From Candidatus Hinthialibacter antarcticus (lineage in GTDB: Bacteria; Hinthialibacterota; Hinthialibacteria; Hinthialibacterales; Hinthialibacteraceae): a DNA stretch of 64,000 nt. Below the pieces are notes generated by a model. That model saw only the letters and a list, made by a program, of their open reading frames with translations. It was not told the origin of the DNA and did no database searches. The stretch lies in contig JAVCCE010000063.1 in assembly GCA_030765645.1 (NCBI GenBank), forward strand, positions 1 through 64,000, written 5' to 3'. Of this stretch, positions 1-64,000 are shown piece by piece; position 1 is the stretch's first letter; each line of letters begins with the position of its first letter. A program made the translations under genes and the position numbers.

Positions 1-32
1 GAAGCGAGCAGAGTTGCACCCATGCCTGATAC
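1..32 (-). repeat. Dispersed palindromic repeat A, partial copy cut by the window edge
   Basis: Bases 1-27 are the reverse complement of the 5' arm of the 80-bp palindromic element seen complete at 10592, 13332 and 51630. This copy therefore lies in the opposite orientation, and the rest of it is outside the window. It sits about 110 bp upstream of the sulfatase start. Confidence 0.75.
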
Positions 33-139
33 AGCGAAAGATCAAGGATTTACGAAAAAGCGTCAAAAAAACGCAATTCAATTTGTGATAAAGTATCCAA
101 ATCCCGGAAGAACCAAAATTATACCGGTGAGGTGAATCA

Positions 140-1696
140 ATGAAATCCATATCGCGTAGAACCGCTCTCAAGCAAATGGCCGCCGCAGCCTCAGTCGGCG
201 CGTTGGGCGCAGCGGCGCCTTTGAACGCGCAGTGTAATGCCGAGCGTCCCAATGTGGTGTTCATCATGGGCGATGATATCGGTTTCTCAGACCTCGGCTG
301 TTATGGGGCTGAAATTCAAACGCCCAACCTCGACCGGCTCGCCAATCGCGGCGTACGTTTCACTCAGTTTTATAACATGGCCAAATGCAACCCAACCCGC
401 TCGTCATTATTCACCGGGTTATACCTGCCGCGCAAGAATGCAAACAATGCTCAACCATTTCCTCAGCAATTAAGAAATGCTGGCTATTACACTGCAATGT
501 GCGGCAAAGAACATTTCGACGATTGGGTTCCTGAGCGCTGCTATGCCGATCAATGTTTTGACGATCGCTTTATTTATGCCGTTGGTAATGAATATTTTAT
601 TCCACCCAGTGGAAAATTAGCCAAGCCGTTTCGCTTGAATGGAAAAGAACTGGCGACGGGCGAGATTTCTGTAAACAAAAAACCCTTCTACAAAACCGAT
701 GTGGTGACTGATTATGCGCTGCGCTTTTTAGATCGTTCGAAAGAACAAGACAAGCCCTTCTTTTTGTATCTTCCCTATAATGCAGCCCACTACCCGCTTC
801 AGGCGCGTGAGGAAGACATCGCAAAATATCGGGGCAAGTACAAAAAAGGCTGGGACGCCATCCGCCAACAGCGCTTTGAGAAGCAGAAACAGTTAGGCGT
901 GATTCCAGCCAACGCAACCTTGAGTCCGCCTGAAGACAACATTAACAAATATCGGGGCCCGTTTCGGAGAGACATCTATAAATACCGTCCGTGGGATACG
1001 CTTCCACAGCGTGAACAAGATGAACTCGATTTAGAGATGGCCGTCTTCGCCGCAATGGTAGATTGTCTCGACCAGAACATTGGCCGGGTGGCGCAGAAAT
1101 TAGATGAGATGGGCGCGCTGGAGAACACGCTCATTCTGTTTATGTCAGACAATGGTTCCTGCCCGTACGATAGCAACAAAAATTTCTCCATCCCGCCGGG
1201 TGGGGCTGATTCTTACCGCACGCTTAGCGCTGCGTGGGCGAATGTGGGCGACACGCCCTATCGCTTCTACAAACAGTACGGACACGAAGGCGGATCGCAC
1301 ACGCATTGCATCGCCCATTGGCCCGCGACCATACAACCGGGCTTTTGCCATGAACCCGCGCACCTCGTCGACATTTACCCGACGATGTTAGAACTCAGCG
1401 GCGCTGCGTATCCAACAGAAGCCGAAGGGAGCCCCACTCCAACCTTAGACGGCAGTTCGTTATTGCCTCTATTCAAACATCAAAGTCGCGAGACGCCTGA
1501 AATCATCATTTCGGGATTCACCGATAAATTCCGAATGGTGCGCGTTGGAGATTGGAAGATGGTCAAAGTTAACAAAGGCGACTGGGAACTCTATGACTTG
1601 AGCACTGATCCCACCGAGTTGAATGATTTGGCCAAGCAGCATCCAAAGCGTTTGCAGCGAATGGTGAAACAATATAACGATTGGCTGAAGAGTTAA
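140..1696 (+). CDS. Tat-exported sulfatase (arylsulfatase family)
   Basis: Predicted alkaline-phosphatase-fold sulfatase that would remove sulfate esters from sulfated glycans outside the cytoplasm. The N-terminus has a twin-arginine signal (SRRTALKQM, then an Ala-rich stretch ending near residue 30). Metal-binding Asp45-Asp46 lie in MGDDIGFSDLG. Cys83 in the C-N-P-T-R-S-S motif is the residue that a formylglycine-generating enzyme would oxidise. Later blocks MSDNGS and YGHEGGSHTH fit the family, and 518 residues is a normal length. GAGGTGA precedes the ATG by about 5 nt. The next gene starts 20 nt after the stop, so the two are probably one operon. No sulfatase-maturing enzyme is in the window. 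The family is certain; the substrate is unknown. Confidence 0.93.
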   Translation: MKSISRRTALKQMAAAASVGALGAAAPLNAQCNAERPNVVFIMGDDIGFSDLGCYGAEIQTPNLDRLANRGVRFTQFYNMAKCNPTRSSLFTGLYLPRKNANNAQPFPQQLRNAGYYTAMCGKEHFDDWVPERCYADQCFDDRFIYAVGNEYFIPPSGKLAKPFRLNGKELATGEISVNKKPFYKTDVVTDYALRFLDRSKEQDKPFFLYLPYNAAHYPLQAREEDIAKYRGKYKKGWDAIRQQRFEKQKQLGVIPANATLSPPEDNINKYRGPFRRDIYKYRPWDTLPQREQDELDLEMAVFAAMVDCLDQNIGRVAQKLDEMGALENTLILFMSDNGSCPYDSNKNFSIPPGGADSYRTLSAAWANVGDTPYRFYKQYGHEGGSHTHCIAHWPATIQPGFCHEPAHLVDIYPTMLELSGAAYPTEAEGSPTPTLDGSSLLPLFKHQSRETPEIIISGFTDKFRMVRVGDWKMVKVNKGDWELYDLSTDPTELNDLAKQHPKRLQRMVKQYNDWLKS

Positions 1697-1716
1697 CGAG
1701 TAGAGGGAGAAATTGA

Positions 1717-2679
1717 ATGCGTACGATGTTTGGATTGTTCTTCGGGATTTTTGTTGTCGTTTCTAGCGGGAGCGCTTCTGAATCAGCTGGCTTCAACAAC
1801 CTGATTCTTACAACGCCTGGCTTGGTTGCCTTTTGGGATTTTGATGAAGCGCCCGGCGAGGCGCGCGTCTCAAAAGGCGGCGCAGAAACGCATGTGCTGC
1901 AAGAAGTGAATGGCCCCATTGAGCGCGTCGAGGCGGGCCCGTTTTCTCGATACGCCGCGCATCTGAAAGGCGGCGAATGGTTTTATATCCCGTATGAAGA
2001 ACTCGGCGAACTCAACATCAATGGGCCTGAGGCTCAAGTCAGCATGATCGCTTTTGTTAAACTTCAGAAAGCCCTCAAAACCACCATCGCGGGAATCTGG
2101 TCAGAAGGGAAGGGCGCACATGACGATTCGGGTACGCGGCAGTACGCGCTCTTGCTGGATATGCCCGCCTACGGCGGAGCAGGCAATGTGACGCCTCATA
2201 TCTCCTCAGAAGGCGGCGTTACGCAACGAGCAGACGGCTCGAAGTTTCCCTGGTGCGTGGATTATGCAGTCAATACATCTAAAGTCGAAACGGACAAATG
2301 GATATCTGTCGGATTTACTTATGATGGCGAGTTTATCAAAGCATACTATAACGGCGTCTTTGAACCGCGCAAATTAAACCCAAAGGCAGACCGCCGCTCC
2401 GATCCCTATTTCACCACCGAAGGCCTCAATGGCGCAGATCGCGGCATGAACCCCTACTATCATGGCCGGGGCATTTTTCAATATGATCCAGATAAAAAAT
2501 ACGATCCGCCCAAAATGGCCCCGTCAGATTTCACGGTCGGCGCGCGCTACGCAGTCGGCAGTTTTACCAAAGAAGCCATGCAAGGAACCATCGGCGGATT
2601 GGCTGTTTTTCATCGCGCACTAAGCGATGAGGAGATGCGGGCGATTCACGCGTCGGCAAATCTCGAGCGCTTGAATTAG
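1717..2679 (+). CDS. Secreted LamG / concanavalin A-like lectin-glucanase protein
   Basis: Secreted protein of 320 residues with a Sec signal peptide (MRTMFGLFFGIFVVVSSGSA). It carries one large LamG-type jelly-roll domain: GLVAFWDFDE near residue 38 is the usual first strand, and FTVGARYAVGSF followed by GTIGGLAVFHRALSDEEM near the C-terminus is the usual closing block. Such domains bind carbohydrate or act as accessory modules of glycan-degrading enzymes. The gene follows the sulfatase by 20 nt with a GAGGGA ribosome site, so a joint role in handling a sulfated glycan is likely but inferred. No catalytic motif was seen. Confidence 0.82.
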   Translation: MRTMFGLFFGIFVVVSSGSASESAGFNNLILTTPGLVAFWDFDEAPGEARVSKGGAETHVLQEVNGPIERVEAGPFSRYAAHLKGGEWFYIPYEELGELNINGPEAQVSMIAFVKLQKALKTTIAGIWSEGKGAHDDSGTRQYALLLDMPAYGGAGNVTPHISSEGGVTQRADGSKFPWCVDYAVNTSKVETDKWISVGFTYDGEFIKAYYNGVFEPRKLNPKADRRSDPYFTTEGLNGADRGMNPYYHGRGIFQYDPDKKYDPPKMAPSDFTVGARYAVGSFTKEAMQGTIGGLAVFHRALSDEEMRAIHASANLERLN

Positions 2680-2785
2680 TACCTCTGCTCGGACGTTCGG
2701 TTTTCCTATTGCTTCACTCGGCTTGGTGGTCGATAATTTTTTATCTATCGCCGGGGTGAGGCATAAATTCAATCGAAAAAATTCA

Positions 2786-2814
2786 TAGACTTTTTGTTTA
2801 ATCTTTAGTAGAAT
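2786..2814 (+). promoter_or_regulatory. Possible sigma-70-type promoter upstream of the 2912 gene
   Basis: TAGACT (2786-2791), a 17-bp spacer, then TAGAAT (2809-2814) resemble -35 and -10 boxes. They lie about 100 bp upstream of the 2912 gene. This suggests that gene is transcribed apart from the sulfatase pair. The match is moderate and rests on sequence only. Confidence 0.4.
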
Positions 2815-2911
2815 TCTCAACTACTGCAACTTGCGTTTCGTCACCATAGATACCGTGTTATTTTTAATTCGTGTTTTTTGCTTCTTTTAATCTATTTGGG
2901 AGGATGTACAG

Positions 2912-4759
2912 ATGAGTTTGACAAAATATCTTGGTTATGTCGTTTTGGTCGTATCGGTGTTTTTAACGCCAGTTTCAGCGCAGTTTGGTGAATTTGACCA
3001 AGTGGCTGACTGGGGGCCGCTCGGTAGCGCAAAAGCAGAGGGTTCCGTTGAAGTGGATGGAACCGGCGCAAGCGCGACTTATTCACTCATTGGAAACGGC
3101 AACGACATTTGGAACACCGAAGACGAAGGCCTGTTCGTCTACAAGGAACTTGATGGCAGTTGGATGTTGCAAGCCAGCGTTGCCTGGAACGATCCCGGCC
3201 CGGACGCCAATTCTAAATTAGGCGTCATGATTCGCGAAAATCCCGAAAGTTCAACTTCACGCTACTATTGGATTGAAGTGCGCGGCAGCGGCTTTGGCGA
3301 TGAGACGCATGCGCAGTTCCGTCCGATCGAAGGCAGCAACGCCCAAGACTCGACCGTTTTTGAAGACGTGAACACCTTTACGCAACTCGCAGCCAATGGC
3401 GACTTTTTGTGGCTTCGCGTCATCCGGTTTTCGTCAACGAATCGCTTTGTTGCGCAGTGGTCGCGCGATGGTGAAGAATGGACGAGCGGTCATAGTTTTC
3501 AGTTTAATGACTGGGGAGACAGTGCGGGCTTTGGTTTGGCGATTACCAGCCATACCGATGACGACTTTCTCGCTTGGGGCGAAGCAACGGATGTGAAACT
3601 CACTCAAATTCCATTCGAAGCCAATCGGACCATTGGCGCAGAAGATTTTCGTCCTGGAACTCCTCTAACAGGCGTCGAAGTGAAAGTGGATGTGGCGGCG
3701 GGCGTAACGCCGAACGTCTCCGTCACAGAAACCCCACCGCCTGGTTGGGAAGTGACGAACATCCAAGCCAGCGCGGGCAATGCGGATATCTCCGGCGGGA
3801 ACATCGTATGGACGATTAGCGGCGCCAGCGGAAACCCCACATTGACCTATGACGTTACTCCTCCTGCTGATGCCTCCTCAGGCGAATGGGGCGGTTCATT
3901 TTCAGGCGGTGAGATCGAATTCTCAATCCCAACGAATATTCTAACTAGTTCCGATAAAATTTCGGTGTATTTCATTGGCGATTCAAACACGGATGCACAA
4001 CGAAACACGATATACATGGATCTTTTAGGCGCCGGTCTTACGATGTTGGATTCAGGCGGCAACGAAATTGTTGTGCCGGGATTGAACTACCAGGCGGAAT
4101 ACATCAGCCATGATATTGATGACCCTGCGGTCGCCGCGAATTTCGATTTAATCATTGCCCATGAGTCGGTCAGTTCAAACGCAGTGGCGCGATACATTGA
4201 CCTTCCCGTTCCATATCTCGCAATCGAACAAATATTCTATTCAGGACGCGCCGACCGCGAAGCCAGTTTGTGGTTTGGCCCTCAAAGCGCAGTCAGTATC
4301 TCTAATGATTTTGAGTTCGCAGTCGAAGACAATACCCATCCCATAACAGATATCTATGAAGCGGATGATTTGATCCCCGTCACAACCAACGCCGCAGGTC
4401 AAATTGGCGGAATTAACTTTGACGCGTTAGCGCCCGTCGCAACGCCTTTAATGTTGAGCGCCGATTTTGCCCGCGTTACTTTGGCTGTAGCAGAAGCGGG
4501 CGGAACGGGGCTGGTGGGTGACGCCGGATTGACGCCGCCGCCGGGGTCTGATCCATTACCCGCTCGCCGCGCTATGTTGGGAATGCACGAAGGCGTCCAG
4601 GCGTTTGATTTAGGTATCGCAGGCGGCCTCGATAATATTGCTTTGACGCAAGAGGGCGCTATTCTCTTCCAACGCGTTGTTCAATGGATGGTCGGTCTCG
4701 ATCCGACCGCTGATGGAACCGAAGCAGGCGTCCCTGTCAAAGACTGGGCGCTGTATTAA
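2912..4759 (+). CDS. Multidomain secreted protein with C-terminal VKDWALY tag
   Basis: Secreted protein of 615 residues. A signal peptide (MSLTKYLGYVVLVVSVFLTPVSA) leads to a DUF1349-like beta-sandwich over about residues 25-225 (DWGPLGSAKAEGSV, then LGVMIRENPESSTSRYYWIEVRG). Next come a short adhesion-type beta domain (about 240-345, with PPPGWEVTNIQAS) and an alpha/beta domain (about 350-600) opening with KISVYFIGDSNTDAQ, which resembles ThuA or amidotransferase-like folds. The protein ends V-K-D-W-A-L-Y, the C-terminal tag shared with three other secreted proteins here. GGGAGGATG lies just upstream of the ATG. A strong terminator follows. No catalytic residues could be assigned; a role in extracellular glycan handling is inferred from context. 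Confidence 0.75.
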   Translation: MSLTKYLGYVVLVVSVFLTPVSAQFGEFDQVADWGPLGSAKAEGSVEVDGTGASATYSLIGNGNDIWNTEDEGLFVYKELDGSWMLQASVAWNDPGPDANSKLGVMIRENPESSTSRYYWIEVRGSGFGDETHAQFRPIEGSNAQDSTVFEDVNTFTQLAANGDFLWLRVIRFSSTNRFVAQWSRDGEEWTSGHSFQFNDWGDSAGFGLAITSHTDDDFLAWGEATDVKLTQIPFEANRTIGAEDFRPGTPLTGVEVKVDVAAGVTPNVSVTETPPPGWEVTNIQASAGNADISGGNIVWTISGASGNPTLTYDVTPPADASSGEWGGSFSGGEIEFSIPTNILTSSDKISVYFIGDSNTDAQRNTIYMDLLGAGLTMLDSGGNEIVVPGLNYQAEYISHDIDDPAVAANFDLIIAHESVSSNAVARYIDLPVPYLAIEQIFYSGRADREASLWFGPQSAVSISNDFEFAVEDNTHPITDIYEADDLIPVTTNAAGQIGGINFDALAPVATPLMLSADFARVTLAVAEAGGTGLVGDAGLTPPPGSDPLPARRAMLGMHEGVQAFDLGIAGGLDNIALTQEGAILFQRVVQWMVGLDPTADGTEAGVPVKDWALY

Positions 4760-4780
4760 TTGAATAGAAACATGATTGAG

Positions 4781-4813
4781 AACGAGCGGGGCAATTTCGC
4801 CCCGCTCGTTTTT
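4781..4813. terminator. Rho-independent terminator between convergent genes
   Basis: A perfect 12-bp GC-rich stem (AACGAGCGGGGC pairing with GCCCCGCTCGTT) is followed by T's on the plus strand. It sits between the plus-strand 2912 gene and the convergent minus-strand response regulator, and may serve both. Confidence 0.9.
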
Positions 4814-4901
4814 GATTACGGTCGGATGTGTTTTTTATAGTTTTCGTGGCTCGGCGGGAGCCTCGCCCTCCCCCAAAACACTAGCGAAATCAAAGAATCA
4901 C

Positions 4902-6344
4902 TTAGTCGTCCGCCCCGGAGTCAAGCGGAATCTGATGTTCTTTCATCTTGCGGTAGAGGGTGCGCGTACTGTAACCCAGTATGACGGCGGCGGCTTCTTT
5001 GTCGCCCTTGGTCATCTCGATGGTTTTACGAATCACCACGCCTTCTGACTGCACCACCGAGTACCCCAGCGGAATGGTGATGCGTCCCGCAGAGGTTGTG
5101 GATTCTTCTTCGGGCGCACTGGCGTTGCGAATCAGTTCCGGCAGGTCGTCGATCAAAACGCGGTCGCCTTTGGCGAGAATCACGCCGTGTTCGATGACGT
5201 TTTCCAACTCGCGTACATTGCCCGGCCATGAATAGGCCCCCAACGCTTTGTGTGCATTGACGCCCAGGCCGATGACGTCCTTGCTGTTTTTCCGGGCGTA
5301 TTTTTCGATGAAGTGTTGGGCCAGGCGGGGGATATCGCCTATGCGTTCGCGCAGCGGCGGCAGTTTCAAATTAAACACGTTGATGCGGTAATAGAGGTCT
5401 TCACGAAATTTGGTGTTTTTCACTTCATCCATAAGTTCGCGGTTGGTGGCGGCGATGACGCGCACATCAATCTGGATGGACTTGCCGCTGCCGACCCGTT
5501 CAAAGATGCTCTCTTGTAAAACGCGCAAGAGTTTGACTTGCGCCGATGGACTCATCTCGCCAATTTCATCAAGAAAGATGGTGCCGCCGTCCGCCATTTC
5601 AAAGCGCCCAACCTGGTCTTTATACGCCCCGGTGAATGAACCTTTGTTGTGTCCAAAGAGTTCCGATTCGAGTAGGGTCTCGGGCAGGGCGCCGCAATTG
5701 ACTTTGACCATAGGTTTGTCAGCGCGGTTGCTTAACGCATGGATCGCATTCGCGATCATCTCTTTGCCGGTCCCGGTTTCGCCGGTGATTAACACGGTCG
5801 CGGTACTGGGGGCGATCTGTTCGATTTGGGTAATCACGTTTCGCATCGCCTGGCTTTTGCCGACGATGATATTTTGTGGTTCCAAGCCTTTGAGTTTGTC
5901 TTTCAGTTCTTGAACTTCCAATACCATTTCGTGTGAAGCCAGCGCCTTTTCGACGAAGATTTGTAACTCATGCAGGCGCACCGGCTTGGTGAGGTAATGA
6001 AACGCGCCTGCTTTCATGGCTTCGACGGCGTTGTCGACGGACGCAAACCCCGTCATCAAGATAATGGGAATATTAGGATCGTAGGATTTGATGCTGCGCA
6101 CCAGGCTGATGCCGTCGATGCCCGGCATGACCAAGTCAGTCAACACCAGGTCGTAGCGGTTTTCATGCACCATGCTCAAGCCCTGCTCCGGGGTCAGGGC
6201 GGATTCACAGTCATGCCCCTGGCTTCGCAAGGCGCGAGTTAGTGTTTTCGCCATGGTTTCATCATCATCAACGACGAGTATGCGGGCTTTACGCTTTTGG
6301 GGGGCGTCCTGGATTGTTGCGTCTTGTTCTTCTGAATTATTCAT
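4902..6344 (-). CDS. Sigma-54-dependent response regulator (NtrC/AtoC type)
   Basis: Transcription activator of 480 residues, partner of the kinase encoded just upstream. The receiver domain (about 20-135) has the acidic pocket in VVDDDE and phospho-acceptor Asp70 in LTDLVMPG. The AAA+ domain has Walker A GETGTGKE (188-195), the sigma-54 contact loop as GSFTGA (235-240, a known variant of GAFTGA) and Walker B TIFLDEIGE. A Fis-type helix-turn-helix closes the protein (AAAVILGYSTRTLYRKM). The start at 6344 is chosen because its ATG overlaps the kinase stop in ATGAATAA, an 8-nt overlap typical of coupled two-component genes; a longer frame to 6410 only reads into the kinase gene. Its targets need sigma-54 promoters; none was recognised nearby. 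Confidence 0.92.
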   Translation of the reverse strand: MNNSEEQDATIQDAPQKRKARILVVDDDETMAKTLTRALRSQGHDCESALTPEQGLSMVHENRYDLVLTDLVMPGIDGISLVRSIKSYDPNIPIILMTGFASVDNAVEAMKAGAFHYLTKPVRLHELQIFVEKALASHEMVLEVQELKDKLKGLEPQNIIVGKSQAMRNVITQIEQIAPSTATVLITGETGTGKEMIANAIHALSNRADKPMVKVNCGALPETLLESELFGHNKGSFTGAYKDQVGRFEMADGGTIFLDEIGEMSPSAQVKLLRVLQESIFERVGSGKSIQIDVRVIAATNRELMDEVKNTKFREDLYYRINVFNLKLPPLRERIGDIPRLAQHFIEKYARKNSKDVIGLGVNAHKALGAYSWPGNVRELENVIEHGVILAKGDRVLIDDLPELIRNASAPEEESTTSAGRITIPLGYSVVQSEGVVIRKTIEMTKGDKEAAAVILGYSTRTLYRKMKEHQIPLDSGADD

Positions 6345-7998
6345 GGGCGCTTTGGATGTTTTCGTGGTTTGGAATCGGTAACTGTATGATAATGGACGTG
6401 CCTCGTCCAAGTTCGCTTTTTACTTGAATCTCGCCGCCATGAGCGACAGCGATTTCGCGGGCCAGATATAGCCCCAGTCCGGTACCGCCGGGGCGGCCGG
6501 TTTCGAAGGCGTTAAAGACTTTATCAATCATCTCTTTGGAAATGCCTTTGCCCGTGTCTTGTACTTCAATGACCGCTTGGTTGTCAACTTGTTCGGCTTT
6601 TATCGTAATGGTTCCGCCGTCGCTTAATGCATAGGCGGAGTTCTCAAACAAATTTAATAGCAGACGGCGGAAATGGTCGGTGTCGATTTCAACGTCAATT
6701 GCGTTGACGGCTGGGACGAATTGATAATGGATGTTGTCCCGGCGGATTCGTGTTTGGATTTCTTCATAAATATCTTGTAAAAAACGGTTTAACGGGGTGA
6801 GGGCGCGCTTGGGTTTTTGGATGCGCGATAAAACCAGGTAGTGGTTGACGATCTCGTTCATGCGGTCGACTTCTTTTTGCAAGTCGCTCAGCATGTCGAA
6901 CAGTTCGGCTTGAATCGGTTCGCGAGTGACGGTGTTTTCCGCGTCGAGACACTGCTGGACGCGGTCGCCGATCATGTCAGCGGTCAACGCCATCACGCCC
7001 AGCGGGGTGCGGATCTCATGCGCGACGCCCGCCGTGATTTTCGTCATGGCATGAATTTGTTCCATATTTTTGAGTTTGTTCGCGAGTTGGCGAATCTCGG
7101 TGGTGTCGCGCAAAATGAGCGTGGCGCCGATGACGTTGCCGCGTTCGTTTCTCAATTGCGTCAGGCTGGCGTCTGCGGTAATCGGTTTGCCGCTTTTTGT
7201 GTTCCACTCGGTGGCGTAAAGCGTGCAGGCCCCGTGAGCGGCTGCCTCTTTGCGAATCTGGTCAAATTGTTTGGGATCGCAAATCAGGTCCCGTAGCGAC
7301 TTATCGACGATTTCTAACGTCCGAAACCCGAACATGCGTTGTGCGCCCTGGCTCCAAGTCGAGATGCGGCCATGTTCGTCGAGGCCGACAATTGCGTCTG
7401 ATGCTTCTGACATGATGGACGTCAGCAGGCGGTCTTCCATCCACAGTTTTTGTTCGAGTTTGAGCCGGGCGTCTACCAACTCGCGCGAATAGCGTTCGAT
7501 GTAGGTTTCCATCGCCAATTGCATATCGAGATGAAACACTTTCATCAGCGCCAGTTCAGCCGCTTCAATGCGCTTTGCGTCGTCTTTGAGTTCGGCGCGG
7601 AGGATGGGGAATATAATTTCGCAATATAGGCTATACGCGCCAATGTACCAGCGCGGCTGTAGGCCGATGCGTTCATGAGTTTGGCCAATGCTGCGGCGTT
7701 TGCTGATATAGACGTCGTCGAATTTCGCCTCAAGAATCTCACAAAAATAATGATACTGGGCCGTCTTTAAGCGATTGACGGTTTCAGCGTCGGGGAAAAA
7801 CTGATGGGCCATGCCGGATGAGACAATGGCGTCGTAAAAGCGATCAATAATCTCGTTCAAATGGGGGCGTAATAGCGGAGCGATCTCGAGAATGACGTTA
7901 ATCTCATTCTCTGTGAGGTTTAAATAATTCTGCATGTAGTCGAAGTGCGTCGACTTGCCGGAAAACTGAGTTTTCTCGGTTGCAGACTGTGGCTTCAT
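6337..7998 (-). CDS. Globin-coupled sensor histidine kinase (protoglobin-PAS-HisKA-HATPase)
   Basis: Predicted soluble gas or redox sensor kinase of 553 residues with no membrane segments. Residues about 20-170 form a protoglobin/globin-sensor domain: the block IGQTHERIGLQPRWYIGAY holds the expected proximal haem histidine (His108). A linker helix and a PAS domain follow (about 190-300). The HisKA box GVAHEIRTPLG has phospho-acceptor His near 327, and an HATPase domain follows (LLLNLFENS as N box, DTGKGIS, GGTGLGLYLARE). The family usually senses oxygen or other diatomic gases. ATG at 7998 is preferred over TTG at 8007 because of AGGAT about 10 nt upstream. It is read first in the operon and overlaps the sigma-54 regulator. 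Confidence 0.9.
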   Translation of the reverse strand: MKPQSATEKTQFSGKSTHFDYMQNYLNLTENEINVILEIAPLLRPHLNEIIDRFYDAIVSSGMAHQFFPDAETVNRLKTAQYHYFCEILEAKFDDVYISKRRSIGQTHERIGLQPRWYIGAYSLYCEIIFPILRAELKDDAKRIEAAELALMKVFHLDMQLAMETYIERYSRELVDARLKLEQKLWMEDRLLTSIMSEASDAIVGLDEHGRISTWSQGAQRMFGFRTLEIVDKSLRDLICDPKQFDQIRKEAAAHGACTLYATEWNTKSGKPITADASLTQLRNERGNVIGATLILRDTTEIRQLANKLKNMEQIHAMTKITAGVAHEIRTPLGVMALTADMIGDRVQQCLDAENTVTREPIQAELFDMLSDLQKEVDRMNEIVNHYLVLSRIQKPKRALTPLNRFLQDIYEEIQTRIRRDNIHYQFVPAVNAIDVEIDTDHFRRLLLNLFENSAYALSDGGTITIKAEQVDNQAVIEVQDTGKGISKEMIDKVFNAFETGRPGGTGLGLYLAREIAVAHGGEIQVKSELGRGTSIIIQLPIPNHENIQSAHE

Positions 7999-8304
7999 CA
8001 GGTGCAATCCTAAAATAGGTGGAACGATTGATTTCGAAGATGCAACGCCGAGAGAGGTGATGGGCTGTATTATTGGTTAAAAACGGGGCGTTTCATAGGG
8101 CGGCGCTGAAAATGAATGCTTCGATTGACAAAAGTGACAATCTTGTAATTCATTAAATATCAATATATTAGGTTTGTTTCAATAAGATTGATATTAGGCG
8201 AAGCGAAGGCGGGGTTATCTGAAAAGGGCGCAAGAATCTCTGTGAATACCCTGAAATAGAAAATAATTTAATTTTACTAAATTTATATTTTTTGTCAGAT
8301 TGGG
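7999..8304. other. Non-coding leader and spacer upstream of the kinase operon
   Basis: No credible gene was found. The part nearest the kinase (7999-8100) is the probable 5' leader of the minus-strand operon. From about 8100 the sequence turns AT-rich (for example 8150-8200 and 8255-8300). No clear -24/-12 element was found in either direction. Confidence 0.5.
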
Positions 8305-8332
8305 GTTGCAAAAAATGGAATTCTGGTATAAA
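8305..8332 (+). promoter_or_regulatory. Probable promoter of the structured RNA at 8339
   Basis: GTTGCA (8305-8310) and TATAAA (8327-8332) are spaced 16 bp apart. The predicted start of transcription, 6-7 nt downstream, falls at about 8339, exactly where the outer stem of the RNA structure begins (GGCAAGACAGG). This coincidence is the main support. Confidence 0.5.
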
Positions 8333-8338
8333 AATAAA

Positions 8339-8444
8339 GGCAAGACAGGGATCACTGTTGAAGAAGCGGTTTCATCCAACTCTCGTAAGGGCCTACCTTG
8401 CGGGAGTTTTTTAATGGACAAACCATTCAGATCCTGTCTTGCCT
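8339..8444 (+). ncRNA. Candidate structured small RNA or leader RNA
   Basis: The two ends pair: AGGCAAGACAGGgATC (8338-8353) with GATCCTGTCTTGCCT (8430-8444), leaving one bulged G. Inside are two hairpins. One has a 14-bp stem with two G-U pairs (8378-8408) followed by six T's. A small one pairs AATGG with CCATT (8413-8427). Together they form a multibranch junction of about 106 nt. A promoter-like element ends 6 nt upstream. The inner hairpin plus T-run has the form of an intrinsic terminator, so the RNA could be a leader that switches between termination and the closed junction. No protein gene follows on this strand; the simple-sequence tract does. It matches no RNA family I recognise (not SRP, 6S, tmRNA or RNase P). 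Confidence 0.5.
8378..8412 (+). terminator. Intrinsic terminator inside the candidate RNA
   Basis: AACTCTCGTAAGG pairs with the downstream ACCTTGCGGGAGTT arm across a short loop (two G-U wobbles), with TTTTTT at 8407-8412. It lies between the two arms of the larger outer stem, so transcription ending here would prevent that stem from closing. Confidence 0.55.
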
Positions 8445-8489
8445 CACTTGAAAACGATTCCTGACTCCAAAACTTTCGTTCCGCCGAGC

Positions 8490-9020
8490 ATTGGCTCTGT
8501 TGTCGTACTTAGGTGTCGTAACTGATGCCGTACAGATGCCGTGTCAAAGATGTCGTGCCCGTTGCGATTCTGTTGTTGTGTCCCGGTGCGTAGCCTTGAT
8601 GTCGTGCTGCTGAGCGTTTTGTGTATGCTGATGCTGTTTCTTGATGCCGTACAAGTTGCCTTGTCTGTTGTGAATTCCGCTGTCGTACTGGTGTCGTATC
8701 TGTTGTGTTGTCAAAGATGCCGTACTGTTGAGAATTCTGATGTCGTACCTGATGCTGTTTCTTGATGCCGTACAAGTTGCCTTGTCTGTTGTGAATTCTG
8801 CTGTCGTACAAGTTGTAGTGTCTGTTGTGAATGCTGATGTCGTGTCTGATGAATTGCCTAAGATGCCGTACTGTTGCGAATTCTGTTGCCGTAACCGATG
8901 TTGTTCCAAGGTGTCGTGCTGTTGTCGTGACTGATGCTGATTCGTGGTGTCGTACTGATGTTTAGCCTGTTGTGTAAGTGCTCAGTCTGTTGTTGCCCTG
9001 GTTGTGTTGTCAAAGGTGTT
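8490..9020. repeat. Strand-biased simple-sequence tract (TGTCGT / GATGCCGT words)
   Basis: About 530 bp is built from shuffled short words (TGTCGTACT, GATGCCGT, TGTTGTGAATTC, CTGATGC). The plus strand is rich in G and T and poor in A and C. Because the complement is CA-rich, long stop-free frames appear by composition alone: the minus-strand frames at 8509-8811 and 8544-8909 give only Gln/His/Thr/Asn-rich low-complexity peptides in two overlapping frames, so neither is taken as a gene. It lies immediately downstream of the candidate RNA. Possible explanations are a decayed repeat array, an unstructured CA-rich transcript on the minus strand, or a degenerate repeat-protein gene. Confidence 0.7.
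8630..8809. repeat. 59-bp direct repeat within the simple-sequence tract
   Basis: Bases 8630-8688 and 8751-8809 match at 58 of 59 positions (the only change is C versus T within GAATTCYGCTG). The copies are 121 bp apart. The near-identity shows recent tandem duplication or gene-conversion-like exchange inside an otherwise shuffled tract. Confidence 0.9.
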
Positions 9021-9389
9021 GGCGAAACTAGGACGCTCGGGTCAGGACCGTAAAGTGCTTCTTTGTATCCTCCTGCAATTCCATTTCGCGATTTGTCAGT
9101 AGGTGAGTGAGTCGAAGAAGTGTCAATCGCAATCGGGTATATCTATTTGCAGGTTGTGTGCCAAAGTCTGGCATAGGTGATGTTTTTAATAAGTTTTTAA
9201 GTGGAGAAGCATCTATCATCAATTTCTATAGCATGTTACATGGTTATCTTTTTTGTGAATTCGATTATTTTCCTTCCGATTATTTAAAGTTTTTGATTGG
9301 TAATATCGTAATTTTTTGACAACTTTGACAATGGATTTAAGTGGGTCATGTCACCCAAGTCAGAAATAGCCAAATTTTGTTTGAACGGT
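9021..9389. other. AT-rich intergenic stretch without a credible gene
   Basis: Two short opposing frames (minus 9028-9222, plus 9107-9319) lack ribosome sites, start at non-ATG codons or overlap each other, and resemble no family. The segment 9180-9330 is clearly AT-rich. Nothing else was recognised. Confidence 0.5.
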
Positions 9390-10499
9390 TTACTCTTGTT
9401 GTAGTGATAATCGCCGCCAGGGGACGCGGTTTTTTGATTCTCGGGAGTAAACGGCCTGAAATCCATCGCCTTTTCTATTCATCTGACCGTTCTGCCACTC
9501 ATAAAAGAACCCTGTGATGGAATACTGCTGGGGGGAACGCTCTAGGTAGGCTTCCTCAAAAAAGACTTCTCCTGCTGTGATCCATATTAAATTGCCGTCG
9601 ATTGCAACCCCAACATGGGGGCGGTGTAAATAAACCTGGCTCGGCTTCTGGTCACGCACATGATAGACGCTTCCGAGTATAAACGTATTAGAATCAGGTG
9701 TTTCTGGGCTGATGACCAGGTTCCAGCCAAAGCCGTCGCCAATCCAGGCGTATTGCAGGGCATGTATATATAGTGTGATGTTCTCTTGTTGAATCTTGTA
9801 CGGCGGCGAATATTGTTCAGTCTGTGACCATTCATGGTCGACGGGATTTTCTTCCCATAAGCCATACCAGGCGCCAGCGAAAGCCTGAAACGAATCCAGC
9901 CCGGATTGAAGAGATACACCGTCTTTCAGCGCTTGCGTTAGTGTTTTGTCAGAAATGTCAAAGCGGTCAAATCCATAGGGAGCCTCTAAAATGGGAGCGA
10001 CGCTCTCTTTGAAGCCGATGATTTCTTTCACCAGATAAATCAGTTGGTTAGTATCATTATTGTATAGAGAACGGCGAAAGCGTTCGGCCTCAATGGCGCC
10101 GTCTTGCATACGGGCGAATCCATCAGATGGCATGGGCTTAGAGAAACCCGGGCCTTTATTTTCAGGGATGAGCCAATGGGTTTTCGCGAGCGCCTGTAAT
10201 TGTGGAAATCGCCATTGCCCGGCGGCTTGAATGGCGTGGGCTGCGCCGTTCATACGAAAACTGCCCGGCGGACGCGAAATGGAGGCTTCGTAGGCGTAGT
10301 AACCCCAAAAAAGCGAACGGACGACAAACCAACCGATTGCGATATAGAAAAGCAGCAGCCCGTGTTGCTTGTTCAATTGAAGAAGGATTGGTGGGTTCAC
10401 CTTGCGTAGAATGAAGATGAAGCCCGCCATAATCAGTAGCGTGATGACAAATGGGCCCGCACAGTCGCGAAGCAATGAAAGAACGATTTGTATTTGCAT
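9390..10499 (-). CDS. Membrane-anchored protein of unknown function
   Basis: I do not recognise this protein. It has 369 residues. Two N-terminal membrane segments (about 12-30, FVITLLIMAGFIFIL, and about 42-62, LLLFYIAIGWFVV) are followed by a soluble region of about 300 residues. That region is rich in Trp and Tyr, with blocks such as FAGAWYGLWEENPVDHEW and HVGVAIDGNLIWITAGEVFFEEAY, suggesting a beta-rich extracytoplasmic domain. ATG at 10499 is preferred; a GTG start at 10523 would add eight residues, and neither has a clear ribosome site. It is flanked by the simple-sequence tract downstream and a dispersed repeat upstream, and appears to be transcribed alone. Confidence 0.7.
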   Translation of the reverse strand: MQIQIVLSLLRDCAGPFVITLLIMAGFIFILRKVNPPILLQLNKQHGLLLFYIAIGWFVVRSLFWGYYAYEASISRPPGSFRMNGAAHAIQAAGQWRFPQLQALAKTHWLIPENKGPGFSKPMPSDGFARMQDGAIEAERFRRSLYNNDTNQLIYLVKEIIGFKESVAPILEAPYGFDRFDISDKTLTQALKDGVSLQSGLDSFQAFAGAWYGLWEENPVDHEWSQTEQYSPPYKIQQENITLYIHALQYAWIGDGFGWNLVISPETPDSNTFILGSVYHVRDQKPSQVYLHRPHVGVAIDGNLIWITAGEVFFEEAYLERSPQQYSITGFFYEWQNGQMNRKGDGFQAVYSRESKNRVPWRRLSLQQE

Positions 10500-10556
10500 G
10501 ATTGAATCATAGAGGATGCTCACAGGATTGCAAAATTTGAATTGAGATTTTTATAA

Positions 10557-10671
10557 GCCATTTCATAAATACTAGGTTTTGCGTTGCGTCCGGCATGGGT
10601 ACATCTCTGCTCGCTTCGGTGCGGGCTTTCAGGCCCTTATGCACAGGCGAACCCAGAGTCGCACCCATGCC
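10557..10671 (+). repeat. Dispersed palindromic repeat A, copy 1 with 5' extension
   Basis: The 80-bp core at 10592-10671 has arms GGCATGGGTACATCTCTG and CAGAGTCGCACCCATGCC around an inner hairpin (GGGC-tttca-GGCCC). Upstream, 10557-10591 (GCCATTTCATAAATAC...GTTGCG) matches the 5' flank of the copies at 44421 and 63901, so the repeat unit is longer than the palindrome. It lacks the 3' tail seen in other copies. Confidence 0.85.
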
Positions 10672-10692
10672 TGATCTTTTATCGGAAAGCAC

Positions 10693-10723
10693 AAAAAAAG
10701 CCCCTCGATGCGAGGGGCTTTTT
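10693..10723. terminator. Bidirectional intrinsic terminator
   Basis: AGCCCCTCG-atg-CGAGGGGCT with seven A's before and five T's after forms a symmetric terminator. It ends the minus-strand propeller gene, whose stop lies at 10746, and would also work on the plus strand. Confidence 0.9.
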
Positions 10724-10745
10724 CGTAATTCGATCTAAGTCGAAA

Positions 10746-11759
10746 TTAAAATAAAGACCATTCTGCAACATTGGTATTAGGCAGGTCTTCCACGCCAGTG
10801 GCGCGGGCAGTGCGTTTTGGTTCAGCCACGCTGCGGAACATGACCCACTCGCCGTTGCCCATGTAGGTGACGGTGGCGTGATAGTTGCGGTCAGCGTTAT
10901 AGGACGCCGTGCCGAGTTCTCCAACGACGGCGACCGGGTTTTCATCCAATTGATAGGTCATGCCATCATCAGTGGAGATGTACGAATAAATGGGGCCGGA
11001 CGAATTTTGGCTGGTCGCCCAGGCGTACCATACGCCTTCGAGGTCAGGATGTTTGACGGCGGAGGAAAACTCGATGCCTTCGAAGCCTTCTTCTTCATTG
11101 ACGCCAGTGTATCCCGCCCACTGCCAGGTAATTCCATCTGCGGAGGTATAACGGAACAATTTTTTGCCTAGATCAAAATAATCAAATGCTTCATCGAGAT
11201 AGGGCTCTTCACAACGGCAGTAAGCGACGAATGAGCCGTCTTCTAATGTTGTGACAGAAATGCGCTCAACAGGGCCAAAGCGGGAGGTGCCTTCTTCGTC
11301 TAAGGCGATGCCGCTGATTGGCTGGTCGTCGCTCCAGTTGACGCCGTCGCTGGAGACAGCAGTCCAGATTGCGTAGCCGCCGTCGCGTGTGTTGGCCATG
11401 TACCACATGCGAAACTGGCTGTCGCCGATTTGCGCAACCACGGCTTTGCTTTGGAGGTCACTATTGAAACCTGTGATTAATGCGTAGCCCGTCCAACTGG
11501 TTCCGTCCGCGTCAGTTGATTCGGCATAGCCCACGTCGAAGCCGCTGCTGGAATCATACCAACCGCGCCAGATATTGGCGTTGGCATCAAAAATCACATA
11601 ACCGTAATAGGCGCGGTTATCGCCGAAGCCTGGAGGGCCAATGACCGGGTTGTTGGCGGTATCGTCCGTCCAGGTAATGTCGCTTGGGGCGGCGTTTGAC
11701 AGCGGGGTGAACAATGATGCAACGATTAAAATAGTACACATACGGCGTAATACGTTCAT
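10746..11759 (-). CDS. Secreted beta-propeller (GH43/sialidase-like fold) with C-terminal VAEWSLF tag
   Basis: Secreted protein of 337 residues. A signal peptide (MNVLRRMCTILIVASLFTPLSNA) precedes repeated four-stranded blades of the type found in GH43/GH32-like or sialidase propellers: FDANANIWRGWYDSSS, FRMWYMANTRDGGYAIWTAVSSDG, GVWYAWATSQNSSG and YISTDDGMTY. Catalytic residues cannot be assigned by eye, so it may be a glycosidase or a binding propeller. The start at 11759 has an ideal site (TTGGAGGAAG, 4 nt spacing); an in-frame TTG at 11774 is inside that site. It ends V-A-E-W-S-L-F, the tag shared with three other secreted proteins. A terminator follows 23 bp after the stop. Confidence 0.82.
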   Translation of the reverse strand: MNVLRRMCTILIVASLFTPLSNAAPSDITWTDDTANNPVIGPPGFGDNRAYYGYVIFDANANIWRGWYDSSSGFDVGYAESTDADGTSWTGYALITGFNSDLQSKAVVAQIGDSQFRMWYMANTRDGGYAIWTAVSSDGVNWSDDQPISGIALDEEGTSRFGPVERISVTTLEDGSFVAYCRCEEPYLDEAFDYFDLGKKLFRYTSADGITWQWAGYTGVNEEEGFEGIEFSSAVKHPDLEGVWYAWATSQNSSGPIYSYISTDDGMTYQLDENPVAVVGELGTASYNADRNYHATVTYMGNGEWVMFRSVAEPKRTARATGVEDLPNTNVAEWSLF

Positions 11760-11876
11760 GCAAACTTCCTCCAAAATATATTTGAGTATCGTGATGTCTA
11801 TTCAAACGATGAATGATAAGAGTTTAATTATAAATGAGTTTTTGTTCAAAACAAAGATTGATTTGAATTTCCGGAA

Positions 11877-13259
11877 TTAATGAGAAATGACTTTGATGTG
11901 TTTCCACACACCGCTTTTAAAACGGATGAAATAGATCACGCCTGTCAGCGTGATGAAGGCGGTTGCCCACCCCCAGGCGCCGTACACGCCCCAGTTCCAC
12001 CAGACGACGGCGGCGTATGTGCCCGGAACAAAAAACAACCAGGCGCAAATCACTTGCACCCACATCGAAAACATGGTGTCGCCTGCGCCGCGCAACGCGC
12101 CGGAGAAGGTCAACAACATGGCGTCGGCAATTTGATAAAACGCGACGAAGTATAGAATTTTTGTTCCCATTTGAACGATGACGTCGTCAGGAAGCGGCGA
12201 CCCGTTGACGTCCATTAAGAACCAGCTAATCAACGTGTGCGGGAAAATAATATAGATAAGCCCGCAGACGATCATATAGGCTTCGGCGGAGTACCACGCG
12301 GTGTATCCACTTTTCTCCGCGTGTTTGAGGTCATTCTTTCCAATGTAGCGACCGACGAGAGTGCCCGCCGCTACGCCGCAGCCGTGCATGGGGATGAATG
12401 CGACCATGTTTAATGCGAGGACAATGTTGCTCGCCGCGAGTTCTGTCTGCCCTAATTGGCCTAAGAGGAAAATAAATACCGTGAAGGCGCCGATCTCTAA
12501 CAGGTAGTGCATTCCCGCTGGCGCGCCGAAGCGCAACATGCTTTTCAACATGGGGATGTGGAGACGAAACGTCGAGGCGCTGGCCCGCTCGCGGCGGTTT
12601 TTGGGCGATAGGATGAGGCTGAGAAATAAAATTGTAATGACAATATTCGCAATGACCGTTGCAATCGCTGCGCCTTTAATGCCCCATTGCGGGAACCCCC
12701 ATACGCCGAAAATGAGCGCATAATCTAACACAATGTTGAGAAGGTTGCCAATGATGTTGACGTACATGACGACGCGGGTTTCGCCCCGGCCTGAATAAAA
12801 ACTGCTCAAGGCGAAGTTGGTGATGATGAAAATCGCGCCGGTCCAAAAATAGATGAAGTAGGTTTTTTCTAACTCAATCAACACGGCGCCGTGGTTCGAG
12901 TGATCGAGCAGCCACAGTCCGACCGGCGTGATTGCGTAACAGACCAAGGACGCGGCAATGGCGAAAATGACGCCCTGCCACATCGCCTGAGTGGCTTCGC
13001 GTTCCCGGCCCGCGCCGTGGTTTTGGGCGACGAGCGTATTGCTGAATTCGCTTACGCCAATGAAGAATGACATCATCGTGAAGGTGAGGATGCCTGCTGG
13101 CAGCGCAGCGGCCAGTTCTTCTGAACTTGACCAGGACAAAAATAAACGGTCAGTGAAGTTCATCAACGTCAGCGATAATTTACTGATGACGAGCGGGTAA
13201 GCAATGGCAAAAAATTCCCGAAACCCACCGGGAGAACGGTCATGGAATGGATTCAACAT
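11877..13259 (-). CDS. MATE-family multidrug/Na+ antiporter
   Basis: Inner-membrane exporter of 460 residues with about 12 hydrophobic segments, the normal MATE size. Recognisable blocks are the N-terminal FFAIAYPLVISKLSLTLMNFTDRLFLSW, NTLVAQNHGAGREREA near residue 75, and the equivalent second-half block GCGVAAGTLVGRYIGKNDLKHAE. The family exports cationic drugs or metabolites in exchange for Na+ or H+. ATG at 13259 is preferred; TTG at 13307 would add 16 polar residues. The gene stands alone between a propeller gene and a dispersed repeat, so no substrate can be inferred. Confidence 0.9.
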   Translation of the reverse strand: MLNPFHDRSPGGFREFFAIAYPLVISKLSLTLMNFTDRLFLSWSSSEELAAALPAGILTFTMMSFFIGVSEFSNTLVAQNHGAGREREATQAMWQGVIFAIAASLVCYAITPVGLWLLDHSNHGAVLIELEKTYFIYFWTGAIFIITNFALSSFYSGRGETRVVMYVNIIGNLLNIVLDYALIFGVWGFPQWGIKGAAIATVIANIVITILFLSLILSPKNRRERASASTFRLHIPMLKSMLRFGAPAGMHYLLEIGAFTVFIFLLGQLGQTELAASNIVLALNMVAFIPMHGCGVAAGTLVGRYIGKNDLKHAEKSGYTAWYSAEAYMIVCGLIYIIFPHTLISWFLMDVNGSPLPDDVIVQMGTKILYFVAFYQIADAMLLTFSGALRGAGDTMFSMWVQVICAWLFFVPGTYAAVVWWNWGVYGAWGWATAFITLTGVIYFIRFKSGVWKHIKVISH

Positions 13260-13331
13260 CGTTGTAAAAAAAGATTCTTCCGTAAATTGGATACTTTTTT
13301 TTATCAATTGAATTGAGATTTCGCTGCATTC

Positions 13332-13506
13332 GGCATGGGCGCAACTCTGCTCGCTTCAGTGCGGGCTTTCAGGCCCTTATGCACAGGCGCTCCCCGAGTT
13401 GCGCCCATGCCTATATTTGGTTTTTCAATTTTTGATATGCCGGGATACGTTTTCGTAATCAAAATCATGGCCATCCATCAATGTAGGTACTCACTTGCCG
13501 GATGAA
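13332..13506 (+). repeat. Dispersed repeat A, copy 2 with 3' tail
   Basis: The 80-bp palindrome occupies 13332-13411 (arms GGCATGGGCGCAACTC and GAGTTGCGCCCATGCC). A conserved tail (13430-13506) reads TTTTTGATATGCC...ATACGTTTTCG...ATCCATCAATGTA. The same tail follows the copies at 44451 and 51630. Relative to the 51630 copy, T to C in one arm is matched by A to G in the other, preserving the pair. Confidence 0.9.
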
Positions 13507-13619
13507 CCTGAAAAAATGAAGGCGCACAGTCGCGCGCCGCTTCGTTGGATTGACTATCCGAAACAATTGGATACAGTAAATAAGTTTGAACAAAAGCTGC
13601 CGAAACACCACCCCTACGA

Positions 13620-15416
13620 ATGACTTTTAGCGAAGATAGTTTTTGGCATAAACGGTTTCCTACTTATTTTTCCGCCTTTCGGGCGGGACAATCCATATTT
13701 CTAGGCGCTGCGGTTGGCGTGATTGCCGGGCTGGGCGCCATCCTGTTTAATTTTTTAGTCTTTGGCAGTCTGGATATTTTCTTCGTCAAGATTTTAGGTT
13801 GGGGCGTTGAAAAAGTTTCCGAAGACGCATCCGTTTTAATTCCCGCTGAAGGCCTGCGCTATTGGCTCATGCCTCTCATGGTCGCGTTTGGCGGGCTTAT
13901 GAGCGGGTTACTGGTATTTACCTTCGCGCCGGAAGCCGAAGGGCACGGCACCGATGCGTTCATTCGCGCATTTCACCGTAAACGCGGCATTATTCGCGGT
14001 CGCGTTCCCATTATCAAAACCATTGCGTCCGCTATCACGATTGGCACTGGCGGGTCTGCCGGGCGTGAAGGCCCCATCGCGCAAATTGGCGCGGGCTTCG
14101 GCTCTTGGCTCGGGCAAATGATGGGGCTGGAACCCAAACAGTTGCGCTCGCTTATCATCGCTGGGACCGCAGGCGGTATCGGCGCGGTATTTTGCGCTCC
14201 ACTCGGCGGCGCTATGTTTGCCATCGAAGTTTTGTACCGCAAACAAGATATGGAAACCGAAAGCCTGATTCCCGCCGTCGTTTCCTCTTTAGTCGCTTTT
14301 TCAATCTTCACCACGCTGACCGGACAAACGCAAGTCTTTCATACCATGGAGTTCACCTTCAAGGCCTGGGAACTGCTGCCGTATGCGATGTTGGGGCTGA
14401 TTTGTTCGCTGATCGGAATTTTATACGTCAACGTGTTTTACGGAGCGCGTGATTATTTCTTCAAAAAAATTCCGCTGCCGCTTCATGTCTTGCCGATGAT
14501 CGGCGGCTTGATGACTGGTGCGTTGGCCCTGTATGAACCAGCGATTTTATCGGGCGGCTATGGTTGGATCGAGCGCGCCATGTCAGGCGACCTCGCCATT
14601 CGATTTATGTTTAGCCTGGTGTTTCTCAAGATGATCGCCACCGCGTTTACGATATCGTCGGGCGGCAGCGGCGGCGTTTTTGGCCCGTCGTTGTTTATTG
14701 GCGCCATGTTGGGCGCATCGTTTGGTTTTTCATTTGACCAGGTGTTCCCCGGATGGATTTCAGACCCGCGTTCGTTTGCGCTGGTGGGGATGGTCGCCTT
14801 CTTCTCCGGCATCGCAAAAGTTCCGGTTGCGAGTTTGTTGATGGTCTCAGAGATGGCGCAGACGTATGAACTGCTGGTGCCGATGATGTTGGTATCGTCG
14901 TTGACGTATATTCTGACCGACAAATGGTCATTGTATGAAGAACAAGTGCCCGGTAAGGCGGAGTCGCCCGCGCACATCGGCGAGTATCGCACCGACGTGT
15001 TGGAAGGCTTACGCGTCCATGAAATTGATCTGCGCCAAAATTGGCTGCAGTTTCCTCATCACATGACCTTGCGTCAGATGCTGCCGCAAATTTTACAAAC
15101 CAGTCAGAATTTGTTTCCCGTGACGTTTCGCGACGGTCAGATTAAAGCGGTGTTGTCGCTCGAAGACGTGCGCGCGGTAATGCTCGAAGAACAGATTTAC
15201 GACCTGGTCGTCGCTGACGATATCGCGGAGTTTGAGTTTGCTTCCGTATCGCCGGACGATGATTTACATTTTGTGATGAGCCGCTTGACGGAACTCAACG
15301 AAGATGAAATTTCGGTGTATGACAAACAAAATGACCGATATGTTGGAATCATCAGCCGCCGCGATATCCTAAATTTATATAACCGTCGGTTGCATGATTT
15401 TCGTGAGGATGAATAA
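13620..15416 (+). CDS. ClC-family chloride channel/transporter with CBS pair
   Basis: Membrane protein of 598 residues that moves chloride, or exchanges chloride for protons. The ClC signature blocks are present: GTGGSAGREGPIAQIG near residue 145 and GGSGGVFGPSLFIGAMLG near residue 347. The membrane part ends near residue 440. The C-terminal 120 residues hold two CBS-type repeats (LPQILQTSQNLFPVTFRDGQ and MSRLTELNEDEISVYDKQNDRYVGIISRRDIL) that commonly bind adenine nucleotides and gate transport. No strong ribosome site precedes the ATG. It stands alone, 114 bp after a dispersed repeat. Confidence 0.92.
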   Translation: MTFSEDSFWHKRFPTYFSAFRAGQSIFLGAAVGVIAGLGAILFNFLVFGSLDIFFVKILGWGVEKVSEDASVLIPAEGLRYWLMPLMVAFGGLMSGLLVFTFAPEAEGHGTDAFIRAFHRKRGIIRGRVPIIKTIASAITIGTGGSAGREGPIAQIGAGFGSWLGQMMGLEPKQLRSLIIAGTAGGIGAVFCAPLGGAMFAIEVLYRKQDMETESLIPAVVSSLVAFSIFTTLTGQTQVFHTMEFTFKAWELLPYAMLGLICSLIGILYVNVFYGARDYFFKKIPLPLHVLPMIGGLMTGALALYEPAILSGGYGWIERAMSGDLAIRFMFSLVFLKMIATAFTISSGGSGGVFGPSLFIGAMLGASFGFSFDQVFPGWISDPRSFALVGMVAFFSGIAKVPVASLLMVSEMAQTYELLVPMMLVSSLTYILTDKWSLYEEQVPGKAESPAHIGEYRTDVLEGLRVHEIDLRQNWLQFPHHMTLRQMLPQILQTSQNLFPVTFRDGQIKAVLSLEDVRAVMLEEQIYDLVVADDIAEFEFASVSPDDDLHFVMSRLTELNEDEISVYDKQNDRYVGIISRRDILNLYNRRLHDFREDE

Positions 15417-15544
15417 GCCGGTTTTGAATTTCCCGCCAAAAAATAATCATGTATGAGAAGATTTTTTCCGAGAATATGAGTATACTTACGCTGTTGTCTT
15501 GTATGTAAAAATTCTATTGAATTGAAGAGTTCTGTTAGAGGGCG

Positions 15545-16612
15545 ATGTCCAGTAGACCCGCAACTCTTGTTCCTGAGGAAGCCATCCCGATCCTGGAAGA
15601 GAAGGCGATTATTCAAGCGACCTTCGAGCAACTGACTGGAACGGGAAAACCCTGGGAAATTAACCTCCGCAAGTTTAATGAACTACGCGATAAACTCCAT
15701 CGGGTGGAAGCGGAGCTGCGCGCCGCCAACCCGGGCAAAGACATTACCTGCATTATTGGCGAACGCGGGATGTACTGGTTGTTTGAGGACGCCTTCAACG
15801 CCTATAAAGAGAAAATTGAAGCAGCGGTCAACGCGGTTAAGGCTGACGGGCCGATGCCGGTGTGGCGCTACACCACGGCGGAACTGCTCGAATCGCATGT
15901 CAATAATATGCGCCAGTTAATTATGGCGGTCGCGCACGATGAAGTGATGTTGACCATGCTGAAAGAATCGCTGGGCGACAACCACATCATGTTGAACCGC
16001 GAGTTTGGAAATTGCGAGCGCAACGTACGCGCTATGCTGGACGATATTCGCGACCAGGGCGAGTTTCTGCTCAGCACCATGTCGCATGACATCCTCATGG
16101 CGGAACGCTGCCGCATTACCCGCGAAATGATCGAACGGGGGACGATTGAGGAAGGCGAACTGGGCTACACCGCCGCTGACCTGCGCGAAGTCGAAAAAGT
16201 GATTGATAAGCGCTGCTCGAAAGCGCTGCCCGCCTACCAAAAGCGCATCGCGTCGATGTATTCGATCATGCAAGAGGAGATGCGCAAAAGCGAGAGCACC
16301 CAACTCTCTCGCGCCAGCCGCTGGGTGTTGGCCTATAGCCTGATGGAAGCGCCGGAAGGGTTTCGCGGCCAAGCGGAAATGGCCAGCAAAGAACACGAAA
16401 GCCTCGCCAGCGTTGTCGCCTCGCGTGAAGAAGAACTGGGCGAGAGCGAAGAAGGAAAGAAAGCGTTGAAGGTTTCCGAAGAAGCCGCGAAAACCAAAGA
16501 ACCTGCGCCCGTACCGCCGCCTAAGGAAGAAAAACCCGAACCCGTCGAAGAAGAAGCGCCCGCCAAAAAGAAAAAAGTCGCCCGCATGGCCACCATCAGC
16601 CGCAGACGGTAG
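15545..16612 (+). CDS. Conserved-looking helical hypothetical protein
   Basis: I do not recognise this 355-residue cytoplasmic protein. Residues about 10-290 are strongly helical and charged, with blocks such as RDKLHRVEAELRAANPGKD, MLDDIRDQGEFLLSTMSHD and ERCRITREMIERGTIEEGE. From about residue 290 it turns into a low-complexity tail of Glu, Lys, Pro and Ala, ending KKKKVARMATISRRR. No signal peptide or membrane segment is visible. GAGGGCG lies directly before the ATG. Its composition resembles the helical proteins at 28970 and 31765, which may point to a common scaffold role, but no homology can be claimed. Confidence 0.75.
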   Translation: MSSRPATLVPEEAIPILEEKAIIQATFEQLTGTGKPWEINLRKFNELRDKLHRVEAELRAANPGKDITCIIGERGMYWLFEDAFNAYKEKIEAAVNAVKADGPMPVWRYTTAELLESHVNNMRQLIMAVAHDEVMLTMLKESLGDNHIMLNREFGNCERNVRAMLDDIRDQGEFLLSTMSHDILMAERCRITREMIERGTIEEGELGYTAADLREVEKVIDKRCSKALPAYQKRIASMYSIMQEEMRKSESTQLSRASRWVLAYSLMEAPEGFRGQAEMASKEHESLASVVASREEELGESEEGKKALKVSEEAAKTKEPAPVPPPKEEKPEPVEEEAPAKKKKVARMATISRRR

Positions 16613-16619
16613 GCGAGGC

Positions 16620-16665
16620 GCATTACTTCTCGCTTCAGTGCGAATTTGCGCCCTTTTTGCATAGT
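16620..16665 (+). repeat. Degenerate fragment of dispersed repeat A
   Basis: CTCGCTTCAGTGCG, then GCCCTTTTTGCATAG, match the centre of repeat A (CTCGCTTCAGTGCGGGC...GCCCTTTTGCACAGG). Both outer arms are lost. It appears to be a decayed copy just after the 15545 gene. Confidence 0.5.
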
Positions 16666-16670
16666 TTTAG

Positions 16671-16770
16671 TTGGGTGGGATGAATGCAATGAATCCCACC
16701 GATTACTTTTAAATTTTTGAATTTGGAAAATTTTTATTGGTGGGTTTCGCTGCGCTCAACGCCACCCTAC
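16671..16770. repeat. Dispersed repeat B, copy 1 (GGTGGG/CCCACC inverted repeat)
   Basis: GTTGGGTGGGATGAATGCAA and GAATCCCACC begin the element; GGTGGGTTTCGCTGCGCTCA and CGCCACCCTAC end it, about 40 bp of AT-rich sequence lying between. The second copy is at 42775-42861. Elements of this general form are scattered through many bacterial genomes. Confidence 0.75.
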
Positions 16771-16776
16771 TTGAGA

Positions 16777-16945
16777 CGCGTCATGCATCCGAGGTAGCGA
16801 CTGCCTTAAAATCCACGGTCAGTGAGATTGCCGCGTCGGCTTTCAGCCTCCTCGCAGTGACACTGAATTTAGTTTTTCGTTTCGCATGGCGGGTTGTAAA
16901 GGCAAAAACGAGCAACGCGAGCCTGCCTGCGGTTAGGCGAGTTTG
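16777..16945 (-). repeat. Repeat-like non-coding segment (CACTGCGAGGAG type)
   Basis: On the minus strand, 16864-16816 reads CACTGCGAGGAGGCTGAAAG... followed by GCGGCAATCTCACTGACC. This resembles the widespread intergenic repeats that begin GTCATTGCGAGG and end GCAATCTC. No second copy is in the window. Short frames here (for example plus 16737-16946) follow from the repeat and are not taken as genes. Confidence 0.45.
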
Positions 16946-16952
16946 ATTTGCT

Positions 16953-18314
16953 CTAAATAATATAATCCATCGCGGCGGCGGCGAAACTGAGCACAAAGAA
17001 AAAGCCGCACATGTCAGTCACCGTCGTTAACACCGGAGACGATACCAGCGCCGGGTCTAGTTTTAATGCGCGCAAAATCAATGGAATCGAACCTCCTAAA
17101 CAAACTGATACCACCGTATTCGCCGCCAACGCCAACCCAACCACGGCGCCAAGAGCAAGGTTCCATTGCCAAAGCGCGGCAATGCAGCCGATGAGAATGC
17201 CTAAGACGGTTCCATTCATAATCCCGATAGGAAACTCTTTCATCAGCGTATAGAAAACTTCTTTGGGCTTCAAAATGCCTTTGTTGAGTTCGCGCATGCT
17301 GACCGCAACCGCCTGGTTGCCCGAACACCCGCTCATGTCAGATATGATGGGGAGAAAGAAAGCCAAAGCGATGACTTGCGTCAGTGTTTCTTCATACATC
17401 GCGATCACGCTCGCAGCGATTAAATTTAATACAATATTGATGCTCAGCCATGACAAGCGGCGTGATGAGCGCGTACGAACCGGCATAGAGCGCAGCTCTT
17501 CGCCGCCGACGATGCCCATGACGCGTAAAAACGATTGGCCTTCTTTTTGTTCTGAGGCTTTGTGGACGGAATTGCGGTGTAAGATGCCAACCAGCCGATT
17601 GCGATTGTCAGTGACCGGAACGCCCAGAAAATCATAATCGCTGAACAAGCCCGCCAGCGTTTTCAGGTTGTCATCAACTTGTACATGGATTGGATAGGGG
17701 ATCATGGCGTCCACAATCATGGTGTCGCGCGGGCGAAACAACAAATCGCGCAAGCGCAAAACGCCCACTAACATTTCATACTTGGTGACGACATAAATAT
17801 ATTGAATATCGAAATCAGAAAACACTTCTCCCTTTTGAGAGATTTCATCGTATACGTTTCCAATGGTTTTATCGTCGGTGAACGAAAGCACTTCGGTATT
17901 CATCAAGCCGCCCGCTGAATCAGGAAGGTATTGCATCAAGGCGCGAATGTCCGTCGCATTTTGATTGGATAGTTTGTCTAAAATGGCGTTGGATTCTTCG
18001 CTGTCTATTGCGCACAAGATGTCCGCCTGGTCATCGCTCTTCATTTCTTCAACGATGGCGGCGGCTTGATCGGGGGCCATTTCTTCTAATAACTCAGCGG
18101 CTTGCTGGTTGTCCAACAATTCAATAATCCAGGCGGCGTAGTCTGGAGCCACAAGCGACAACAGTTCTTTCTGGTTGTCTTCGCTTAAATGTGAAATGGC
18201 CCAAGTCGATTCGGAGGCCTCAATTGAATCGAGAAACAGTTTCAGACCGTCTGGATTTTTGGTTTCAATCAATTGCAGCAATTTTTTCCATGATTCTGCG
18301 GCGGCTTCAGGCAT
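16953..18314 (-). CDS. mgtE: Magnesium transporter MgtE
   Basis: Mg2+ (and Co2+) channel of the inner membrane, 453 residues, the standard length. The N-domain (about 1-135) is made of short helical repeats (WIIELLDNQQAAELLEEMAPDQAA, ILDKLSNQNATDIRALMQYLP). A CBS pair follows (about 140-265, from AGGLMNTEVLSFTDD). Five membrane segments close the protein (about 285-450) with the conserved SGCSGNQAVAVSMRELNKG block lining the pore. The N- and CBS domains normally close the channel when cytosolic Mg2+ is high. AAAGGA lies about 8 nt before the ATG. Its stop lies next to the repeats at 16671-16945. Confidence 0.95.
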   Translation of the reverse strand: MPEAAAESWKKLLQLIETKNPDGLKLFLDSIEASESTWAISHLSEDNQKELLSLVAPDYAAWIIELLDNQQAAELLEEMAPDQAAAIVEEMKSDDQADILCAIDSEESNAILDKLSNQNATDIRALMQYLPDSAGGLMNTEVLSFTDDKTIGNVYDEISQKGEVFSDFDIQYIYVVTKYEMLVGVLRLRDLLFRPRDTMIVDAMIPYPIHVQVDDNLKTLAGLFSDYDFLGVPVTDNRNRLVGILHRNSVHKASEQKEGQSFLRVMGIVGGEELRSMPVRTRSSRRLSWLSINIVLNLIAASVIAMYEETLTQVIALAFFLPIISDMSGCSGNQAVAVSMRELNKGILKPKEVFYTLMKEFPIGIMNGTVLGILIGCIAALWQWNLALGAVVGLALAANTVVSVCLGGSIPLILRALKLDPALVSSPVLTTVTDMCGFFFVLSFAAAAMDYII

Positions 18315-18384
18315 ACCCGGTCCTTTCGAACAGTGTGATTTGATAACAGTATAGCATACGGGACAGTAACGAATCCTGATGGAT

Positions 18385-19734
18385 TTAGAACTTGATACAG
18401 CGATTTCTCAACGCGCCGATGAGGTAGAGCGAACCGGCGATGACGATGACGTCGCGGGGCCGGGCGAGTTCGACGGCGCGGCGTAAGGCGCTGCGCGGCG
18501 ATGTGCGCCGCTCGATTTGCCGTGGAGGCTGTACGCCGTTTTGTTGCAGCAACGTTTCAATTTGCTCGATGCTCATGCCGCGCGGCGTGGGCGCCTGGGT
18601 GAGTACGAGGACATCGTCCGGCCTGCATAATTCTTTCACCATGCCCGCCGCGTTTTTATCTTGTAAGAACCCGCACACAAAGACGCGGCGCTGTTTCGGA
18701 AACGACTCGTCGAGCGACTCGCGTAAGGCGGCTGCGCCTTTGACGGTGTGGGCCACGTCTAACACAATCGGCGCCTGGCGCGCGCGGCGAATGACCTCGA
18801 AGCGCCCCGGCCACTGCACAGACGCAAAGCCGCGTCGCAGCTCGCGTTGCGTGAATGCGGGGACCGCGCCGGATTGTTCAAGCGCCTGCAGCGCCGCCAG
18901 CGCCGTTAGCGCGTTGCGTCCTTGATAGCGCCCCACCAGCGGGATGCGCAACGTCCACTGTTGGTGAGAGCGCGTGTTATTCACTACGACCTTGCGTCCA
19001 CGCGGGCCGACTTGTTGCGGGCCGATTGCGTAATCCTGGTCGGTGAAAACCGTTTGCGCTTTGTGTTCGCGTAAGCGTTGTTTGAAATGCGGCAATAGCG
19101 CGGGGTCTTGCGAACCGACCACGACAGGCGCATTGGGGCGGATAATGCCCAATTTTTCATCGGCGATTTCTTCTAACGTATCGCCCAGCAGGTGCGCGTG
19201 TTCCATCGAGATATGGGTAATCACAGAAACCAGCGGGTCCGCGACGTTGGTCGCGTCGAGGCGCCCGCCGAGTCCGGTTTCGATGACGGCGTAATCAACC
19301 CCGCGCTCGCGAAAATACAAAAACGCCATCGCGGTGAGCAATTCAAAAAAGGTGGCGTATCCACGGCTGGGGTGACGGCGGCGCTCAACGGTTTCTTTGA
19401 GCGATTGCGTCCAGCGGACGAACGCAGGGGCGGAGATGCACTTGCCATTAATTTGGATGCGCTCGCGGATGTGGTGCAGATGCGGCGAGGTATACAAGCC
19501 GACTTGGCAGCCCTTCGCTTGCAGCAGCGCCGACAAAAATGCGCAGGTCGAGCCTTTGCCATCGCTGCCCGCCACGTGAATGATGCGCAGGCCGTCTTGC
19601 GGGTTGCCAATGTCTTTCAGCAGTTTTCGAAAGCGGTCCAGGTTGAGGGTTTTATCGGAGTAGTTCCAGTTCGCTTTGCGTTCGTACGAAACAAACGAAT
19701 ACAAATAATTGAGCGCGTCGTGCAGGTTCTTCAC
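18385..19734 (-). CDS. folC: Folylpolyglutamate / dihydrofolate synthase
   Basis: Mur-ligase-fold enzyme of 449 residues that adds glutamate to folates (and possibly to dihydropteroate). The ATP site is HVAGSDGKGSTCAFL near residue 50, followed by FFELLTAMAFLYF and YAVIETGLGGRLDATN, all FolC signatures. GTG at 19734 is taken as the start, 5 nt after the stop of the upstream gene. The open frame continues to 19914, but the extra 60 Arg/His-rich residues are an out-of-frame reading of the dehydratase gene and are not part of the protein. It is the last gene of the minus-strand run that includes tatC and pyrB. Confidence 0.92.
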   Translation of the reverse strand: MKNLHDALNYLYSFVSYERKANWNYSDKTLNLDRFRKLLKDIGNPQDGLRIIHVAGSDGKGSTCAFLSALLQAKGCQVGLYTSPHLHHIRERIQINGKCISAPAFVRWTQSLKETVERRRHPSRGYATFFELLTAMAFLYFRERGVDYAVIETGLGGRLDATNVADPLVSVITHISMEHAHLLGDTLEEIADEKLGIIRPNAPVVVGSQDPALLPHFKQRLREHKAQTVFTDQDYAIGPQQVGPRGRKVVVNNTRSHQQWTLRIPLVGRYQGRNALTALAALQALEQSGAVPAFTQRELRRGFASVQWPGRFEVIRRARQAPIVLDVAHTVKGAAALRESLDESFPKQRRVFVCGFLQDKNAAGMVKELCRPDDVLVLTQAPTPRGMSIEQIETLLQQNGVQPPRQIERRTSPRSALRRAVELARPRDVIVIAGSLYLIGALRNRCIKF

Positions 19735-19739
19735 AGGCG

Positions 19740-20777
19740 CTAGATGATGCCTTCTTCTTTGAGATAGACGCGCAATTCGTCTTTGCTGAGGGTGTTGTCC
19801 GGGCGGGTGATAAAACCTTCCCGGCTGGTGAGTTTGGTGAGTTTGATTTCGTCTTTGCGATGTTCGGGCGCGATCAGGGCGAGTTCGTCGTCGACTTGAT
19901 AGGTGCGGTCCCACTCGTTGGCGGCGATGAGGTCTTCGTCGAATTTTTCGCCGGGCGCGGGGCCGGTGACGTTGATCTGAATCTCTTTGGCGGAATGGCC
20001 TGCTTGCGGGGCGAATTCTTCCACCATGATTTCAGCCAGGTCATAAATGTTAACGCATTGCATTTTGAGGATGAACACTTCGCCGCCTTCCGCCATGACG
20101 GCGGCCTTTAAGACTAAACGCACCGCGCTGGGGATCGACATGAAAAAGCGCCGCATGTCTTTATGCGTTAGCGTCAACGGCCCGCCGTGGCGGATCTGTT
20201 CGCGCCAGATGGGGATCACCGAGCCGCGCGAGTCGAGCACGTTGCCGAAACGCACGGAGCACATGGTCTTGTGAGGTTCGCGGCGGTAAAACGACGCCCA
20301 GGTGACCAGGCGCTCGGCCAGCAGTTTGGTGGCGCCCATGGTGGTGGTGACGTTGACGGCTTTATCGGTGCTGATTGAAACCACCCGTTCGGTGGACGGG
20401 TTTTGCAAGGTCGCGCTGATGATGTTCTGCGTGCCCAGCACGTTGGTTTTCACCGCTTCGATCGGATCGTATTCGGTCGATTCGATGCGTTTGAGCGCGG
20501 CGGCGTGAAAGACGATGTGGACGCCTTCAAAGGCGCGTTCCAGACGGTCTAAATCGCGCACGTCGCCCAGTAAAAAGCGCAGGAATTTATGATCGCGCAA
20601 TTGATAGCGCAAGACGGACTGCTTGTATTCATCGCGGCTGAGAATGCGCAATAAACGAGGGCGGCAGGGGATCAGCTGCCGGACGATTTCGCTGCCGATG
20701 GTGCCGGTGCCGCCTGTGACCAGCACGACCTTGTCTTCGACCAACTCGCGTAGTTTCTCGTGCAGCGTTGCGTCCAC
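19740..20777 (-). CDS. UDP-sugar 4,6-dehydratase-like polysaccharide biosynthesis protein (FlaA1/CapD, PseB type)
   Basis: Extended short-chain dehydrogenase of 345 residues acting on a nucleotide sugar, likely UDP-GlcNAc, for surface glycans. The NAD(P) site is VTGGTGTIGSEIVRQL near residue 19. VFHAAALKRIESTEYDPIEAVKTN and VSISTDKAVNVTTTMGATK contain the typical FlaA1/PseB active-site region, in which the catalytic Tyr position of classical SDRs is replaced (TTMGATK). Being short and lacking membrane segments, it resembles PseB more than CapD. It starts at GTG, 4 nt after the tatC stop, with GAGGAGG as ribosome site inside tatC. Substrate and stereochemistry are not decided. Confidence 0.88.
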   Translation of the reverse strand: MDATLHEKLRELVEDKVVLVTGGTGTIGSEIVRQLIPCRPRLLRILSRDEYKQSVLRYQLRDHKFLRFLLGDVRDLDRLERAFEGVHIVFHAAALKRIESTEYDPIEAVKTNVLGTQNIISATLQNPSTERVVSISTDKAVNVTTTMGATKLLAERLVTWASFYRREPHKTMCSVRFGNVLDSRGSVIPIWREQIRHGGPLTLTHKDMRRFFMSIPSAVRLVLKAAVMAEGGEVFILKMQCVNIYDLAEIMVEEFAPQAGHSAKEIQINVTGPAPGEKFDEDLIAANEWDRTYQVDDELALIAPEHRKDEIKLTKLTSREGFITRPDNTLSKDELRVYLKEEGII

Positions 20778-20781
20778 GGGC

Positions 20782-21579
20782 CTACGCCTCCTCTTCGAGC
20801 GCTTTCTTTTTCTTTTCGGTGATTCGGACCAGGATGATTGAGACCTCGTACAGGATAATCAATGGAATTCCGCACGACAATTGGCTGATCCAATCAGGCG
20901 GCGTAATTAACGCAGCCAGCACAAAGGCCAACACAAACGCATACGAGCGGAAACTCGCTAGCATCTTGCTGTTGACGATTCCCATTTTTGCCAATAACAA
21001 AATGATGACTGGTTCCTCAAAGACTAAACCAAACGCCAGCAAAAAGCGAATCATAAAATTGAGATAATCACCGACAATCCAGACTTGCGCGACCTCTTCC
21101 GTCCCAAATGTAGATAGAAACCCCAGGGCGAAGCGGAATACGACAAAGTAGGCAAACGACGCGCCTAACAGAAAGCAAGCCCACGTAGAGAGACATAACG
21201 GCAATAGGAATTTTTGTTCTTTTTTATATAGCCCTGGCGCCACAAACATCCAAACCTGCCAAAAAATAAAGGGAAAAGCAAAAAAGAACCCGGCCAGTAT
21301 TGATACTTTTAATTGCGCCATCAGGCCCGCAACAGGCGTGGTAAACTGCTTGGAGACATTATCGGGGATCGCGTCAAGCATGATAGCGAGCAGCGGTTGT
21401 GAAAAGATGAAACTGACCACCACGCAGACGGCAAAAATGGCAGTCACCTTGATTAAGCGCTCGCGCAACTCGGTCAGGTGTTCGAGAAAGGTCATCGCGC
21501 CGCCGAGTTCAGCGTCTTCGGTGGTTTCTTCGTCGGGCGATTGATCTTCTGGTTCTTTTATATTGTCTTCGGTAGCCAT
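20782..21579 (-). CDS. tatC: Twin-arginine translocase subunit TatC
   Basis: Inner-membrane receptor of the Tat pathway, 265 residues with six membrane segments. The conserved FLEHLTELRERLIKV block follows a 28-residue acidic N-terminal extension. Later family features include FIFSQPLLAIML, the FAFPFIFWQVWMFVAPGLYKKEQ loop and GLVFEEPVIILLLAKMGIV. The sulfatase at 140 carries a Tat signal, so the pathway has at least one probable client in this window. It lies 30 nt after the TatA/B gene and runs directly into the nucleotide-sugar dehydratase. Confidence 0.96.
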   Translation of the reverse strand: MATEDNIKEPEDQSPDEETTEDAELGGAMTFLEHLTELRERLIKVTAIFAVCVVVSFIFSQPLLAIMLDAIPDNVSKQFTTPVAGLMAQLKVSILAGFFFAFPFIFWQVWMFVAPGLYKKEQKFLLPLCLSTWACFLLGASFAYFVVFRFALGFLSTFGTEEVAQVWIVGDYLNFMIRFLLAFGLVFEEPVIILLLAKMGIVNSKMLASFRSYAFVLAFVLAALITPPDWISQLSCGIPLIILYEVSIILVRITEKKKKALEEEA

Positions 21580-21609
21580 GTTTGTTGGTTGGTCTCTTGG
21601 TTTCTGCGA

Positions 21610-22083
21610 CTAGTCGCTCATCTCGCGCGACAGGCGGTTGGCGTCGTCGATTTTATCCGGGTCGTCCATTGGTTGGGCGGTTTTAGGCGCTTCATCGTTT
21701 CCATTGCCGCCGTCGATGTCATGCGTTTCGGGTTCGGAGATGGCTTCTGCATCGACCGCGTCACCGGCCGGAATGGTTTGTCCGCTCTCATAGCCGGAAT
21801 CATATCCATATTGTTCTGTCCCCTCGCCGTAGGTTTCGGCATAGGGGTCGGAATCCATATCAATTTCGGACTTAGGTTTTTCGGTCAACGTGACTTTGCG
21901 TTCGGCCTCGCGAATCTCGCGCTCGCTCATTTCGAGCTGACGTTGGATCTCGCGGCTGGCGTCGTTAAACATCTTGGTCGCTTTGGCCAGCAGCCGGGCG
22001 AGTTCGGGGAGTTTCTGCGGCCCGAAGACCATTAATGCAACGCCCAATAGGACGACAAGTTCACTGGTGCCAATGCCTAACAT
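21610..22083 (-). CDS. Tat translocase subunit TatA/TatB family
   Basis: Single-pass protein of 157 residues. One N-terminal membrane helix (MLGIGTSELVVLLGVALMVFG) is followed by the FGPQKLPELAR hinge and an amphipathic helix, then a long acidic low-complexity tail (about 75-157). The extended helical region EIQRQLEMSEREIREAERKV is more TatB-like than the short TatA of many genomes, but one gene can serve both roles. The tail is rich in Asp, Glu and Gly and probably disordered. It is 30 nt upstream of tatC. Confidence 0.92.
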   Translation of the reverse strand: MLGIGTSELVVLLGVALMVFGPQKLPELARLLAKATKMFNDASREIQRQLEMSEREIREAERKVTLTEKPKSEIDMDSDPYAETYGEGTEQYGYDSGYESGQTIPAGDAVDAEAISEPETHDIDGGNGNDEAPKTAQPMDDPDKIDDANRLSREMSD

Positions 22084-22204
22084 AAGTTCGTCTCAGCCTT
22101 TGATCTAAACAAGGCGCCATCTTGGCGCATGAGTAGGTATCTTAGTTGCCGCCTACAGGAATGTCGAGTCAGGGAGAGAGGAAAGAGCACTGCTTACAGT
22201 TGGT

Positions 22205-23491
22205 TCATATCTCACTATCGCCGTGGACGCGGCGCCCGGAAACATAGGTCGCTTTGACGCGGCCTTTCAGTTTCCAACCGTTGAATGGGGTGTTGCGTGA
22301 TTTCGAGTAGAAGGTTTCTGCGTCAATCACGTTTTCGGCGTCGGGGTTCCACAATACCAAGTCAGCGCGCCCGCCGATTTTGAGTTCGCCTGCATCCAGG
22401 TTGATGGCGCGGGCGGATTTGTAGGTGATCCAGCCCAGCGCTTCGATGGGGTCGAGCCCGCAACGCTGTTGGATGGGGCCAAGCATCAGCGGCAATAAGG
22501 TTTCAAAGCCGATGATGCCAAACGGCGCCGCCGACATCTGTTGGTCTTTTTCTGAGAAGGTATGGGGCGAGTGGTCGGTGGCGATGCAGTCAATGGAGCC
22601 GTCGCGCAGGCCTTCGTACAAGGCTTCTTGATCTTCCAGCGTCCTCAAAGGCGGATTGACCTTGGCGTTGGTGTTGAAATGGTCGGTCGCTTCGTCGGTG
22701 AGGGTCAGATAATGCGGCGCGGTGTCCGCTGTGACTTTTACGCCTTTTGCTTTATAAAAGCGGATGATATCAACTGTTTCCGCTGCGCTGACGTGTGAAA
22801 TATGCAGTTGCGCTCCGGTTTTACGGGCGAGGATCAAGTCGCGCGAGGTCTGGATGGTTTCTGCTTCACGGGGCGACCCGGTGACGCCCAAGGTCGTAGA
22901 CATTTTGCCGAGATTGACGGGAGCGTTCGCCGTGAGGTTGTGGTCTTCGCAATGGCTGATGATGGGCATGTCGAACACGGCGGCGTATTCCATGGCGCGC
23001 ATCATGACGTACGAATCCATCACGCCGCATCCATCGTCGGAGATGGCGACCGCGCCTGCTTCTGCCATCGCGCCGATGGGCGCCATTTCTTTGCCTTGCA
23101 TTCCCTTGGTTAATGCGCCGACGGGGTGGACATGTACACACGCCGTACGCTCGGCGCGTTCCAACACAAATTCAATCGCAGTCGGCGAGTCGACCGGAGG
23201 CGCGGTGTTCGCCATGCAAACCACGGTGGTGATGCCGCCCGCCGCCGCCGAGCGCGTACCCGTCGCGATGGTTTCTTTGGATTCCTGGCCGGGTTCGCGC
23301 AGGTGGGCGTGAATATCGACCACGCCGGGGAACGCCCACAAACCATTGGCGTCGATGAGGTCGGCGCCTTTTGTGTTCAGTGACGGGCCGATGTCGCGAA
23401 TGGTTTCGCCGTCAATTAAAATATCAGTCACCCGGTCGTCCATGGACGCGGGTTCGAGCAGGCGGACGTTTTGAATCAGCAATTGGGTCAT
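22205..23491 (-). CDS. pyrC: Dihydroorotase
   Basis: Zn-dependent cyclisation of carbamoyl aspartate to dihydroorotate, third step of pyrimidine synthesis. It has 428 residues, the length of class I dihydroorotases. The metal motif DIHAHLREPGQE is near residue 59. Further metal-site blocks are ISHCEDHN, LHISHVSAAET and CIATDHSPHTF. It begins 25 nt after pyrB ends and belongs to the same transcript. The 120 bp between it and tatA/B shows no clear terminator, so the tat genes may be co-transcribed. Confidence 0.95.
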   Translation of the reverse strand: MTQLLIQNVRLLEPASMDDRVTDILIDGETIRDIGPSLNTKGADLIDANGLWAFPGVVDIHAHLREPGQESKETIATGTRSAAAGGITTVVCMANTAPPVDSPTAIEFVLERAERTACVHVHPVGALTKGMQGKEMAPIGAMAEAGAVAISDDGCGVMDSYVMMRAMEYAAVFDMPIISHCEDHNLTANAPVNLGKMSTTLGVTGSPREAETIQTSRDLILARKTGAQLHISHVSAAETVDIIRFYKAKGVKVTADTAPHYLTLTDEATDHFNTNAKVNPPLRTLEDQEALYEGLRDGSIDCIATDHSPHTFSEKDQQMSAAPFGIIGFETLLPLMLGPIQQRCGLDPIEALGWITYKSARAINLDAGELKIGGRADLVLWNPDAENVIDAETFYSKSRNTPFNGWKLKGRVKATYVSGRRVHGDSEI

Positions 23492-23516
23492 AGTCGTTCA
23501 GTCGATGTTTCGTTCG

Positions 23517-24497
23517 TTAAAACAACGAAGGCGTATCGCCTGCCTTTGTGGTTTCGGTCTTCTTTTCATTTGCGTCGCGCGCACCGATCAATAGATAGAG
23601 CAGCGCCATGCGCACGGCGATTCCATTGGTAACTTGTTCGAGAATGACCGCTTGGTCAGACTCCGCCACTTCGGTGGTGATTTCGACGCCCCGGTTCATC
23701 GGGCCGGGGTGCATAATAATCGAGCCGGGCTTGGTGCGCTTGAGCCGCTCGCCGTTCATGCCGTAGTAGCGGCTGTATTCTTTCAAGTCTGGAAAGAAAT
23801 TCGCGCTCATGCGTTCTTTTTGGACGCGCAGCAAGTTGATGACGTCGGCGTCTTCAAAGGCGCCGTCGAGCTTATGACGTACTTCCACGCCCAGCGCTTC
23901 CACCCCTGGAGGAATCAGCGTCGGCGGCCCCACAAAGCGCAACTTAGCGCCCATGGTCAACAGGCCCCACATGTTGGAGCGAGCGACGCGGCTGTGGAGA
24001 ATGTCGCCAACGATAACGATGGTCAGGCCTTCGAGCGGGCCTTTGTGTTCGCGAATGGTAAACATATCCAGCAGCGCTTGAGTGGGGTGTTCGTTGGTAC
24101 CGTCGCCCGCGTTAATGACGGGGATGTCAATGTATTTCGCCAGAAAGTGGGGCGTACCTGAGACGCTATGGCGGATGACGCAGCCGTCAGCGCCCATCAC
24201 GCGCAGGGTTTGCGCGGTATCGACCACGCTTTCGCCTTTAACGACGCTGCTGGCGCCGGTTTGGATGTCGATGACATCGGCGCTGAGGCGAGTGGCTGCG
24301 AGTTCGAATGAGGTCGAAGTTCGCGTACTCGGTTCATAAAATAAATTGATAACAATTTTTCCGCGCAAGGTAGGAACTTTTTTGACGGTGCGCGTCTGAA
24401 TTTCTTTCATGCTGCGGGCGGTGTCCAGCACCAATTCGATTTCTTCGCGGGACACGCCGCGCAGACCCAAACAATCGCGGCTTTTCCAGGTACTCAT
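23517..24497 (-). CDS. pyrB: Aspartate carbamoyltransferase catalytic subunit
   Basis: Condenses carbamoyl phosphate and aspartate, the committed step of pyrimidine synthesis. It has 326 residues from ATG 24497. The carbamoyl-phosphate motif FYEPSTRTSTSFE is near residue 58; HPTQALLDMFTI and MHPGPMNRGVEI are typical of the family. An upstream in-frame start at 24560 would add 21 residues that read out of the intergenic sequence; GGGGAGA about 11 nt before 24497 supports the shorter form. No pyrI regulatory subunit is present. A pyrR-pyrB-pyrC order is common in bacteria. Confidence 0.94.
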   Translation of the reverse strand: MSTWKSRDCLGLRGVSREEIELVLDTARSMKEIQTRTVKKVPTLRGKIVINLFYEPSTRTSTSFELAATRLSADVIDIQTGASSVVKGESVVDTAQTLRVMGADGCVIRHSVSGTPHFLAKYIDIPVINAGDGTNEHPTQALLDMFTIREHKGPLEGLTIVIVGDILHSRVARSNMWGLLTMGAKLRFVGPPTLIPPGVEALGVEVRHKLDGAFEDADVINLLRVQKERMSANFFPDLKEYSRYYGMNGERLKRTKPGSIIMHPGPMNRGVEITTEVAESDQAVILEQVTNGIAVRMALLYLLIGARDANEKKTETTKAGDTPSLF

Positions 24498-24591
24498 CAC
24501 TGCTGTCGTCTCCCCGGCTCCCTTATTTTGAGGCCGGCCGCCGTTTGCGGCGTTTCGCAAAGTCTAAGTGATTTTTTCTACGTTGGCTATG

Positions 24592-25137
24592 TTAACCAAC
24601 CTCTTTTTCGATAAATACGCCGTCTTCGTCGTCTTCTTCGCGCAGGCGAACGACCACGATTTCGTTTTCGTACGTTTTGACGCTCTCTCCGGTGTAGTCG
24701 GCCTGGATGGGCAACTCGCGCCCGCCCCGGTCAACCAGCGCCAGCAGTTGGACGCGCGCGGGGCGGCCTAGATCCATCAGCGCATTGAGCGCCGCGCGAA
24801 CGGTGCGCCCGGTATAAAGCACATCATCAATGAGGACGATGTCTTTTTGTTCGATGTCAAACGGGATGTCGGTGCTGCGTACCGGCGGCGCGGGCGAGGT
24901 GCGGCCTATGTCGTCGCGATACAGGCCAATATCCAACAGCCCCAGTGGGATATCTTCATGCGCCAGGCTCTCGACAAACGGGCGCAAGCGGGTCGCCAAT
25001 GTCGCGCCCCGGCTGCGGATGCCGACCAGCGCGAGATGGCTGCGGGCGCTGCGCTCCCAAATTTGATACGCCATGCGGTGCAGGGTGCGGTCGATCTCGT
25101 CCGCGTTCATCACTTGCCGAAAGTGGTTGTCATTCAT
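24592..25137 (-). CDS. pyrR: Pyrimidine operon regulator / uracil phosphoribosyltransferase PyrR
   Basis: PRT-fold protein of 181 residues that in many bacteria binds pyr mRNA in response to UMP and may convert uracil to UMP. The PRPP-binding loop is VLIDDVLYTGRTVRAA near residue 100; LALVGIRSRGATLA and RPARVQLLALVDRGGRELPI fit the family. Its ATG overlaps the stop of the pseudouridine synthase in ATGA. I could not find a convincing PyrR-binding leader upstream of pyrB or of the first gene, so whether it attenuates this operon is open. Confidence 0.95.
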   Translation of the reverse strand: MNDNHFRQVMNADEIDRTLHRMAYQIWERSARSHLALVGIRSRGATLATRLRPFVESLAHEDIPLGLLDIGLYRDDIGRTSPAPPVRSTDIPFDIEQKDIVLIDDVLYTGRTVRAALNALMDLGRPARVQLLALVDRGGRELPIQADYTGESVKTYENEIVVVRLREEDDEDGVFIEKEVG

Positions 25138-26072
25138 TTCATTCGTTCCAATATAGAATGCAAAGCATCCGGCGGCGGCGCTTTAAACTCAACCTCTTCG
25201 CCGGAGCCAGGGTGCGGAAACCGGATGGAGCGCGCGTGTAATGCAATCATGGTTTGATCGGCAAACGCGCGTTCCAACTCACCGCGTCCACTATACTTTT
25301 TCAGCGTATACACCAGGTCGCCCGCGATGGGATGACCGATGTGTTTGAGATGTACGCGAATCTGGTGCGTACGTCCTGTTACAGGATAAAGCTCCAGCCA
25401 ACTCGCGCCTAGTCCTTCTCCACAAAAACGATACCGGGTGAGCGAGGGGCGACCATCCTGCCGGATGGTCATGCGCTTTCGGTCGGTCGGATGGCGGCCA
25501 ATCGGCTGCTCGATTTCGCCTGCGTCTTTGCCGGGGCGTCCATGCACAATGGCCCAGTAGGCCTTTTTTGTTTCGCGGGCTTTAAAACTGGCGGAAAGCC
25601 GACGATGGGCTTCATCATGTTTCGCGACGATGATGACGCCGCTGGTGACGCGGTCGAGGCGATGCACTATGCCGGGGCGCAGCACCCCGCCAATGCCGGA
25701 CAGATCGTTGAGATGGTGGAGCAGCGCATTCACTAGTGTGCCGGATTTGTTGTGATCGGTCGGGTGAACGCTCATGCCCCAGGCTTTATTGATGACGGCG
25801 ATGTCTGAATCCTGGTATACAATATCCAGCGGCAACGGTTCTGGTTCTACAGTTGAAGGCGCGGGCGGCGGCGCTGAAAGCGTAATACAATCGCCGGGCG
25901 CAACTTCTTCGCGAGGCTTGGCGCAAAGTGCGCCGTTGCGCGTAACCGCGCTTTCTTGGATCAGCGCCTGGATGCGGCTGCGCGAAAATCCGTCTGCAAC
26001 GCTGGTCAGATATTTATCAATCCGAACGCCGGCAAATGGCTCTGTGACAATAAATTCGATTGTTTGGCGCAT
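25134..26072 (-). CDS. RluA/RluD-family pseudouridine synthase
   Basis: RNA-modifying enzyme of 312 residues that converts specific uridines in 23S rRNA or tRNA to pseudouridine. An S4 RNA-binding domain comes first (RIDKYLTSVADGFSRSRIQALIQ, residues about 16-70). The catalytic domain follows, with the conserved GIVHRLDRVTSGVIIVAK, whose Asp is the nucleophile. DLVYTLKKY and LHARSIRFPHP are also typical. RluD is the best guess because of the S4 domain, but RluA-group members cannot be separated by eye. It is the first gene of the pyr transcript and overlaps pyrR by 4 nt. Confidence 0.92.
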   Translation of the reverse strand: MRQTIEFIVTEPFAGVRIDKYLTSVADGFSRSRIQALIQESAVTRNGALCAKPREEVAPGDCITLSAPPPAPSTVEPEPLPLDIVYQDSDIAVINKAWGMSVHPTDHNKSGTLVNALLHHLNDLSGIGGVLRPGIVHRLDRVTSGVIIVAKHDEAHRRLSASFKARETKKAYWAIVHGRPGKDAGEIEQPIGRHPTDRKRMTIRQDGRPSLTRYRFCGEGLGASWLELYPVTGRTHQIRVHLKHIGHPIAGDLVYTLKKYSGRGELERAFADQTMIALHARSIRFPHPGSGEEVEFKAPPPDALHSILERMK

Positions 26073-26364
26073 ATCCTAACCCAGGTGCGACCAATCGTAT
26101 AAATTCAGCTCAATAACCCGTTTTATCTCTAGAAATTATACTCCACTCGCTACAATAGAAACAGGATCAGCCGAAATGCTGACTAAATTCATTTTTTTTC
26201 TGAATATTGAGAAACATCTACCTTTGATGTAGTATTTTGTAGGCTCAATGATATGCAGCCCGAACCTAAATTGATTCTGCTGTATACTTTTCTATGAAAC
26301 TATCAATGGATTGGGTCTTGTTGTAACGCGGTTTGATTTTTTTACCAATTGTATGGAGGAAATA
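26073..26364. other. Divergent intergenic region between the pyr run and cysK
   Basis: AT-rich sequence holding the promoters of two divergent transcripts. TTGATT...TATACT (26270-26291) may be promoter elements for cysK but the spacing is short. No S-box, T-box or PyrR-binding structure was recognised. Confidence 0.4.
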
Positions 26365-27318
26365 ATGGCCAAACGCGCAATGGACATAACCGAACTGATT
26401 GGCGATACGCCGATTGTTCGTCTTAATAAACTCACTTCCTCCGGCTCGGCTACGGTCTGGGCCAAATTGGAAGCGCAGAACCCTGCTGGTTGTGTGAAAG
26501 AGCGCATTGGCCTTTCGATGATCGAAGCCGCTGAGCGGGATGGGAAACTCAAACCCGGCGGCGTCATCGTTGAACCCACCAGCGGAAACACCGGCATCGG
26601 GCTTGCGATGGTTGCGGCTGTACGCGGCTACAAATTGATCTTGGTCATGCCCGAATCCATGAGCCTGGAACGCCGTAAAATTTTACAAGCGTTTGGCGCT
26701 GAACTGGTATTGACTGAAGGCCCCAAAGGAATGAAGGGCGCTGTCGATAAAGCCGAAGAAATGGCGGCGGAAATAGGCGCGTTTGTTCCACAACAATTTA
26801 ATAACCCCGCAAATACTGACGTGCATTACAAAACCACCGGGCCGGAAATTTGGAAGCAAACCGAAGGCAAGGTTGACGCGTTTGTTAGCGGCGTCGGGAC
26901 GGGCGGCACCATCTCCGGCGTGGGCAAATTTTTAAAAGAGAAAAATTCAAGTATTCAAATTATTGCTATCGAACCGTCTCATTCTCCCGTTATGTCGGGC
27001 GGCGATCCCGCCCCGCACAAGATTCAGGGAATCGGCGCCGGATTTATCCCCGGCATTATGGATATGTCGATTGTTGACAAAGTTATGACCGTTAGCAACG
27101 ATCAGGCGATGGAAACCGCGCGCCGTTTGTGCAACGAAGAAGGCATCTTCTGCGGCATCTCATGCGGCGCGGCGGCGTATTGCGCGATTGAATACGCCAA
27201 AGAACTTGGCGAGGGAAAAGACATCGTCGTCATTCTACCTGATACGGGCGAACGCTATCTAAGTACGGAACTCTACCCTTACTTAGACCCTCCCAGGCCG
27301 GGCGAGCCGACAGAATAA
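26365..27318 (+). CDS. cysK: Cysteine synthase (O-acetylserine sulfhydrylase)
   Basis: PLP enzyme that makes cysteine from O-acetylserine and sulfide, 317 residues. The PLP lysine is Lys45 in [11 protein letters not shown]; the phosphate and substrate loops are [12 protein letters not shown] and [18 protein letters not shown] binds the PLP ring nitrogen. ATG 26365 is chosen for its GGAGGA site 5 nt upstream; an open frame to 26311 has no such site. Cysteine rather than cystathionine synthesis is the likely role from its overall similarity. It is followed by its own terminator. Confidence 0.94.
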
Positions 27319-27346
27319 CGATACGTAAGTGATATAAACCTCAATC

Positions 27347-27380
27347 AAACAGCCGGTCGAAATGATCGGCTGTTTTGTTT
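27347..27380 (+). terminator. Intrinsic terminator of cysK
   Basis: AAACAGCCG pairs with CGGCTGTTT (27347-27355 with 27367-27375), followed by TTGTTT. It begins 29 bp after the cysK stop. Confidence 0.85.
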
Positions 27381-27482
27381 ATGCCTAAAAAATATTTGAA
27401 TCCTGATAATGATCTATTTGTATCTGAGCAAAACATGCGTAAAGTGATTGTATAGAATCATTCCAACCAGGAGCGAGCATTG

Positions 27483-28826
27483 ATGAGCGATTGCCATGAC
27501 GTTGATTTTACGATTTCGCGTTTAGGAAAAGCCCGGTTCCCGTCTCCATTAGAACTCTCTCATGTTGATGGCGATTTTATATCGAATTTTGTTGAAGACG
27601 ACGAGCGGATTTTATTTGACAATACGCTCAATGCCCTAAAGCAATACAAGAGCGAAAAGTGTGAGCCGCCTTCGTTTGAAGCGGCGGGGCCGCGCGACAA
27701 AATCTTTTTTAATCCACCCAGCGTCAAAGCCGCCATCGTCACCTGCGGCGGATTATGCCCGGGATTGAATGACGTCATTCGCGGCATCGTCTTGTCGCTC
27801 AATTATCATTACGGCGTTCACGAGGTCTATGGAATTCAGTATGGATACAAGGGCTTAGTTGAGCGCTCCATGTTGCCGCCGATTCATTTGACGCCCAAAG
27901 TGGTTGAAGACATCCCCTCGCGCGGCGGTACATTTTTGGGGTCGTCGCGCGGGCCGCAAGATGCAGCGGAAATGGTTGACTTCATGGTGAAAAATGGATT
28001 CAACATGCTGTTTACGATCGGCGGCGACGGCACCCAACGCGGATCGCTTGCCGTTCGGGATGAAGTGAAAAAACGCGGGCTGGAAATCTCTGTCATTGGC
28101 ATCCCCAAGACCATTGATAATGACGTTCGCTTTGTCGAAAAAAGTTTCGGTTTTGAGACCGCCTACTCGAAAGGCGCGGACGTTTTGGGCTGCGCCCATG
28201 TTGAAGCAACCGGCGCCGAGAACGGCATCGCGATTGTGAAACTCATGGGGCGGCAGTCTGGATTTTTGGCGGCGACCGCCGCGTTAGCAAGCGGAGAAGC
28301 AAACTTTGTCTTGATTCCTGAAGTGCCGTTTGACTTAGACCCGCCGGATGGTTTTTTGCCTGCCTTAGAAGAGCGCATCCTTCGCCGCAAACATGCGGTC
28401 GTCGTTGTGGCCGAAGGGGCCGGACAAAAATTGATGGACCAACAGGCGGAGAAAGAGAAGCAAGACGCCTCGGGAAATGTCAAATTGAAAGATATTGGCG
28501 TATTTTTGAAAGAAGAAGTGAAAAAATATTTTACAAAACGAGAAATTCCCGTTTCCATCAAATATATTGACCCCAGTTATATTGTGCGGTCATTGCCTGC
28601 AACGCCTTCGGATAGCATGTATTGCCTGCAACTTGCTCATAACGCAGTACATGCAGCAATGAGTGGGCGTACCGGAATGTTGGTGGGGCATTGGCATTCC
28701 GCGTTTACTCACGTTCCAATAGAGGCGGCGGTTTCAGAACGCAAAATGTTAGACACGGAGGGAGATTTGTGGCTTTCTGTGTTACAAACCTCCGACCAGC
28801 CTCGCCGTATGTTTAACATCGGTTAA
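27483..28826 (+). CDS. 6-phosphofructokinase, ATP-dependent plant/trypanosome-like type
   Basis: Phosphorylates fructose 6-phosphate in glycolysis; 447 residues, longer than the 320 of E. coli PfkA and typical of the group that includes PPi-dependent enzymes. The nucleotide motif is GGDGTQRG (180-187): Gly at the position equivalent to E. coli Gly104 indicates ATP. PKTIDND (208-214) carries the catalytic Asp, and MGRQSGF binds sugar phosphate. The Gly plus Lys combination is known from ATP-using members of the long PFK group. ATG 27483 has AGGAG 9 nt upstream; TTG 27480 precedes it. Phosphoryl donor is inferred from two residues only. Confidence 0.9.
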   Translation: MSDCHDVDFTISRLGKARFPSPLELSHVDGDFISNFVEDDERILFDNTLNALKQYKSEKCEPPSFEAAGPRDKIFFNPPSVKAAIVTCGGLCPGLNDVIRGIVLSLNYHYGVHEVYGIQYGYKGLVERSMLPPIHLTPKVVEDIPSRGGTFLGSSRGPQDAAEMVDFMVKNGFNMLFTIGGDGTQRGSLAVRDEVKKRGLEISVIGIPKTIDNDVRFVEKSFGFETAYSKGADVLGCAHVEATGAENGIAIVKLMGRQSGFLAATAALASGEANFVLIPEVPFDLDPPDGFLPALEERILRRKHAVVVVAEGAGQKLMDQQAEKEKQDASGNVKLKDIGVFLKEEVKKYFTKREIPVSIKYIDPSYIVRSLPATPSDSMYCLQLAHNAVHAAMSGRTGMLVGHWHSAFTHVPIEAAVSERKMLDTEGDLWLSVLQTSDQPRRMFNIG

Positions 28827-28887
28827 TAGTTATGGTGAAATTATCAGTTTGATTTGATTGACTTAACAGTGTGTCGAATGAATACTA

Positions 28888-28912
28888 TATTCTGCAAATG
28901 GTTTTGCAGAAT
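28888..28912. other. Hairpin after the phosphofructokinase gene
   Basis: TATTCTGCAAA pairs with the downstream TTTTGCAGAATA arm around a 3-nt loop. There is no T-run on the plus strand, so it is not a standard terminator; it may stabilise the transcript end. Confidence 0.4.
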
Positions 28913-28969
28913 AAAACTTGTATGATTATTGCTAGTTGTATCAAGAAAAACGAGTAGTAATGGGGACGT

Positions 28970-30013
28970 ATGAACGACAATATTGAAGACGATTCACTAG
29001 ATTTTGATGTTGCGGCAGATCAAATCTCGACCTCTTTGATGGCGGCGCAGCTGCTCGAGAAGGCCCGAAGTGAGGGCATTCCAATGAAAGACCTGGCTCT
29101 GATGAGCCAGGGCGGACGCACCAGGGCGGTCACGGCAAAAGAAAAAGAACGCTCGTCGAATATTCGCCGTAAAGAACTGGTCGATTTGATGCGCAAGCGC
29201 ACGATTCGCGGCGACCAGAGCCTCGTCAATGATATTATTGAACGCATTTCAAACTGCCAGTCGAAAATTGACATCATTGTGCAGCATACCGAAGTGTCTC
29301 CACAAGAGATGGTTGCCGTTCGGCGGGAGTTAGAAGGCTCGCAAAACCGCGCATCCAGTCTGGCGAAAGACGTTCAGGTTCTTGAACAGGCGATTGTTCG
29401 CAAGAAAAAAGAAGACCCGGTCATCCGTCAATTTGAAGAAGCCTCGGCGGCGTTATTGACTGCAATGCAGGAAAAAGATGTTGAACAGATCAAAAAATTG
29501 CGCATGTTCTGCGAAAAAACCATGAAGCAATACAACATCAACAAGCGGCGTCTCAAACCCTATATTGAAAAAGCGCGCGAAGCCCGCTTGAAGTTTATTG
29601 TAGATAAACGCCGCATCATGCGCATCCAGTTTCAAACCCTAATGAATATTATGGAAATATACGCTACAAGTTTGAACACAGGCGGATTTCAGCATTACAC
29701 AGAAAGCGCCACCAAAGAAATCACCGACTCGATTCACACCTTGCGTCACATGCGCTCAGATGCGCAGGCGCGAATGGATAAATTGGGCGCCCATTTGGGC
29801 AACATTCCGCTTTCGTTTATCACGGATATCGAAAAAGACCTGGATGTTGTTGATGAAATTATCTTAAAACCGATCATAGGCGGCGTTGAAGCCTTGATTC
29901 TTGTTGTACAATCAGCCGATATTGAATCGCTTAAAACAAAAAAAGAAGACAAGGTCGTCTCAAAAGAATCAAAGCGCATGGCCTATCAGGAAAAAGAAGA
30001 TAAAAAGAAGTAA
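28970..30013 (+). CDS. Helical hypothetical protein, first gene of a DUF342 operon
   Basis: I do not recognise this 347-residue cytoplasmic protein. It is almost wholly helical and charged. Coiled-coil-like stretches are RRELEGSQNRASSLAKDV (about 121-138), KKKEDPVIRQFEEASAALLTAM, and the Lys/Glu-rich C-terminus ending KESKRMAYQEKEDKKK. The short block LGNIPLSFITDIEKDLDVVDE near residue 280 is the only clearly hydrophobic part. GGGGA directly precedes the ATG. The FapA-like gene starts 45 nt later and the TPR gene overlaps that one, so these three probably form one operon and may act as one complex. Confidence 0.78.
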   Translation: MNDNIEDDSLDFDVAADQISTSLMAAQLLEKARSEGIPMKDLALMSQGGRTRAVTAKEKERSSNIRRKELVDLMRKRTIRGDQSLVNDIIERISNCQSKIDIIVQHTEVSPQEMVAVRRELEGSQNRASSLAKDVQVLEQAIVRKKKEDPVIRQFEEASAALLTAMQEKDVEQIKKLRMFCEKTMKQYNINKRRLKPYIEKAREARLKFIVDKRRIMRIQFQTLMNIMEIYATSLNTGGFQHYTESATKEITDSIHTLRHMRSDAQARMDKLGAHLGNIPLSFITDIEKDLDVVDEIILKPIIGGVEALILVVQSADIESLKTKKEDKVVSKESKRMAYQEKEDKKK

Positions 30014-30058
30014 GATTCCATTGAAGCATTTGATTGAATTGCGAAGGGGACGCACATT

Positions 30059-31768
30059 GTGACCGAAGTGGCTCCAGAACCGACAGTCGCTCCCGACGAT
30101 GAAACTGTAGAAAAAGGGCCTCTTTTCGCCATGCGGCAATTGCAGGCGGAACTAGAGTCGCGTTGCGGCGATTTGGAGAATGAAGACGATCCGCCCAAAG
30201 AAGCGGAGCCATTGCTGGATAGTTTGCAATTGCTGCGTCAGATGAATGATTGGGTCGATAAGATGCCCGAGTCGCGCATTCGCGAGGCGTTGATTTCGAT
30301 CATTAAACAATTGGAGCCTGTTTTGTGCGGGGAAGACGATTCTCCCGATGCGTCTATTTTAGAGGGCGCGGTTCGCGCATTGGGCGTTGATGTTGAGATC
30401 AGTTCGGACCGTATGACCGCCTTTCTGGTTCAACCCAAAGTGTTAGCAAGATATTGGTCGCCGGAGACAATCGCCGAAGCGATTGCTGAAAACGGCGTCG
30501 CGCATGGAATTGATGCTAAAGCTCTTGAGACGCTTTTTAACAAAAAATTATTCGACCGCCGCGTGAAAGTCGCGCGCGGCAAACCGCCGATTGCCGGGAA
30601 AAATGCAGTCATTGAAGACCCGCTGAAGTTGTTGGCGCGGGCTGACATCGTTGGTAAAGCCGTCGGCTCGAGGATTGACTACAAAGAACAGACCATGTTT
30701 CGCCCGGTACAGGAAGAAGACGTGTTGCTTCACAAAATACCGGCGGACCCTGGCGTAGCGGGTATGGATGTTACCGGAGAAGATATCCCCTCGACGCCGG
30801 GGTTGGACGCAGATTTTCCTCAGAACTCGAATTGCAAACTGTCGGAAGACGGTTTATTTCTTCACACGGCGATGTCGGGTTGCGCATACATGAAAGACGG
30901 CAAACTAAATGTTGTCCCTGCGTTGAATATTGATGGAAACGTTGATTTTTCTTCGGGCAATGTGAAGACGCCCGTCGCAGTCCAAATCAAAGGCGATGTA
31001 TTAACGGACTTTCGCGTGGAGACAGACGGTGAAGTTGCCGTTTCCGGCGTTGTTGAAGGCGCCGTGATTCACGCGCAACAATCGATTTTATGCAACCAGG
31101 GCATCGAAGGAAAAGACAAAGCGCGCATCAATGCCGGCGCGGACCTGAAATGCAAATATATTAAGAACGCATATGTTAAAGCCGAGGGCTGCATTAATGT
31201 TGACGGTGAAATTATTCAATCGGAAGTCCGCGCCAAGCGCATCCATTGTGAAGGCAAAGACGGCTCTATTATTGGCGGAAAAATATTTGCCTGGGATGAT
31301 GTCTGCGCCAAGGTGATTGGTTCTGATATGGGCGTACGGACGGAGATTACGCTTGGCTCGGAACTAACCGAACTGGAAGAGCGCCAACACCATTTGGCGG
31401 GCCAATTAAACCACAAGCAAGAACAAAGAGACAAACTCGTCGAGGCGAAATCAAAGTCTGGCGCGGGCGCGGCTTCACAGGTTGATGAAGAGTTGCAAGC
31501 GGAAATTGATAAAGTTGGACAAGAATTAGAAGCGCTTGCGGCGACTCTCGACGGATGCAAGCGGGATTTTGAAGCAAGCCAAACTTCCATGCGTACCGTA
31601 CGGGCGGAAAAAGATATCCTGCCCGGCGTCATTGTTCGTATTTTAGGTAAGGGCATTGAAATCAAGTCGCCGACCGGGCCTGCGACGATTACCTACTCGG
31701 ATGGAAAATTAACAACATCGCCCTATCAGGAACGTGAACTGGATAGTGATGCGGAGGAAGAAGTATGA
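30059..31768 (+). CDS. FapA-like (DUF342) polymer-forming protein
   Basis: Cytoplasmic protein of 569 residues. An acidic N-terminal part (about 1-200) leads into the DUF342/FapA core (about 220-430), a parallel beta-helix seen as repeated short strands: LNVVPALNIDGNVDFSSGNV, VQIKGDVLTDFRVETDGEVAV, AVIHAQQSILCNQGIEG and IIGGKIFAWDDVCAKVIGS. A coiled coil follows (about 435-520, from LTELEERQHHLAGQLNHKQEQ), and a short beta tail closes it. Family members are linked to flagellar assembly or membrane-associated scaffolds, but the molecular role is not settled. It starts at GTG and overlaps the TPR gene in ATGA. The orphan flgM at 34937 is the only other flagellum-linked gene here. Confidence 0.88.
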   Translation: MTEVAPEPTVAPDDETVEKGPLFAMRQLQAELESRCGDLENEDDPPKEAEPLLDSLQLLRQMNDWVDKMPESRIREALISIIKQLEPVLCGEDDSPDASILEGAVRALGVDVEISSDRMTAFLVQPKVLARYWSPETIAEAIAENGVAHGIDAKALETLFNKKLFDRRVKVARGKPPIAGKNAVIEDPLKLLARADIVGKAVGSRIDYKEQTMFRPVQEEDVLLHKIPADPGVAGMDVTGEDIPSTPGLDADFPQNSNCKLSEDGLFLHTAMSGCAYMKDGKLNVVPALNIDGNVDFSSGNVKTPVAVQIKGDVLTDFRVETDGEVAVSGVVEGAVIHAQQSILCNQGIEGKDKARINAGADLKCKYIKNAYVKAEGCINVDGEIIQSEVRAKRIHCEGKDGSIIGGKIFAWDDVCAKVIGSDMGVRTEITLGSELTELEERQHHLAGQLNHKQEQRDKLVEAKSKSGAGAASQVDEELQAEIDKVGQELEALAATLDGCKRDFEASQTSMRTVRAEKDILPGVIVRILGKGIEIKSPTGPATITYSDGKLTTSPYQERELDSDAEEEV

Positions 31769-33471
31769 GTCCGCAAAATGACAATCGCAACGCGGTCGGC
31801 CAGAAGGCGCAGCAGCTGCGCGCTCAAGTTAAATTACAATCAATCAATCGCGCCATGCGAGACATGCAAGAAGAACGGTCTGAGTCGGACGTTGCGCAAG
31901 AGGAGCAATTTCTGCGTTTATTGCGCGACGGCGTTGCCGATGAAATTCGCAGCGCCATCATCGAAGCCCGCCGTGAAATTGAACAGCACCGTAAATTGGG
32001 GCGGCTTTCAACTCAAAGTGATGAAACCGCAACCGCGTTTGAATCAAAGGCGGTCGTGTTCTTAAAACAAAAAGAACTACTTGAAAAGCTGGAAGAAAAT
32101 CTTGACCTGTTAAAAGCGCAGCAAAAAACTGAAAATACGGATCAATGTAAGACGGACATTGAAGAGTTTACGCAGCGTGCAGTCGAACAACGGAAAACAT
32201 GCGTGGCGTTGGCCGAAGAGGTATTAAAACTGCGGAGGCGGTTTGACAATCAGGTGCGGCAGGACCGCCGGGCGGTCAGCGGCTTGATGCAGACCTTTCA
32301 TACGTGTCTCGAGCATTTGCCACCCGCAAACCGGGGCAAACTCGAAGTACAAATCCGCGAAAAAATTAAAAGCGTTGATGTCACCACACAAATCAAAATA
32401 CTGAACGCCATTATCAACAAACTGGCGATGAGTATTCCCTCAATCGCAATAACCCAAGTCGATAATTTATATGACGCCGCGCGGTTATCGTTTCGCGAAA
32501 AGAAGTTTAAACAAGCGTTAACCGAACTCGACCAATTGTTTAAGTTTAACAAACTTCACATTGACGCCCACCGTTTGCGCGCACAAATTTTTCACCATGT
32601 TCACAATACAATCGCCTACAACATGGAACTACGGATGATCGCGAAAATCCCCGAAGCGGGTGCGCGTGATTTTTATGCCTTGGCCCAAGCGCTAGAATCG
32701 ACCACGCTGGAAGAAGCGTACGAATTTTACTTGAAGACCGCTGAGTTGGATTCGCGGTTGAAATATGTTGAGAAGTTGGGTGAGGTTGCGTATCGGTTGC
32801 GTCGTTGGGCGCAAGCGCTCAATGCCTTTGATCGGATTGTTGCCAAAAAACCCAACCGCGCCAAGACATTGCATAAACTCGGGCATTGTTATTTTGAAAC
32901 GCATGTTGATGAGAAAGCGCTCGATTCACTGCGGGCTGCGATTCACTTGAAAGATGATTGTTCGACCTCGCATGTGATCTTAGGGCGAATCTATCGCAAC
33001 CGGCGAATGTTAGAGCAAGCCGAATCCTGCTTCCGTTGCGCGGTGGACTTAGATTCTCATGATCCTGAAAGCCGCTATTGGTTGGCTTTGTTATTGTATG
33101 ACGCTGGAGAGACAAACGAAGCGTTGATTTTTGCGCAGCTGGCTTTTGATATGGAGCCGGTGCGAGTTCGAAACCGCATATTACTGGCGAAATGCATTGC
33201 CGATTCAGGCAACCACGAGAATGCGCTGGCGATGCTGGACGAGTCATTGGAAGCCGGGTCGCCGTCGCTTGATCTGCTTCTTGCTTATTCAGACATCTGT
33301 CGCCTCGCTGGTCAGGTGTCCAAAGCGGTGGACGTATTTGAGCCTGTGCTGAAGCGCTTTCCCCGGCATCCACAATTGCGCGCGGAATTTGGCTTATTAC
33401 TGCTTGATTCAGGGCGTTTTAAAGAGGCTGCCCCATATTTAAACCCCACCGGGACAATAAAAGCGGCCTGA
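31765..33471 (+). CDS. TPR-repeat protein of the DUF342 operon
   Basis: Cytoplasmic protein of 568 residues. The N-terminal half (about 1-230) is helical and charged, with a coiled-coil-like segment around residue 100-160. The C-terminal half carries six or more tetratricopeptide units, visible as repeats such as VAYRLRRWAQALNAFDRIVAKKPNRA, LGHCYFETHVDEKALDSLRAAI and LGRIYRNRRMLEQAESCFRCAVDLDSHDPE. TPR solenoids bind partner proteins. The ATGA overlap with the DUF342 gene implies translational coupling and a shared complex. No enzymatic motif is present. Confidence 0.88.
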   Translation: MSPQNDNRNAVGQKAQQLRAQVKLQSINRAMRDMQEERSESDVAQEEQFLRLLRDGVADEIRSAIIEARREIEQHRKLGRLSTQSDETATAFESKAVVFLKQKELLEKLEENLDLLKAQQKTENTDQCKTDIEEFTQRAVEQRKTCVALAEEVLKLRRRFDNQVRQDRRAVSGLMQTFHTCLEHLPPANRGKLEVQIREKIKSVDVTTQIKILNAIINKLAMSIPSIAITQVDNLYDAARLSFREKKFKQALTELDQLFKFNKLHIDAHRLRAQIFHHVHNTIAYNMELRMIAKIPEAGARDFYALAQALESTTLEEAYEFYLKTAELDSRLKYVEKLGEVAYRLRRWAQALNAFDRIVAKKPNRAKTLHKLGHCYFETHVDEKALDSLRAAIHLKDDCSTSHVILGRIYRNRRMLEQAESCFRCAVDLDSHDPESRYWLALLLYDAGETNEALIFAQLAFDMEPVRVRNRILLAKCIADSGNHENALAMLDESLEAGSPSLDLLLAYSDICRLAGQVSKAVDVFEPVLKRFPRHPQLRAEFGLLLLDSGRFKEAAPYLNPTGTIKAA

Positions 33472-33586
33472 CCGTATGAATTTTTTGGCTTCGCAACCAA
33501 TGTCCGGCTATTCTTACGTAGCGGGTTTCGTGTTCTTGTCTCGAACCTCAATCCAATTCTTTCACCAACCAATTCTGGAGAATTTC

Positions 33587-34807
33587 ATGTCATCTTTAAT
33601 CCGTTGTTTATCTATTGCTGGATTTTTGATCGTCGGATATTGTTTTATCTTTTCAACTGACGCCATATCACAGACGGCTGAGAAGCCGTTGATTGACGAA
33701 GACGCGCAGTCGCTATTGAAATCCGTGGTCCGTTCTTTTGGCGCTGCAAACAACGGACGCATTCATGTTGATAGCGAAGTGACTTTTAGAATGCAGGGGA
33801 TGGAAGATAATTATACAAAAGAATATGTCTTCGCCTGGGAACGGCCAAATAAATTTGCATGGCGCACTGGCGCGGAAACAACCGGGCCGAGCGTGATCTC
33901 AGACGGTTCTAAACTATTTCACTATATTGAATCTACCTCTGCGTATGTCGAAAGCGACGCGCCCGTTTCCTTGGCTGAACTCGATTTGTTCCCAAATGAC
34001 GAAGACCATATTCAAGGCGTCCGTAACCCCGAAACTATCTATCATGATTTTTTGTTGGGCGCTGACCCGTGGAAAGAACTCACGCGCGGCATGAAGTCGA
34101 TTACCTTTGAGCGCGACGATTCAAATGCGGAGGGCGTACATACCATTCGGCTCGAGCGAGAAGATTTCGCATACACGTTTTGGGTGAAAAAGGGCGATGC
34201 GCCTTCGCTGGTGAAAATCAAACCGGAATGGAATGATTTTATCGCACAAGGCGGAATTGCGGGTTCGGAAGGATTGTCGATTGAGAATGAAATTCAGCTG
34301 AGCGATTGGCAACTGGGTTCGCCCGTCGATCCGTCGGTGTTCCAGTTCACGCCCGGCGATGGAATTCGTAAAGCAGCGTCGTTAGACGATGCGCTGACGC
34401 CTCCACCGCCGCCTGCGCCTGATTTCTCGATTCAACTGATGGATGGCGGCGAATTCAAATTGTCTGAGTATAAAGGCAAGAAAGTTGTCGTGTTGGATTT
34501 TTGGGCGACATGGTGCCCGCCGTGCCGCGCTGCAATGCCTGTCATGGAAGAGATTGCGGAAACCTATAAGGATGACGTGGTCATTTTGGCGCTCAATCAA
34601 CAAGAGCCGGCTGAGACGGTCAAGAGTTACCTGAGCAAGAACGGGTTTCACCCCATGGTTGCGTTAGACGGCGGCCGGGTGGCAGGGCTGTATGAAGTCT
34701 CTGTGATGCCGACGTTTGTGATTATTGATAAAGAAGGAATGATGCGCGATTACATTCCGGGCTTCGACCCGGACATTGAAAAGCGAATTCAAGCGCTAGT
34801 AGATTAA
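33587..34807 (+). CDS. Secreted DUF2092/LolA-like plus thioredoxin (TlpA/ResA-like) fusion
   Basis: Exported protein of 406 residues with two domains. A signal peptide or anchor (LSIAGFLIVGYCFIF) precedes a LolA/DUF2092-like beta domain (about 30-260: RIHVDSEVTFRMQ, FAWERPNKFAWRT, SDGSKLFHYIEST). A proline-rich hinge (TPPPPPAPDF) joins a TlpA-type thioredoxin domain with WATWCPPC (Cys310, Cys313) and the cis-Pro block SVMPTFVIID. It is likely a periplasmic or cell-surface thiol-disulfide protein; the first domain may bind a lipid or lipoprotein partner. ATG 33587 has GGAGA 6 nt upstream; the frame open from 33476 adds no recognisable sequence. It follows the TPR gene by 115 bp. Confidence 0.87.
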   Translation: MSSLIRCLSIAGFLIVGYCFIFSTDAISQTAEKPLIDEDAQSLLKSVVRSFGAANNGRIHVDSEVTFRMQGMEDNYTKEYVFAWERPNKFAWRTGAETTGPSVISDGSKLFHYIESTSAYVESDAPVSLAELDLFPNDEDHIQGVRNPETIYHDFLLGADPWKELTRGMKSITFERDDSNAEGVHTIRLEREDFAYTFWVKKGDAPSLVKIKPEWNDFIAQGGIAGSEGLSIENEIQLSDWQLGSPVDPSVFQFTPGDGIRKAASLDDALTPPPPPAPDFSIQLMDGGEFKLSEYKGKKVVVLDFWATWCPPCRAAMPVMEEIAETYKDDVVILALNQQEPAETVKSYLSKNGFHPMVALDGGRVAGLYEVSVMPTFVIIDKEGMMRDYIPGFDPDIEKRIQALVD

Positions 34808-34936
34808 TATACAGGTTGAGTCTGGCGCCTGTTTTCTATTGTGCTGTTTTGTATTGGCGTATTGTCGCGGGAGTACATAGGTTTAGCGCGGCAGGGGAGC
34901 GGAGGTGAGACTAGGGGTCTCATACTTCGGGTGTGG

Positions 34937-35248
34937 TTACGAGACCCCAAGAGTCTTCTTTGCGGCGTCGCGTGAAACTTCGACGCCTTCAAATTCGCCG
35001 TTTTCCATTTTTTCTTTTGCGCGCGCTACGGCATCTGCGCGAACATTTGGTTCCGCTTGCGCGGTTTTTACCAACCGACTGAGTACGCCGACCTGACGGG
35101 CGCCTGCAGAAATCTCGATGCGGTCGCTTGCGGTTGTCGTCGAAGTGGTTGCTTTCGCTTCTGACGAAGAACCTTTGGCGACATTGCCTCGATCGCCGAC
35201 TCGATTAGGTTGGTTGGCCGTGGAATTAATCCCTACGATATCAACCAT
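34937..35248 (-). CDS. flgM: FlgM-like anti-sigma-28 factor
   Basis: Small protein of 103 residues. The C-terminal half has the FlgM pattern: DRIEISAGARQVG, then VKTAQAEPNVRADAVARAKEKMENGEFEG. FlgM binds and inhibits the flagellar sigma factor FliA until it is exported through the flagellum. The N-terminal half is Ser/Thr/Asn-rich and probably disordered, as in other FlgM proteins. ATG 35248 has GAGAGGA 5 nt upstream; 35275 would add nine residues. No flagellar structural genes lie in the window, and an AT-rich region follows upstream. Identification rests on pattern and size. Confidence 0.78.
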   Translation of the reverse strand: MVDIVGINSTANQPNRVGDRGNVAKGSSSEAKATTSTTTASDRIEISAGARQVGVLSRLVKTAQAEPNVRADAVARAKEKMENGEFEGVEVSRDAAKKTLGVS

Positions 35249-35462
35249 TTTATCCTCTCCTGTATCGACCCTCAAAATTCGTATAGATCAACAAAAATTA
35301 CTCTTTAGGCCACCCATTCTAGCACCATTTTCAAGTGGGTCGATAGGATGATTGCTATAAGTATCGACGGTTCAAATACTAAACTTGAATTTTCTTTCAA
35401 AAAAATGCATAAAAAACGCATAAAAAGACAGATGTTTAGGTATGGCTTTATAAGTATAGAGT

Positions 35463-36803
35463 TTAGTGTGCATGTCTTGGGAGTTCATGTGACCTTGTTG
35501 TGCGTAAATCATTTATTATCAATTTGTTATTCTCTGTTTTCTTTTTGTGTCTGCACAATAGTAGGCAAGCGGAGATGTATAGGGATAAAAGGCCAAGCAA
35601 CTCAGAATCCACAAGTAATTGCCCTAAACCGGGCTTAATTTGGGATGGAGGAAAATACCACTGTAATAAAAATATGCCGGAGATTGTTAATACTAAGGCG
35701 CTCCAGTGCTTTTGGTTCCAGGATTGAATCAATAAATGGGCGCAGGGGAACAGTGTCCAACAAAGCGTATACCCCGCAAGCCGGGGTGGGACGAGTAAGA
35801 CCGCGAGCAGCAGCGCACAGAACAGCGTGGGGGAATTGTGAGAGCGATCTGCGTGTTCATGTTTTCGGACGGAGACGATCAAGGCCAAAAAAATAAGCAC
35901 GGGCGCCAATGGCGTCAAAATTGGGACGAGCCACGCTGCGTCAATCAGTGGTTGATAGAAATAGGTGTGGGCGAAGGTGCGCAGAATGAACGAGGTCAGC
36001 GAAATGTTGTACACGCTTTGGACTTGCTCATCCCAGTGGTAGACCACGGCGTCGCTTTGAGTAAAAGCAAAATAGTGGGCCGTCATGCGCCAATCGAGCG
36101 CCGCAAGAATCGCGAGGCTCGCGATGCAAATCGCCAACGAAACAAGAAACCGTTTGTTACGACGATGGAGTGGATACAGCGCCAGCAGGAACGGCGATAT
36201 CTTCATAAACGAACCGAGCGTGATGAGCGCAGCGGCAAGCCCTTTTCGGTTGGTCGACCATGCCCACAATCCAGAGAGAACCAGCGTTCCCTCAAAGACG
36301 GCGACGTTGCCTGCTGCAAAGTCCAGTCCGATTGGATGAAACGTCAGCGCCGCGAAGTTCATCAATCCCAGCGAGAGAATGGAGACCCGCGCCCGCATCA
36401 GTTTGAGTGACGCCAGCAACATGATTTGCACCGTCATGCATTTGAGGGTGAACCACACAAACGAGGCGGTGAATAAATCGAGATAAAAAAGCGGCGTTAA
36501 AATGCGCAGAAAAAGCGGAGGGTAGAGAAATAAGAGGCCATGATAATCGGCGTCGGTAATCAATTGTCCCGCTTGTTTTAGGGAGTCGGGATCGTAAGGG
36601 TTGCCGCCAGCGAGTAGGGCTTTGCCTGCCACGTAGTATGCGCCGAAATCCCACTGAAGATTGACTAACTCCTGATAGCGCCAAAAGATGGCGGCAAAGC
36701 CTAACAGCCCAGCCAGGGGGAGCCAGGCTGAGGAGATCGGGGCGCAGAGATACACCGCCGCTGATTGAACGATATGAGGAACCGGCTTGCGCGTCATAGA
36801 CAT
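35463..36803 (-). CDS. GT87-like polyprenol-phosphate-mannose-type glycosyltransferase (DUF2029)
   Basis: Multi-pass membrane GT-C-fold enzyme of 446 residues with about ten hydrophobic segments. The first extracytoplasmic loop reads LQWDFGAYYVAGKALLAGGNPYD, the family hallmark with the catalytic Asp, followed by GLLFLYPPLFLRIL. Related enzymes move a mannose or similar sugar from a polyprenyl phosphate to a glycan or lipid. It overlaps the upstream 36794 gene by 10 nt, so the two are read together. The acceptor is unknown. Confidence 0.82.
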   Translation of the reverse strand: MSMTRKPVPHIVQSAAVYLCAPISSAWLPLAGLLGFAAIFWRYQELVNLQWDFGAYYVAGKALLAGGNPYDPDSLKQAGQLITDADYHGLLFLYPPLFLRILTPLFYLDLFTASFVWFTLKCMTVQIMLLASLKLMRARVSILSLGLMNFAALTFHPIGLDFAAGNVAVFEGTLVLSGLWAWSTNRKGLAAALITLGSFMKISPFLLALYPLHRRNKRFLVSLAICIASLAILAALDWRMTAHYFAFTQSDAVVYHWDEQVQSVYNISLTSFILRTFAHTYFYQPLIDAAWLVPILTPLAPVLIFLALIVSVRKHEHADRSHNSPTLFCALLLAVLLVPPRLAGYTLCWTLFPCAHLLIQSWNQKHWSALVLTISGIFLLQWYFPPSQIKPGLGQLLVDSELLGLLSLYISACLLLCRHKKKTENNKLIINDLRTTRSHELPRHAH

Positions 36804-37804
36804 AGGCTGCGTAGATCCAATCGGAATTCAGCGGCGATGCGATTGCGCAGCGACCAGAGTTGTTTGTCCAGTTGGTCGAGCACCGCACACCCTTGCGCGG
36901 CTTCTTCTTCGGAGGGAGGGAGTTCGCGCGCCAGCTGGTTGATATGCAGCAAGAGAGTTTCATAGTGTTGATACCCATGCAACAGGGCGCCGCGGACGTC
37001 TTTTAAATGGCGGCGCTTTCGTTCAAGCCAGCGATGAAACACCAAGTCGCCCCGCAATAAATCCAGAATGAACTCTTGAACGTTATCGGTTTCGGCCACC
37101 GGGTTTGGCGGCCCGTCCCCGGAGGGCGCTGGTTTAAGCGCAATCACATTTTTTCGAGGTTCGATCGAGGGCAAGTCGTGTTGGATGGAATCGACCATCT
37201 CGTGAAAGGATGCGCAACTCTGGAACGACAAGGTGATGGGCGGCGTCAGGGCCAGGTCATCGTCAATTGGCGCCTCATCGACGAAAAAATCTTCCAACGG
37301 GACATCGTCTTGGCGTTTTACTGATAGCGGCTGTTGGTTGTACTCGTTCTCGAGCGTTTCATATTCACCGGGAAATTCAACGGCGTCGAACAGCGCTTGG
37401 GCGCCGATGCTTTGAATGGTTTTTGAATCGAGCAGATAACGGAGAAACAGGTCTAAAGTTTGAAGCGTTTCTTTCCAGTCTGATTCACTGCGCGATTCAA
37501 TCCGTTCAAAGTACCACACGCACAAAAAGTCAGAGATCCGTTGCGGCGTAAGTGAAGATACGTCGTTCAAATAGTGATAGGCGTGATATTGAATGAGAAA
37601 CAGTTCCGCGTTGGCGAGGCGCTGTTCGGCCTGACGGGCGGAGACGCCGCCGTCTAAAAGATGAAAATGAAACGCATGGAGAATCTCTTCCATCCGTTCA
37701 ATTAACTCATATTCATACGCCCGTAAGGGGTCGTTGCTCATGGCGTCAGCTTTCGCGCGTCTCTGGTTCCAGACATTGTTACAAATCTGGCGATAAAAAT
37801 CCAT
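36794..37804 (-). CDS. Hypothetical protein upstream of the GT87 gene
   Basis: I do not recognise this 336-residue, apparently cytoplasmic protein. Residues 20-140 are helical (NDPLRAYEYELIERMEEIL, ERLANAELFLIQYHAYHYL in outline), followed by an acidic linker (DDVPLEDFFVDEAPIDDD) and a helical C-terminus (LERKRRHLKDVRGALLHG). No signal peptide or membrane span is visible. An alternative start at 37741 would remove 21 residues; neither start has a strong ribosome site. It overlaps the GT87 gene by 10 nt. It and the plus-strand beta-helix gene at 37887 are divergently transcribed from an 82-bp gap. Confidence 0.7.
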   Translation of the reverse strand: MDFYRQICNNVWNQRRAKADAMSNDPLRAYEYELIERMEEILHAFHFHLLDGGVSARQAEQRLANAELFLIQYHAYHYLNDVSSLTPQRISDFLCVWYFERIESRSESDWKETLQTLDLFLRYLLDSKTIQSIGAQALFDAVEFPGEYETLENEYNQQPLSVKRQDDVPLEDFFVDEAPIDDDLALTPPITLSFQSCASFHEMVDSIQHDLPSIEPRKNVIALKPAPSGDGPPNPVAETDNVQEFILDLLRGDLVFHRWLERKRRHLKDVRGALLHGYQHYETLLLHINQLARELPPSEEEAAQGCAVLDQLDKQLWSLRNRIAAEFRLDLRSLCL

Positions 37805-37886
37805 TTCAACAGGGCAGAATACTCGTCGAAACCAGCGAATGCATGATATTGTATATGTTGTTGTGGAATTAGGAGATTTTTTTGAT

Positions 37887-39143
37887 ATGGTTCGATTTTT
37901 GTTGTTCGTTGCATGTCTCGTCTCAGGGCTGCCGTGTCTCGCAGCTGAACGAAGCGGGAGTCTCTCTCAAAACGAAACCTGGTCGCTTGCGGAATCTCCG
38001 TGGATGATTACCGACGATCTCACCATTGAAGAAGGCGCCACGGTGACCATTGAGCCGGGCGTCGAGGTCAAACTGGGCGCAGGCGTTTCGATTGAAGTCT
38101 TGGGCGTATTGAACGCTGTCGGCGAGAAAGACGCGGCGATCTCTTTTGACCGGGCCGGCGCCCGGCGCTGGGGCGGCGTCTCATGCGAAGAGCCGAACGG
38201 CGGCGGCCGCTTTGTTTATTGCGATATTCGTGACGGCGACAATGTGGGCAGCGGGCGCATCGGCATGTTCAACGTGATGGGTAGCGCTTATCCGGTCGAA
38301 ATCATGAATTGCACATTTGAAAACTGGCCGGATGACTTCAACCGCAAAGCCATCCACATGGAAGACATCATCGACGTTCATATCAGCGGTTGCTATTTCG
38401 GCGAGGGCGCCAACGAAGCGGTACATGGCTCGAACGCGGCGGCGCTGGTTGAGTATTGCACCTTCGCGCGGCGCTATGACTATAGCGATGCGTTAGACAT
38501 CGGCGACACCAAACGCCCGGGGCCAGTTCCTATCGTTCGCAAGAACGTGTTTCTTGGCAGCGACGACGACGCTATCGACCTCGACAATTGCGACGCCATC
38601 GTTGACGGCAATCTGGTGATGAATTGTCGCGGCGGCGGCAATGACCCTATCGGCATTTCGGGTGACGCAGGGGCGGAGTCGATCATCACTAATAATATTA
38701 TTATCAATTGTGAGAACGGCATCGGGTTTAAGAACGGCGCCAATATTACCGTCATGAATAACACCATCATCGACTGCGACCGGGGAATCTGGCTGCATCA
38801 ATCAGCGGCATTCGCCCAGGTGATTAACACGATTATCTGGGGGCGCGACGACCAACAAGCAGTGCGCTTGGAACGGGGATCGGGGATATCGGTCATTCAT
38901 TCTATCCTGCATGGTTCCAGCGTGTATCCCGGCAGTGGAAATTCAAACCAATGGCCTGCGTTTGTTGATTATGAAGGCGGCGATTATCACCTCTTCCCCG
39001 GGTCTCCTGCGATTGCAGGCGGAGCGTCGGTAGACGATCTTCCTGATACTGATTTCGACGGGCGTCTGCGGCGTAATCCCATCGACATTGGCGCCTATGT
39101 CTTTGATGAATTTTCCGCCTGCTGTAACTGGCTGCTGCATTAA
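37887..39143 (+). CDS. Secreted right-handed parallel beta-helix protein
   Basis: Secreted protein of 418 residues with a signal peptide (MVRFLLFVACLVSGLPCLA). The opening WMITDDLTIEEGATVTIEPGVEV is the usual first coil of PbH1/NosD-type helices. Coils repeat through the chain: VEIMNCTFENW, VHISGCYFG, PIVRKNVFLGSDDDAIDLD, IITNNIIINCENGIGF, ITVMNNTIIDCDRGIWL. The family includes polysaccharide lyases, epimerases and adhesins; catalytic residues cannot be named. A final block FPGSPAIAGGASVDD...DFDGRLRRNPIDIGAY is typical for choice-of-anchor proteins. ATG 37887 has AGGAGA 10 nt upstream. It ends NWLLH, only loosely like the C-terminal tag of other secreted proteins. Confidence 0.85.
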   Translation: MVRFLLFVACLVSGLPCLAAERSGSLSQNETWSLAESPWMITDDLTIEEGATVTIEPGVEVKLGAGVSIEVLGVLNAVGEKDAAISFDRAGARRWGGVSCEEPNGGGRFVYCDIRDGDNVGSGRIGMFNVMGSAYPVEIMNCTFENWPDDFNRKAIHMEDIIDVHISGCYFGEGANEAVHGSNAAALVEYCTFARRYDYSDALDIGDTKRPGPVPIVRKNVFLGSDDDAIDLDNCDAIVDGNLVMNCRGGGNDPIGISGDAGAESIITNNIIINCENGIGFKNGANITVMNNTIIDCDRGIWLHQSAAFAQVINTIIWGRDDQQAVRLERGSGISVIHSILHGSSVYPGSGNSNQWPAFVDYEGGDYHLFPGSPAIAGGASVDDLPDTDFDGRLRRNPIDIGAYVFDEFSACCNWLLH

Positions 39144-39213
39144 GCCATTCGTTACAACGGGCGCCGATCATCGTTAACAGATTATACGATCCCACCGGAT
39201 GAGGTCTGCTGAC

Positions 39214-39888
39214 ATGCGCTGCCTTTTTACACTTTCTGTTTTCGTTGCGCTGATGGCAAGTTGCGCAACCAATCCGCCTGTCATAATCAATGGCCCGCAG
39301 TTGTTGCCAGTTGATGAATCAAATAATCCCCTAGTTTCAGCATTCATGGATGAGTTTCGTCAGGCAATTCAAACCAAGGACGCCGATTGGGTGATTGCCC
39401 ATTTGGATGAAAACGTTTGGTCGTCGTTCGGCGGCGACGGCGGCATTGATGAATTTATTGAACACTACAAACTGCGCGAGCCGGATTCGTTTCTCTGGGA
39501 TGTTATAGAAACAGTATTCGACCTGGGCGCCACATTGGGGCGTATCAGAGACGAACTTCATTTTACGGCGCCCTATGTTTTTTCGCGCTTTCCCAAAGAT
39601 TATGACGCATTTTTTTATTCTGCGGTGATCGTTCCTGATGCACTGATGTATTCTTTGCCGAACGATGCTTCTGATGTGATTGGAGCGTTAAATTATTCAG
39701 TTGTTAAAACCGCATTCAAAGAAGATCGGGGCGAAAAGCATGAGAACGGTTTTCAAAAAGTGGAAACCATTGATGGGCAACTCGGGTGGGTTCGAGATGA
39801 ATACATCCGCAGCCCGTTGGAACATCGGATCGTGATAAAGGAAACGCCCGGCGGTTGGAAGATCACCGCTTTGGTCGAGGGAGACTAA
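39214..39888 (+). CDS. Putative lipoprotein with SH3-like C-terminal region
   Basis: Protein of 224 residues with a lipoprotein-type signal (MRCLFTLSVFVALMASC, Cys17 as acylation site). The mature part begins with a helical region containing a low-complexity-free fold (VSAFMDEFRQAIQTKDADWVI), resembling NTF2- or SnoaL-like helices. Near the C-terminus VKTAFKEDRGEKHENGFQKVETIDGQLGWVRDEYIRSP resembles a bacterial SH3 domain. Function unknown; outer-membrane or periplasmic location is inferred. ATG 39214 has GAGGT about 9 nt upstream and is preferred to 39199. Its stop overlaps that of the convergent ribokinase gene by 4 nt. Confidence 0.75.
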   Translation: MRCLFTLSVFVALMASCATNPPVIINGPQLLPVDESNNPLVSAFMDEFRQAIQTKDADWVIAHLDENVWSSFGGDGGIDEFIEHYKLREPDSFLWDVIETVFDLGATLGRIRDELHFTAPYVFSRFPKDYDAFFYSAVIVPDALMYSLPNDASDVIGALNYSVVKTAFKEDRGEKHENGFQKVETIDGQLGWVRDEYIRSPLEHRIVIKETPGGWKITALVEGD

Positions 39889-40784
39889 AAATTATACGCA
39901 AGTAGTTCTTTGCGCGTGGGCAGCGATGGTTGTGCGCCCATGCGGGTGACCGATACCGCTGCGGCCTGTTGCGCCCAACTGATGGCGTTCTCGAGGTTGT
40001 ACCCTTCCGAGAGTCCGACTGCCAGCGCGCCCGCGAAGGCGTCGCCCGCTGCGGTGGAATCAACCGCTTTGACCGGGTAGGCGGGGAATGAGCGCGAGCC
40101 GTCATTTGAAAGCAACACGCAACCTTCTTTATCTTTGGTGATGACCACGTTCTTCACGCCTCGTTGCAGCATGGCGTCCGCGCCGCAACCGCCGCAGGCG
40201 GAGGCCAGCGCATCGGCCTCGTGCTGGTTGGGCGTGATGTAATCAAGCGAACGCAGCAATTCATCCGGCAGACCGCCGCCGGGCGCCGGGGCGGGATCGA
40301 GAATCACTACTGCGCCGCGTTCGCGCCCGATCCGGGCGGCGTGAATCACGGTGTTTAATGGGATTTCGAGTTGCAGCAACATGACGTCGCCGTCATGGAT
40401 CACGTCCCGCAGCGTATCAACATCTGCCAACGACAAGCGGCTGTTCGCTCCAGGCGCGACGGCGATGGAATTTTCGCCTGCGTTGTCGACCAGAATGAGT
40501 GCGGCCCCAGACGCCGCGTCTTTATCGGTAATGATATATTGAGTTTCGATGCCTTCGCGGACGTATGCGTTGATGTTGTCCTGACCGAATGCGTCGCCGC
40601 CGACTTTACAGAGAAACACGACATTGCCGCCTAATCGCGCCGCCGCGACCGCCTGGTTGGCGCCTTTGCCGCCGTTGGCTTGAATCAGGTCGCCGCCCAG
40701 CACGGTCTCGCCGGGCTTTGGCAATTTCGGGCATTTAACGACTAAATCCGTATTGGAACTGCCGATCACAAAAATTCGTTTCAT
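39885..40784 (-). CDS. rbsK: Ribokinase
   Basis: PfkB-family sugar kinase of 299 residues that phosphorylates ribose. The N-terminal IGSSNTDLVVKCPKLPKPGETVLGG and the GGKGANQAVAAARLG block match ribokinase closely. The anion hole and catalytic base are in VDSTAAGDAFAGALAVGL. ATG 40784 has GGGGA about 5 nt upstream; 40796 adds four residues. No ribose transporter or repressor is adjacent, so it may also serve nucleoside salvage. Its 3' end overlaps the convergent lipoprotein gene by 4 nt. Confidence 0.92.
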   Translation of the reverse strand: MKRIFVIGSSNTDLVVKCPKLPKPGETVLGGDLIQANGGKGANQAVAAARLGGNVVFLCKVGGDAFGQDNINAYVREGIETQYIITDKDAASGAALILVDNAGENSIAVAPGANSRLSLADVDTLRDVIHDGDVMLLQLEIPLNTVIHAARIGRERGAVVILDPAPAPGGGLPDELLRSLDYITPNQHEADALASACGGCGADAMLQRGVKNVVITKDKEGCVLLSNDGSRSFPAYPVKAVDSTAAGDAFAGALAVGLSEGYNLENAISWAQQAAAVSVTRMGAQPSLPTRKELLAYNF

Positions 40785-40914
40785 ATTCGTCCCCAAAATG
40801 ATGCATAATCAATTGTAAACTGAATCGGCAATGAAAATCGAGCCGCGTGCGCCCCTTCAAGAAATACGCGGTTTTACCGATGATTAAACACAATCATACA
40901 ATATAGGATGTGAT

Positions 40915-41706
40915 ATGGATTTTCTCGCGCTGCAAGACGGTTACCCGACGATTCAAGAATTTGAAACGCTGCAAAACGACGCGCTGTATCAGGAACTTTG
41001 CCAGTACAGCGATACGTTCGTTGAAAAAAATCCTCAGGCGTTTGGGTATTACAAAACCAAGTGGGGCGACAACCCGGTGCGCCATTGGTCGCGCCAGTGG
41101 GAATATCCATTTATTTATCAGCGGGTGAATGCGTTTTTGAAACCCAAAAGCGGGGAACCGCTATCGGTGTTTGACGCAGGGTCGGGGCTGACGTTCATGC
41201 CGCATTATTTTTGCCATTTGTATGAGAACCTTAACGTCGAATGCGGCGACAGCGACCAGCAGACTTGCGCCGACGCCCAGGGGCTGAATCCGCCGGGAAG
41301 CGAGCGCGCGCGTTACAGCGTTCAGGACATCAAGAAGACGACGTTCGCTGACGCACAGTTTGATTTGGTCTACTGCATTTCGGTCTTGGAGCATTGCGGC
41401 AACCCGACCGAGATCATTCACGAATTCGCCCGCGTACTGAAGCCGGGTGGGCGGCTGGTGTTGACGATTGATATCTCGTTCGACGGCAACAAAGACATCG
41501 CCCCGCACTTGGCGGCGAAGATGATTCAGTTACTCGAGACCCAGTTCACGCCGGACGCCGATTACATTTCGATGCTGAAAAAATTCCACCCGCAGCAACA
41601 CCTGACGACAAACTATATCAAAGAGAAATACCCCGAACGTACGCCCTGGCAGCCGCCCTACTTCTTTTCGCTGTCCGTCTTCGGCATGTGCTTTGTGAAG
41701 AAGTGA
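40915..41706 (+). CDS. SAM-dependent methyltransferase (type 11)
   Basis: Rossmann-fold methyltransferase of 263 residues. Motif I is degenerate but recognisable (FDAGSGLTFMP), motif II is LNVECGDSD, and the block FADAQFDLVYCISVLEHCGNPTEIIHEFARVLKPGGRLVLTID is the standard Methyltransf_11 segment (residues about 140-182). A family-typical C-terminal part follows. The substrate is not predictable. GAT and AGGAT precede the ATG. It lies 59 bp before hicB and 130 bp from the divergent ribokinase. Confidence 0.85.
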   Translation: MDFLALQDGYPTIQEFETLQNDALYQELCQYSDTFVEKNPQAFGYYKTKWGDNPVRHWSRQWEYPFIYQRVNAFLKPKSGEPLSVFDAGSGLTFMPHYFCHLYENLNVECGDSDQQTCADAQGLNPPGSERARYSVQDIKKTTFADAQFDLVYCISVLEHCGNPTEIIHEFARVLKPGGRLVLTIDISFDGNKDIAPHLAAKMIQLLETQFTPDADYISMLKKFHPQQHLTTNYIKEKYPERTPWQPPYFFSLSVFGMCFVKK

Positions 41707-41764
41707 GGTTGTTTGAGATAACTCAGTGATATAATAAGTATGATAAAAACCCAAGGAGTTTATT

Positions 41765-41971
41765 ATGTCTGAACGCTTCACGGTGATTGTTGAAGAAGGC
41801 CAAGACGGCTATTTGATTAGCGAGGTTGTCGGTTTGCCCGGCTGCCATTCTCAGGCGCGAACACATGATGAATTAATCGAGAGAACGAAAGAAGCAATAG
41901 AACTCTATATTGAATGCAAGGAGCCTTTGGAGCGTTCGCGTTTTGTTGGCTTACAAGAAGTCGAGGTTTAG
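41765..41971 (+). CDS. hicB: HicB-family antitoxin
   Basis: Small protein of 68 residues with the HicB fold: FTVIVEEGQDGYLISEVVGLPGCHSQARTHDELIERTKEAI. The antitoxin blocks HicA and usually represses its own operon through a C-terminal DNA-binding part; this protein is the short form lacking an obvious helix-turn-helix. AAGGAG lies 7 nt upstream of the ATG. hicA follows with one nucleotide between stop and start. Order antitoxin-toxin is the reverse of E. coli hicAB and is common elsewhere. Confidence 0.92.
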   Translation: MSERFTVIVEEGQDGYLISEVVGLPGCHSQARTHDELIERTKEAIELYIECKEPLERSRFVGLQEVEV

Positions 41972-41972
41972 G

Positions 41973-42200
41973 ATGCCGAAGTTTCCGGTACTCACTGCAA
42001 AAGAACTAATTCCTATTCTGGATAAACTTGGATTTGAGTGTAAACGTCAAAAAGGCAGCCATATGTTTTTTGAACATCCTGATGGTAGGACTACAGTGAT
42101 TCCTAATCATCCTAGTGAAAAACTTGATAGAGGCCTATTGGTAAAGATCGTGAAAAAAGATTTGGAATTGGACCGGGACGAGTTTTTGAAGTTGGTTTGA
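41973..42200 (+). CDS. hicA: HicA-family mRNA interferase toxin
   Basis: Toxin of 75 residues with a double-stranded RNA-binding-like fold. The family core is ELIPILDKLGFECKRQKGSHMFF, whose GSH holds the catalytic His, followed by TVIPNHPSEKLDRGLLVKIVKKDL. HicA cleaves mRNA and tmRNA when released from HicB. ATG 41973 is preferred to the frame start at 41910, which lies inside hicB; GAGG lies about 8 nt upstream. A third, AT-rich gene follows after 32 bp. Confidence 0.93.
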   Translation: MPKFPVLTAKELIPILDKLGFECKRQKGSHMFFEHPDGRTTVIPNHPSEKLDRGLLVKIVKKDLELDRDEFLKLV

Positions 42201-42232
42201 ATTTAATTATAGGTAAATATGGATAAAAAAAT

Positions 42233-42778
42233 ATGATAAATGAACTGGATTCTATCATTCAGCTTTCATTAACAGAAATGTGTGAATTTATAAAAGGCAA
42301 TAAATGGATTGGAAGAGAAGGAGAAGTTATATCTTTATATGTGTTGGGATTATTGCAGCATAAGTTTAAAACAGGTACTTGTTTCAATGATCCAACTCAA
42401 ATAGGGATAGAAGTTGCGGTGAAGCAAATTGATAAAGATGGTAAAAAGAAGGTCAATAAAGATAAGGTCAATAAAGATTTAGTTATTTGGAAAAAACCGC
42501 GTGAAACTTGCTTTGATAATGATATGAAGCCCGTTAAAAGTCCGATATCAATCATGGAATGGAAAGTTCGTCATCATGACGAAAAATACATAAGAAAAAA
42601 AATAAAAGACCACCAAAAGGATATAGATTGGTTGATACGTTTTTCAAAAGGAAAACAAGATTTTGTAGGTTATGCTGCATATTTCGATTTATATAATTCA
42701 AATGTTAGTTTGAAGGTATGTAAAATAGAAAATAATTCAAAAAAAGAAGATTGGTTTGTTTACCCAGACGCATTGTAG
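42233..42778 (+). CDS. AT-rich ORF, possible PD-(D/E)XK nuclease
   Basis: I do not recognise the family. The 181-residue protein shows the layout of a PD-(D/E)XK nuclease: a helix with Glu (WIGREGEVISLYVLGLL, about 22-38), KDLVIWKK (Asp near residue 82) and IMEWKVRHHD (Glu-x-Lys near 105-107), then a Lys-rich helical region. The gene is visibly richer in A and T and in Lys, Asn and Ile codons than its neighbours, suggesting recent transfer together with hicBA. There is no ribosome site of note. Its TAG stop lies within the first bases of repeat B, so the original 3' end may have been altered by that element. Restriction-type DNA cleavage is only a hypothesis. Confidence 0.6.
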   Translation: MINELDSIIQLSLTEMCEFIKGNKWIGREGEVISLYVLGLLQHKFKTGTCFNDPTQIGIEVAVKQIDKDGKKKVNKDKVNKDLVIWKKPRETCFDNDMKPVKSPISIMEWKVRHHDEKYIRKKIKDHQKDIDWLIRFSKGKQDFVGYAAYFDLYNSNVSLKVCKIENNSKKEDWFVYPDAL

Positions 42779-42861
42779 GGTGGAGTAAATGAAATGAATT
42801 CCACCATCGGATATAGATAAGTTTTCATTGGTGGGTTTCACTTCGATCAACGCCACCCTAC
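42775..42861. repeat. Dispersed repeat B, copy 2
   Basis: GTAGGGTGGAGTAAATGAAA and GAATTCCACC begin the element and GGTGGGTTTCACTTCGATCA with CGCCACCCTAC ends it; the outer arms are complementary. It matches the copy at 16671-16770. Its first bases supply the stop codon of the 42233 gene, so it marks the end of the hicBA islet. Confidence 0.8.
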
Positions 42862-42950
42862 TTGATACGCATTCGCTTGCCTTAGGTCTCGAATCGCAAT
42901 GAGAGACCGCGTCGAATTGCTTACAACAAACATTGAAATAATTGTGTATT

Positions 42951-44324
42951 TCATTCCCCCTCAAGAACCAACACCCAGTCATTGCCGCGGCCTGAAGCGG
43001 AACAGGGCGGCGTGTAGGTCTGGAAACCCAGGTTTTCGGATGTGTGGATGTGGTATGACACGCCATAGCGCGGGTCGAACCAGGTTTCTTTCACGCGCGG
43101 TTTTTTGATGACACTGCTATTGACCGTAAACGGTTCGCCATAAGGCGTGTAAACAAACGCAAACGAACCGTCGCTGGCGTGAATGCCGCGCACTTTGGCG
43201 CCGCCTGAACGGGGCGCGTCAACGATAAAAGAATTATCAGAAACCAGTTTGCGAAAATCATAGGACTCGAACAGTTTTCTCAAGTGTTTCATTTGAAACG
43301 CGCCGGGATGGTCGAGCGCATCGCGCCAATGAATGTTGGCGTCAATGACGGCGCCGCGTCCGGGCGCCCACATTTGCCAGATATTGTTGTTGCCGTAGGT
43401 GTGTCCGCAGGCGCCCGCCATCATCGCCCAGTAGGCCGCCTGGCGCGAGTCGAAATCGTCAAAGCGGTCGTAACGGTTCCAATCTTTGAAATAGAAGCCC
43501 GCGTTGATGCACTCATAGCGCGGCTCGCCGTCGAGGGTCGGCTTCAGCGGCGTTTGCGCGAGGTCATGTTCAACGAATAATCCGGTGTCGTGATTATGAG
43601 CGGCGTGAGACGACTGAATCATGTTGAAATCCAGCCAATCTTGATTGTGTACTTTTAATGATGATTGTCCCGGCCCACGGGGGTGGAACGTAATCAAGTG
43701 TGCGCCGCCGTCGCCTTCGCGCAATCCATTCGCCATTGCTGAAATGATGTCGAGTTCTAAATCATTTTTGATTGTAGAGTCGCCGCCGAGAATCCAGATG
43801 ATGGGTTTGTTTTTGTAGCGCTTGCCGAGATAGTTTGCATAAGCACGGGCGTTTTTTACCGTGAAAATTCGATTGTTGTTGTCCCAATAACTGCCCCAGG
43901 TTGGCAAGAATCCTACGACCAGTCCGAGTTCTTCCGCCTTATTCACAATGAAGTCGACGTGTTTAAAATAGTCTTCATTGGGTTGTGCGGGGTCGCGGTT
44001 GATGAGGGGCAGATGTCCATAGGCGTTTGCTTCTTTGAGATTGCCCAATTGCGGATACGCAACCGCCTGGATGACGGTGAAGCCTTTTTCCGCGCGGTTG
44101 TTTAGATAGAGTTCCGCCTCTTCGCGGTTGAGACGATGAAAGAGTTCCCAGGCGGTGTCGCCGATGTAGAGAAACGGATCGCCGTTTTCGTATTCGAGGT
44201 AACGATTGTTATCTGCAACGCGCAGGCGGTTCAGTTCTTGGGCATATCCCGTTGATGAAATAAAGCCAAATGCGAGTACAAATAATATAGATGCAATAAA
44301 TCCAAGACGACTTTGAGCAAGCAT
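42951..44324 (-). CDS. Secreted GH140-like (DUF4038) glycosidase
   Basis: Secreted TIM-barrel protein of 457 residues. Signal peptide MLAQSRLGFIASILFVLAFGFISSTGYA. The DUF4038 start RYLEYENGDPFLYIGDTAWELFHRL, the block ADKGF-like RAEKGFTVIQAVAYPQ, NKPIIWILGGDS and FMMAGACGHTYGNNNIW-like MAGACGHTYGNNNIWQMW belong to the family that includes GH140 apiosidases acting on rhamnogalacturonan side chains. A C-terminal putative collagen-binding-like domain follows (from SGGAKVRGIHASDGSFAFVY). Catalytic Asp and Glu positions cannot be fixed by eye. GGGGACGG lies about 8 nt before the ATG. It stands next to repeat B on one side and repeat A on the other. Confidence 0.85.
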   Translation of the reverse strand: MLAQSRLGFIASILFVLAFGFISSTGYAQELNRLRVADNNRYLEYENGDPFLYIGDTAWELFHRLNREEAELYLNNRAEKGFTVIQAVAYPQLGNLKEANAYGHLPLINRDPAQPNEDYFKHVDFIVNKAEELGLVVGFLPTWGSYWDNNNRIFTVKNARAYANYLGKRYKNKPIIWILGGDSTIKNDLELDIISAMANGLREGDGGAHLITFHPRGPGQSSLKVHNQDWLDFNMIQSSHAAHNHDTGLFVEHDLAQTPLKPTLDGEPRYECINAGFYFKDWNRYDRFDDFDSRQAAYWAMMAGACGHTYGNNNIWQMWAPGRGAVIDANIHWRDALDHPGAFQMKHLRKLFESYDFRKLVSDNSFIVDAPRSGGAKVRGIHASDGSFAFVYTPYGEPFTVNSSVIKKPRVKETWFDPRYGVSYHIHTSENLGFQTYTPPCSASGRGNDWVLVLEGE

Positions 44325-44420
44325 GGATCCGTCCCCATTCTAAAAATCTGCGAGTCAATAATGATATCATTTTTTAGGATTGTCTTAAAGAGGCAGGCGG
44401 TCGACGCGTGAAATCAATCA

Positions 44421-44630
44421 GGCATCTCAAAAAATATGTAATGTCATTGCACACGGCGCGGGCGCATCTCTCTTCGCTTCGGCGCGGTCTTTCAGGCCCT
44501 TTTGCACAGGCGCTCCCAGAGATATAGCTGCGCCCGCAAAGGGCTGTCATTTTTTGATATGCCATAATACGTTTTCGCAATCAAAATAATGACCATCCAT
44601 CAATGTAAGTCCTCACTTACATGATGAGCC
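44421..44630 (+). repeat. Dispersed repeat A, copy 3 (5' extension, palindrome, 3' tail)
   Basis: This copy has all three parts: the 5' segment (44421-44450, GGCATCTCAAAAAATA), the palindrome (44455-44540) and the tail (44550-44630, TTTTTTGATATGCC...ATCCATCAATGTAAG). Its outer arms have diverged (GCGGGCGCATCTCT against AGAGATATAGCTGCGCCCGC) but still pair, so the structure rather than the sequence is kept. It is the most complete version. Confidence 0.85.
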
Positions 44631-44654
44631 ATAAAAATATGGTGAATGGTGAAA

Positions 44655-44684
44655 AAAAACGGGTGGAAGTAACCACCCGTTTTT
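44655..44684. terminator. Intrinsic terminator between repeat A and the radical SAM gene
   Basis: AAAAACGGGTGG pairs with CCACCCGTTTTT (44655-44666 with 44673-44684). It lies 22 bp downstream of the minus-strand radical SAM stop and is symmetric enough to act both ways. Confidence 0.85.
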
Positions 44685-44705
44685 GCGTTTCGGTAATGCA
44701 ATTGT

Positions 44706-46190
44706 CTACGCCGCTTCGCGGCTGACTTCGCGGGCGATCTGCTGAATGGGGATGTTCGGCTGATCGTTATGAATCGCCTCAACGATAAACTGGGGCGGAT
44801 GCCAAATTGAAGGCAAACCGATGTTGCCCTTCTTCACCAGTTCACGTTTTACCCACCACAACCAATCCATGTATTTAATTTTCATGTTATAGGTCGGCAA
44901 AACCTTCAACATCATTTGGGTGAATTTAAATATGTACGGATAACTGGCGAACAAGTGCGCGCATTGGCCGATGCGTTCGATCAATTCGCGGTTCTCCAGT
45001 TTGATGCTGGGCGCGAGGCTCTCGTAATATTCGCGGGGGATCTCTTTCAAATCGCCAGAGAAGCCGTAATCCTGCTCGCACATCTCGCCGAGTTTTGTGC
45101 CGGGATAGGGCGCAAAGAACGAGAACAAGTTGATGCGCGTACGGCAGCGGATATTCAACTCAACTGTTGAAAGCGCGGTCTCAACCGTTTCGCCGGGAAC
45201 GCCGAACATATTTTGCCCGATGACGTGGATGCCGTGTTGATAGTATAAGTCGCAGGCTTTGATGACCTGCTCGGTTGACATGTTTTTCGCGAGGATTTTG
45301 CGGCGCAGTTCATCGTCGCCGCTTTCGATTCCCATCGCGACGCGGATGCAGCCCGCATCGGCGAGCAGCCGTGCTTCTTCCTCATCGGTGAGGTCGGCGC
45401 GAATGTTACAGATGAAGGGCAGGCCGATTTCTTTGCCGTAGCGCGGCAGAAATTCGCGCAGCCAGCGGCGGTTTAAAATAAAGGTGTCATCCTGAAACGC
45501 GATGTACACCACTTTGTACGTTTCTTTGAGCCAGCGCAGTTCCGCGAGTACGTTTTCGGCGCTGCGTTGGCGGGTCCAACGACCTTCCTGAATGTCTCGT
45601 GAGACGTGGTTGAAACAAAACGTGCAGTCATAAGGACAGCCGCGTCCCGCCATGATGTAGCCGGAGCGTTGCTTCCAAACGGAAAAATCACGAATCAGTT
45701 CCCGATCCGGGAAGGGCAGCGCGTCGAGTTCTTTTTTATTGAGAAACGGGCGCGCACTGTTTTTAATGATCTTGCCATTCACATTGAAGTGCATGGTGTC
45801 GATGTGGGTATAATCGCGGTCTTCTTGCAGCGCGGTGCAGAGTTCCAACGTGGGGAACTCGCCTTCGCCAATGCAAATGGCGTCGACGCCTTCTTCTTCA
45901 ACCATCTTGGGGAAGAACTGCGGGTGCGGGCCGCCGACCAAGGTGAAGCAGGGGTGGGCGGCTTTGATCTCCCGATTGACGTCCGCATAGCGCGGCCACG
46001 TACTGGTTGTGACCGAATAAGCGAGCATGTCAGGTTGAAGTCGCTGGATTTTTTCTACATAATCAGGGCCGTCATCAATGTTGATCGACGAAACGGTATG
46101 TCCATGTTCTTTCAACACCGCAGAAATGTACGATGCGCCTAAAGGCTGGTGGCTTAATATGATATCGTCGAAAACAAATGTGACGTGCAT
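44706..46190 (-). CDS. B12-binding radical SAM protein
   Basis: Enzyme of 494 residues. The N-terminal region (about 1-130) is a cobalamin-binding fold of the radical SAM B12 group (LGASYISAVLKEHGHTVSSI, SVTTSTWPRYADVNREIK, VGGPHPQFFP). The radical SAM domain binds its 4Fe-4S cluster with C185-x3-C189-x2-C192 in GCPYDCTFC, followed by FQDDTFILNRRWLREF and IRVAMGIESGDDELRRKILAKN. Relatives act on lipids, peptidoglycan or antibiotics by radical methylation or ring change; the reaction here is unknown. ATG 46190 has GGAG about 7 nt upstream; 46265 would reach into the next promoter. It is divergent from the GT-C gene, 83 bp away. Confidence 0.9.
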   Translation of the reverse strand: MHVTFVFDDIILSHQPLGASYISAVLKEHGHTVSSINIDDGPDYVEKIQRLQPDMLAYSVTTSTWPRYADVNREIKAAHPCFTLVGGPHPQFFPKMVEEEGVDAICIGEGEFPTLELCTALQEDRDYTHIDTMHFNVNGKIIKNSARPFLNKKELDALPFPDRELIRDFSVWKQRSGYIMAGRGCPYDCTFCFNHVSRDIQEGRWTRQRSAENVLAELRWLKETYKVVYIAFQDDTFILNRRWLREFLPRYGKEIGLPFICNIRADLTDEEEARLLADAGCIRVAMGIESGDDELRRKILAKNMSTEQVIKACDLYYQHGIHVIGQNMFGVPGETVETALSTVELNIRCRTRINLFSFFAPYPGTKLGEMCEQDYGFSGDLKEIPREYYESLAPSIKLENRELIERIGQCAHLFASYPYIFKFTQMMLKVLPTYNMKIKYMDWLWWVKRELVKKGNIGLPSIWHPPQFIVEAIHNDQPNIPIQQIAREVSREAA

Positions 46191-46273
46191 AAAACGCTCC
46201 TGTGTTGGGTGTATCATATACCCCGCTACGTCTTGATTGTAGAGTAATTTAAGCGGTTGGATCAAGAGGAAAC

Positions 46274-48133
46274 TTGACTGAATTTATAATCTTTATATTG
46301 ACAGCAATCGCTTTCACGCTTGGGCTGATGCCAATCGGGGACGCGATTCTGAAAAAAATCGGCCTGGGCGAGGCAACGGACAACCGCGCGTTCGCCTGGG
46401 GAATCGGCGCTTTTGTCTTGACGTATGTTTTGTCAATATTGGGGTTGATTGGGTTCTACACGCCGACTGTTTTATGGGGATTCTGGGGCGCTTGTCTTCT
46501 GATGGGCTTGCTGCAATTGCCCCGTTGGCTTTCATCCATCTTTCGCGCTAAAGAATTACGCCCGTCTGAATCGGGCTGGACCTCGGTTGCGTTGCGCATC
46601 GGGACCGGCGTCATGCTGCTGGTGATATTGAGCACCGTTATGACGCCGGAGACGCGCCATGACCCCTACGACTATCATCTCAGCGGGCCGAACCAATACA
46701 TCCTCGCCGGGCAAGTGGTCGAGCTGCCGTGGCATGTATTCACCTATATGCCCAAGAATGGCGAAATTTTATATGGATTGGCGCTAACGGTCGGCAATGA
46801 CAGTTTGGCGAAATTAATTCACTTCATCTTCGGATGCTTTATTCTGCGCTTGCTCTACGACTGGCTCAAACGGGAACACGGGTATGAAGCGGGACTGATG
46901 GCGGCGTTTTTGGCGGCGAGCCTGCCCTTGCTGGGGTTTGTCGCCGTTAGTGCATACATCGACCTGATTCGCGCTTTCTGGGAACTGCTCGCGCTCTATT
47001 GCCTCTATCAACTTTGGGTCGAGCCTGCACCCAATAAGCGCTCGATTTGGATGGTGATTGCAGCGCTGTTCGCAGGGATGGCGGTTGCGACCAAGTATGT
47101 GTCCGGCGCAGTATTTTTCCCGCCGTTTGTTTTGCTCTACTTAATCACGTGGTTCAAATTTCGAAACGATTTGCGATGGCTGCCGCTTCTTGGCGGCGTT
47201 GTTTATGCGCTTCCGCTCGCGCCCTGGATGTGCTTAAACGGGTCATGGACGGGCAACCCGCTCTATCCATTTTTGCCATCACTGTTTGGGATGAACACCC
47301 CTAGCGCACAGGAGGCGTATGTCTTCTTCAAAAATCACGCGCCGCCAGTGGGTGTGTATCAAAACGCCGGGACATTGTTGCAGTATTTCGCTCACCGTGT
47401 TTGGATGTTGATGCTGGAAGGCAACGCGCTCTTTCTGATTGGGATCGCTGGATTGCTCGCAGCGCCCTTGCGCTTGAAACAACAAGGCGAGGTTCGCGAA
47501 CTGCCCCGCTTTGTCTATTGGGGACTTGCGATCTATGTCAGTGTTGCAACATTTTTGTTCTTGGCGTTATGCAACAATGACGACGGGCGCTTTTTTCTAT
47601 CGGTGTTACTGATCTTATCCATTCCCGCGACGTTTTTCTTTTTTGATTTACGACGACGTTTGGATGTCGTCTCCAACTGGGCGCCCTACTTGTTGCCAGT
47701 GATTGTATTTCTGATTTTGATGAATGGATTGGGCTATCGCAATGCGCAAATCTCGGCGCAACGCGAATCCATGTTGCCAATTCTGACCGACGCGCAACGT
47801 CATGTTTGGCTTACGAACCGCTTTCAGCATTACCCCGTCATTCGTTGGGCGAACGACAATCTGGCGCCGGACGCTTTTGTGATAGGGTTGGGGTATCCCT
47901 TACGGCGAAAATGCGCCGCCCGTTTGAAGTATGGTTATTTTCCTTTTGCGCAATCGCTTGATGCGCCGTCAGCGGACGAATTGGCGCAAGCGCTGACCGA
48001 GGCGGGCGTAACACATATTTATGAACCGTTCATTGAAGTGAAAGACGGCGTTGAGTTGTCCATCCTAAAAGAACGCCATCTCGAACCGGTGTTTACGCAT
48101 CGAGGTTCGACGTTGCATCTGCTGAAGCCATGA
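46274..48133 (+). CDS. Multi-pass GT-C-type glycosyltransferase-like membrane protein
   Basis: Membrane protein of 619 residues with about twelve hydrophobic segments. The first large outer loop contains TRHDPYDYHLSGPNQYILAG, with acidic residues where GT-C enzymes such as ArnT and PMT carry the catalytic Asp; the C-terminal 140 residues form a soluble domain. Related proteins transfer sugars from polyprenyl carriers. The probable start is TTG 46274, because the first membrane helix follows at once; AGAGGA ends 3 nt upstream. The next gene, a GT9, overlaps by 4 nt (ATGA), supporting a surface-glycan pathway. Exact family not decided. Confidence 0.75.
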   Translation: MTEFIIFILTAIAFTLGLMPIGDAILKKIGLGEATDNRAFAWGIGAFVLTYVLSILGLIGFYTPTVLWGFWGACLLMGLLQLPRWLSSIFRAKELRPSESGWTSVALRIGTGVMLLVILSTVMTPETRHDPYDYHLSGPNQYILAGQVVELPWHVFTYMPKNGEILYGLALTVGNDSLAKLIHFIFGCFILRLLYDWLKREHGYEAGLMAAFLAASLPLLGFVAVSAYIDLIRAFWELLALYCLYQLWVEPAPNKRSIWMVIAALFAGMAVATKYVSGAVFFPPFVLLYLITWFKFRNDLRWLPLLGGVVYALPLAPWMCLNGSWTGNPLYPFLPSLFGMNTPSAQEAYVFFKNHAPPVGVYQNAGTLLQYFAHRVWMLMLEGNALFLIGIAGLLAAPLRLKQQGEVRELPRFVYWGLAIYVSVATFLFLALCNNDDGRFFLSVLLILSIPATFFFFDLRRRLDVVSNWAPYLLPVIVFLILMNGLGYRNAQISAQRESMLPILTDAQRHVWLTNRFQHYPVIRWANDNLAPDAFVIGLGYPLRRKCAARLKYGYFPFAQSLDAPSADELAQALTEAGVTHIYEPFIEVKDGVELSILKERHLEPVFTHRGSTLHLLKP

Positions 48134-49008
48134 GCGAACGCTGGTTAATCATACGCAACGGCGCCGTTGGAGATACGGTGTTGTTATCAAGCGTTATTTG
48201 TGCAATCAAAAAACAGCACCCGGACGCCTGGATCGAAGTGATGGGAGTCTTAGAACGCGTCGCGCTGCTGGTCGGCGACGGGCTGGCGGATTGCGCCGTT
48301 TCCGCTGAGCGTCCCGGCGTGGAGTCGCTCTACGGCGAGGGCGCATTGCACTCTGACTTGTTTGATTATTTCGCCGAGTTTTCGCATATCCTGATTTATA
48401 GCGCCGCCGCGTCACAGCAATTCGTCAATCGCTTAAAGGTGCGTAACGGGCAGTGGGTGTGCGCCTATCCAGCGCTGCCGCAAGACAACGAGCAGCATAT
48501 TACTGACTTTTATCTAAATCCGCTGCGCAAAATGCTCGGTGATGAAACCCCGCAGCCCGTGATTCATTTATATGAAGAAGAAAAAGCCAACGCACGCGAA
48601 GAACTCTCCAAATTAAGCGTACAAAAAGGGCGCCGTTTGATCGGCGTTCATCCTGGAGCGGGCGGTCCCGCCAAACAGGCGTTGCCAGAGAAATTTTTGC
48701 AAGAGGTTGATACCATCCAAGGAGATAAATGCTTGCTGATCGTAAAAGGCCCGGCGGATGAGGACGCTGTCGCAGCGCTTGTAGAGCGATTGCCGAATGG
48801 GATGGAGCATCATCTTCTCGATCAACGCCCGTTGCGCGAGTTGGCGGCGTTGTTGTCACAATGCGACCAATTTATTGGCAACGACAGCGGGGTGACGCAT
48901 ATCGCCGCTGCGCTGGGCGTACCGACAAGTGTATTCTTTCTCGCCAGCGACCCCGCCGTCTGGGCGCCGCCGGGGGAGCATGTTCAGGTGATGAAAATTT
49001 CAGACTAA
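48130..49008 (+). CDS. GT9 heptosyltransferase-like glycosyltransferase
   Basis: Cytoplasmic GT-B-fold enzyme of 292 residues, related to ADP-heptose:LPS heptosyltransferases. The N-terminal RNGAVGDTVLLSSVICAIK, the mid-chain IGVHPGAGG and the nucleotide-sugar site IGNDSGVTHIAAALGVPTSVFF are family hallmarks. It is shorter than WaaC/WaaF (about 340), as in many non-LPS-core members. It overlaps the GT-C gene by 4 nt. Its stop overlaps the convergent 45-residue gene by 4 nt. Donor and acceptor are unknown. Confidence 0.9.
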   Translation: MSERWLIIRNGAVGDTVLLSSVICAIKKQHPDAWIEVMGVLERVALLVGDGLADCAVSAERPGVESLYGEGALHSDLFDYFAEFSHILIYSAAASQQFVNRLKVRNGQWVCAYPALPQDNEQHITDFYLNPLRKMLGDETPQPVIHLYEEEKANAREELSKLSVQKGRRLIGVHPGAGGPAKQALPEKFLQEVDTIQGDKCLLIVKGPADEDAVAALVERLPNGMEHHLLDQRPLRELAALLSQCDQFIGNDSGVTHIAAALGVPTSVFFLASDPAVWAPPGEHVQVMKISD

Positions 49009-49142
49009 AAAGCAGCGAATGCAATCAGCGCAACAAAAGCGCCGATAGATGCGCTTAAAATCATGATGCGGATAAAGATCAATTCGCGCAAAATGCCTTT
49101 CATCAAAATCGTGTTTTGTTCAGTTTGCGGTTCGGCTGTCAT
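49005..49142 (-). CDS. Small single-span membrane protein, 45 residues
   Basis: The translation begins MTAEPQTEQNTILMKG and ends in a hydrophobic helix (about residues 21-45) of Ile, Ala, Leu and Phe with one Arg near its start, followed directly by TAG. GAGGGGA lies 7 nt before the ATG, an unusually good site for such a short frame. The gene is convergent with the GT9 gene and shares 4 nt with it. The layout (short polar N-terminus, one C-terminal span) is that of small tail-anchored regulators or subunits. No family recognised. Confidence 0.6.
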   Translation of the reverse strand: MTAEPQTEQNTILMKGILRELIFIRIMILSASIGAFVALIAFAAF

Positions 49143-49243
49143 TTTGTATCCCCTCAAATTGGTGTACATAGACCTGAATTGCTCAATTCGACCATAATAA
49201 TAAAGCAGAATAAAGCAGAATATTGAACTAACGGTTTTAAGCC

Positions 49244-49271
49244 TTTATTGGCAGGCGGGTTGTGCTATGAT
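49244..49271 (+). promoter_or_regulatory. Probable promoter of tRNA-Ala
   Basis: TTTATT (49244-49249) and TATGAT (49266-49271) are 16 bp apart. Transcription would begin about 44 nt before the tRNA. Moderate match only. Confidence 0.45.
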
Positions 49272-49321
49272 TTTCGTCTGTTCGGCGACCAGCTGCCGGA
49301 CGCTTCATTCACCAACTTTTC

Positions 49322-49394
49322 GGGGCGCTAGCTCAGCTGGGAGAGCACTACCTTCGCAAGGTAGGGGTCGAGGGTTCGAGTCCCTTGCGCTCCA
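49322..49394 (+). tRNA. tRNA-Ala (anticodon CGC)
   Basis: A complete cloverleaf: acceptor GGGGCGC with GCGCTCC, D-stem GCTC/GAGC, anticodon stem CTACC/GGTAG around loop TTCGCAA (anticodon CGC, reading GCG), T-stem with TTCGAGT loop. The discriminator base is A, as for tRNA-Ala; CCA is not encoded. The CGC isoacceptor reads GCG, a codon frequent in this genome. A probable promoter is upstream; no integrase or attachment-site duplication was seen. Confidence 0.97.
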
Positions 49395-49753
49395 ATTCTC
49401 TCCACCCGATTCAATAAAATCAACCACTTACGTAACATGCCCCCCGCAATAACTACTTAAAACTACCCAGTTCTCGGGCACTTTTGGCGCGCGCGCCCGA
49501 CTTTTCCGAGATATAATCTCGGGCGCCTAGTTGGCATTCGTTTTAAGGTGGGTTATCGTTGCCCCATAAATAGAACGGCCCGACGAAGCGTATAAGCGCA
49601 TCAACGGGCCTAAACACAATACGAATGAAAGGTTCGTACCATGTCATAGCCTCATTCTACCCGTCTGTCCGATTCAAACAAGAAGCAGCGCCGCACAAAC
49701 CGCATCATCGACACAATCTGAACCGCCCGTCTTAATTGCTCCTCCGTAACTAA
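49395..49753. other. Structured intergenic region after the tRNA
   Basis: Several overlapping palindromes lie here. TCGGGC (49474), GCGCCCGA (49493-49500) and TCGGGCGC (49519-49526) can pair in alternative ways; CCGAGATATAATCTCGG (49506-49522) forms another hairpin; GGCCCG pairs with CGGGCC near 49577-49610. It also holds the small minus-strand frame at 49543-49647. The content resembles a remnant of a phage or other mobile element, but no clear marker was found. Confidence 0.45.
49543..49647 (-). CDS. Possible 34-residue protein
   Basis: A short frame with AGG 3-5 nt before ATG reads MTWYEPFIRIVFRPVD and ends GNDNPP. It is aromatic- and Arg-rich with a hydrophobic middle. A second stop-free stretch on the same strand just upstream (about 49741-49656) reads TEEQLRRAVQIVSMMRFVRR but has no good start codon. 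The coupled order resembles small phage genes. Support is weak. Confidence 0.3.
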   Translation of the reverse strand: MTWYEPFIRIVFRPVDALIRFVGPFYLWGNDNPP

Positions 49754-51463
49754 CTATTTATATATAGACCATTCGATCACGCCGGACGCAGGGGCGTTCA
49801 TTCGCGCCATGCGAACCAGGCCCGCCGAATCTTGGGCGGGTTCCCAAAAGACAATCGCCGGCGCTTGGTCGGCGTCGAGCCGCATGACCACCAAACTTTG
49901 ATAACGGTCTTCAGGGCTTTCCAAAACCGTTGTGCGCTGCCATTCCGAAAACGGCTTGGTTGCATAACGCACGGCTTGCTTGTCAGAATAAGCGATATGC
50001 GGGCGGGAGTCTTTATCGAGCGCTAGCGAAGTCGATTTGCGCGCATCGCCGAAGCCGAGCATGACGTATTCGAGGCGATCAACGTCTTCGATTTCCCACT
50101 GGTCGCTATTCAACACGCCATAGCGCACGGTGGCTTTGGTCTTGTCGGCGTCGTCGAGGTCGAGCCAAGCAATATGGGGGCGGTCCCAATGGTCGAGCGC
50201 CAGAGTGGGAAAGCGCCCTCTTGCTCCGCCAGTGACGACAGTGGAAATTTGCCAGCCCTCATCAATTTTGACGGCGTACTTCAAGTCGCCGTCGGTGGTC
50301 CATCCGGTCGATTCGCAATAGGCGATGTGGGGACGCCCCATGCTATCAACGGCAATGGAAGTATTGAGTCCATACATGAAGCGTCCGCTGTTGGGGATAT
50401 TGCGTTCGTAAGTCCAGTTGTCGCCGTCGAAGAATCCGTATTGCAGACACTCGACCGCGCCGAATTGCGAGGGGAACACCGACGCCTGATGGACGCCGCC
50501 TTCGGCGTCGATGGCGAGCGAATTGTCCCAGCCGTCATGGCTGCTGGGCGTATCAATCGGCGGCGTCTGCAGTCCACCGTCGGGAGCGACGATGACGTGC
50601 GAAGGGTTTTGCAGGTCATGGTCGTGCCAGGCGATGTGAGCGTCGCCGTTGGGCGCAACGCGGATATCACCCGGGCCGTAGAAGTAACCCTCTGCGACGG
50701 TGACCGGGTTCCAAGGGCCGTTAATCGAATCGGCGTGGGCGTGCCAGACGACGCCGTTGGTTTCTTCGGTCATGCCCATGATGTGGATGGCGCCGTCGGG
50801 GCCAAAATCGAACGACGGTTTGACGCCGTTTGCGATGTCGGACATCGACCAATCGTCAGCCAGCATTTCTTCATCGCCTGCGTCCGGCGCCAGCGTAACG
50901 ACAAGGCGCGGCGTTTGATCTTGGTTGCTCGCGCCTTCTTTGCTAAAGAAGTGGCGCACGTCCAACGTGTTGCCGGGGTCTTCGCGCAGCATCAGCGTGA
51001 TGACGCCGTCGCCGTTGGCTTCGGTCTGCACTGCTGCCGCTAAGTTAGGCGAGTGCCAAGTGTCGTAGGCGGGTTTTTCGATGCCGATGGTGATGGCGTC
51101 TGATGAATTCACCGTCTGCGGCGCAGGGCGGTTTGGTCCGTTTATTGTTGCTTCGCTCCAATTATCATCTGGGATGAAGTAGAGCGAAATCTCTTCGGGA
51201 CGCGAACCGTCGATACGGGTAAGGCGTAGTTCCGCGTCTGCGATGACGCCGGAAATTTCTGACAGGTCAAATTTAAGGTAGATCCAATACTGCGCCACCG
51301 GGCAGATTCCCAGCCGGGCGTTGTTGCCTTTTAACTCGGTGCTGCCGAGTCCAGCGATCCATGAGTCATCGCTGGGGGTGATGACCATTTGTTGCGACTG
51401 TGCGGTGAAATTTGCGTAAGTAACGAATAATGAAATAATTGCTGCTATCAGTACGAGTCTCAT
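49754..51463 (-). CDS. Secreted DNRLRE plus beta-propeller protein with C-terminal VIEWSIYK tag
   Basis: Secreted protein of 569 residues. After the signal peptide (MRLVLIAAIISLFVTYANFTA) comes a DNRLRE-type beta-sandwich (about 28-195: SDDSWIAGLGSTELKGNNARLG, LKFDLSEISGVIADAELRL, LDVRHFFSKEGA). The second half (about 205-560) is a propeller with blades that repeat the phrase GRPHIAY/DRPHIAW/SRPHIAY about every 50 residues. Such propellers are often sialidase-like, but no Asp-box array or catalytic set was confirmed. The protein ends V-I-E-W-S-I-Y-K, the shared tag plus one Lys. GAGGAGAAG lies just before the ATG. Confidence 0.83.
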   Translation of the reverse strand: MRLVLIAAIISLFVTYANFTAQSQQMVITPSDDSWIAGLGSTELKGNNARLGICPVAQYWIYLKFDLSEISGVIADAELRLTRIDGSRPEEISLYFIPDDNWSEATINGPNRPAPQTVNSSDAITIGIEKPAYDTWHSPNLAAAVQTEANGDGVITLMLREDPGNTLDVRHFFSKEGASNQDQTPRLVVTLAPDAGDEEMLADDWSMSDIANGVKPSFDFGPDGAIHIMGMTEETNGVVWHAHADSINGPWNPVTVAEGYFYGPGDIRVAPNGDAHIAWHDHDLQNPSHVIVAPDGGLQTPPIDTPSSHDGWDNSLAIDAEGGVHQASVFPSQFGAVECLQYGFFDGDNWTYERNIPNSGRFMYGLNTSIAVDSMGRPHIAYCESTGWTTDGDLKYAVKIDEGWQISTVVTGGARGRFPTLALDHWDRPHIAWLDLDDADKTKATVRYGVLNSDQWEIEDVDRLEYVMLGFGDARKSTSLALDKDSRPHIAYSDKQAVRYATKPFSEWQRTTVLESPEDRYQSLVVMRLDADQAPAIVFWEPAQDSAGLVRMARMNAPASGVIEWSIYK

Positions 51464-51629
51464 TGCTTCTCCTCATTTGCAAGCGGTTTGCTATATGAGT
51501 CGAAGAAGTAACAGGATTATTACAAGTTAATTCGATAAAAGATTAGTTTCACTTTTCCTTTAAATTGATTGCGTGCGCTGATTTTCATGAGTTATACCCC
51601 TTGTATATAGTGTATTAACAGATGCATTC

Positions 51630-51797
51630 GGCATGGGTGCAACTCTGCTCGCTTCAGTGCGGGCTTTCAGGCCCTTTTGCACAGGCGCTTCCAGAGTTGC
51701 ATCCATGCCTTATTTGGTTTGTCAATTTTTGATAGGCCGGAATACGTTTTCCTAAACAAAGTTATGGCTATCCATCAATATAAGTACTCAATTACCG
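51630..51797 (+). repeat. Dispersed repeat A, copy 4 with 3' tail
   Basis: Palindrome 51630-51709 (arms GGCATGGGTGCAACTCTG and CAGAGTTGCATCCATGCC) with the conserved tail to 51797 (TTTTTGATAGGCC...ATACGTTTTCC...ATCCATCAATATAAG). It fills most of the gap between the divergent DNRLRE and heparinase-type genes. Confidence 0.9.
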
Positions 51798-51944
51798 GAA
51801 AACCGAATTTTACTTAAATGCCAATGGCGCATCATTGTGTTCGTACAGTTAATATGAGTGAGATTCAGGTTGACGCGGTTCTCTTTCTTGCAATATGAAT
51901 TGGTTTGTGAAATCATCATTGCTATCCAGTATGGAGGAGTCAAC

Positions 51945-53909
51945 ATGAATCGTAACGGGTTTTATAAAACATACAGTTTTGCCTTTTGTGTTCTATTTTT
52001 TATTTCGTTTGCTTGCGTCCCATTGGTGGTTGGCGGCGAACTTGACGCAACCTACCCGCCTTCGGCGACGCTTGATCAAATTAAAGAAGTTATCAAACAA
52101 GCGCCAAAAGGCCATCCGCGATTGATGATGAACCCAAGCCGTCTTGATGAATTGATCAGACAAAACAAAGACGACCCTCGTTTTCAATCACTGAAATCTC
52201 TCGTGATTCAACACGCCGATCATTGTATCGGCCTACCGCCGGTTGAGCGTGTGCTGCAGGGCCGACGCCTGTTGGGGCAATCGCGCGAATGTTTAAGACG
52301 AACTGTTTTGCTCTCGATGGCGTATCATCTCAGCGGCGATATGAAATATGTCCAGCGATGCGAAAAAGAAATGCTGCAAGCATCGAGTTTTCAAGACTGG
52401 AACCCAAGCCATTTTCTGGACGTTGCGGAAATGACGCTGGCAATGGCGATTGGATACGACTGGTTATACAACCAACTCGAAGACGATACGCGCCAGACGG
52501 TTCGTGAGGCCATCATACAAAAAGGCGCGTCGCTGCCATTTACGACTAAACACAAAGGGTGGGTGAAGTCGACCAATAATTGGGGGCAGGTTTGCCACGG
52601 CGGCTTAACGGCGGGCGCACTCGCTATTTTAGAAGATGAGCCGGAGTTGGCTGCGAAAACAGTGCACAACGCTTTGCAAAACGTGACGAGGTCGGTCGAG
52701 GTTTATGACCCGAAAGGCAGTTATCCCGAAGGCCCGTCGTATTGGTCTTATGGAACCAGTTACAACGTCGTATTGATTGAAGCGTTAGAGAGCGTGTTGG
52801 GTTCAGATTTTGGGCTCAGCAAAGCGCCGGGGTTCATTGAGACGGGACAATATTTAAGCATCGTGACCGGCCCGTCGGGACAAACATTTAACTATTCAGA
52901 CGGGGGATCAAGACGAGGCGCTGAAGCGGCGGTCTTCTGGTTTGCGTCCAAATTTAATCGTCCTGATTGGGCGGTAGGCGAATCTAAACTTTTAGACGAA
53001 TTGATCACTCAATCAAAAAACACCAGCCGGGGAGACCGCTTCTTGCCTTTCACGTTGCTCTGGATGCAAAAGCAACCAAACAACACGTCAATGCAGGCGC
53101 CCTTACACTGGGAAGGCGGCGGGCATGTTCCGGTTACCGTCCATCGTAGTTCCTGGACTGACCCCAACGCCGTGTTTGTCGGAATGAAGGGGGGAGCGCC
53201 AAGCGCGAACCACGGCCAAATGGATATCGGCTCATTCGTGTTAGACGCAGACGGCGTCCGTTGGGCGGTTGATCTTGGCGCCGAGTCTTATCACGGCATT
53301 GAGGCGCGTGGAATGAATTTGTGGGACCGCTCGCAAAATTCTGACCGATGGACAATTTTTCGGCAGCAAAACAAAGGGCACAACACGCTTGTGATTAACG
53401 ATCAATTGCAAGTCGCTAAAAATAGCGGTGACTTCATGCGCTTTTCTGATGCTGCTCAAGCCCCGTTTAGCATTGTTGATCTGAGCAAGGTGTATGAAGC
53501 CCAAGCCCAATCCGTCAAACGCGGCATCGCGATGACTTCATCAAATGAAGTTCTGGTCCAAGATGAACTGACGGGTTTGAAGCCCGGCGCAAGCGTTCGC
53601 TGGGCCATGATTACTCCAGCCAATGTGGTCAAGAAAACAGATGCGGCGCTGGAACTACGGCAAGCGGGCAAATCTTTGACATTGACGAACATGACTTCTG
53701 GAGAACCTGTAGAGTGGCAAATCGTCGATATTTCAAAACCGCCGAATGAATGGGATTCAGCGAATCGCGGCATGACGATGATCGTACTCAATGCACAAGC
53801 GCCTCAAAATGGTAAAGTCAATTTTGCTGTGTTGGCGACGCCAGGTTCTTGTTCTCAATCGGTGAAAGGCTCATTAAAACTGAGTGAATTGAGCGAGTGG
53901 GGAAAGTAA
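51945..53909 (+). CDS. Secreted heparinase II/III-type polysaccharide lyase
   Basis: Secreted lyase of 654 residues. The signal peptide (YSFAFCVLFFISFACVPLVV) precedes an alpha/alpha-toroid domain (about 50-370: HPRLMMNPSRLDELIRQNKDD, YDWLYNQLEDDTRQTVREAI, TNNWGQVCHGGLTAGALAIL, GSYPEGPSYWSYGTSYN). A heparinase II/III-like beta-sandwich follows (from FVGMKGGAPSANHGQMDIGSFVLDADGVRWAVDLG). Asn-Asn-Trp and Tyr-His positions match family active-site regions. Uronate-containing glycans are the likely substrates. ATG 51945 is supported by GGAGGAG 5 nt upstream; the frame from 51858 adds 29 residues without a site. It does not carry the C-terminal tag. Confidence 0.88.
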   Translation: MNRNGFYKTYSFAFCVLFFISFACVPLVVGGELDATYPPSATLDQIKEVIKQAPKGHPRLMMNPSRLDELIRQNKDDPRFQSLKSLVIQHADHCIGLPPVERVLQGRRLLGQSRECLRRTVLLSMAYHLSGDMKYVQRCEKEMLQASSFQDWNPSHFLDVAEMTLAMAIGYDWLYNQLEDDTRQTVREAIIQKGASLPFTTKHKGWVKSTNNWGQVCHGGLTAGALAILEDEPELAAKTVHNALQNVTRSVEVYDPKGSYPEGPSYWSYGTSYNVVLIEALESVLGSDFGLSKAPGFIETGQYLSIVTGPSGQTFNYSDGGSRRGAEAAVFWFASKFNRPDWAVGESKLLDELITQSKNTSRGDRFLPFTLLWMQKQPNNTSMQAPLHWEGGGHVPVTVHRSSWTDPNAVFVGMKGGAPSANHGQMDIGSFVLDADGVRWAVDLGAESYHGIEARGMNLWDRSQNSDRWTIFRQQNKGHNTLVINDQLQVAKNSGDFMRFSDAAQAPFSIVDLSKVYEAQAQSVKRGIAMTSSNEVLVQDELTGLKPGASVRWAMITPANVVKKTDAALELRQAGKSLTLTNMTSGEPVEWQIVDISKPPNEWDSANRGMTMIVLNAQAPQNGKVNFAVLATPGSCSQSVKGSLKLSELSEWGK

Positions 53910-54013
53910 CGGATTCGTAATAAAGTAATATTTAAGATTGCCGTTTATTTTAGAGGCGGTAGAATGGAGGTAGATTGTTTTTTTTGATGCTTTGATTGAT
54001 TTGGAAATGTGGG

Positions 54014-57000
54014 ATGAAACAACGGCGATTTGATAACTATACATTTATTGTATGCGCCGCCCTTTTTGCGTTTTTTTGTATTGCGCAATTGGATGCGGCG
54101 GCGCAAATACCGTTGCCTACATTTTCGCCGACGAAATTGCCTGGAATCTTTCCGTCCTCTACGCCGACGCCGGTTGTGATTATTACTTATGATTATTCGG
54201 CGCCGGTGTTACAACTCGGCGCTTCGGTCATCAGCGCTTCTCCCGCAACAGACGCCGTGCTTCCTGTAACAATGATTATTGAGCGCACCAGCACTACGAC
54301 TCCAACGGATGTGAACGTTCAGTTTAATTTACATGGCAGCGATGGCGCCATAGACGCCAGTTGGACCGAGACCATTACTGCTGCGCAACTGGCAGATATA
54401 AGTAACGTAATTTCGCTTCAATTATCGCTATCTTCTTTTACGCCGCTGGATGTTGATACCTACACTCTGGTCGCCCAAATTGACCCGATGGGGATTTTGC
54501 CGGAGATAAACCGCAGCAATAACATGATCGGGTCTGCGGCCCAGGGTTTGCTGCAAACGACCGGCGTATTGTGGTTTGATGGAATCGAGACAACTCTACT
54601 GCGTTCGGCGATCTCAAGCGTATCGCCATTGCGCATCATTGGGCGGACTTCGTATTTCGGCGTTCCGGCGGTTTTCACAAATCTAGAGGTTCACCGTGAT
54701 CCTGGCACGTTAGATTTAACCGTTATAAGCGGAACCGCAACCTTCTCCAACAGGTCGAACCATCAACGCGACGGCTGGACGTATGACCTCAAAAGCGGAA
54801 TATTGAATTCCAGCGGCGCGTCTGCCGACGCCTATGTCTATCTACCGCAAACCATCAGCCATCGGCTGGGGTCTTCTAGCGGGACAACCTATCGCACTGT
54901 CCCAATATCTCTGGGGCGCCAGTCGCTCGACTCAGTCATCAAACTCGCCAGTTCATCTATCGCGATGACCGATTCGATCTCGCTTTATATTGAAGGGCTG
55001 CCGTTTTATGTCGCGGATAGTACGTTTGCGTTTGAACCAGCCAATGGATTGGTGCTATCCGCCGCAAAATCAGAATACATTCACGCAGCGCGTTTTCGCG
55101 TCGCGCCCGGCGAACGCGCAAGCAACGATGGATTGTTTAATAATAATTTAAAATCGCTGGGAACCGCGACCGTCACGCCCGAGGGTTTGCAGGGAGGGTT
55201 TGGCGGTTCTGCGCGGAGTTACATGCCCGCATTCCCGCTTGCATCAACCGTTGCACATGGAAGCACTCATGTGGAAATTTCCAATTCTGTGATCAATGGC
55301 GCAAGCAGCTATGTTGATACTCTCGAAGTTGAAATAACCGTTGAGACGCAAGGATGCGACCCGGCGGCTGACAGTACGCTCACGTTTGCGATTAATGGTT
55401 CGCCAGCGATTTCGGGCGACGGGTCAGTTGCTCACTATGGGGCGTTATCGAGCGCGTATCCACTGGCGTTTAATACTTATACAGGCGACGCGGTCAGCAA
55501 TGCGGCCTGGTATCAACCTGGCTTTCAACTGCGGGCTGATGCGCCGCCGGCGTCGTTGCATAAGGTTGGCCAATATTTATTGGCTGGGCGGTCGGCTTCG
55601 TCAGAGCGGTTGTATTACAAAGATTCAAGCGAGTTCAACGCGGGCGACGGATATTATGCGGGCGTGAATCTGATGCCGGGCGATTTGAATACGCTCAACG
55701 CGACCGCGCAAATCGCCAGCGATTCGCTTGACCTGATTTTGAACGAAGGCAGCAAACTCTATATTCGACGCGGCGGCTTCAGCGGGACATTCGACGCAGA
55801 CCTGAGTGGCGATGGCAGCCTGGAAATCTATCCTGACGCGGCCTGCCCCGGCGACGGCGGTTATGACATTACGCTGACTTCATTTGGGCAGGCGTACATC
55901 GACAATGACTCTGAAGGGTACGATACGAAAATCGCCGGGCAAGTCGATTTGCCTTATCCGTCGTTGATTGATATTCCCTTTGAAGACATGACCATCAATT
56001 CGTGCGGCAACTTCACCGAAGGCAAGATTCCCGAAGACGAACAGAACCAAGTGAGAACGCTGGCGTATTGGCTGGCTGACCTGACTCTCTCAACGCTTTC
56101 GTTTGAACTCAAAGACGGCGCCGCCAGTGACGACGAACGCACGTTGTGGACTTCGAGCGTCAATGACGTTGACGGGCTGGATGTCGAGCCGCTGATGCAG
56201 ATCAACTTCCTGCCCTGCGGCACGATTGGCGATTCAAACGTCGCCGAGCCTGTACAGACGGCGTTGGATGGATACGAAACCACCGTCGAGACGCTTTATC
56301 TCACGGCATGGGACGGCGGCGCTTCCGCCAATGGTTTCTATTCGCTGGTTACGTCGTTGGACGTTCCGTTCTTTGATCCACCGCGCGTTCATAGTCAGAT
56401 TCGCCCGTCATCACATCGGCTTGCAACCGGCTCGCCCTGGGATGATGACGATTCGGCTGACGCTGACGCCGACGGTTGGCCCGACGGCTATTCGCCCAGC
56501 GGAAGCAGCCTCAGCGAGCAGTTCGTCAATTACGCCAACGAGCGACTGATTACAATGGAGACGCAACTGGGCGGCGTGATTAACCTTGGCTACGAAGTGA
56601 AATACGACCCCGGCGCGACCACGTTTGAATCGAGCGAGCCGCTTGAGCAAGACCTGATTATTCTTGATATGAATTCGCACGTCGATTACATCAATCAGGA
56701 GCGCGCCAAATTATTGTTCGGGCTTAGCATCGACGGCTTTGACGGACTCAATTTCTCCAGCGCGACGGACTCGTTCGGCGATGCGGTTCAAGAAAAATTC
56801 TTCGACGCCGTCCGCGACAAACTGGACGAACTGGATGATGAATTAACGGGCGACTTGTCGAACGTCTTGCGTCCATTGCTATATGATTTGATTCAGCCGC
56901 ATGTCGATACTGCGGTCGGTTCCATTCAAGATTTAATCGAAGACTTGCCCGTCGATGAAGCCGAAGCGCTGCTTGACGCCGACGTTCCATCTGAACTGAC

Positions 57001-58579
57001 TGTCATGTTGAGCGACATTGACTTGGTTTCGCAATTCGCGACGGCGGGAGACATTCGCGACGAGATTGTCGCCAAGATCGACGTTGTGATTGAAACATTA
57101 GAAACCGTCAGCGATAACATGAACCTCAGCGTTGACGACATTGAAGGCATGGCGGGCGATCTGGTAGACGTAGCGTTGATCGCGCTTTCGCTCACCAGCG
57201 ATATCGACGTTGATCAGGTGTTGGGCGACGTAGAAGCCTTACAGCAAGAACTGACCGCGCCGCTGGATGAAGTCATCGACGCGCTCAATCAAGCGAAGTC
57301 GGTGTTGCAAGACCCGCTGACCTTTGATTTGATTTTCACAACCCCGCGCATCAGCGGCGTGATCGCTGATATTCAATCGGAACTGGAAACCTATTTTGAC
57401 GCGCTCTCGATAGAGCAAGTACAAACGCTCGATTCCGGCGACCTGACCAACATGATCCTGGACGCGATCTTTAATAGCCAGATGTTCCAGGAAGCCAATC
57501 AGGAAGTCGCGAACTGGCTGATGCCGATTAAAGAAATGTTGTACGAACAGGCGATTGCTCTGTTGGATGAATTGAACCGCGTGGTGACCGACTTCATCGA
57601 AGAAAGCGCAGGTTCGCTGCTGGAAGGCGTCGATGGCGCATTCAAGGATGTGAGTGGATTCAAAGGCGCGGACATGCAAGGGTACGCCGTTATCGCGGGC
57701 GACAATCTCGAAACGCTGCATATCGACGCTTCGCTGGAACTTGAAGTTCCTGATGCGATGACCTTCAGCGGATACATTGATATCACTCGCTATGAAGTGG
57801 AGAACTCCGGCAAGACTTGTTTCGACAATCTCGACGCAGAAGCCGCGCTTGATATTAGAATCGGCGCCAATGATATTGATCTCTCATGGACGGGCGCCGA
57901 TCTGAGCGCTGACATTGAATTCGCCATGATGCTCGCTGACGCCAAACTGGTGAACGTGGGCGGCAGCATCGTCACCGAAGGCACGATTGATTTTGAAACC
58001 GTCAGTTTCAGCGACCTGGGTTTCGGCTTGGCGGTTGGTCAAGTCGAAAACTATCTCTGGGCGAAAGGCTCAGGGCGGTTTAATACATACGAAATCGAAG
58101 GCGGAATTTTTCTGGGAACCTCTTGTTCGCTGGAACCGCTTGAAATCTTAGACCCCGAAGTCGCATCGCTACTCACCATCGACGAAATGCGCGGCGTGTT
58201 CGCCAAGTTCGGCGCGTCGTTCCCCATTTATAACTACGGCTGCGTGTTGCGCATCGCCGCCGAGGCGGAAATCGCGGCGTGGTACTTCGCCGAAGGCCCC
58301 ACTTACGGCGGAAAACTGGTTGCGGGCGCCTACGGCGAAGGGCTGTGCGTGGTGTCGGTCAAAGGCGAAGTGACGCTGATCGGCGGGCGCGAAGGCTCAA
58401 ACTACTACTTCAACGGTCATGCTTGGGTGGCGGGCGGAATCGGCGACTGCGAACCGGAAGACTGGGACACGCTCAACGACGCCTACAGCGACAAGTGGTG
58501 CTACGCCTGCGGCGCTAGCGTAGACCTGACCTACAAGCAAGAACAATGGGATGTTGAATATGACGCTGGCTGCAATTAA
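54014..58579 (+). CDS. Giant secreted protein (1521 residues), first gene of a three-gene cluster
   Basis: I do not recognise the protein as a whole. A signal peptide (TFIVCAALFAFFCIAQLDAAA) precedes a CARDB-like Ig fold (about 60-170, ending DVDTYTLVAQIDPMGILPEINRSNN). A very long beta-rich part follows (about 180-870), including an Asp-rich, calcium-loop-like stretch DDDDSADADADGWPDG. Residues about 900-1260 are helical and acidic (LTGDLSNVLRPLLYDLIQ, ALQQELTAPLDEVIDALNQAK), an unusual filament-like segment. The last 270 residues are beta-rich with Cys pairs (CYACGAS, ending AGCN). It starts at ATG 54014 and ends 20 nt inside the next gene. Structural surface role is inferred. Confidence 0.75.
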   Translation: MKQRRFDNYTFIVCAALFAFFCIAQLDAAAQIPLPTFSPTKLPGIFPSSTPTPVVIITYDYSAPVLQLGASVISASPATDAVLPVTMIIERTSTTTPTDVNVQFNLHGSDGAIDASWTETITAAQLADISNVISLQLSLSSFTPLDVDTYTLVAQIDPMGILPEINRSNNMIGSAAQGLLQTTGVLWFDGIETTLLRSAISSVSPLRIIGRTSYFGVPAVFTNLEVHRDPGTLDLTVISGTATFSNRSNHQRDGWTYDLKSGILNSSGASADAYVYLPQTISHRLGSSSGTTYRTVPISLGRQSLDSVIKLASSSIAMTDSISLYIEGLPFYVADSTFAFEPANGLVLSAAKSEYIHAARFRVAPGERASNDGLFNNNLKSLGTATVTPEGLQGGFGGSARSYMPAFPLASTVAHGSTHVEISNSVINGASSYVDTLEVEITVETQGCDPAADSTLTFAINGSPAISGDGSVAHYGALSSAYPLAFNTYTGDAVSNAAWYQPGFQLRADAPPASLHKVGQYLLAGRSASSERLYYKDSSEFNAGDGYYAGVNLMPGDLNTLNATAQIASDSLDLILNEGSKLYIRRGGFSGTFDADLSGDGSLEIYPDAACPGDGGYDITLTSFGQAYIDNDSEGYDTKIAGQVDLPYPSLIDIPFEDMTINSCGNFTEGKIPEDEQNQVRTLAYWLADLTLSTLSFELKDGAASDDERTLWTSSVNDVDGLDVEPLMQINFLPCGTIGDSNVAEPVQTALDGYETTVETLYLTAWDGGASANGFYSLVTSLDVPFFDPPRVHSQIRPSSHRLATGSPWDDDDSADADADGWPDGYSPSGSSLSEQFVNYANERLITMETQLGGVINLGYEVKYDPGATTFESSEPLEQDLIILDMNSHVDYINQERAKLLFGLSIDGFDGLNFSSATDSFGDAVQEKFFDAVRDKLDELDDELTGDLSNVLRPLLYDLIQPHVDTAVGSIQDLIEDLPVDEAEALLDADVPSELTVMLSDIDLVSQFATAGDIRDEIVAKIDVVIETLETVSDNMNLSVDDIEGMAGDLVDVALIALSLTSDIDVDQVLGDVEALQQELTAPLDEVIDALNQAKSVLQDPLTFDLIFTTPRISGVIADIQSELETYFDALSIEQVQTLDSGDLTNMILDAIFNSQMFQEANQEVANWLMPIKEMLYEQAIALLDELNRVVTDFIEESAGSLLEGVDGAFKDVSGFKGADMQGYAVIAGDNLETLHIDASLELEVPDAMTFSGYIDITRYEVENSGKTCFDNLDAEAALDIRIGANDIDLSWTGADLSADIEFAMMLADAKLVNVGGSIVTEGTIDFETVSFSDLGFGLAVGQVENYLWAKGSGRFNTYEIEGGIFLGTSCSLEPLEILDPEVASLLTIDEMRGVFAKFGASFPIYNYGCVLRIAAEAEIAAWYFAEGPTYGGKLVAGAYGEGLCVVSVKGEVTLIGGREGSNYYFNGHAWVAGGIGDCEPEDWDTLNDAYSDKWCYACGASVDLTYKQEQWDVEYDAGCN

Positions 58580-61556
58580 ACGCACCCTACTCTTCGCGCT
58601 GGCGGCGCTGCTGATCGCGCCGCACTGTGCGTCCGCGCAATCTGCGGTTGACCGCGGCGGGCCCGTCTTTTTTGCGGGGCTGGTCGGTCAAGGCTCGTCT
58701 CCACGCGCGAAGGTGTTGCTGCGCTGGTATTCGGTGGATGACGTGATTCTGTTCCAGACCTTTTCGGTTTACCGGAAACCAGGCGGGACGGCGTCCACTA
58801 ATCCGTTCGTCAAAATTACGGAGACGCAGAAGTTGCGCAACGTCTCGTTGATCCGCAGCATCTTCGAGCGCCCCGGCGAAGATGAAATCTATGCGGATAT
58901 TCTCGACCAGCTGCAAGCGACCAGCGACGGCGTGGTGGATCCAAGCAACTATGTATACCGCTTGTTGGAAATTCTCGACGGAGGCGGTGACTGCGATTCG
59001 TGCGGGCCGCGCGCAAAATTGCTGACGCATTCCAACTACGGCGTCGCCATTGTTGAGGGGCTGGGCTATCTCGACCGGGTCGCGTCCGGGACGTATACCT
59101 ACGAGTTGCGTACTGGCGCCGCGCCCGGCGCTGACGATATCATCATCGGGCGCATCACCATTGACGCCAGCGCTGCGACAAAACTTCCAGCGCCGTTGAA
59201 GCCCGAAGAGGTGGAAATCGGCGGTATTCGCGGCGACCGCAAAGTCTTCTTACAGTGGGACCGTTCTGCGGATTTGATGAAATCTGTCCCGCTGAACTTT
59301 GGCTTCAACGTCTATCGTCTTAATCGCCATCTCAATTCAGGCGATACGTTTGATCTGCTCTACAACGCAGGTTCGCTAGAAAAGATTAACCGATTACCGT
59401 TGGTCTTGAATAACGCGACCAGCGGCGACCGCAGCGCTGACGAACAATATGATTTTGTCGATGACAACCTCTCGTTCGACAAAGCCGGGCGGTTGGGAAC
59501 GCCGTTCACCGTGGGCGATGAGTTGACCTATTGGGTCGCGGTGCGCGATTTGCTCGGTCAAAACGGCGACGCCAGCGATCCCATCGAAATCACCGTCGAA
59601 GACCGCAAGGCGCCGACGGTTCCAAAGGGGCTAACAACCATTGAAGACCGCGTCGATTCCAGCCGCCGCATCACTCTTGAATGGAACTCAAACCATGACG
59701 GCGACACGGTCGCGTATGAGATTTTCCGCTACAAATATTATCATCACGTCGGGCGCATTGGCGCACCGTTTGAAGATGACGCTGAACTCACATACACCGT
59801 GACTGAGGGGCTGGTGACTGCGGTTCCAGAAGCCGCCGCTTTTAAAACGAATTATCGCGACGGCGACATTGTTCTGCCTGACGACGAAGGCCGCGCCTAT
59901 TGGTATTGCGTACGCGCACTCGACGCGGCGGGCAATGCCAGCGGGTTGTCGCAGCCCGCGCGCGGCGTGTTGTTTGACCGCGAAGCCCCCGCGCCGCCCA
60001 CCAGCATTAAAATTTGCACGACCCGCTATGAATGCGACGTGCAGTTTCAAAAAATTGGCGAGACGCCTAACGCGAAACAGGGAACCATCGTTGGTTTTAA
60101 TCTTGATTCCAAAAGCGACGCAATCACAGCGGTTCGCTTGGTTCGGGTTGAACGTGAGCGAAGAAAAATCCTTTACTCGGGTCGTGTGGTTGCCGGCGAA
60201 ACGGTTTCAGTGTCGGACGTGTTCCGTGAACATAACGAAGGCGTCAGCGATGATATTACTTATGAAATCTGGGCGCGAACGAAGTTAGGCGACTGGTGCG
60301 GACCGCATGAACTGCCTGCGCCATTCATGACCCAACTCATACAAACGGGAGACGCGAATGTTGATTATCGCGTTGTGATTGACGCCGTTCCCGCATTGAT
60401 CTGTGAAGATGGGTTGGAGCCCGGGCGCGTCCCGCATGACCCGCGCGCCAATGTGGGCGAGTCGAATGTCGAAGTGGTGGTCACACTGTCGGGCGATGAC
60501 GTTGGCGCGGTGTTGTATCGCGCAGAAGACTGCACCGACTTCAGGCGCGTAACCGAAGCCCGCGACGAAAGCGGCGTTTCATCGGTGACCCTAGTGGACG
60601 ATTTGCGTCCCGGCTCGACTTCAATTATTTGCTACGGCGTCCGCACCTATGATGAAAACCACAACCTCAGCGGCATGACCTATCTCGAATCGCACGTTGC
60701 GTTCGCCGGGACGGAAAGCGTCGAACCGATGATCGAGACCATTACCGCGTTGGGTTCTTTCACTGCGCCGGAGTTGCGCATCCGCTGGTTTGGCGCCTAT
60801 GACGGCGCGGCGGGCTATCAGATCGAAGCGGTTACGGGTTTGATCGCGAAAGCGAACGCCTTCAGCGGTACCAGTTTCTCTGGGCTAACTGAGAATGATC
60901 CCGTTTCGACAGTATATCCGGTCGATGATCTTTCGTATGACGATTCAACCGGGTTATGGTCGTTGCGTATTACGTCGCTCGATCACAACGGCGCCGTTCC
61001 ATTAAAAACGAATATCGCGTATCGCTTCCGCGTTGATGCCGTCGATGTATTAGGCAACGCGACGGAAGGCGGCAACACCAAGCGTTTCGTTTGGAGCGAC
61101 CAACCCGATATCGCAGAAACGCTCGACTGGCCGCTGCGCGTGTTCCCTGATGAGGGCGCGGCGCTGCCTGCGTTCAATAATATTCCCGACTCAGATTTTG
61201 TGCAGCGCGGACTGGCGGTTCAGATCAGCGATCCTGATCATTCCGTCAATGATGAAGTAAACCCACTTGAAATATTGGTTGTCGATACGCCGTTCATCGT
61301 TTATCGGCGCCGCGTTGATTTGCCCAATCAACCCTATATTCAAATCGGGCCGTTGATTGAGAAGATCAATACGGATTCGTCGGGCGAGGCGCTCGATCCG
61401 TTCATTCGCGACTATAGCGTTAAAGCGTTTTATATGGACTATGTCGGCCTGGTGAAAAACGCTGCTTATCAATACGTCGTGGTAGAACTCGATGAAAGCG
61501 GCGAACTCGAAACCATTCATTCACCGACCAGCCCGGTGAAAGTGAATTTTGATTGA
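58560..61556 (+). CDS. Secreted multi-FN3-type protein (998 residues), second gene of the cluster
   Basis: Secreted protein. Signal peptide KRTLLFALAALLIAPHCASA. The chain is a series of fibronectin-III-like beta-sandwich domains about 90-110 residues long; recognisable starts are KVLLRWYSVDDVILFQTFSVYRK, KVFLQWDRSADLM, APTVPKGLTTIEDRVDSSRRITLEWN, and LRIRWFGAYDGAAGYQIEAV. Repeated phrases of the type YVYRLLEILD and YWYCVRALDAAGNASGLS close individual domains. No catalytic domain was seen. It overlaps the 1521-residue gene by 20 nt, so translation is probably coupled; start at 58551 would add three residues. A cell-surface scaffold or carbohydrate-binding role is inferred. Confidence 0.8.
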   Translation: MTLAAIKRTLLFALAALLIAPHCASAQSAVDRGGPVFFAGLVGQGSSPRAKVLLRWYSVDDVILFQTFSVYRKPGGTASTNPFVKITETQKLRNVSLIRSIFERPGEDEIYADILDQLQATSDGVVDPSNYVYRLLEILDGGGDCDSCGPRAKLLTHSNYGVAIVEGLGYLDRVASGTYTYELRTGAAPGADDIIIGRITIDASAATKLPAPLKPEEVEIGGIRGDRKVFLQWDRSADLMKSVPLNFGFNVYRLNRHLNSGDTFDLLYNAGSLEKINRLPLVLNNATSGDRSADEQYDFVDDNLSFDKAGRLGTPFTVGDELTYWVAVRDLLGQNGDASDPIEITVEDRKAPTVPKGLTTIEDRVDSSRRITLEWNSNHDGDTVAYEIFRYKYYHHVGRIGAPFEDDAELTYTVTEGLVTAVPEAAAFKTNYRDGDIVLPDDEGRAYWYCVRALDAAGNASGLSQPARGVLFDREAPAPPTSIKICTTRYECDVQFQKIGETPNAKQGTIVGFNLDSKSDAITAVRLVRVERERRKILYSGRVVAGETVSVSDVFREHNEGVSDDITYEIWARTKLGDWCGPHELPAPFMTQLIQTGDANVDYRVVIDAVPALICEDGLEPGRVPHDPRANVGESNVEVVVTLSGDDVGAVLYRAEDCTDFRRVTEARDESGVSSVTLVDDLRPGSTSIICYGVRTYDENHNLSGMTYLESHVAFAGTESVEPMIETITALGSFTAPELRIRWFGAYDGAAGYQIEAVTGLIAKANAFSGTSFSGLTENDPVSTVYPVDDLSYDDSTGLWSLRITSLDHNGAVPLKTNIAYRFRVDAVDVLGNATEGGNTKRFVWSDQPDIAETLDWPLRVFPDEGAALPAFNNIPDSDFVQRGLAVQISDPDHSVNDEVNPLEILVVDTPFIVYRRRVDLPNQPYIQIGPLIEKINTDSSGEALDPFIRDYSVKAFYMDYVGLVKNAAYQYVVVELDESGELETIHSPTSPVKVNFD

Positions 61557-61570
61557 TGCGGAGATGTAGG

Positions 61571-63688
61571 ATGAACTGCGTGAATCGCATTGCATTGCTG
61601 TTGACATTGACCCTTGCGCCAATGGTGTGTGCATTTGCGCAAACGCAGGCCGACTACGCATCCGTCGTCGCCCGAGACGCATCAAATCCTGAACTCATTT
61701 ACTGGACGGAATCGGTGCTCGACTGGACGCTGTCTGCGGCGCTGACCGGCAGCGACTTGTTCATTCAACGCGAAGCCGATGCCGGCGGCGGGCTTACGAT
61801 GGCGGGCAACGTGACCATCCCTGCAGTGTTGAATCCGATTTGGCCTGCGGATATTGTGATCGAAGCCAACCAGACTGCCGTCGATCTATCGAAGTTCTTT
61901 TTATCGCAACCGCTTCCAACCACAATGCTGCGCACCGTTGCTAGCCCTTCATCGGGCGCGTATGAACGAACCGTGATTGTCGAACTGAGTTCGCGAAGCG
62001 GCGCGACGATTTTTTATCGCAAAAATGGCGGCGCATTGCAAAAGTACGATCCTGCGGCGGATACGATTTACTTTTTCCGCAGCGGGACGCTGGAAGCGTA
62101 TTCCGAATACAGCGGCATTCCCGGTCCGACGATTTCGTGGACGTATTCGGTCAATCAACCGTATGACAGTGACACCGATTACGACGGCGTCCCTGATTTT
62201 GTCGAAGAGGCGGTCGGGCTTGATCCGCTCAATTTTGTTGCGGATTCTGATGATGACGGCTGGCTGGATATTCATGAACTCGTCCGCGAGACCGACCCGC
62301 TTGACGACAGTGAAAGGCCGGATGATTCCGATGCGCCTTCTGATGCTGAATTAGAGGTTGGAATCTTCGGCGACGGTTGGTCTGATTATGATGAACGACT
62401 TCGAGGAACTGACAGCACTGACGCGGACGATTTCCCAAGCGTAATCGGTGTGGATACGCCGGAAGCCGTCTTGCCGTTTTCTGTGAATGAACCGTTTTTA
62501 GAATCGGTGACGGGCGAGGCGAATTCAACCATTCGCATTGTGAATCTCGCTGGAACCGAAATCGCATCAACCACTTTGGGAACCGAGTCCGTTCGATTTT
62601 CCGTTGAACGTTCCGGCATACTCGGAATGGTCGATTCAAACCAGCCTGAAGTTGTGCTGTTCACTTATGTTTCTAAAAAAGAAATCAACGTGAACATTGA
62701 CGGCGACGAAACTATGACTGCGTCGGAGTGGACCAGCGCCTATCGCGACAACTTGGCTGCGAATATTTTTGAAATGCGTGATGAAAGCGTGATCGATGCT
62801 GAATCGACCGCGAGCGTTCTTGCACTGTGTTATTTCATCGAAACGGAATTGTCGCTTGCGGCGCCGAATATTGTCTGGTCGGCGTCGGGTGCGCCGTCGC
62901 TGGCGGATTTAGATATTCTTGAACAAACAGTCGATCTCGATGCGGCTTATGAAACCATTTCAGCCGCAATAAACGATACCGGCTTGGTTGATCTCGTGCA
63001 ATCTTATATTGATCTTGCGGAGTTGAATGATATTCGCGGCAACATGGTTGAGCAGATTGCCTGGATCCTTCATGGTTGGGTTCCGCCTGATGCTGGCAGC
63101 ATTGTCGCGACGAGCTCATCGACGCGCTTGCAGTCTGAATCAGCGCAACAGGCAGGCCCGTTTGCTTCCGTCCGGCAAGCGATGACAGACCTGTTTGAAA
63201 CCATTGAGCGCAAGCAGATCAAAGCAAACGGGACCATTACGTTGTATGATTCCCTCGGGCAGGCGCTGCCCAATGGCGAGTCAGACCAATTCGTCGCGGC
63301 GGTGGTTGCGTTCAGCCAGAATGGCGCATCAGTCGAGGCCGAACTCAATCTGCAAGGCGCGCCTGCGCCCGCATCCGGCGCCCAGGTGTATTTTGAAGGC
63401 GCCTATAGCGACGGGCCTGGCGCGGGCATTCGCCCATTGCGCATTGATGTTGAGTTGCTTAATGTCATTTCGTCATCGCGTTCGACCAACACGGTTGATT
63501 CAGACGGCAATCGACTGGTCGACCAATGGGAGCGCTTCTACTTTGGCGAAACGGGCGTTGATCCGTCGGGCGATGACGATAGCGACGGCTACACCAACGA
63601 ACAAGAGATGAACGGATTTTCTGACCCCACCGATTCCGGTTCGGTTCCATCGGGCGATGTTAGCGTTTTTGACTGGGCGATGTATTAA
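61571..63688 (+). CDS. Secreted calcium-loop protein with C-terminal VFDWAMY tag, third gene of the cluster
   Basis: Secreted protein of 705 residues. Signal peptide (MNCVNRIALLLTLTLAPMVCAFA). Residues about 120-195 resemble the chitobiase C-terminal fold (SPSSGAYERTVIVELSS...IFYRKNGG). Thrombospondin-3/EF-hand-like calcium loops follow (DSDTDYDGVPDFVEEAVGLDP, DSDDDGWLDIHELVRETDP, DYDERLRGTDSTDADD) and return near the C-terminus (DSDGNRLVDQWERFYFGETG, DDDSDGYTNEQEMNGFSDP). The protein ends V-F-D-W-A-M-Y directly after such a loop domain. ATG 61571 has GGAG 7 nt upstream; it starts 15 nt after the stop of the FN3-type gene. Tag plus calcium domain suggests surface attachment or secretion. Confidence 0.8.
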   Translation: MNCVNRIALLLTLTLAPMVCAFAQTQADYASVVARDASNPELIYWTESVLDWTLSAALTGSDLFIQREADAGGGLTMAGNVTIPAVLNPIWPADIVIEANQTAVDLSKFFLSQPLPTTMLRTVASPSSGAYERTVIVELSSRSGATIFYRKNGGALQKYDPAADTIYFFRSGTLEAYSEYSGIPGPTISWTYSVNQPYDSDTDYDGVPDFVEEAVGLDPLNFVADSDDDGWLDIHELVRETDPLDDSERPDDSDAPSDAELEVGIFGDGWSDYDERLRGTDSTDADDFPSVIGVDTPEAVLPFSVNEPFLESVTGEANSTIRIVNLAGTEIASTTLGTESVRFSVERSGILGMVDSNQPEVVLFTYVSKKEINVNIDGDETMTASEWTSAYRDNLAANIFEMRDESVIDAESTASVLALCYFIETELSLAAPNIVWSASGAPSLADLDILEQTVDLDAAYETISAAINDTGLVDLVQSYIDLAELNDIRGNMVEQIAWILHGWVPPDAGSIVATSSSTRLQSESAQQAGPFASVRQAMTDLFETIERKQIKANGTITLYDSLGQALPNGESDQFVAAVVAFSQNGASVEAELNLQGAPAPASGAQVYFEGAYSDGPGAGIRPLRIDVELLNVISSSRSTNTVDSDGNRLVDQWERFYFGETGVDPSGDDDSDGYTNEQEMNGFSDPTDSGSVPSGDVSVFDWAMY

Positions 63689-63774
63689 TCAGTCAACTTG
63701 CATATTTCTATTTAATCTAATTCGGGTTTAATTCTCCCGCCCCTTGGTGCAACAAAACAAAAGCATATCAGCTA

Positions 63775-63850
63775 TGTAGGGGCGCAACGCGTTGCGCCCG
63801 AATCCCCCCTGGCGCTTTCAGCGCCGTCCCCCCTTAAAAAGGGGGGGCTA
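63775..63850. repeat. Cluster of GC-rich hairpins after the last gene
   Basis: Three hairpins follow each other: GGGCGCAACGCGTTGCGCCC (63780-63799), GGCGCTTTCAGCGCC (63811-63825) and CCCCCCTTAAAAAGGGGGG (63828-63846). The first matches a palindrome class often found between bacterial genes. They could end transcription of the large gene cluster, although T-runs are absent. Confidence 0.6.
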
Positions 63851-63900
63851 AAAGTCTTAAGTCAATGACATCGGCCCCTTGGGGCGCAAGACATACTTGA

Positions 63901-64000
63901 AGCCATCTCAAAATAATTTGTATTTTCGTTGCGAAAGGCATGGGTGCATCTCTGCTTGCTTCGGTGCGGGCTTGTAGGCCCTTATGCACAGGCGCGCCCA
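63901..64000 (+). repeat. Dispersed repeat A, copy 5, cut by the window end
   Basis: The 5' segment (63901-63936, AGCCATCTCAAAATAA...TTCGTTGCG) matches copies at 10557 and 44421. The palindrome starts at 63937 (GGCATGGGTGCATCTCTGC) and the window stops inside its second half. Confidence 0.85.

Follow-up and report, generated by a model that had tools for sequence, protein, structure and literature searches.

The PEP-CTERM/exosortase, GlyGly-CTERM/rhombosortase and MYXO-CTERM/myxosortase systems use recurrent C-terminal signals; in a single genome, dozens of exported proteins with no relation to one another may carry them. Each signal has three parts, a motif, a transmembrane helix and a basic tail, and is processed at the membrane. 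T9SS signals, each a folded domain some 70-100 residues long, likewise act at the C-terminus to direct secretion or anchoring of Sec-exported proteins with varied catalytic domains. In type I secretion, the extreme C-terminal motif consists of an acidic residue followed by hydrophobic residues; the substrates are not known to carry Sec signal peptides. Cargoes of the type II secretion system (T2SS) are said to have no linear sequence in common (PMC7949064, PMC10128026), and loop 3 of an Fn3 domain takes part in recognition of PelI/Pel3 (PMC7949064). Finally, a peptide-pilin secretion signal is known from TcpF-TcpB of Vibrio cholerae and CofJ-CofB of ETEC, in which a minor pilin of a type 4 filament (type IVb pilus) reads a short, flexible peptide that depends on one aromatic residue (PMC9565799).

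The window analysed here, a stretch of 64,000 nucleotides from Candidatus Hinthialibacter antarcticus, encodes four exported proteins ending in a tag of the form V-x-[DE]-W-[AS]-[LIM]-[YF]. A sequence-only reading had given the C-termini VKDWALY, VAEWSLF, VIEWSIYK and VFDWAMY and had assigned a signal peptide to each protein. Translation of the frames confirmed 4/4 C-termini, and a heuristic scan detected N-terminal signal peptides in 4/4 proteins. The features are as follows.

2912..4759, plus strand: tagged exported protein, 615 aa, with signal peptide, ends VPVKDWALY
4736..4756, plus strand: C-terminal tag VKDWALY (stop codon at 4757-4759)
10746..11759, minus strand: tagged exported protein, 337 aa, with signal peptide, start ATG at 11759, ends TNVAEWSLF
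10749..10769, minus strand: C-terminal tag VAEWSLF
49754..51463, minus strand: tagged exported protein, 569 aa, with CBM96/DNRLRE and BNR-like repeats, ends SGVIEWSIYK
49760..49780, minus strand: C-terminal tag VIEWSIY, then one extra residue, K
61571..63688, plus strand: tagged exported protein, 705 aa, with signal peptide, ends VSVFDWAMY
63665..63685, plus strand: C-terminal tag VFDWAMY

The N-terminal half of the protein at 2912 is common to many tagged proteins of relatives; its C-terminal part is unrelated. No Pfam family matched the protein at 10746-11759, and the protein at 61571-63688 has Asp-rich repeats close to its C-terminus. Structure predictions of two tagged window proteins had a mean pLDDT of 40 and 33, too low for the models to be used.

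We next describe the frequency of the tag. The whole genome contains 17 DNA matches to V-x-[DE]-W-x-[LIMVF]-[YF]-stop versus 1 for a reversed control, and 16 of the 17 close an open frame in frame; a signal peptide is present in nearly all of these 16. Protein-level counts were made on sampled stretches of the genomes. Among 682 sampled proteins of this genome, 18 strict C-terminal matches were observed, with about 0.003 expected from residue composition, and the motif occurred internally only once. Relatives of the same order have 10-36 tags per genome (controls, 0-1), and enrichment over the control was found in every genome of the order. A DNA repeat or mobile-element artefact was rejected because codons vary freely among the tags. 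When one codon form of the tag was scanned over 84,980 species, 9 loci were found: five within this group, of which three belong to relatives already searched for the tag, and four outside it, in genomes that hold at most 2 matches each. The literature search with tag strings found no paper and no NCBIfam family covers the tag, in line with the earlier remark that no signal of this form is known to have been described.

The consensus is somewhat looser than first proposed. Besides D and E, position 3 accepts N, S, A, Q and G (47 matches with the relaxed position versus 6 in the control). Conservation begins upstream of the valine, in the form [PG]-[TV]-[SPGA]-V-x-[DE]-W-[SA]-L-[YF]; its onset is abrupt, about two residues ahead of V and after P/G-rich stretches. 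The sequence-only reading placed the four window motifs at the stop or one residue from it; this is correct, and 87/89 occurrences in sampled DNA lie likewise (last residue or one before). One-residue extensions are frequent and mostly acidic (e.g., VxDWxLYE), and elsewhere up to three extra residues were seen. These +1 to +3 variants make strict carboxylate recognition of the tag unlikely. Hydrophobic or aromatic C-termini are classic PDZ ligands, and a PDZ-containing S41 protease is present in the genome, so a PDZ protein of periplasmic quality control (DegS/Prc-like; protease or chaperone) was considered as the reader; hydrophobic C-termini are read in this way elsewhere. We regard this as very improbable, since the trailing residues do not suit such a reader and there is no easy explanation for why a particular set of surface-type proteins should keep a signal for their own degradation.

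Neither a transmembrane helix nor a basic tail follows the motif, which ends at the stop or up to three residues short of it; the sequence-only reading was correct in this difference from PEP-CTERM-like signals. The tag is seven residues long and helix-free, and nothing after it would anchor a protein in the membrane so that it could be processed. This bears on a further explanation, namely cleavage or transpeptidation at the tag by an unrecognised sortase-like enzyme, as for PEP-CTERM, GlyGly-CTERM and MYXO-CTERM. Its position at the C-terminus of diverse Sec-exported proteins, dozens per genome, resembles those signals, but exosortase is missing from every tag-rich genome, and we consider the explanation improbable. 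In detail, PF09721 was found in 0/9 genomes of the tag-rich order and only in G010-G013 (families f4 and f5); the exosortase system was therefore rejected for the tag-rich genomes. T9SS was rejected for them as well, its SprA translocon (TIGR04189) being above the cut-off in 0/14 genomes of the phylum. Unlike T9SS signals, the tag is a motif of seven to ten residues behind unrelated domains, with no folded C-terminal domain. With the type I motif it shares acidic and then hydrophobic or aromatic residues at the very C-terminus; tagged proteins differ from type I substrates by their signal peptides.

The link to export was expected to appear as an enrichment among signal-peptide proteins, and it did: in the pooled sample, a strict or loose tag was present in 99/347 signal-peptide proteins versus 20/814 others. 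Most of these 20 gain a signal peptide after upstream start extension or are fragments, and full-length tagged proteins bear signal peptides according to the heuristic scan. Clustering by sequence divides the 119 tagged proteins into 54 groups, and homologues of the protein at 2912 retain the tag although their C-terminal halves are unrelated. Since the tag is kept when C-terminal regions differ, it is a portable short signal rather than the terminal strand of a single domain. Terminal strands with W do occur, as shown by an unrelated domain in the window (42951-44324) that ends NDWVLVLEGE. Nevertheless, a homologous C-terminal domain is extremely improbable as the source of the motif and was rejected, given the 54 clusters, the persistence of the tag across domain shuffling (same N-terminal domain, unrelated C-terminal parts) and the abrupt onset of conservation. 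The tag occurs genome-wide but only on exported proteins; the domains that carry it are unrelated, and it is conserved across the order. Very likely, it is a real, previously undescribed C-terminal sorting signal.

The genome encodes three T2SS operons. One of them, T2SS-3, lies at about 167-180 kb of contig C63 and has genes for E, F, H, I, J, K, L, M, a C-like protein and D, with a protein of about 600 aa and no assigned kind encoded after GspD. No GspG is encoded in this operon, whereas the other two systems have a canonical GspG (PF08334, E 3e-33 and 3e-32). T2SS-3 orthologues were found in 12/12 genomes of tag-bearing families, and no gspG was seen in the T2SS-3 operons read among these families. 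In G001 and G010, T2SS-3 was not found, only paralogues of about 25-30% identity; G001 has zero tags, and G010, whose assembly is fragmented, has two apparently genuine tagged genes. The tagged proteins also have two features expected of type II substrates, a Sec/Tat signal peptide and a T2SS in the genome; tag-dependent release through the secretin would be a third. We estimate a probability of roughly one half that the tag recruits proteins to T2SS-3 via its pseudopilus. The suggestion of a dedicated machine gained a gspG-less T2SS with the right distribution; the dedication itself we infer, because it draws on gene neighbourhood and on a co-occurrence in which gain or loss may have happened independently just once or twice.

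The neighbourhood evidence concerns orphan GspG-like prepilins, several of which are encoded directly next to tagged genes. In regions of families f1 and f5 chosen for tags, a same-strand orphan prepilin lay within 250 bp of 18/79 tagged genes, compared with 3/82 genes that encode a signal peptide but no tag (p=0.0003). No other family adjoined tagged genes nearly as often as the pilins (54 adjacencies within two genes; 99 pilins sampled), although some of the own-genome stretches had been picked around pilins. Own-genome regions not picked for tags showed a weak association (edge-corrected 4/10 tagged versus 10/72, p=0.06). Tag and prepilin counts correlate across 14 genomes (rho 0.80, uncorrected for kinship). 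Most tagged genes, including 4/4 in the window, have no adjoining pilin. G001 has 42 prepilins and zero tags; thus, prepilins also occur where the tag does not.

The orphan pilins could also form a displayed scaffold. Tagged proteins might be exported by another route and retained at the surface, their tails docking non-covalently on an outer-membrane or surface-layer receptor, possibly a displayed pilin filament. The short tail fits a docking peptide, and several tagged proteins carry carbohydrate-binding, CotH/LTD, LamG-like or propeller domains, which are typical of surface proteins. However, no candidate receptor was found, and surface retention does not specifically predict the distribution of T2SS-3; we consider it possible but rather unlikely.

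If T2SS-3 is the machine, tagged cargo would cross the inner membrane by Sec and then fold, leaving the Trp-centred tail exposed for binding by a T2SS-3 component. Some of the numerous orphan GspG-like prepilins would probably serve as the GspG of this system, and the growing pseudopilus would push bound cargo out through the secretin. Candidate receptors are an orphan pilin, the tip complex, the secretin N-domains or the ~600-aa protein encoded after GspD. A GspC PDZ domain is an unlikely reader because the T2SS-3 GspC-like protein contains no recognisable PDZ; it shows an HR-like region and a segment that enters the membrane. As in known T2SS recognition, folded Sec-exported proteins of many kinds are involved and exposed disordered segments would act as signals; the difference is that dozens of cargoes would rely on one and the same linear tag at the C-terminus.

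The proposed hook may be likened to the aromatic N-terminal peptide by which TcpF and CofJ engage a minor pilin. In both cases, a short peptide is carried by a Sec-exported soluble protein and pilin and cargo genes are neighbours, although for tagged genes this applies to a minority only. The TcpF/CofJ signal is N-terminal, serves one cargo per system and has no motif common to the two studied proteins, whereas the tag serves dozens of cargoes, its adjacent pilins are GspG-like and its pilin binding is putative. Because the motif is C-terminal, it may act like a TcpF-like signal but is not a member of that class. Tentatively, and at somewhat less than even odds, we propose that the tag is a linear, transplantable T2SS signal and that a T2SS without its own GspG uses exchangeable GspG-like pseudopilins, some of them dedicated to the cargo of the adjoining gene.

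How the T2SS recognizes its cargoes is an unresolved question, and reviews give these cargoes no common sequence (PMC10128026, PMC7949064). A seven-residue tag that tracks one unusual T2SS would make cargo recognition directly testable with peptides. Whatever reads it, the tag would offer simple secretome prediction for poorly known uncultured bacteria, and it could serve as a portable export tag.

A portable C-terminal tag ends unrelated exported proteins of Candidatus Hinthialibacter antarcticus. Our reading of the window confirmed the four C-termini that the sequence-only reading had claimed, and a heuristic scan found an N-terminal signal peptide on each of the proteins:

2912..4759, plus strand, protein ending in VKDWALY
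10746..11759, minus strand, protein ending in VAEWSLF
49754..51463, minus strand, protein ending in VIEWSIYK
61571..63688, plus strand, protein ending in VFDWAMY

Also in the window, at 4902-8007, a histidine kinase (protoglobin sensor domain and PAS) adjoins a sigma-54 response regulator; the two probably form a gas-sensing two-component pair.

The genome (G000; 5.15 Mb, 78 contigs) begins contig C63 with the window. It yielded 17 DNA-pattern matches to the strict form V-x-[DE]-W-x-[LIMVF]-[YF]-stop versus 1 for the reversed control; 16 were in-frame ends of long open frames, and the remaining one was a chance match. Among 682 sampled proteins of this genome, 18 strict C-termini were found versus approximately 0.003 expected by residue composition, and only one internal match was present. 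Across 87 strict examples, the consensus was V, a free position, D more often than E, W, S more often than A, L (76/87) and Y more often than F. The two preceding residues were also constrained (T/V, then S/P/G/A) and followed P/G-rich stretches. Relaxing position 3 in G000 gave 47 matches versus 6 in the control, with N, S, A, Q or G there. In many genomes one residue follows the tag, commonly E, D or K, and endings such as VMEWSLHHN and VDDWQLADY indicate that up to three are possible. In relative G009, a tandem trio of genes (sampled stretch L265:5724-8763) ends in VEDWGLYD, VEEWGLYE and VEDWGLYE.

The predicted enrichment among exported proteins was borne out. With gene calls and signal peptides from our own simple heuristic scripts rather than trained predictors, the motif was present in 14/107 signal-peptide proteins versus 1/306 cytoplasmic-type or membrane proteins in G000 regions not selected for tags. 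In a pooled sample from six genomes, a strict or loose tag was carried by 99/347 signal-peptide proteins versus 20/814 others; because part of this sample was selected around tags, the contrast between the two classes can be interpreted but the absolute rate cannot. Most of those 20 were truncated or showed a signal peptide on upstream start extension.

The 119 tagged proteins fell into 54 single-linkage clusters, with domains including CotH with lamin-tail, CBM9, CBM96, laminin-G-like and propeller repeats, which upholds the claim that the proteins are unrelated. We also considered whether the motif is simply a common last strand. Homologues of the 2912 protein (551 to 909 aa) have the N-terminal half in common and unrelated C-terminal halves, yet all end in the tag, which rules this out. 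One homologue (L112:1739, 839 aa) has INDYMLY instead, in which Y replaces W and the tag is either decayed or a variant. It is close to certain that the tag is a sorting signal.

We surveyed 14 genomes for the phylum, including G000. Each of the nine in its own order (families f1 and f2) had 10-36 matches (controls 0-1); the other five (f3-f5) had 1-6 (controls 0-3). Inspection revealed genuine tagged genes, often with one extra acidic residue, in all three f5 genomes (G011-G013), although counts were small and G012 had no clear excess over its control. G010 had two apparently true tags, and the single match in G001 was due to chance. Among the relatives, three have been deposited as MAGs: Ch114 and Zod_Metabat.949 under Candidatus Omnitrophota, and RI_285 as an unclassified bacterium. 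When 84,980 species were scanned with a single codon form, which covers approximately 8% of tags (9/112), no further tag-rich organism was detected.

Which machine could read the tag? SprA of T9SS was below the cut-off in every genome. An exosortase was not found in the tag-rich order; among the 14 genomes only G010-G013 have one. These belong to f4 and f5, in which tags are few, so exosortase and tag have opposite distributions. Secretins were present in all genomes, and type II secretion in general is therefore not discriminating. The only discriminating system is the third of the three type II operons of G000, here T2SS-3:

C63, about 167-180 kb, the window's own contig: T2SS-3, with GspE, F, H, J, K, M and D by Pfam

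Its I, L and GspC-like proteins were assigned by position. The other two operons encode canonical GspG (PF08334, E 3e-33 and 3e-32); neither Pfam nor operon reading revealed one in T2SS-3. Likewise, gspG was not seen in the T2SS-3 operons read from ten genomes, G000 included; in G005 the contig ends before the operon reaches the pilin genes. Orthologues of its GspD were detected in G002-G006 (54-63% identity), G008 and G009 (42-43%) and G011-G013 (32-36%), and the fragmented G007 retains a GspK fragment and the T2SS-3 gene order. In G001 and G010 we found only GspD paralogues (approximately 25-30%), the absence of T2SS-3 from G010 being weakly supported, since its assembly is split into about 1,260 contigs at 90% completeness. 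The nearest system of G001 has a GspG-like gene, judged by position and ending. T2SS-3 is present in all tag-bearing families and absent from G001 (no tags) and G010 (two tags), and therefore follows the tag. Since the lineages are nested, this co-occurrence may amount to one or two independent events.

Three further features of T2SS-3 were observed. In most genomes its GspK (L250:9071-10393, orthologues in L298-L308) has the C-terminus x-W-K-V-[VIL]-R, which bears a loose resemblance to the exoprotein tag and is possibly just the last strand of GspK. In f5 the secretin region is hugely expanded, with frames of 1,600-3,500 aa and many secretin N-domain-like repeats (L305/L306, G011; L307, G012; L308, G013). 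In f1 and f2, gspD is followed by a conserved membrane-anchored protein of approximately 600 aa (L250:1705-3474 and orthologues, alignment A4), which matches no Pfam family and is a candidate accessory or receptor.

Neighbor clustering identified a pilin family, with 99 sampled members, as the one most often found near tagged genes, at 54 adjacencies within two genes; the G000 sample was partly picked around pilins. G000 has 93 prepilin N-termini, mostly on orphan, GspG-resembling proteins of approximately 180-230 aa with the conserved ending SNGL-x-S-x-GDI. All 14 genomes have 42-150 such N-termini, mostly in singly scattered orphan GspG-like genes. Counting only genes with both neighbors visible, in tag-picked regions of five relatives, a same-strand pilin lay within 250 bp of 18/79 tagged versus 3/82 untagged signal-peptide genes (Fisher p=0.0003); strict tags alone gave 15/66 versus 3/82 (p=0.0004). 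In G000 regions not picked for tags, the values were 4/10 versus 10/72 (p=0.06). No pilin adjoins the majority of tagged genes, and the four window genes all belong to this majority.

The data thus comprise a Sec-type signal peptide, a portable C-terminal tag and a genomic association with orphan pilins and T2SS-3. The exposed Trp-centered tail would be bound in the periplasm by a pseudopilin or T2SS-3 component, and pseudopilus extension would then deliver the tagged protein outside. From sequence, we put the odds that the reader is such a component at about even; the main rival is that a putative receptor retains tagged proteins at the surface. The closest precedent for a pseudopilin or T2SS-3 reader comes from TcpF/CofJ, whose T4bP secretion signal is a flexible aromatic-centered peptide that hooks onto a minor pilin (PMC9565799). 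T2SS cargo elsewhere reportedly has no common linear sequence, its signals being disordered loops (PMC7949064, PMC10128026). If the proposed route is true, cargo selection in this lineage would be solved by one linear tag.

Follow-up and report, generated by a model that had tools for sequence, protein, structure and literature searches.

Among the described systems closest to the locus considered here, CsrB and RsmZ carry multiple GGA motifs, often in the form ANGGA and in hairpin loops. The gene for CrcZ lies next to cbrAB; its product is a decoy whose synthesis depends on RpoN and is activated by CbrB (PMC8395346, PMC8871633); according to one review, the CbrAB–CrcZ arrangement is unique to the Pseudomonadaceae (PMC8871633). 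The 64,000 nucleotides of DNA that we analysed, from the uncultured lineage of Candidatus Hinthialibacter antarcticus (contig JAVCCE010000063.1; hereafter 'the window'), contain what appears from its sequence to be an RNA 'sponge' of an undescribed kind. We put at roughly 0.6 the probability that the feature reported earlier, at 8338–8444, belongs, as its 3' domain, to a minus-strand, sponge-like RNA of ∼0.8 kb, controlled by a globin kinase, an NtrC-type regulator and sigma-54, and serving to titrate a protein. In window coordinates, the elements of the locus are:

4902–6410, minus strand: NtrC-family response regulator with receiver, sigma-54 activation and Fis HTH domains (Pfam)
6340–8007, minus strand: histidine kinase with protoglobin and PAS domains (Pfam)
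8126–8139, strand not assigned: second copy of half of the operator, TGTCA-N4-TGTCA, upstream of the kinase operon
8306–8332, plus strand: possible sigma-70 promoter, TTGCAA-15-TATAAA, not evident in G001, G002 or G005
8325–9137, minus strand: predicted non-coding RNA, about 813 nt, its ends inferred from the promoter and a T-rich tract
8338–8444, minus strand: 3' closing-stem domain (the reported feature), then a T-rich tract; stem in four of five genomes
8378–8414, plus strand: intrinsic-terminator-like hairpin inside the stem, with a counterpart in G004 only
8497–9025, minus strand: degenerate array of 12–13-nt repeats, GUACGRCA(U/A)C, marked by CANC excess and 12-nt autocorrelation
9149–9164, minus strand: predicted sigma-54 (–24/–12) promoter, TTGGCACACAACCTGC, conserved in all five loci
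9317–9353, minus strand: putative operator, TGACA-N18-TGTCA-N4-TGTCA, with the same boxes in all five genomes

The reported feature is built on a perfect 12-nt inverted repeat with arms at 8338–8349 and 8433–8444. Beyond a one-base bulge ATC and GAT are added, giving a closing stem (8338–8353 with 8430–8444) of 15 bp. Nested in it on the plus strand are a terminator-like hairpin at 8378–8408 (13 pairs closing a 5-nt loop, with a T-run that reaches about 8412) and a second hairpin, AATGG-acaaa-CCATT, at 8413–8427. All three elements had been described in an earlier, sequence-only reading of this DNA, and all are present: the plus strand folds with a minimum free energy of –51.3 kcal/mol, compared with –28.1 ± 3.6 for shuffled sequences (z = –6.5). 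The fold of the minus strand is significant too (z = –4.6 versus shuffles). No known family had been recognized, and Rfam covariance searches at gathering and relaxed thresholds confirm this: no family was matched at gathering score, and the sub-threshold hits were chance ones. A MITE or other mobile element was considered and ruled out; the element occurs in single copy in its genome, and no target duplication was seen.

The sequence-only reading had also called for a search for homologues. At the nucleotide level this yields none, the 161–171-nt element finding no match by DNA similarity elsewhere in its own genome, in 60 relatives or in plasmids. Since neither nucleotide similarity nor Rfam provided a homologue, synteny was used instead: the kinase and the protein encoded at 9390–10523 were searched for in 14 genomes of the phylum, and the intergenic regions were then read. 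Four homologues came to light in this way, and the genomes compared below are accordingly the window (G000), G001, G002, G004 and G005, members of one family that appear to be metagenome assemblies. The 9390–10523 protein (minus strand) is uncharacterized, has no Pfam match, and is present in all six family genomes at 32–38% identity; it lies near a MatE transporter gene in the window and in G002, and in G005 it is located elsewhere, away from the RNA.

In the five regions, the minus-strand –24/–12 elements are TTGGCACACAACCTGC, TTGGCACACCCCCTGC, TTGGCACCCCATTTGC, TTGGCATAATTAATGC and TTGGCACACCACTTGC, and upstream of each lies a three-box operator of the general form TGWCA-N17/18-TGWCA-N4-TGWCA, with box spacings of 22–23 and 9 nt. 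The boxes of the window are at 9353–9349, 9330–9326 and 9321–9317. The distance from operator to –24 element is about 152 nt (128 nt in G005). A pattern combining operator and promoter has exactly four matches in the 14 genomes, all at the RNA locus (G000, G001, G002 and G004), and the reversed-control pattern has none; G005 falls outside the combined pattern, its promoter being deviant. A count over 1.26 Mb of the window's genome gives a single copy of the three-box operator. A sigma-54 regulon is indicated by the element of TGGCAC-N5-TTGC type together with encoded RpoN (found in 13 of the 14 phylum genomes) and an encoded enhancer-binding protein. We propose that the NtrC-type regulator encoded nearby binds this operator. 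Boxes paired at 9-nt spacing also lie ahead of the kinase gene: in the window, in G002, in G005 and, degenerate, in G004. This suggests that the kinase operon is autoregulated through TGWCA boxes. Two further observations concern such regions in relatives. A promoter of the same sigma-54 type stands ahead of the glutamine synthetase gene glnA in G003 (L069, G003:C1:167126), a sixth member of the family. And in G005 a long inverted repeat (CTCCCCCCAAGCTTGGGGGGAG...; L061 1274–1376), probably a mobile or palindromic element, lies just outside the operator of the RNA and yields spurious miRNA model hits.

The RNA and the globin kinase occur together in five of five genomes, and G003 has neither. 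A contig search with the kinase as query turned up a single close relative, G002, in which the arrangement of kinase and NtrC-type regulator recurs. The globin domain of the kinase matches HemAT (E = 2e-16), its heme-ligand region, THERIGLQPRWY, aligns with IHLRIGLLPKWY of HemAT, and the heme-ligand histidine is invariant among the four kinases aligned; a gas or redox signal is therefore likely. In G001 the kinase gene is on a contig other than that of the RNA (L065; G001:C204:280-1848), its frame contains one TGA, and operator boxes were not found within 280 nt upstream.

Between predicted start and terminator, the putative RNAs span 813 (G000), 904 (G004), 737 (G002), 519 (G005) and 624 nt (G001). 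Their 5' part is filled with a repeat, GUACGGCAUC, one per 12–13 nt, amounting to 18–58 CANC units per RNA. Observed CANC counts exceed expectation in every case: 56 versus 19 in the window (counted upstream of the closing stem), 58 versus 16 in G004, 31 versus 8 in G002, 20 versus 5 in G005, and 18 versus 5 in G001. TACGGCA, RCAWC and CATC exceed all 200 dinucleotide shuffles in each of the five genomes, and for the top motif words reverse-complement copies are essentially lacking: the array is directional. Dense arrays occur only at the RNA locus, in 5 of the 14 phylum genomes. Compared with shuffles, the arrays of three genomes have less structure (z = +2.1 to +3.3) and that of G001 somewhat more (z = –1.9); that of the window is neutral. 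Known protein sites offer no match for the repeats: in the repeat regions the CsrA core, GGA, is at or below shuffle level and ANGGA is found 0–1 times per RNA, and the A-rich motifs of the Hfq distal face are not enriched, (AAN)3 occurring 0–1 times per RNA and (ARN)4 in none of the five. CsrA and Hfq are both encoded in the window's genome; CsrA (PF02599) is encoded in 13 of the 14 phylum genomes, and no copy was detected in G001, one of the RNA-bearing genomes.

How such repeats act can be construed in other ways. They are direct, and RNA-strand frames stay open for 145–158 codons in two genomes, so they might function as DNA, whether as a partition site or as an array of binding sites, or else code for a repetitive peptide, the stem then being incidental. 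We consider this highly improbable. The repeats are bracketed by a conserved promoter and by terminators, the longest stop-free stretch in G001 is 76 codons, and spacings of 11, 12, 13 and 14 nt break the frame. Moreover, the genomes resemble one another to the same degree in every frame of either strand, with no reading frame preferentially conserved; because this resemblance is independent of frame and the repeats are not spaced in multiples of three, coding by the RNA is unlikely. Alternatively, the minus-strand RNA could act by base pairing, with the repeats, taken as CAUC or CAAC preceded by GUACGG, repeating one antisense seed many times against a single mRNA or mRNA family. The 10-mer core is indeed repeated, directional and single-stranded, and CA(U/A/C)C would be complementary to G(A/U/G)UG, that is, to G followed by a start codon. 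Yet CAGC units are present as well, a single seed would seldom be needed in tens of copies, and the complement GATGCCG occurs 0 times between –80 and +15 of 851 predicted genes (1.26 Mb). Base pairing seems to us unlikely. The reading that we prefer, titration of a protein, is probable by analogy with CrcZ. It has against it the lack of resemblance to any known protein site and the result that, over the same 1.26 Mb of the window's genome, the motif and its complement show no enrichment near start codons.

The best explanation of the reported stem is that it forms the 3' end of this minus-strand RNA. One closing arm adjoins the 3' terminator (G004, G002 and G001) or the T-rich tract (window), and its partner lies 110–343 nt upstream. 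Pairing as good or better arises in 2 of 300 shuffles for the window, and in 1, 23 and 1 of 300 for G004, G002 and G001, respectively, so the evidence for a stem in G002 is weak; in G005 (167 of 300) a closing stem was not detected. The arms are AGGCAAGACAGG in the window, AGGCGAAGCAGG in G004, GGTAAGAAGGAA in G002 (with G-U at the end) and GGGTAAGGAGAA in G001. They were compared pair by pair, by hand, because the MAFFT alignment gapped one arm. Between the window and G004, 3 of 12 pairs are changed on both sides, and between the window and G001, seven of twelve, in neither case with any pair broken. As regards the covariation that the sequence-only reading had suggested examining, the arms differ between genomes and still pair in four of five. 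With homologues and compensatory changes in a conserved stem, its candidate structured non-coding RNA is borne out. In relatives an RNA-strand terminator hairpin follows the stem (AAAAAAGGCTCTCTTCGGAGAGCCTTTTTT in G001); the window has the T-rich tract after the stem and no separate terminator hairpin. The closed domains of G002 and G001 (L060, L063) contain an additional conserved hairpin-like element, ACAGUGCAGACCG, which the window does not have.

Strand and mechanism are where we depart from the sequence-only reading. It had placed a transcript start at 8339 on the plus strand and interpreted the terminator and closing stem as mutually exclusive, in the manner of a riboswitch or attenuator. 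A promoter can be read there: TTGCAA at 8306–8311, 15 nt, and TGG-TATAAA at 8324–8332, with +1 at 8339. A standard scan does not report it, owing to the 15-nt spacer and to a –10 element ending in A. The terminator is a strong one, and in the window the plus strand folds better than the minus, because on the minus strand the terminator hairpin has A·C mismatches in place of its wobble pairs. But the promoter kept in all five genomes is on the opposite strand, and the nested terminator is confined to the window and G004, being absent from G001, G002 and G005; attenuation is therefore not a conserved function. In other genomes the closed domain has grown to about 310–340 nt. No protein gene follows on the plus strand, as had been noted, and both flanking genes lie on the minus strand. 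Folding energy does not single out a strand: plus is better in the window and G001, neither in G002, and by z-score the RNA strand in G004. A plus-strand riboswitch or attenuator is, in our estimation, very unlikely, its strand and mechanism both probably wrong. The same promoter-like and terminator sequences, at similar places in the window and G004, could instead produce a small plus-strand antisense RNA (about 8339–8414) that controls the 3' domain of the minus-strand RNA in these two species. The promoter is weak, however, the A-run and T-run may be incidental, and the other three genomes have nothing equivalent, and we regard such an RNA as rather improbable.

The promoter, the operator, the array and the co-occurrence of RNA and kinase are strongly supported by sequence conservation; that the locus is transcribed, regulated by the kinase–regulator pair and acts by titration, we infer. 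In the mechanism that we envisage, the protoglobin (heme-binding) histidine kinase would respond to a gas or redox signal and phosphorylate the NtrC-type regulator encoded beside it. The regulator would bind the TGWCA boxes and activate sigma-54 polymerase at 9164–9149, and through the same boxes it probably controls its own operon too. Tens of short, single-stranded GUACGGCAUC motifs would then act like CrcZ or RsmZ and titrate an RNA-binding protein, and the 3' closing stem would cap the RNA and protect its end.

Among known systems, the likeness to terminator/antiterminator riboswitches consists in a T-run hairpin overlapped by a larger stem on the plus strand of the window; here this arrangement is not conserved, no downstream gene is on the same strand, and there is no conserved ligand core. 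CsrB and RsmZ, under GacSA, are likewise sponge RNAs controlled by a two-component system and rich in repeated motifs, and CsrA is encoded here, but GGA is not enriched, the predicted promoter is of the sigma-54 rather than the sigma-70 type, and the motifs lie outside hairpin loops. The arrangement parallels that of CrcZ, CrcY and CrcX, with CbrAB, of the Pseudomonadaceae, which share the sigma-54 promoter, the NtrC-type regulator and the adjoining two-component genes (PMC8395346, PMC8871633), as well as a non-coding RNA of a few hundred nucleotides with short repeated motifs. As for CrcZ and CrcY, a predicted sigma-54 promoter with upstream activator sites adjoins an NtrC-type two-component operon. 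The differences are several. The sensor is a heme globin–PAS kinase, in place of CbrA with its transporter domain; the repeats are GUACGGCAUC every 12–13 nt, without AAN/ARN enrichment, in place of A-rich Hfq motifs; the RNA is upstream of the operon; the phylum is unrelated; and the Rfam model of CrcZ finds no match even at relaxed thresholds. Our verdict, by analogy, is that this RNA would be CrcZ-like in its working, and is not a member of the CrcZ family. That it founds a new family of sigma-54-dependent sponge RNAs, independent of CrcZ, in which post-transcriptional control is linked to a heme-based gas sensor by way of an RNA-binding protein that recognizes a novel periodic motif, GUACGGCAUC, with one unit per 12–13 nt, is a tentative proposal, to which we give somewhat less than even odds. 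If true, an uncultured phylum would possess an independent counterpart of CbrAB–CrcZ with a different sensor and a different repeat motif, pointing to an RNA-binding activity that reads a 12-nt repeat, for which synthetic repeat RNA, (GUACGGCAUCAG)n, could serve as pull-down bait, and suggesting that the pairing of a two-component system with a sigma-54 sponge RNA is a design that recurs.
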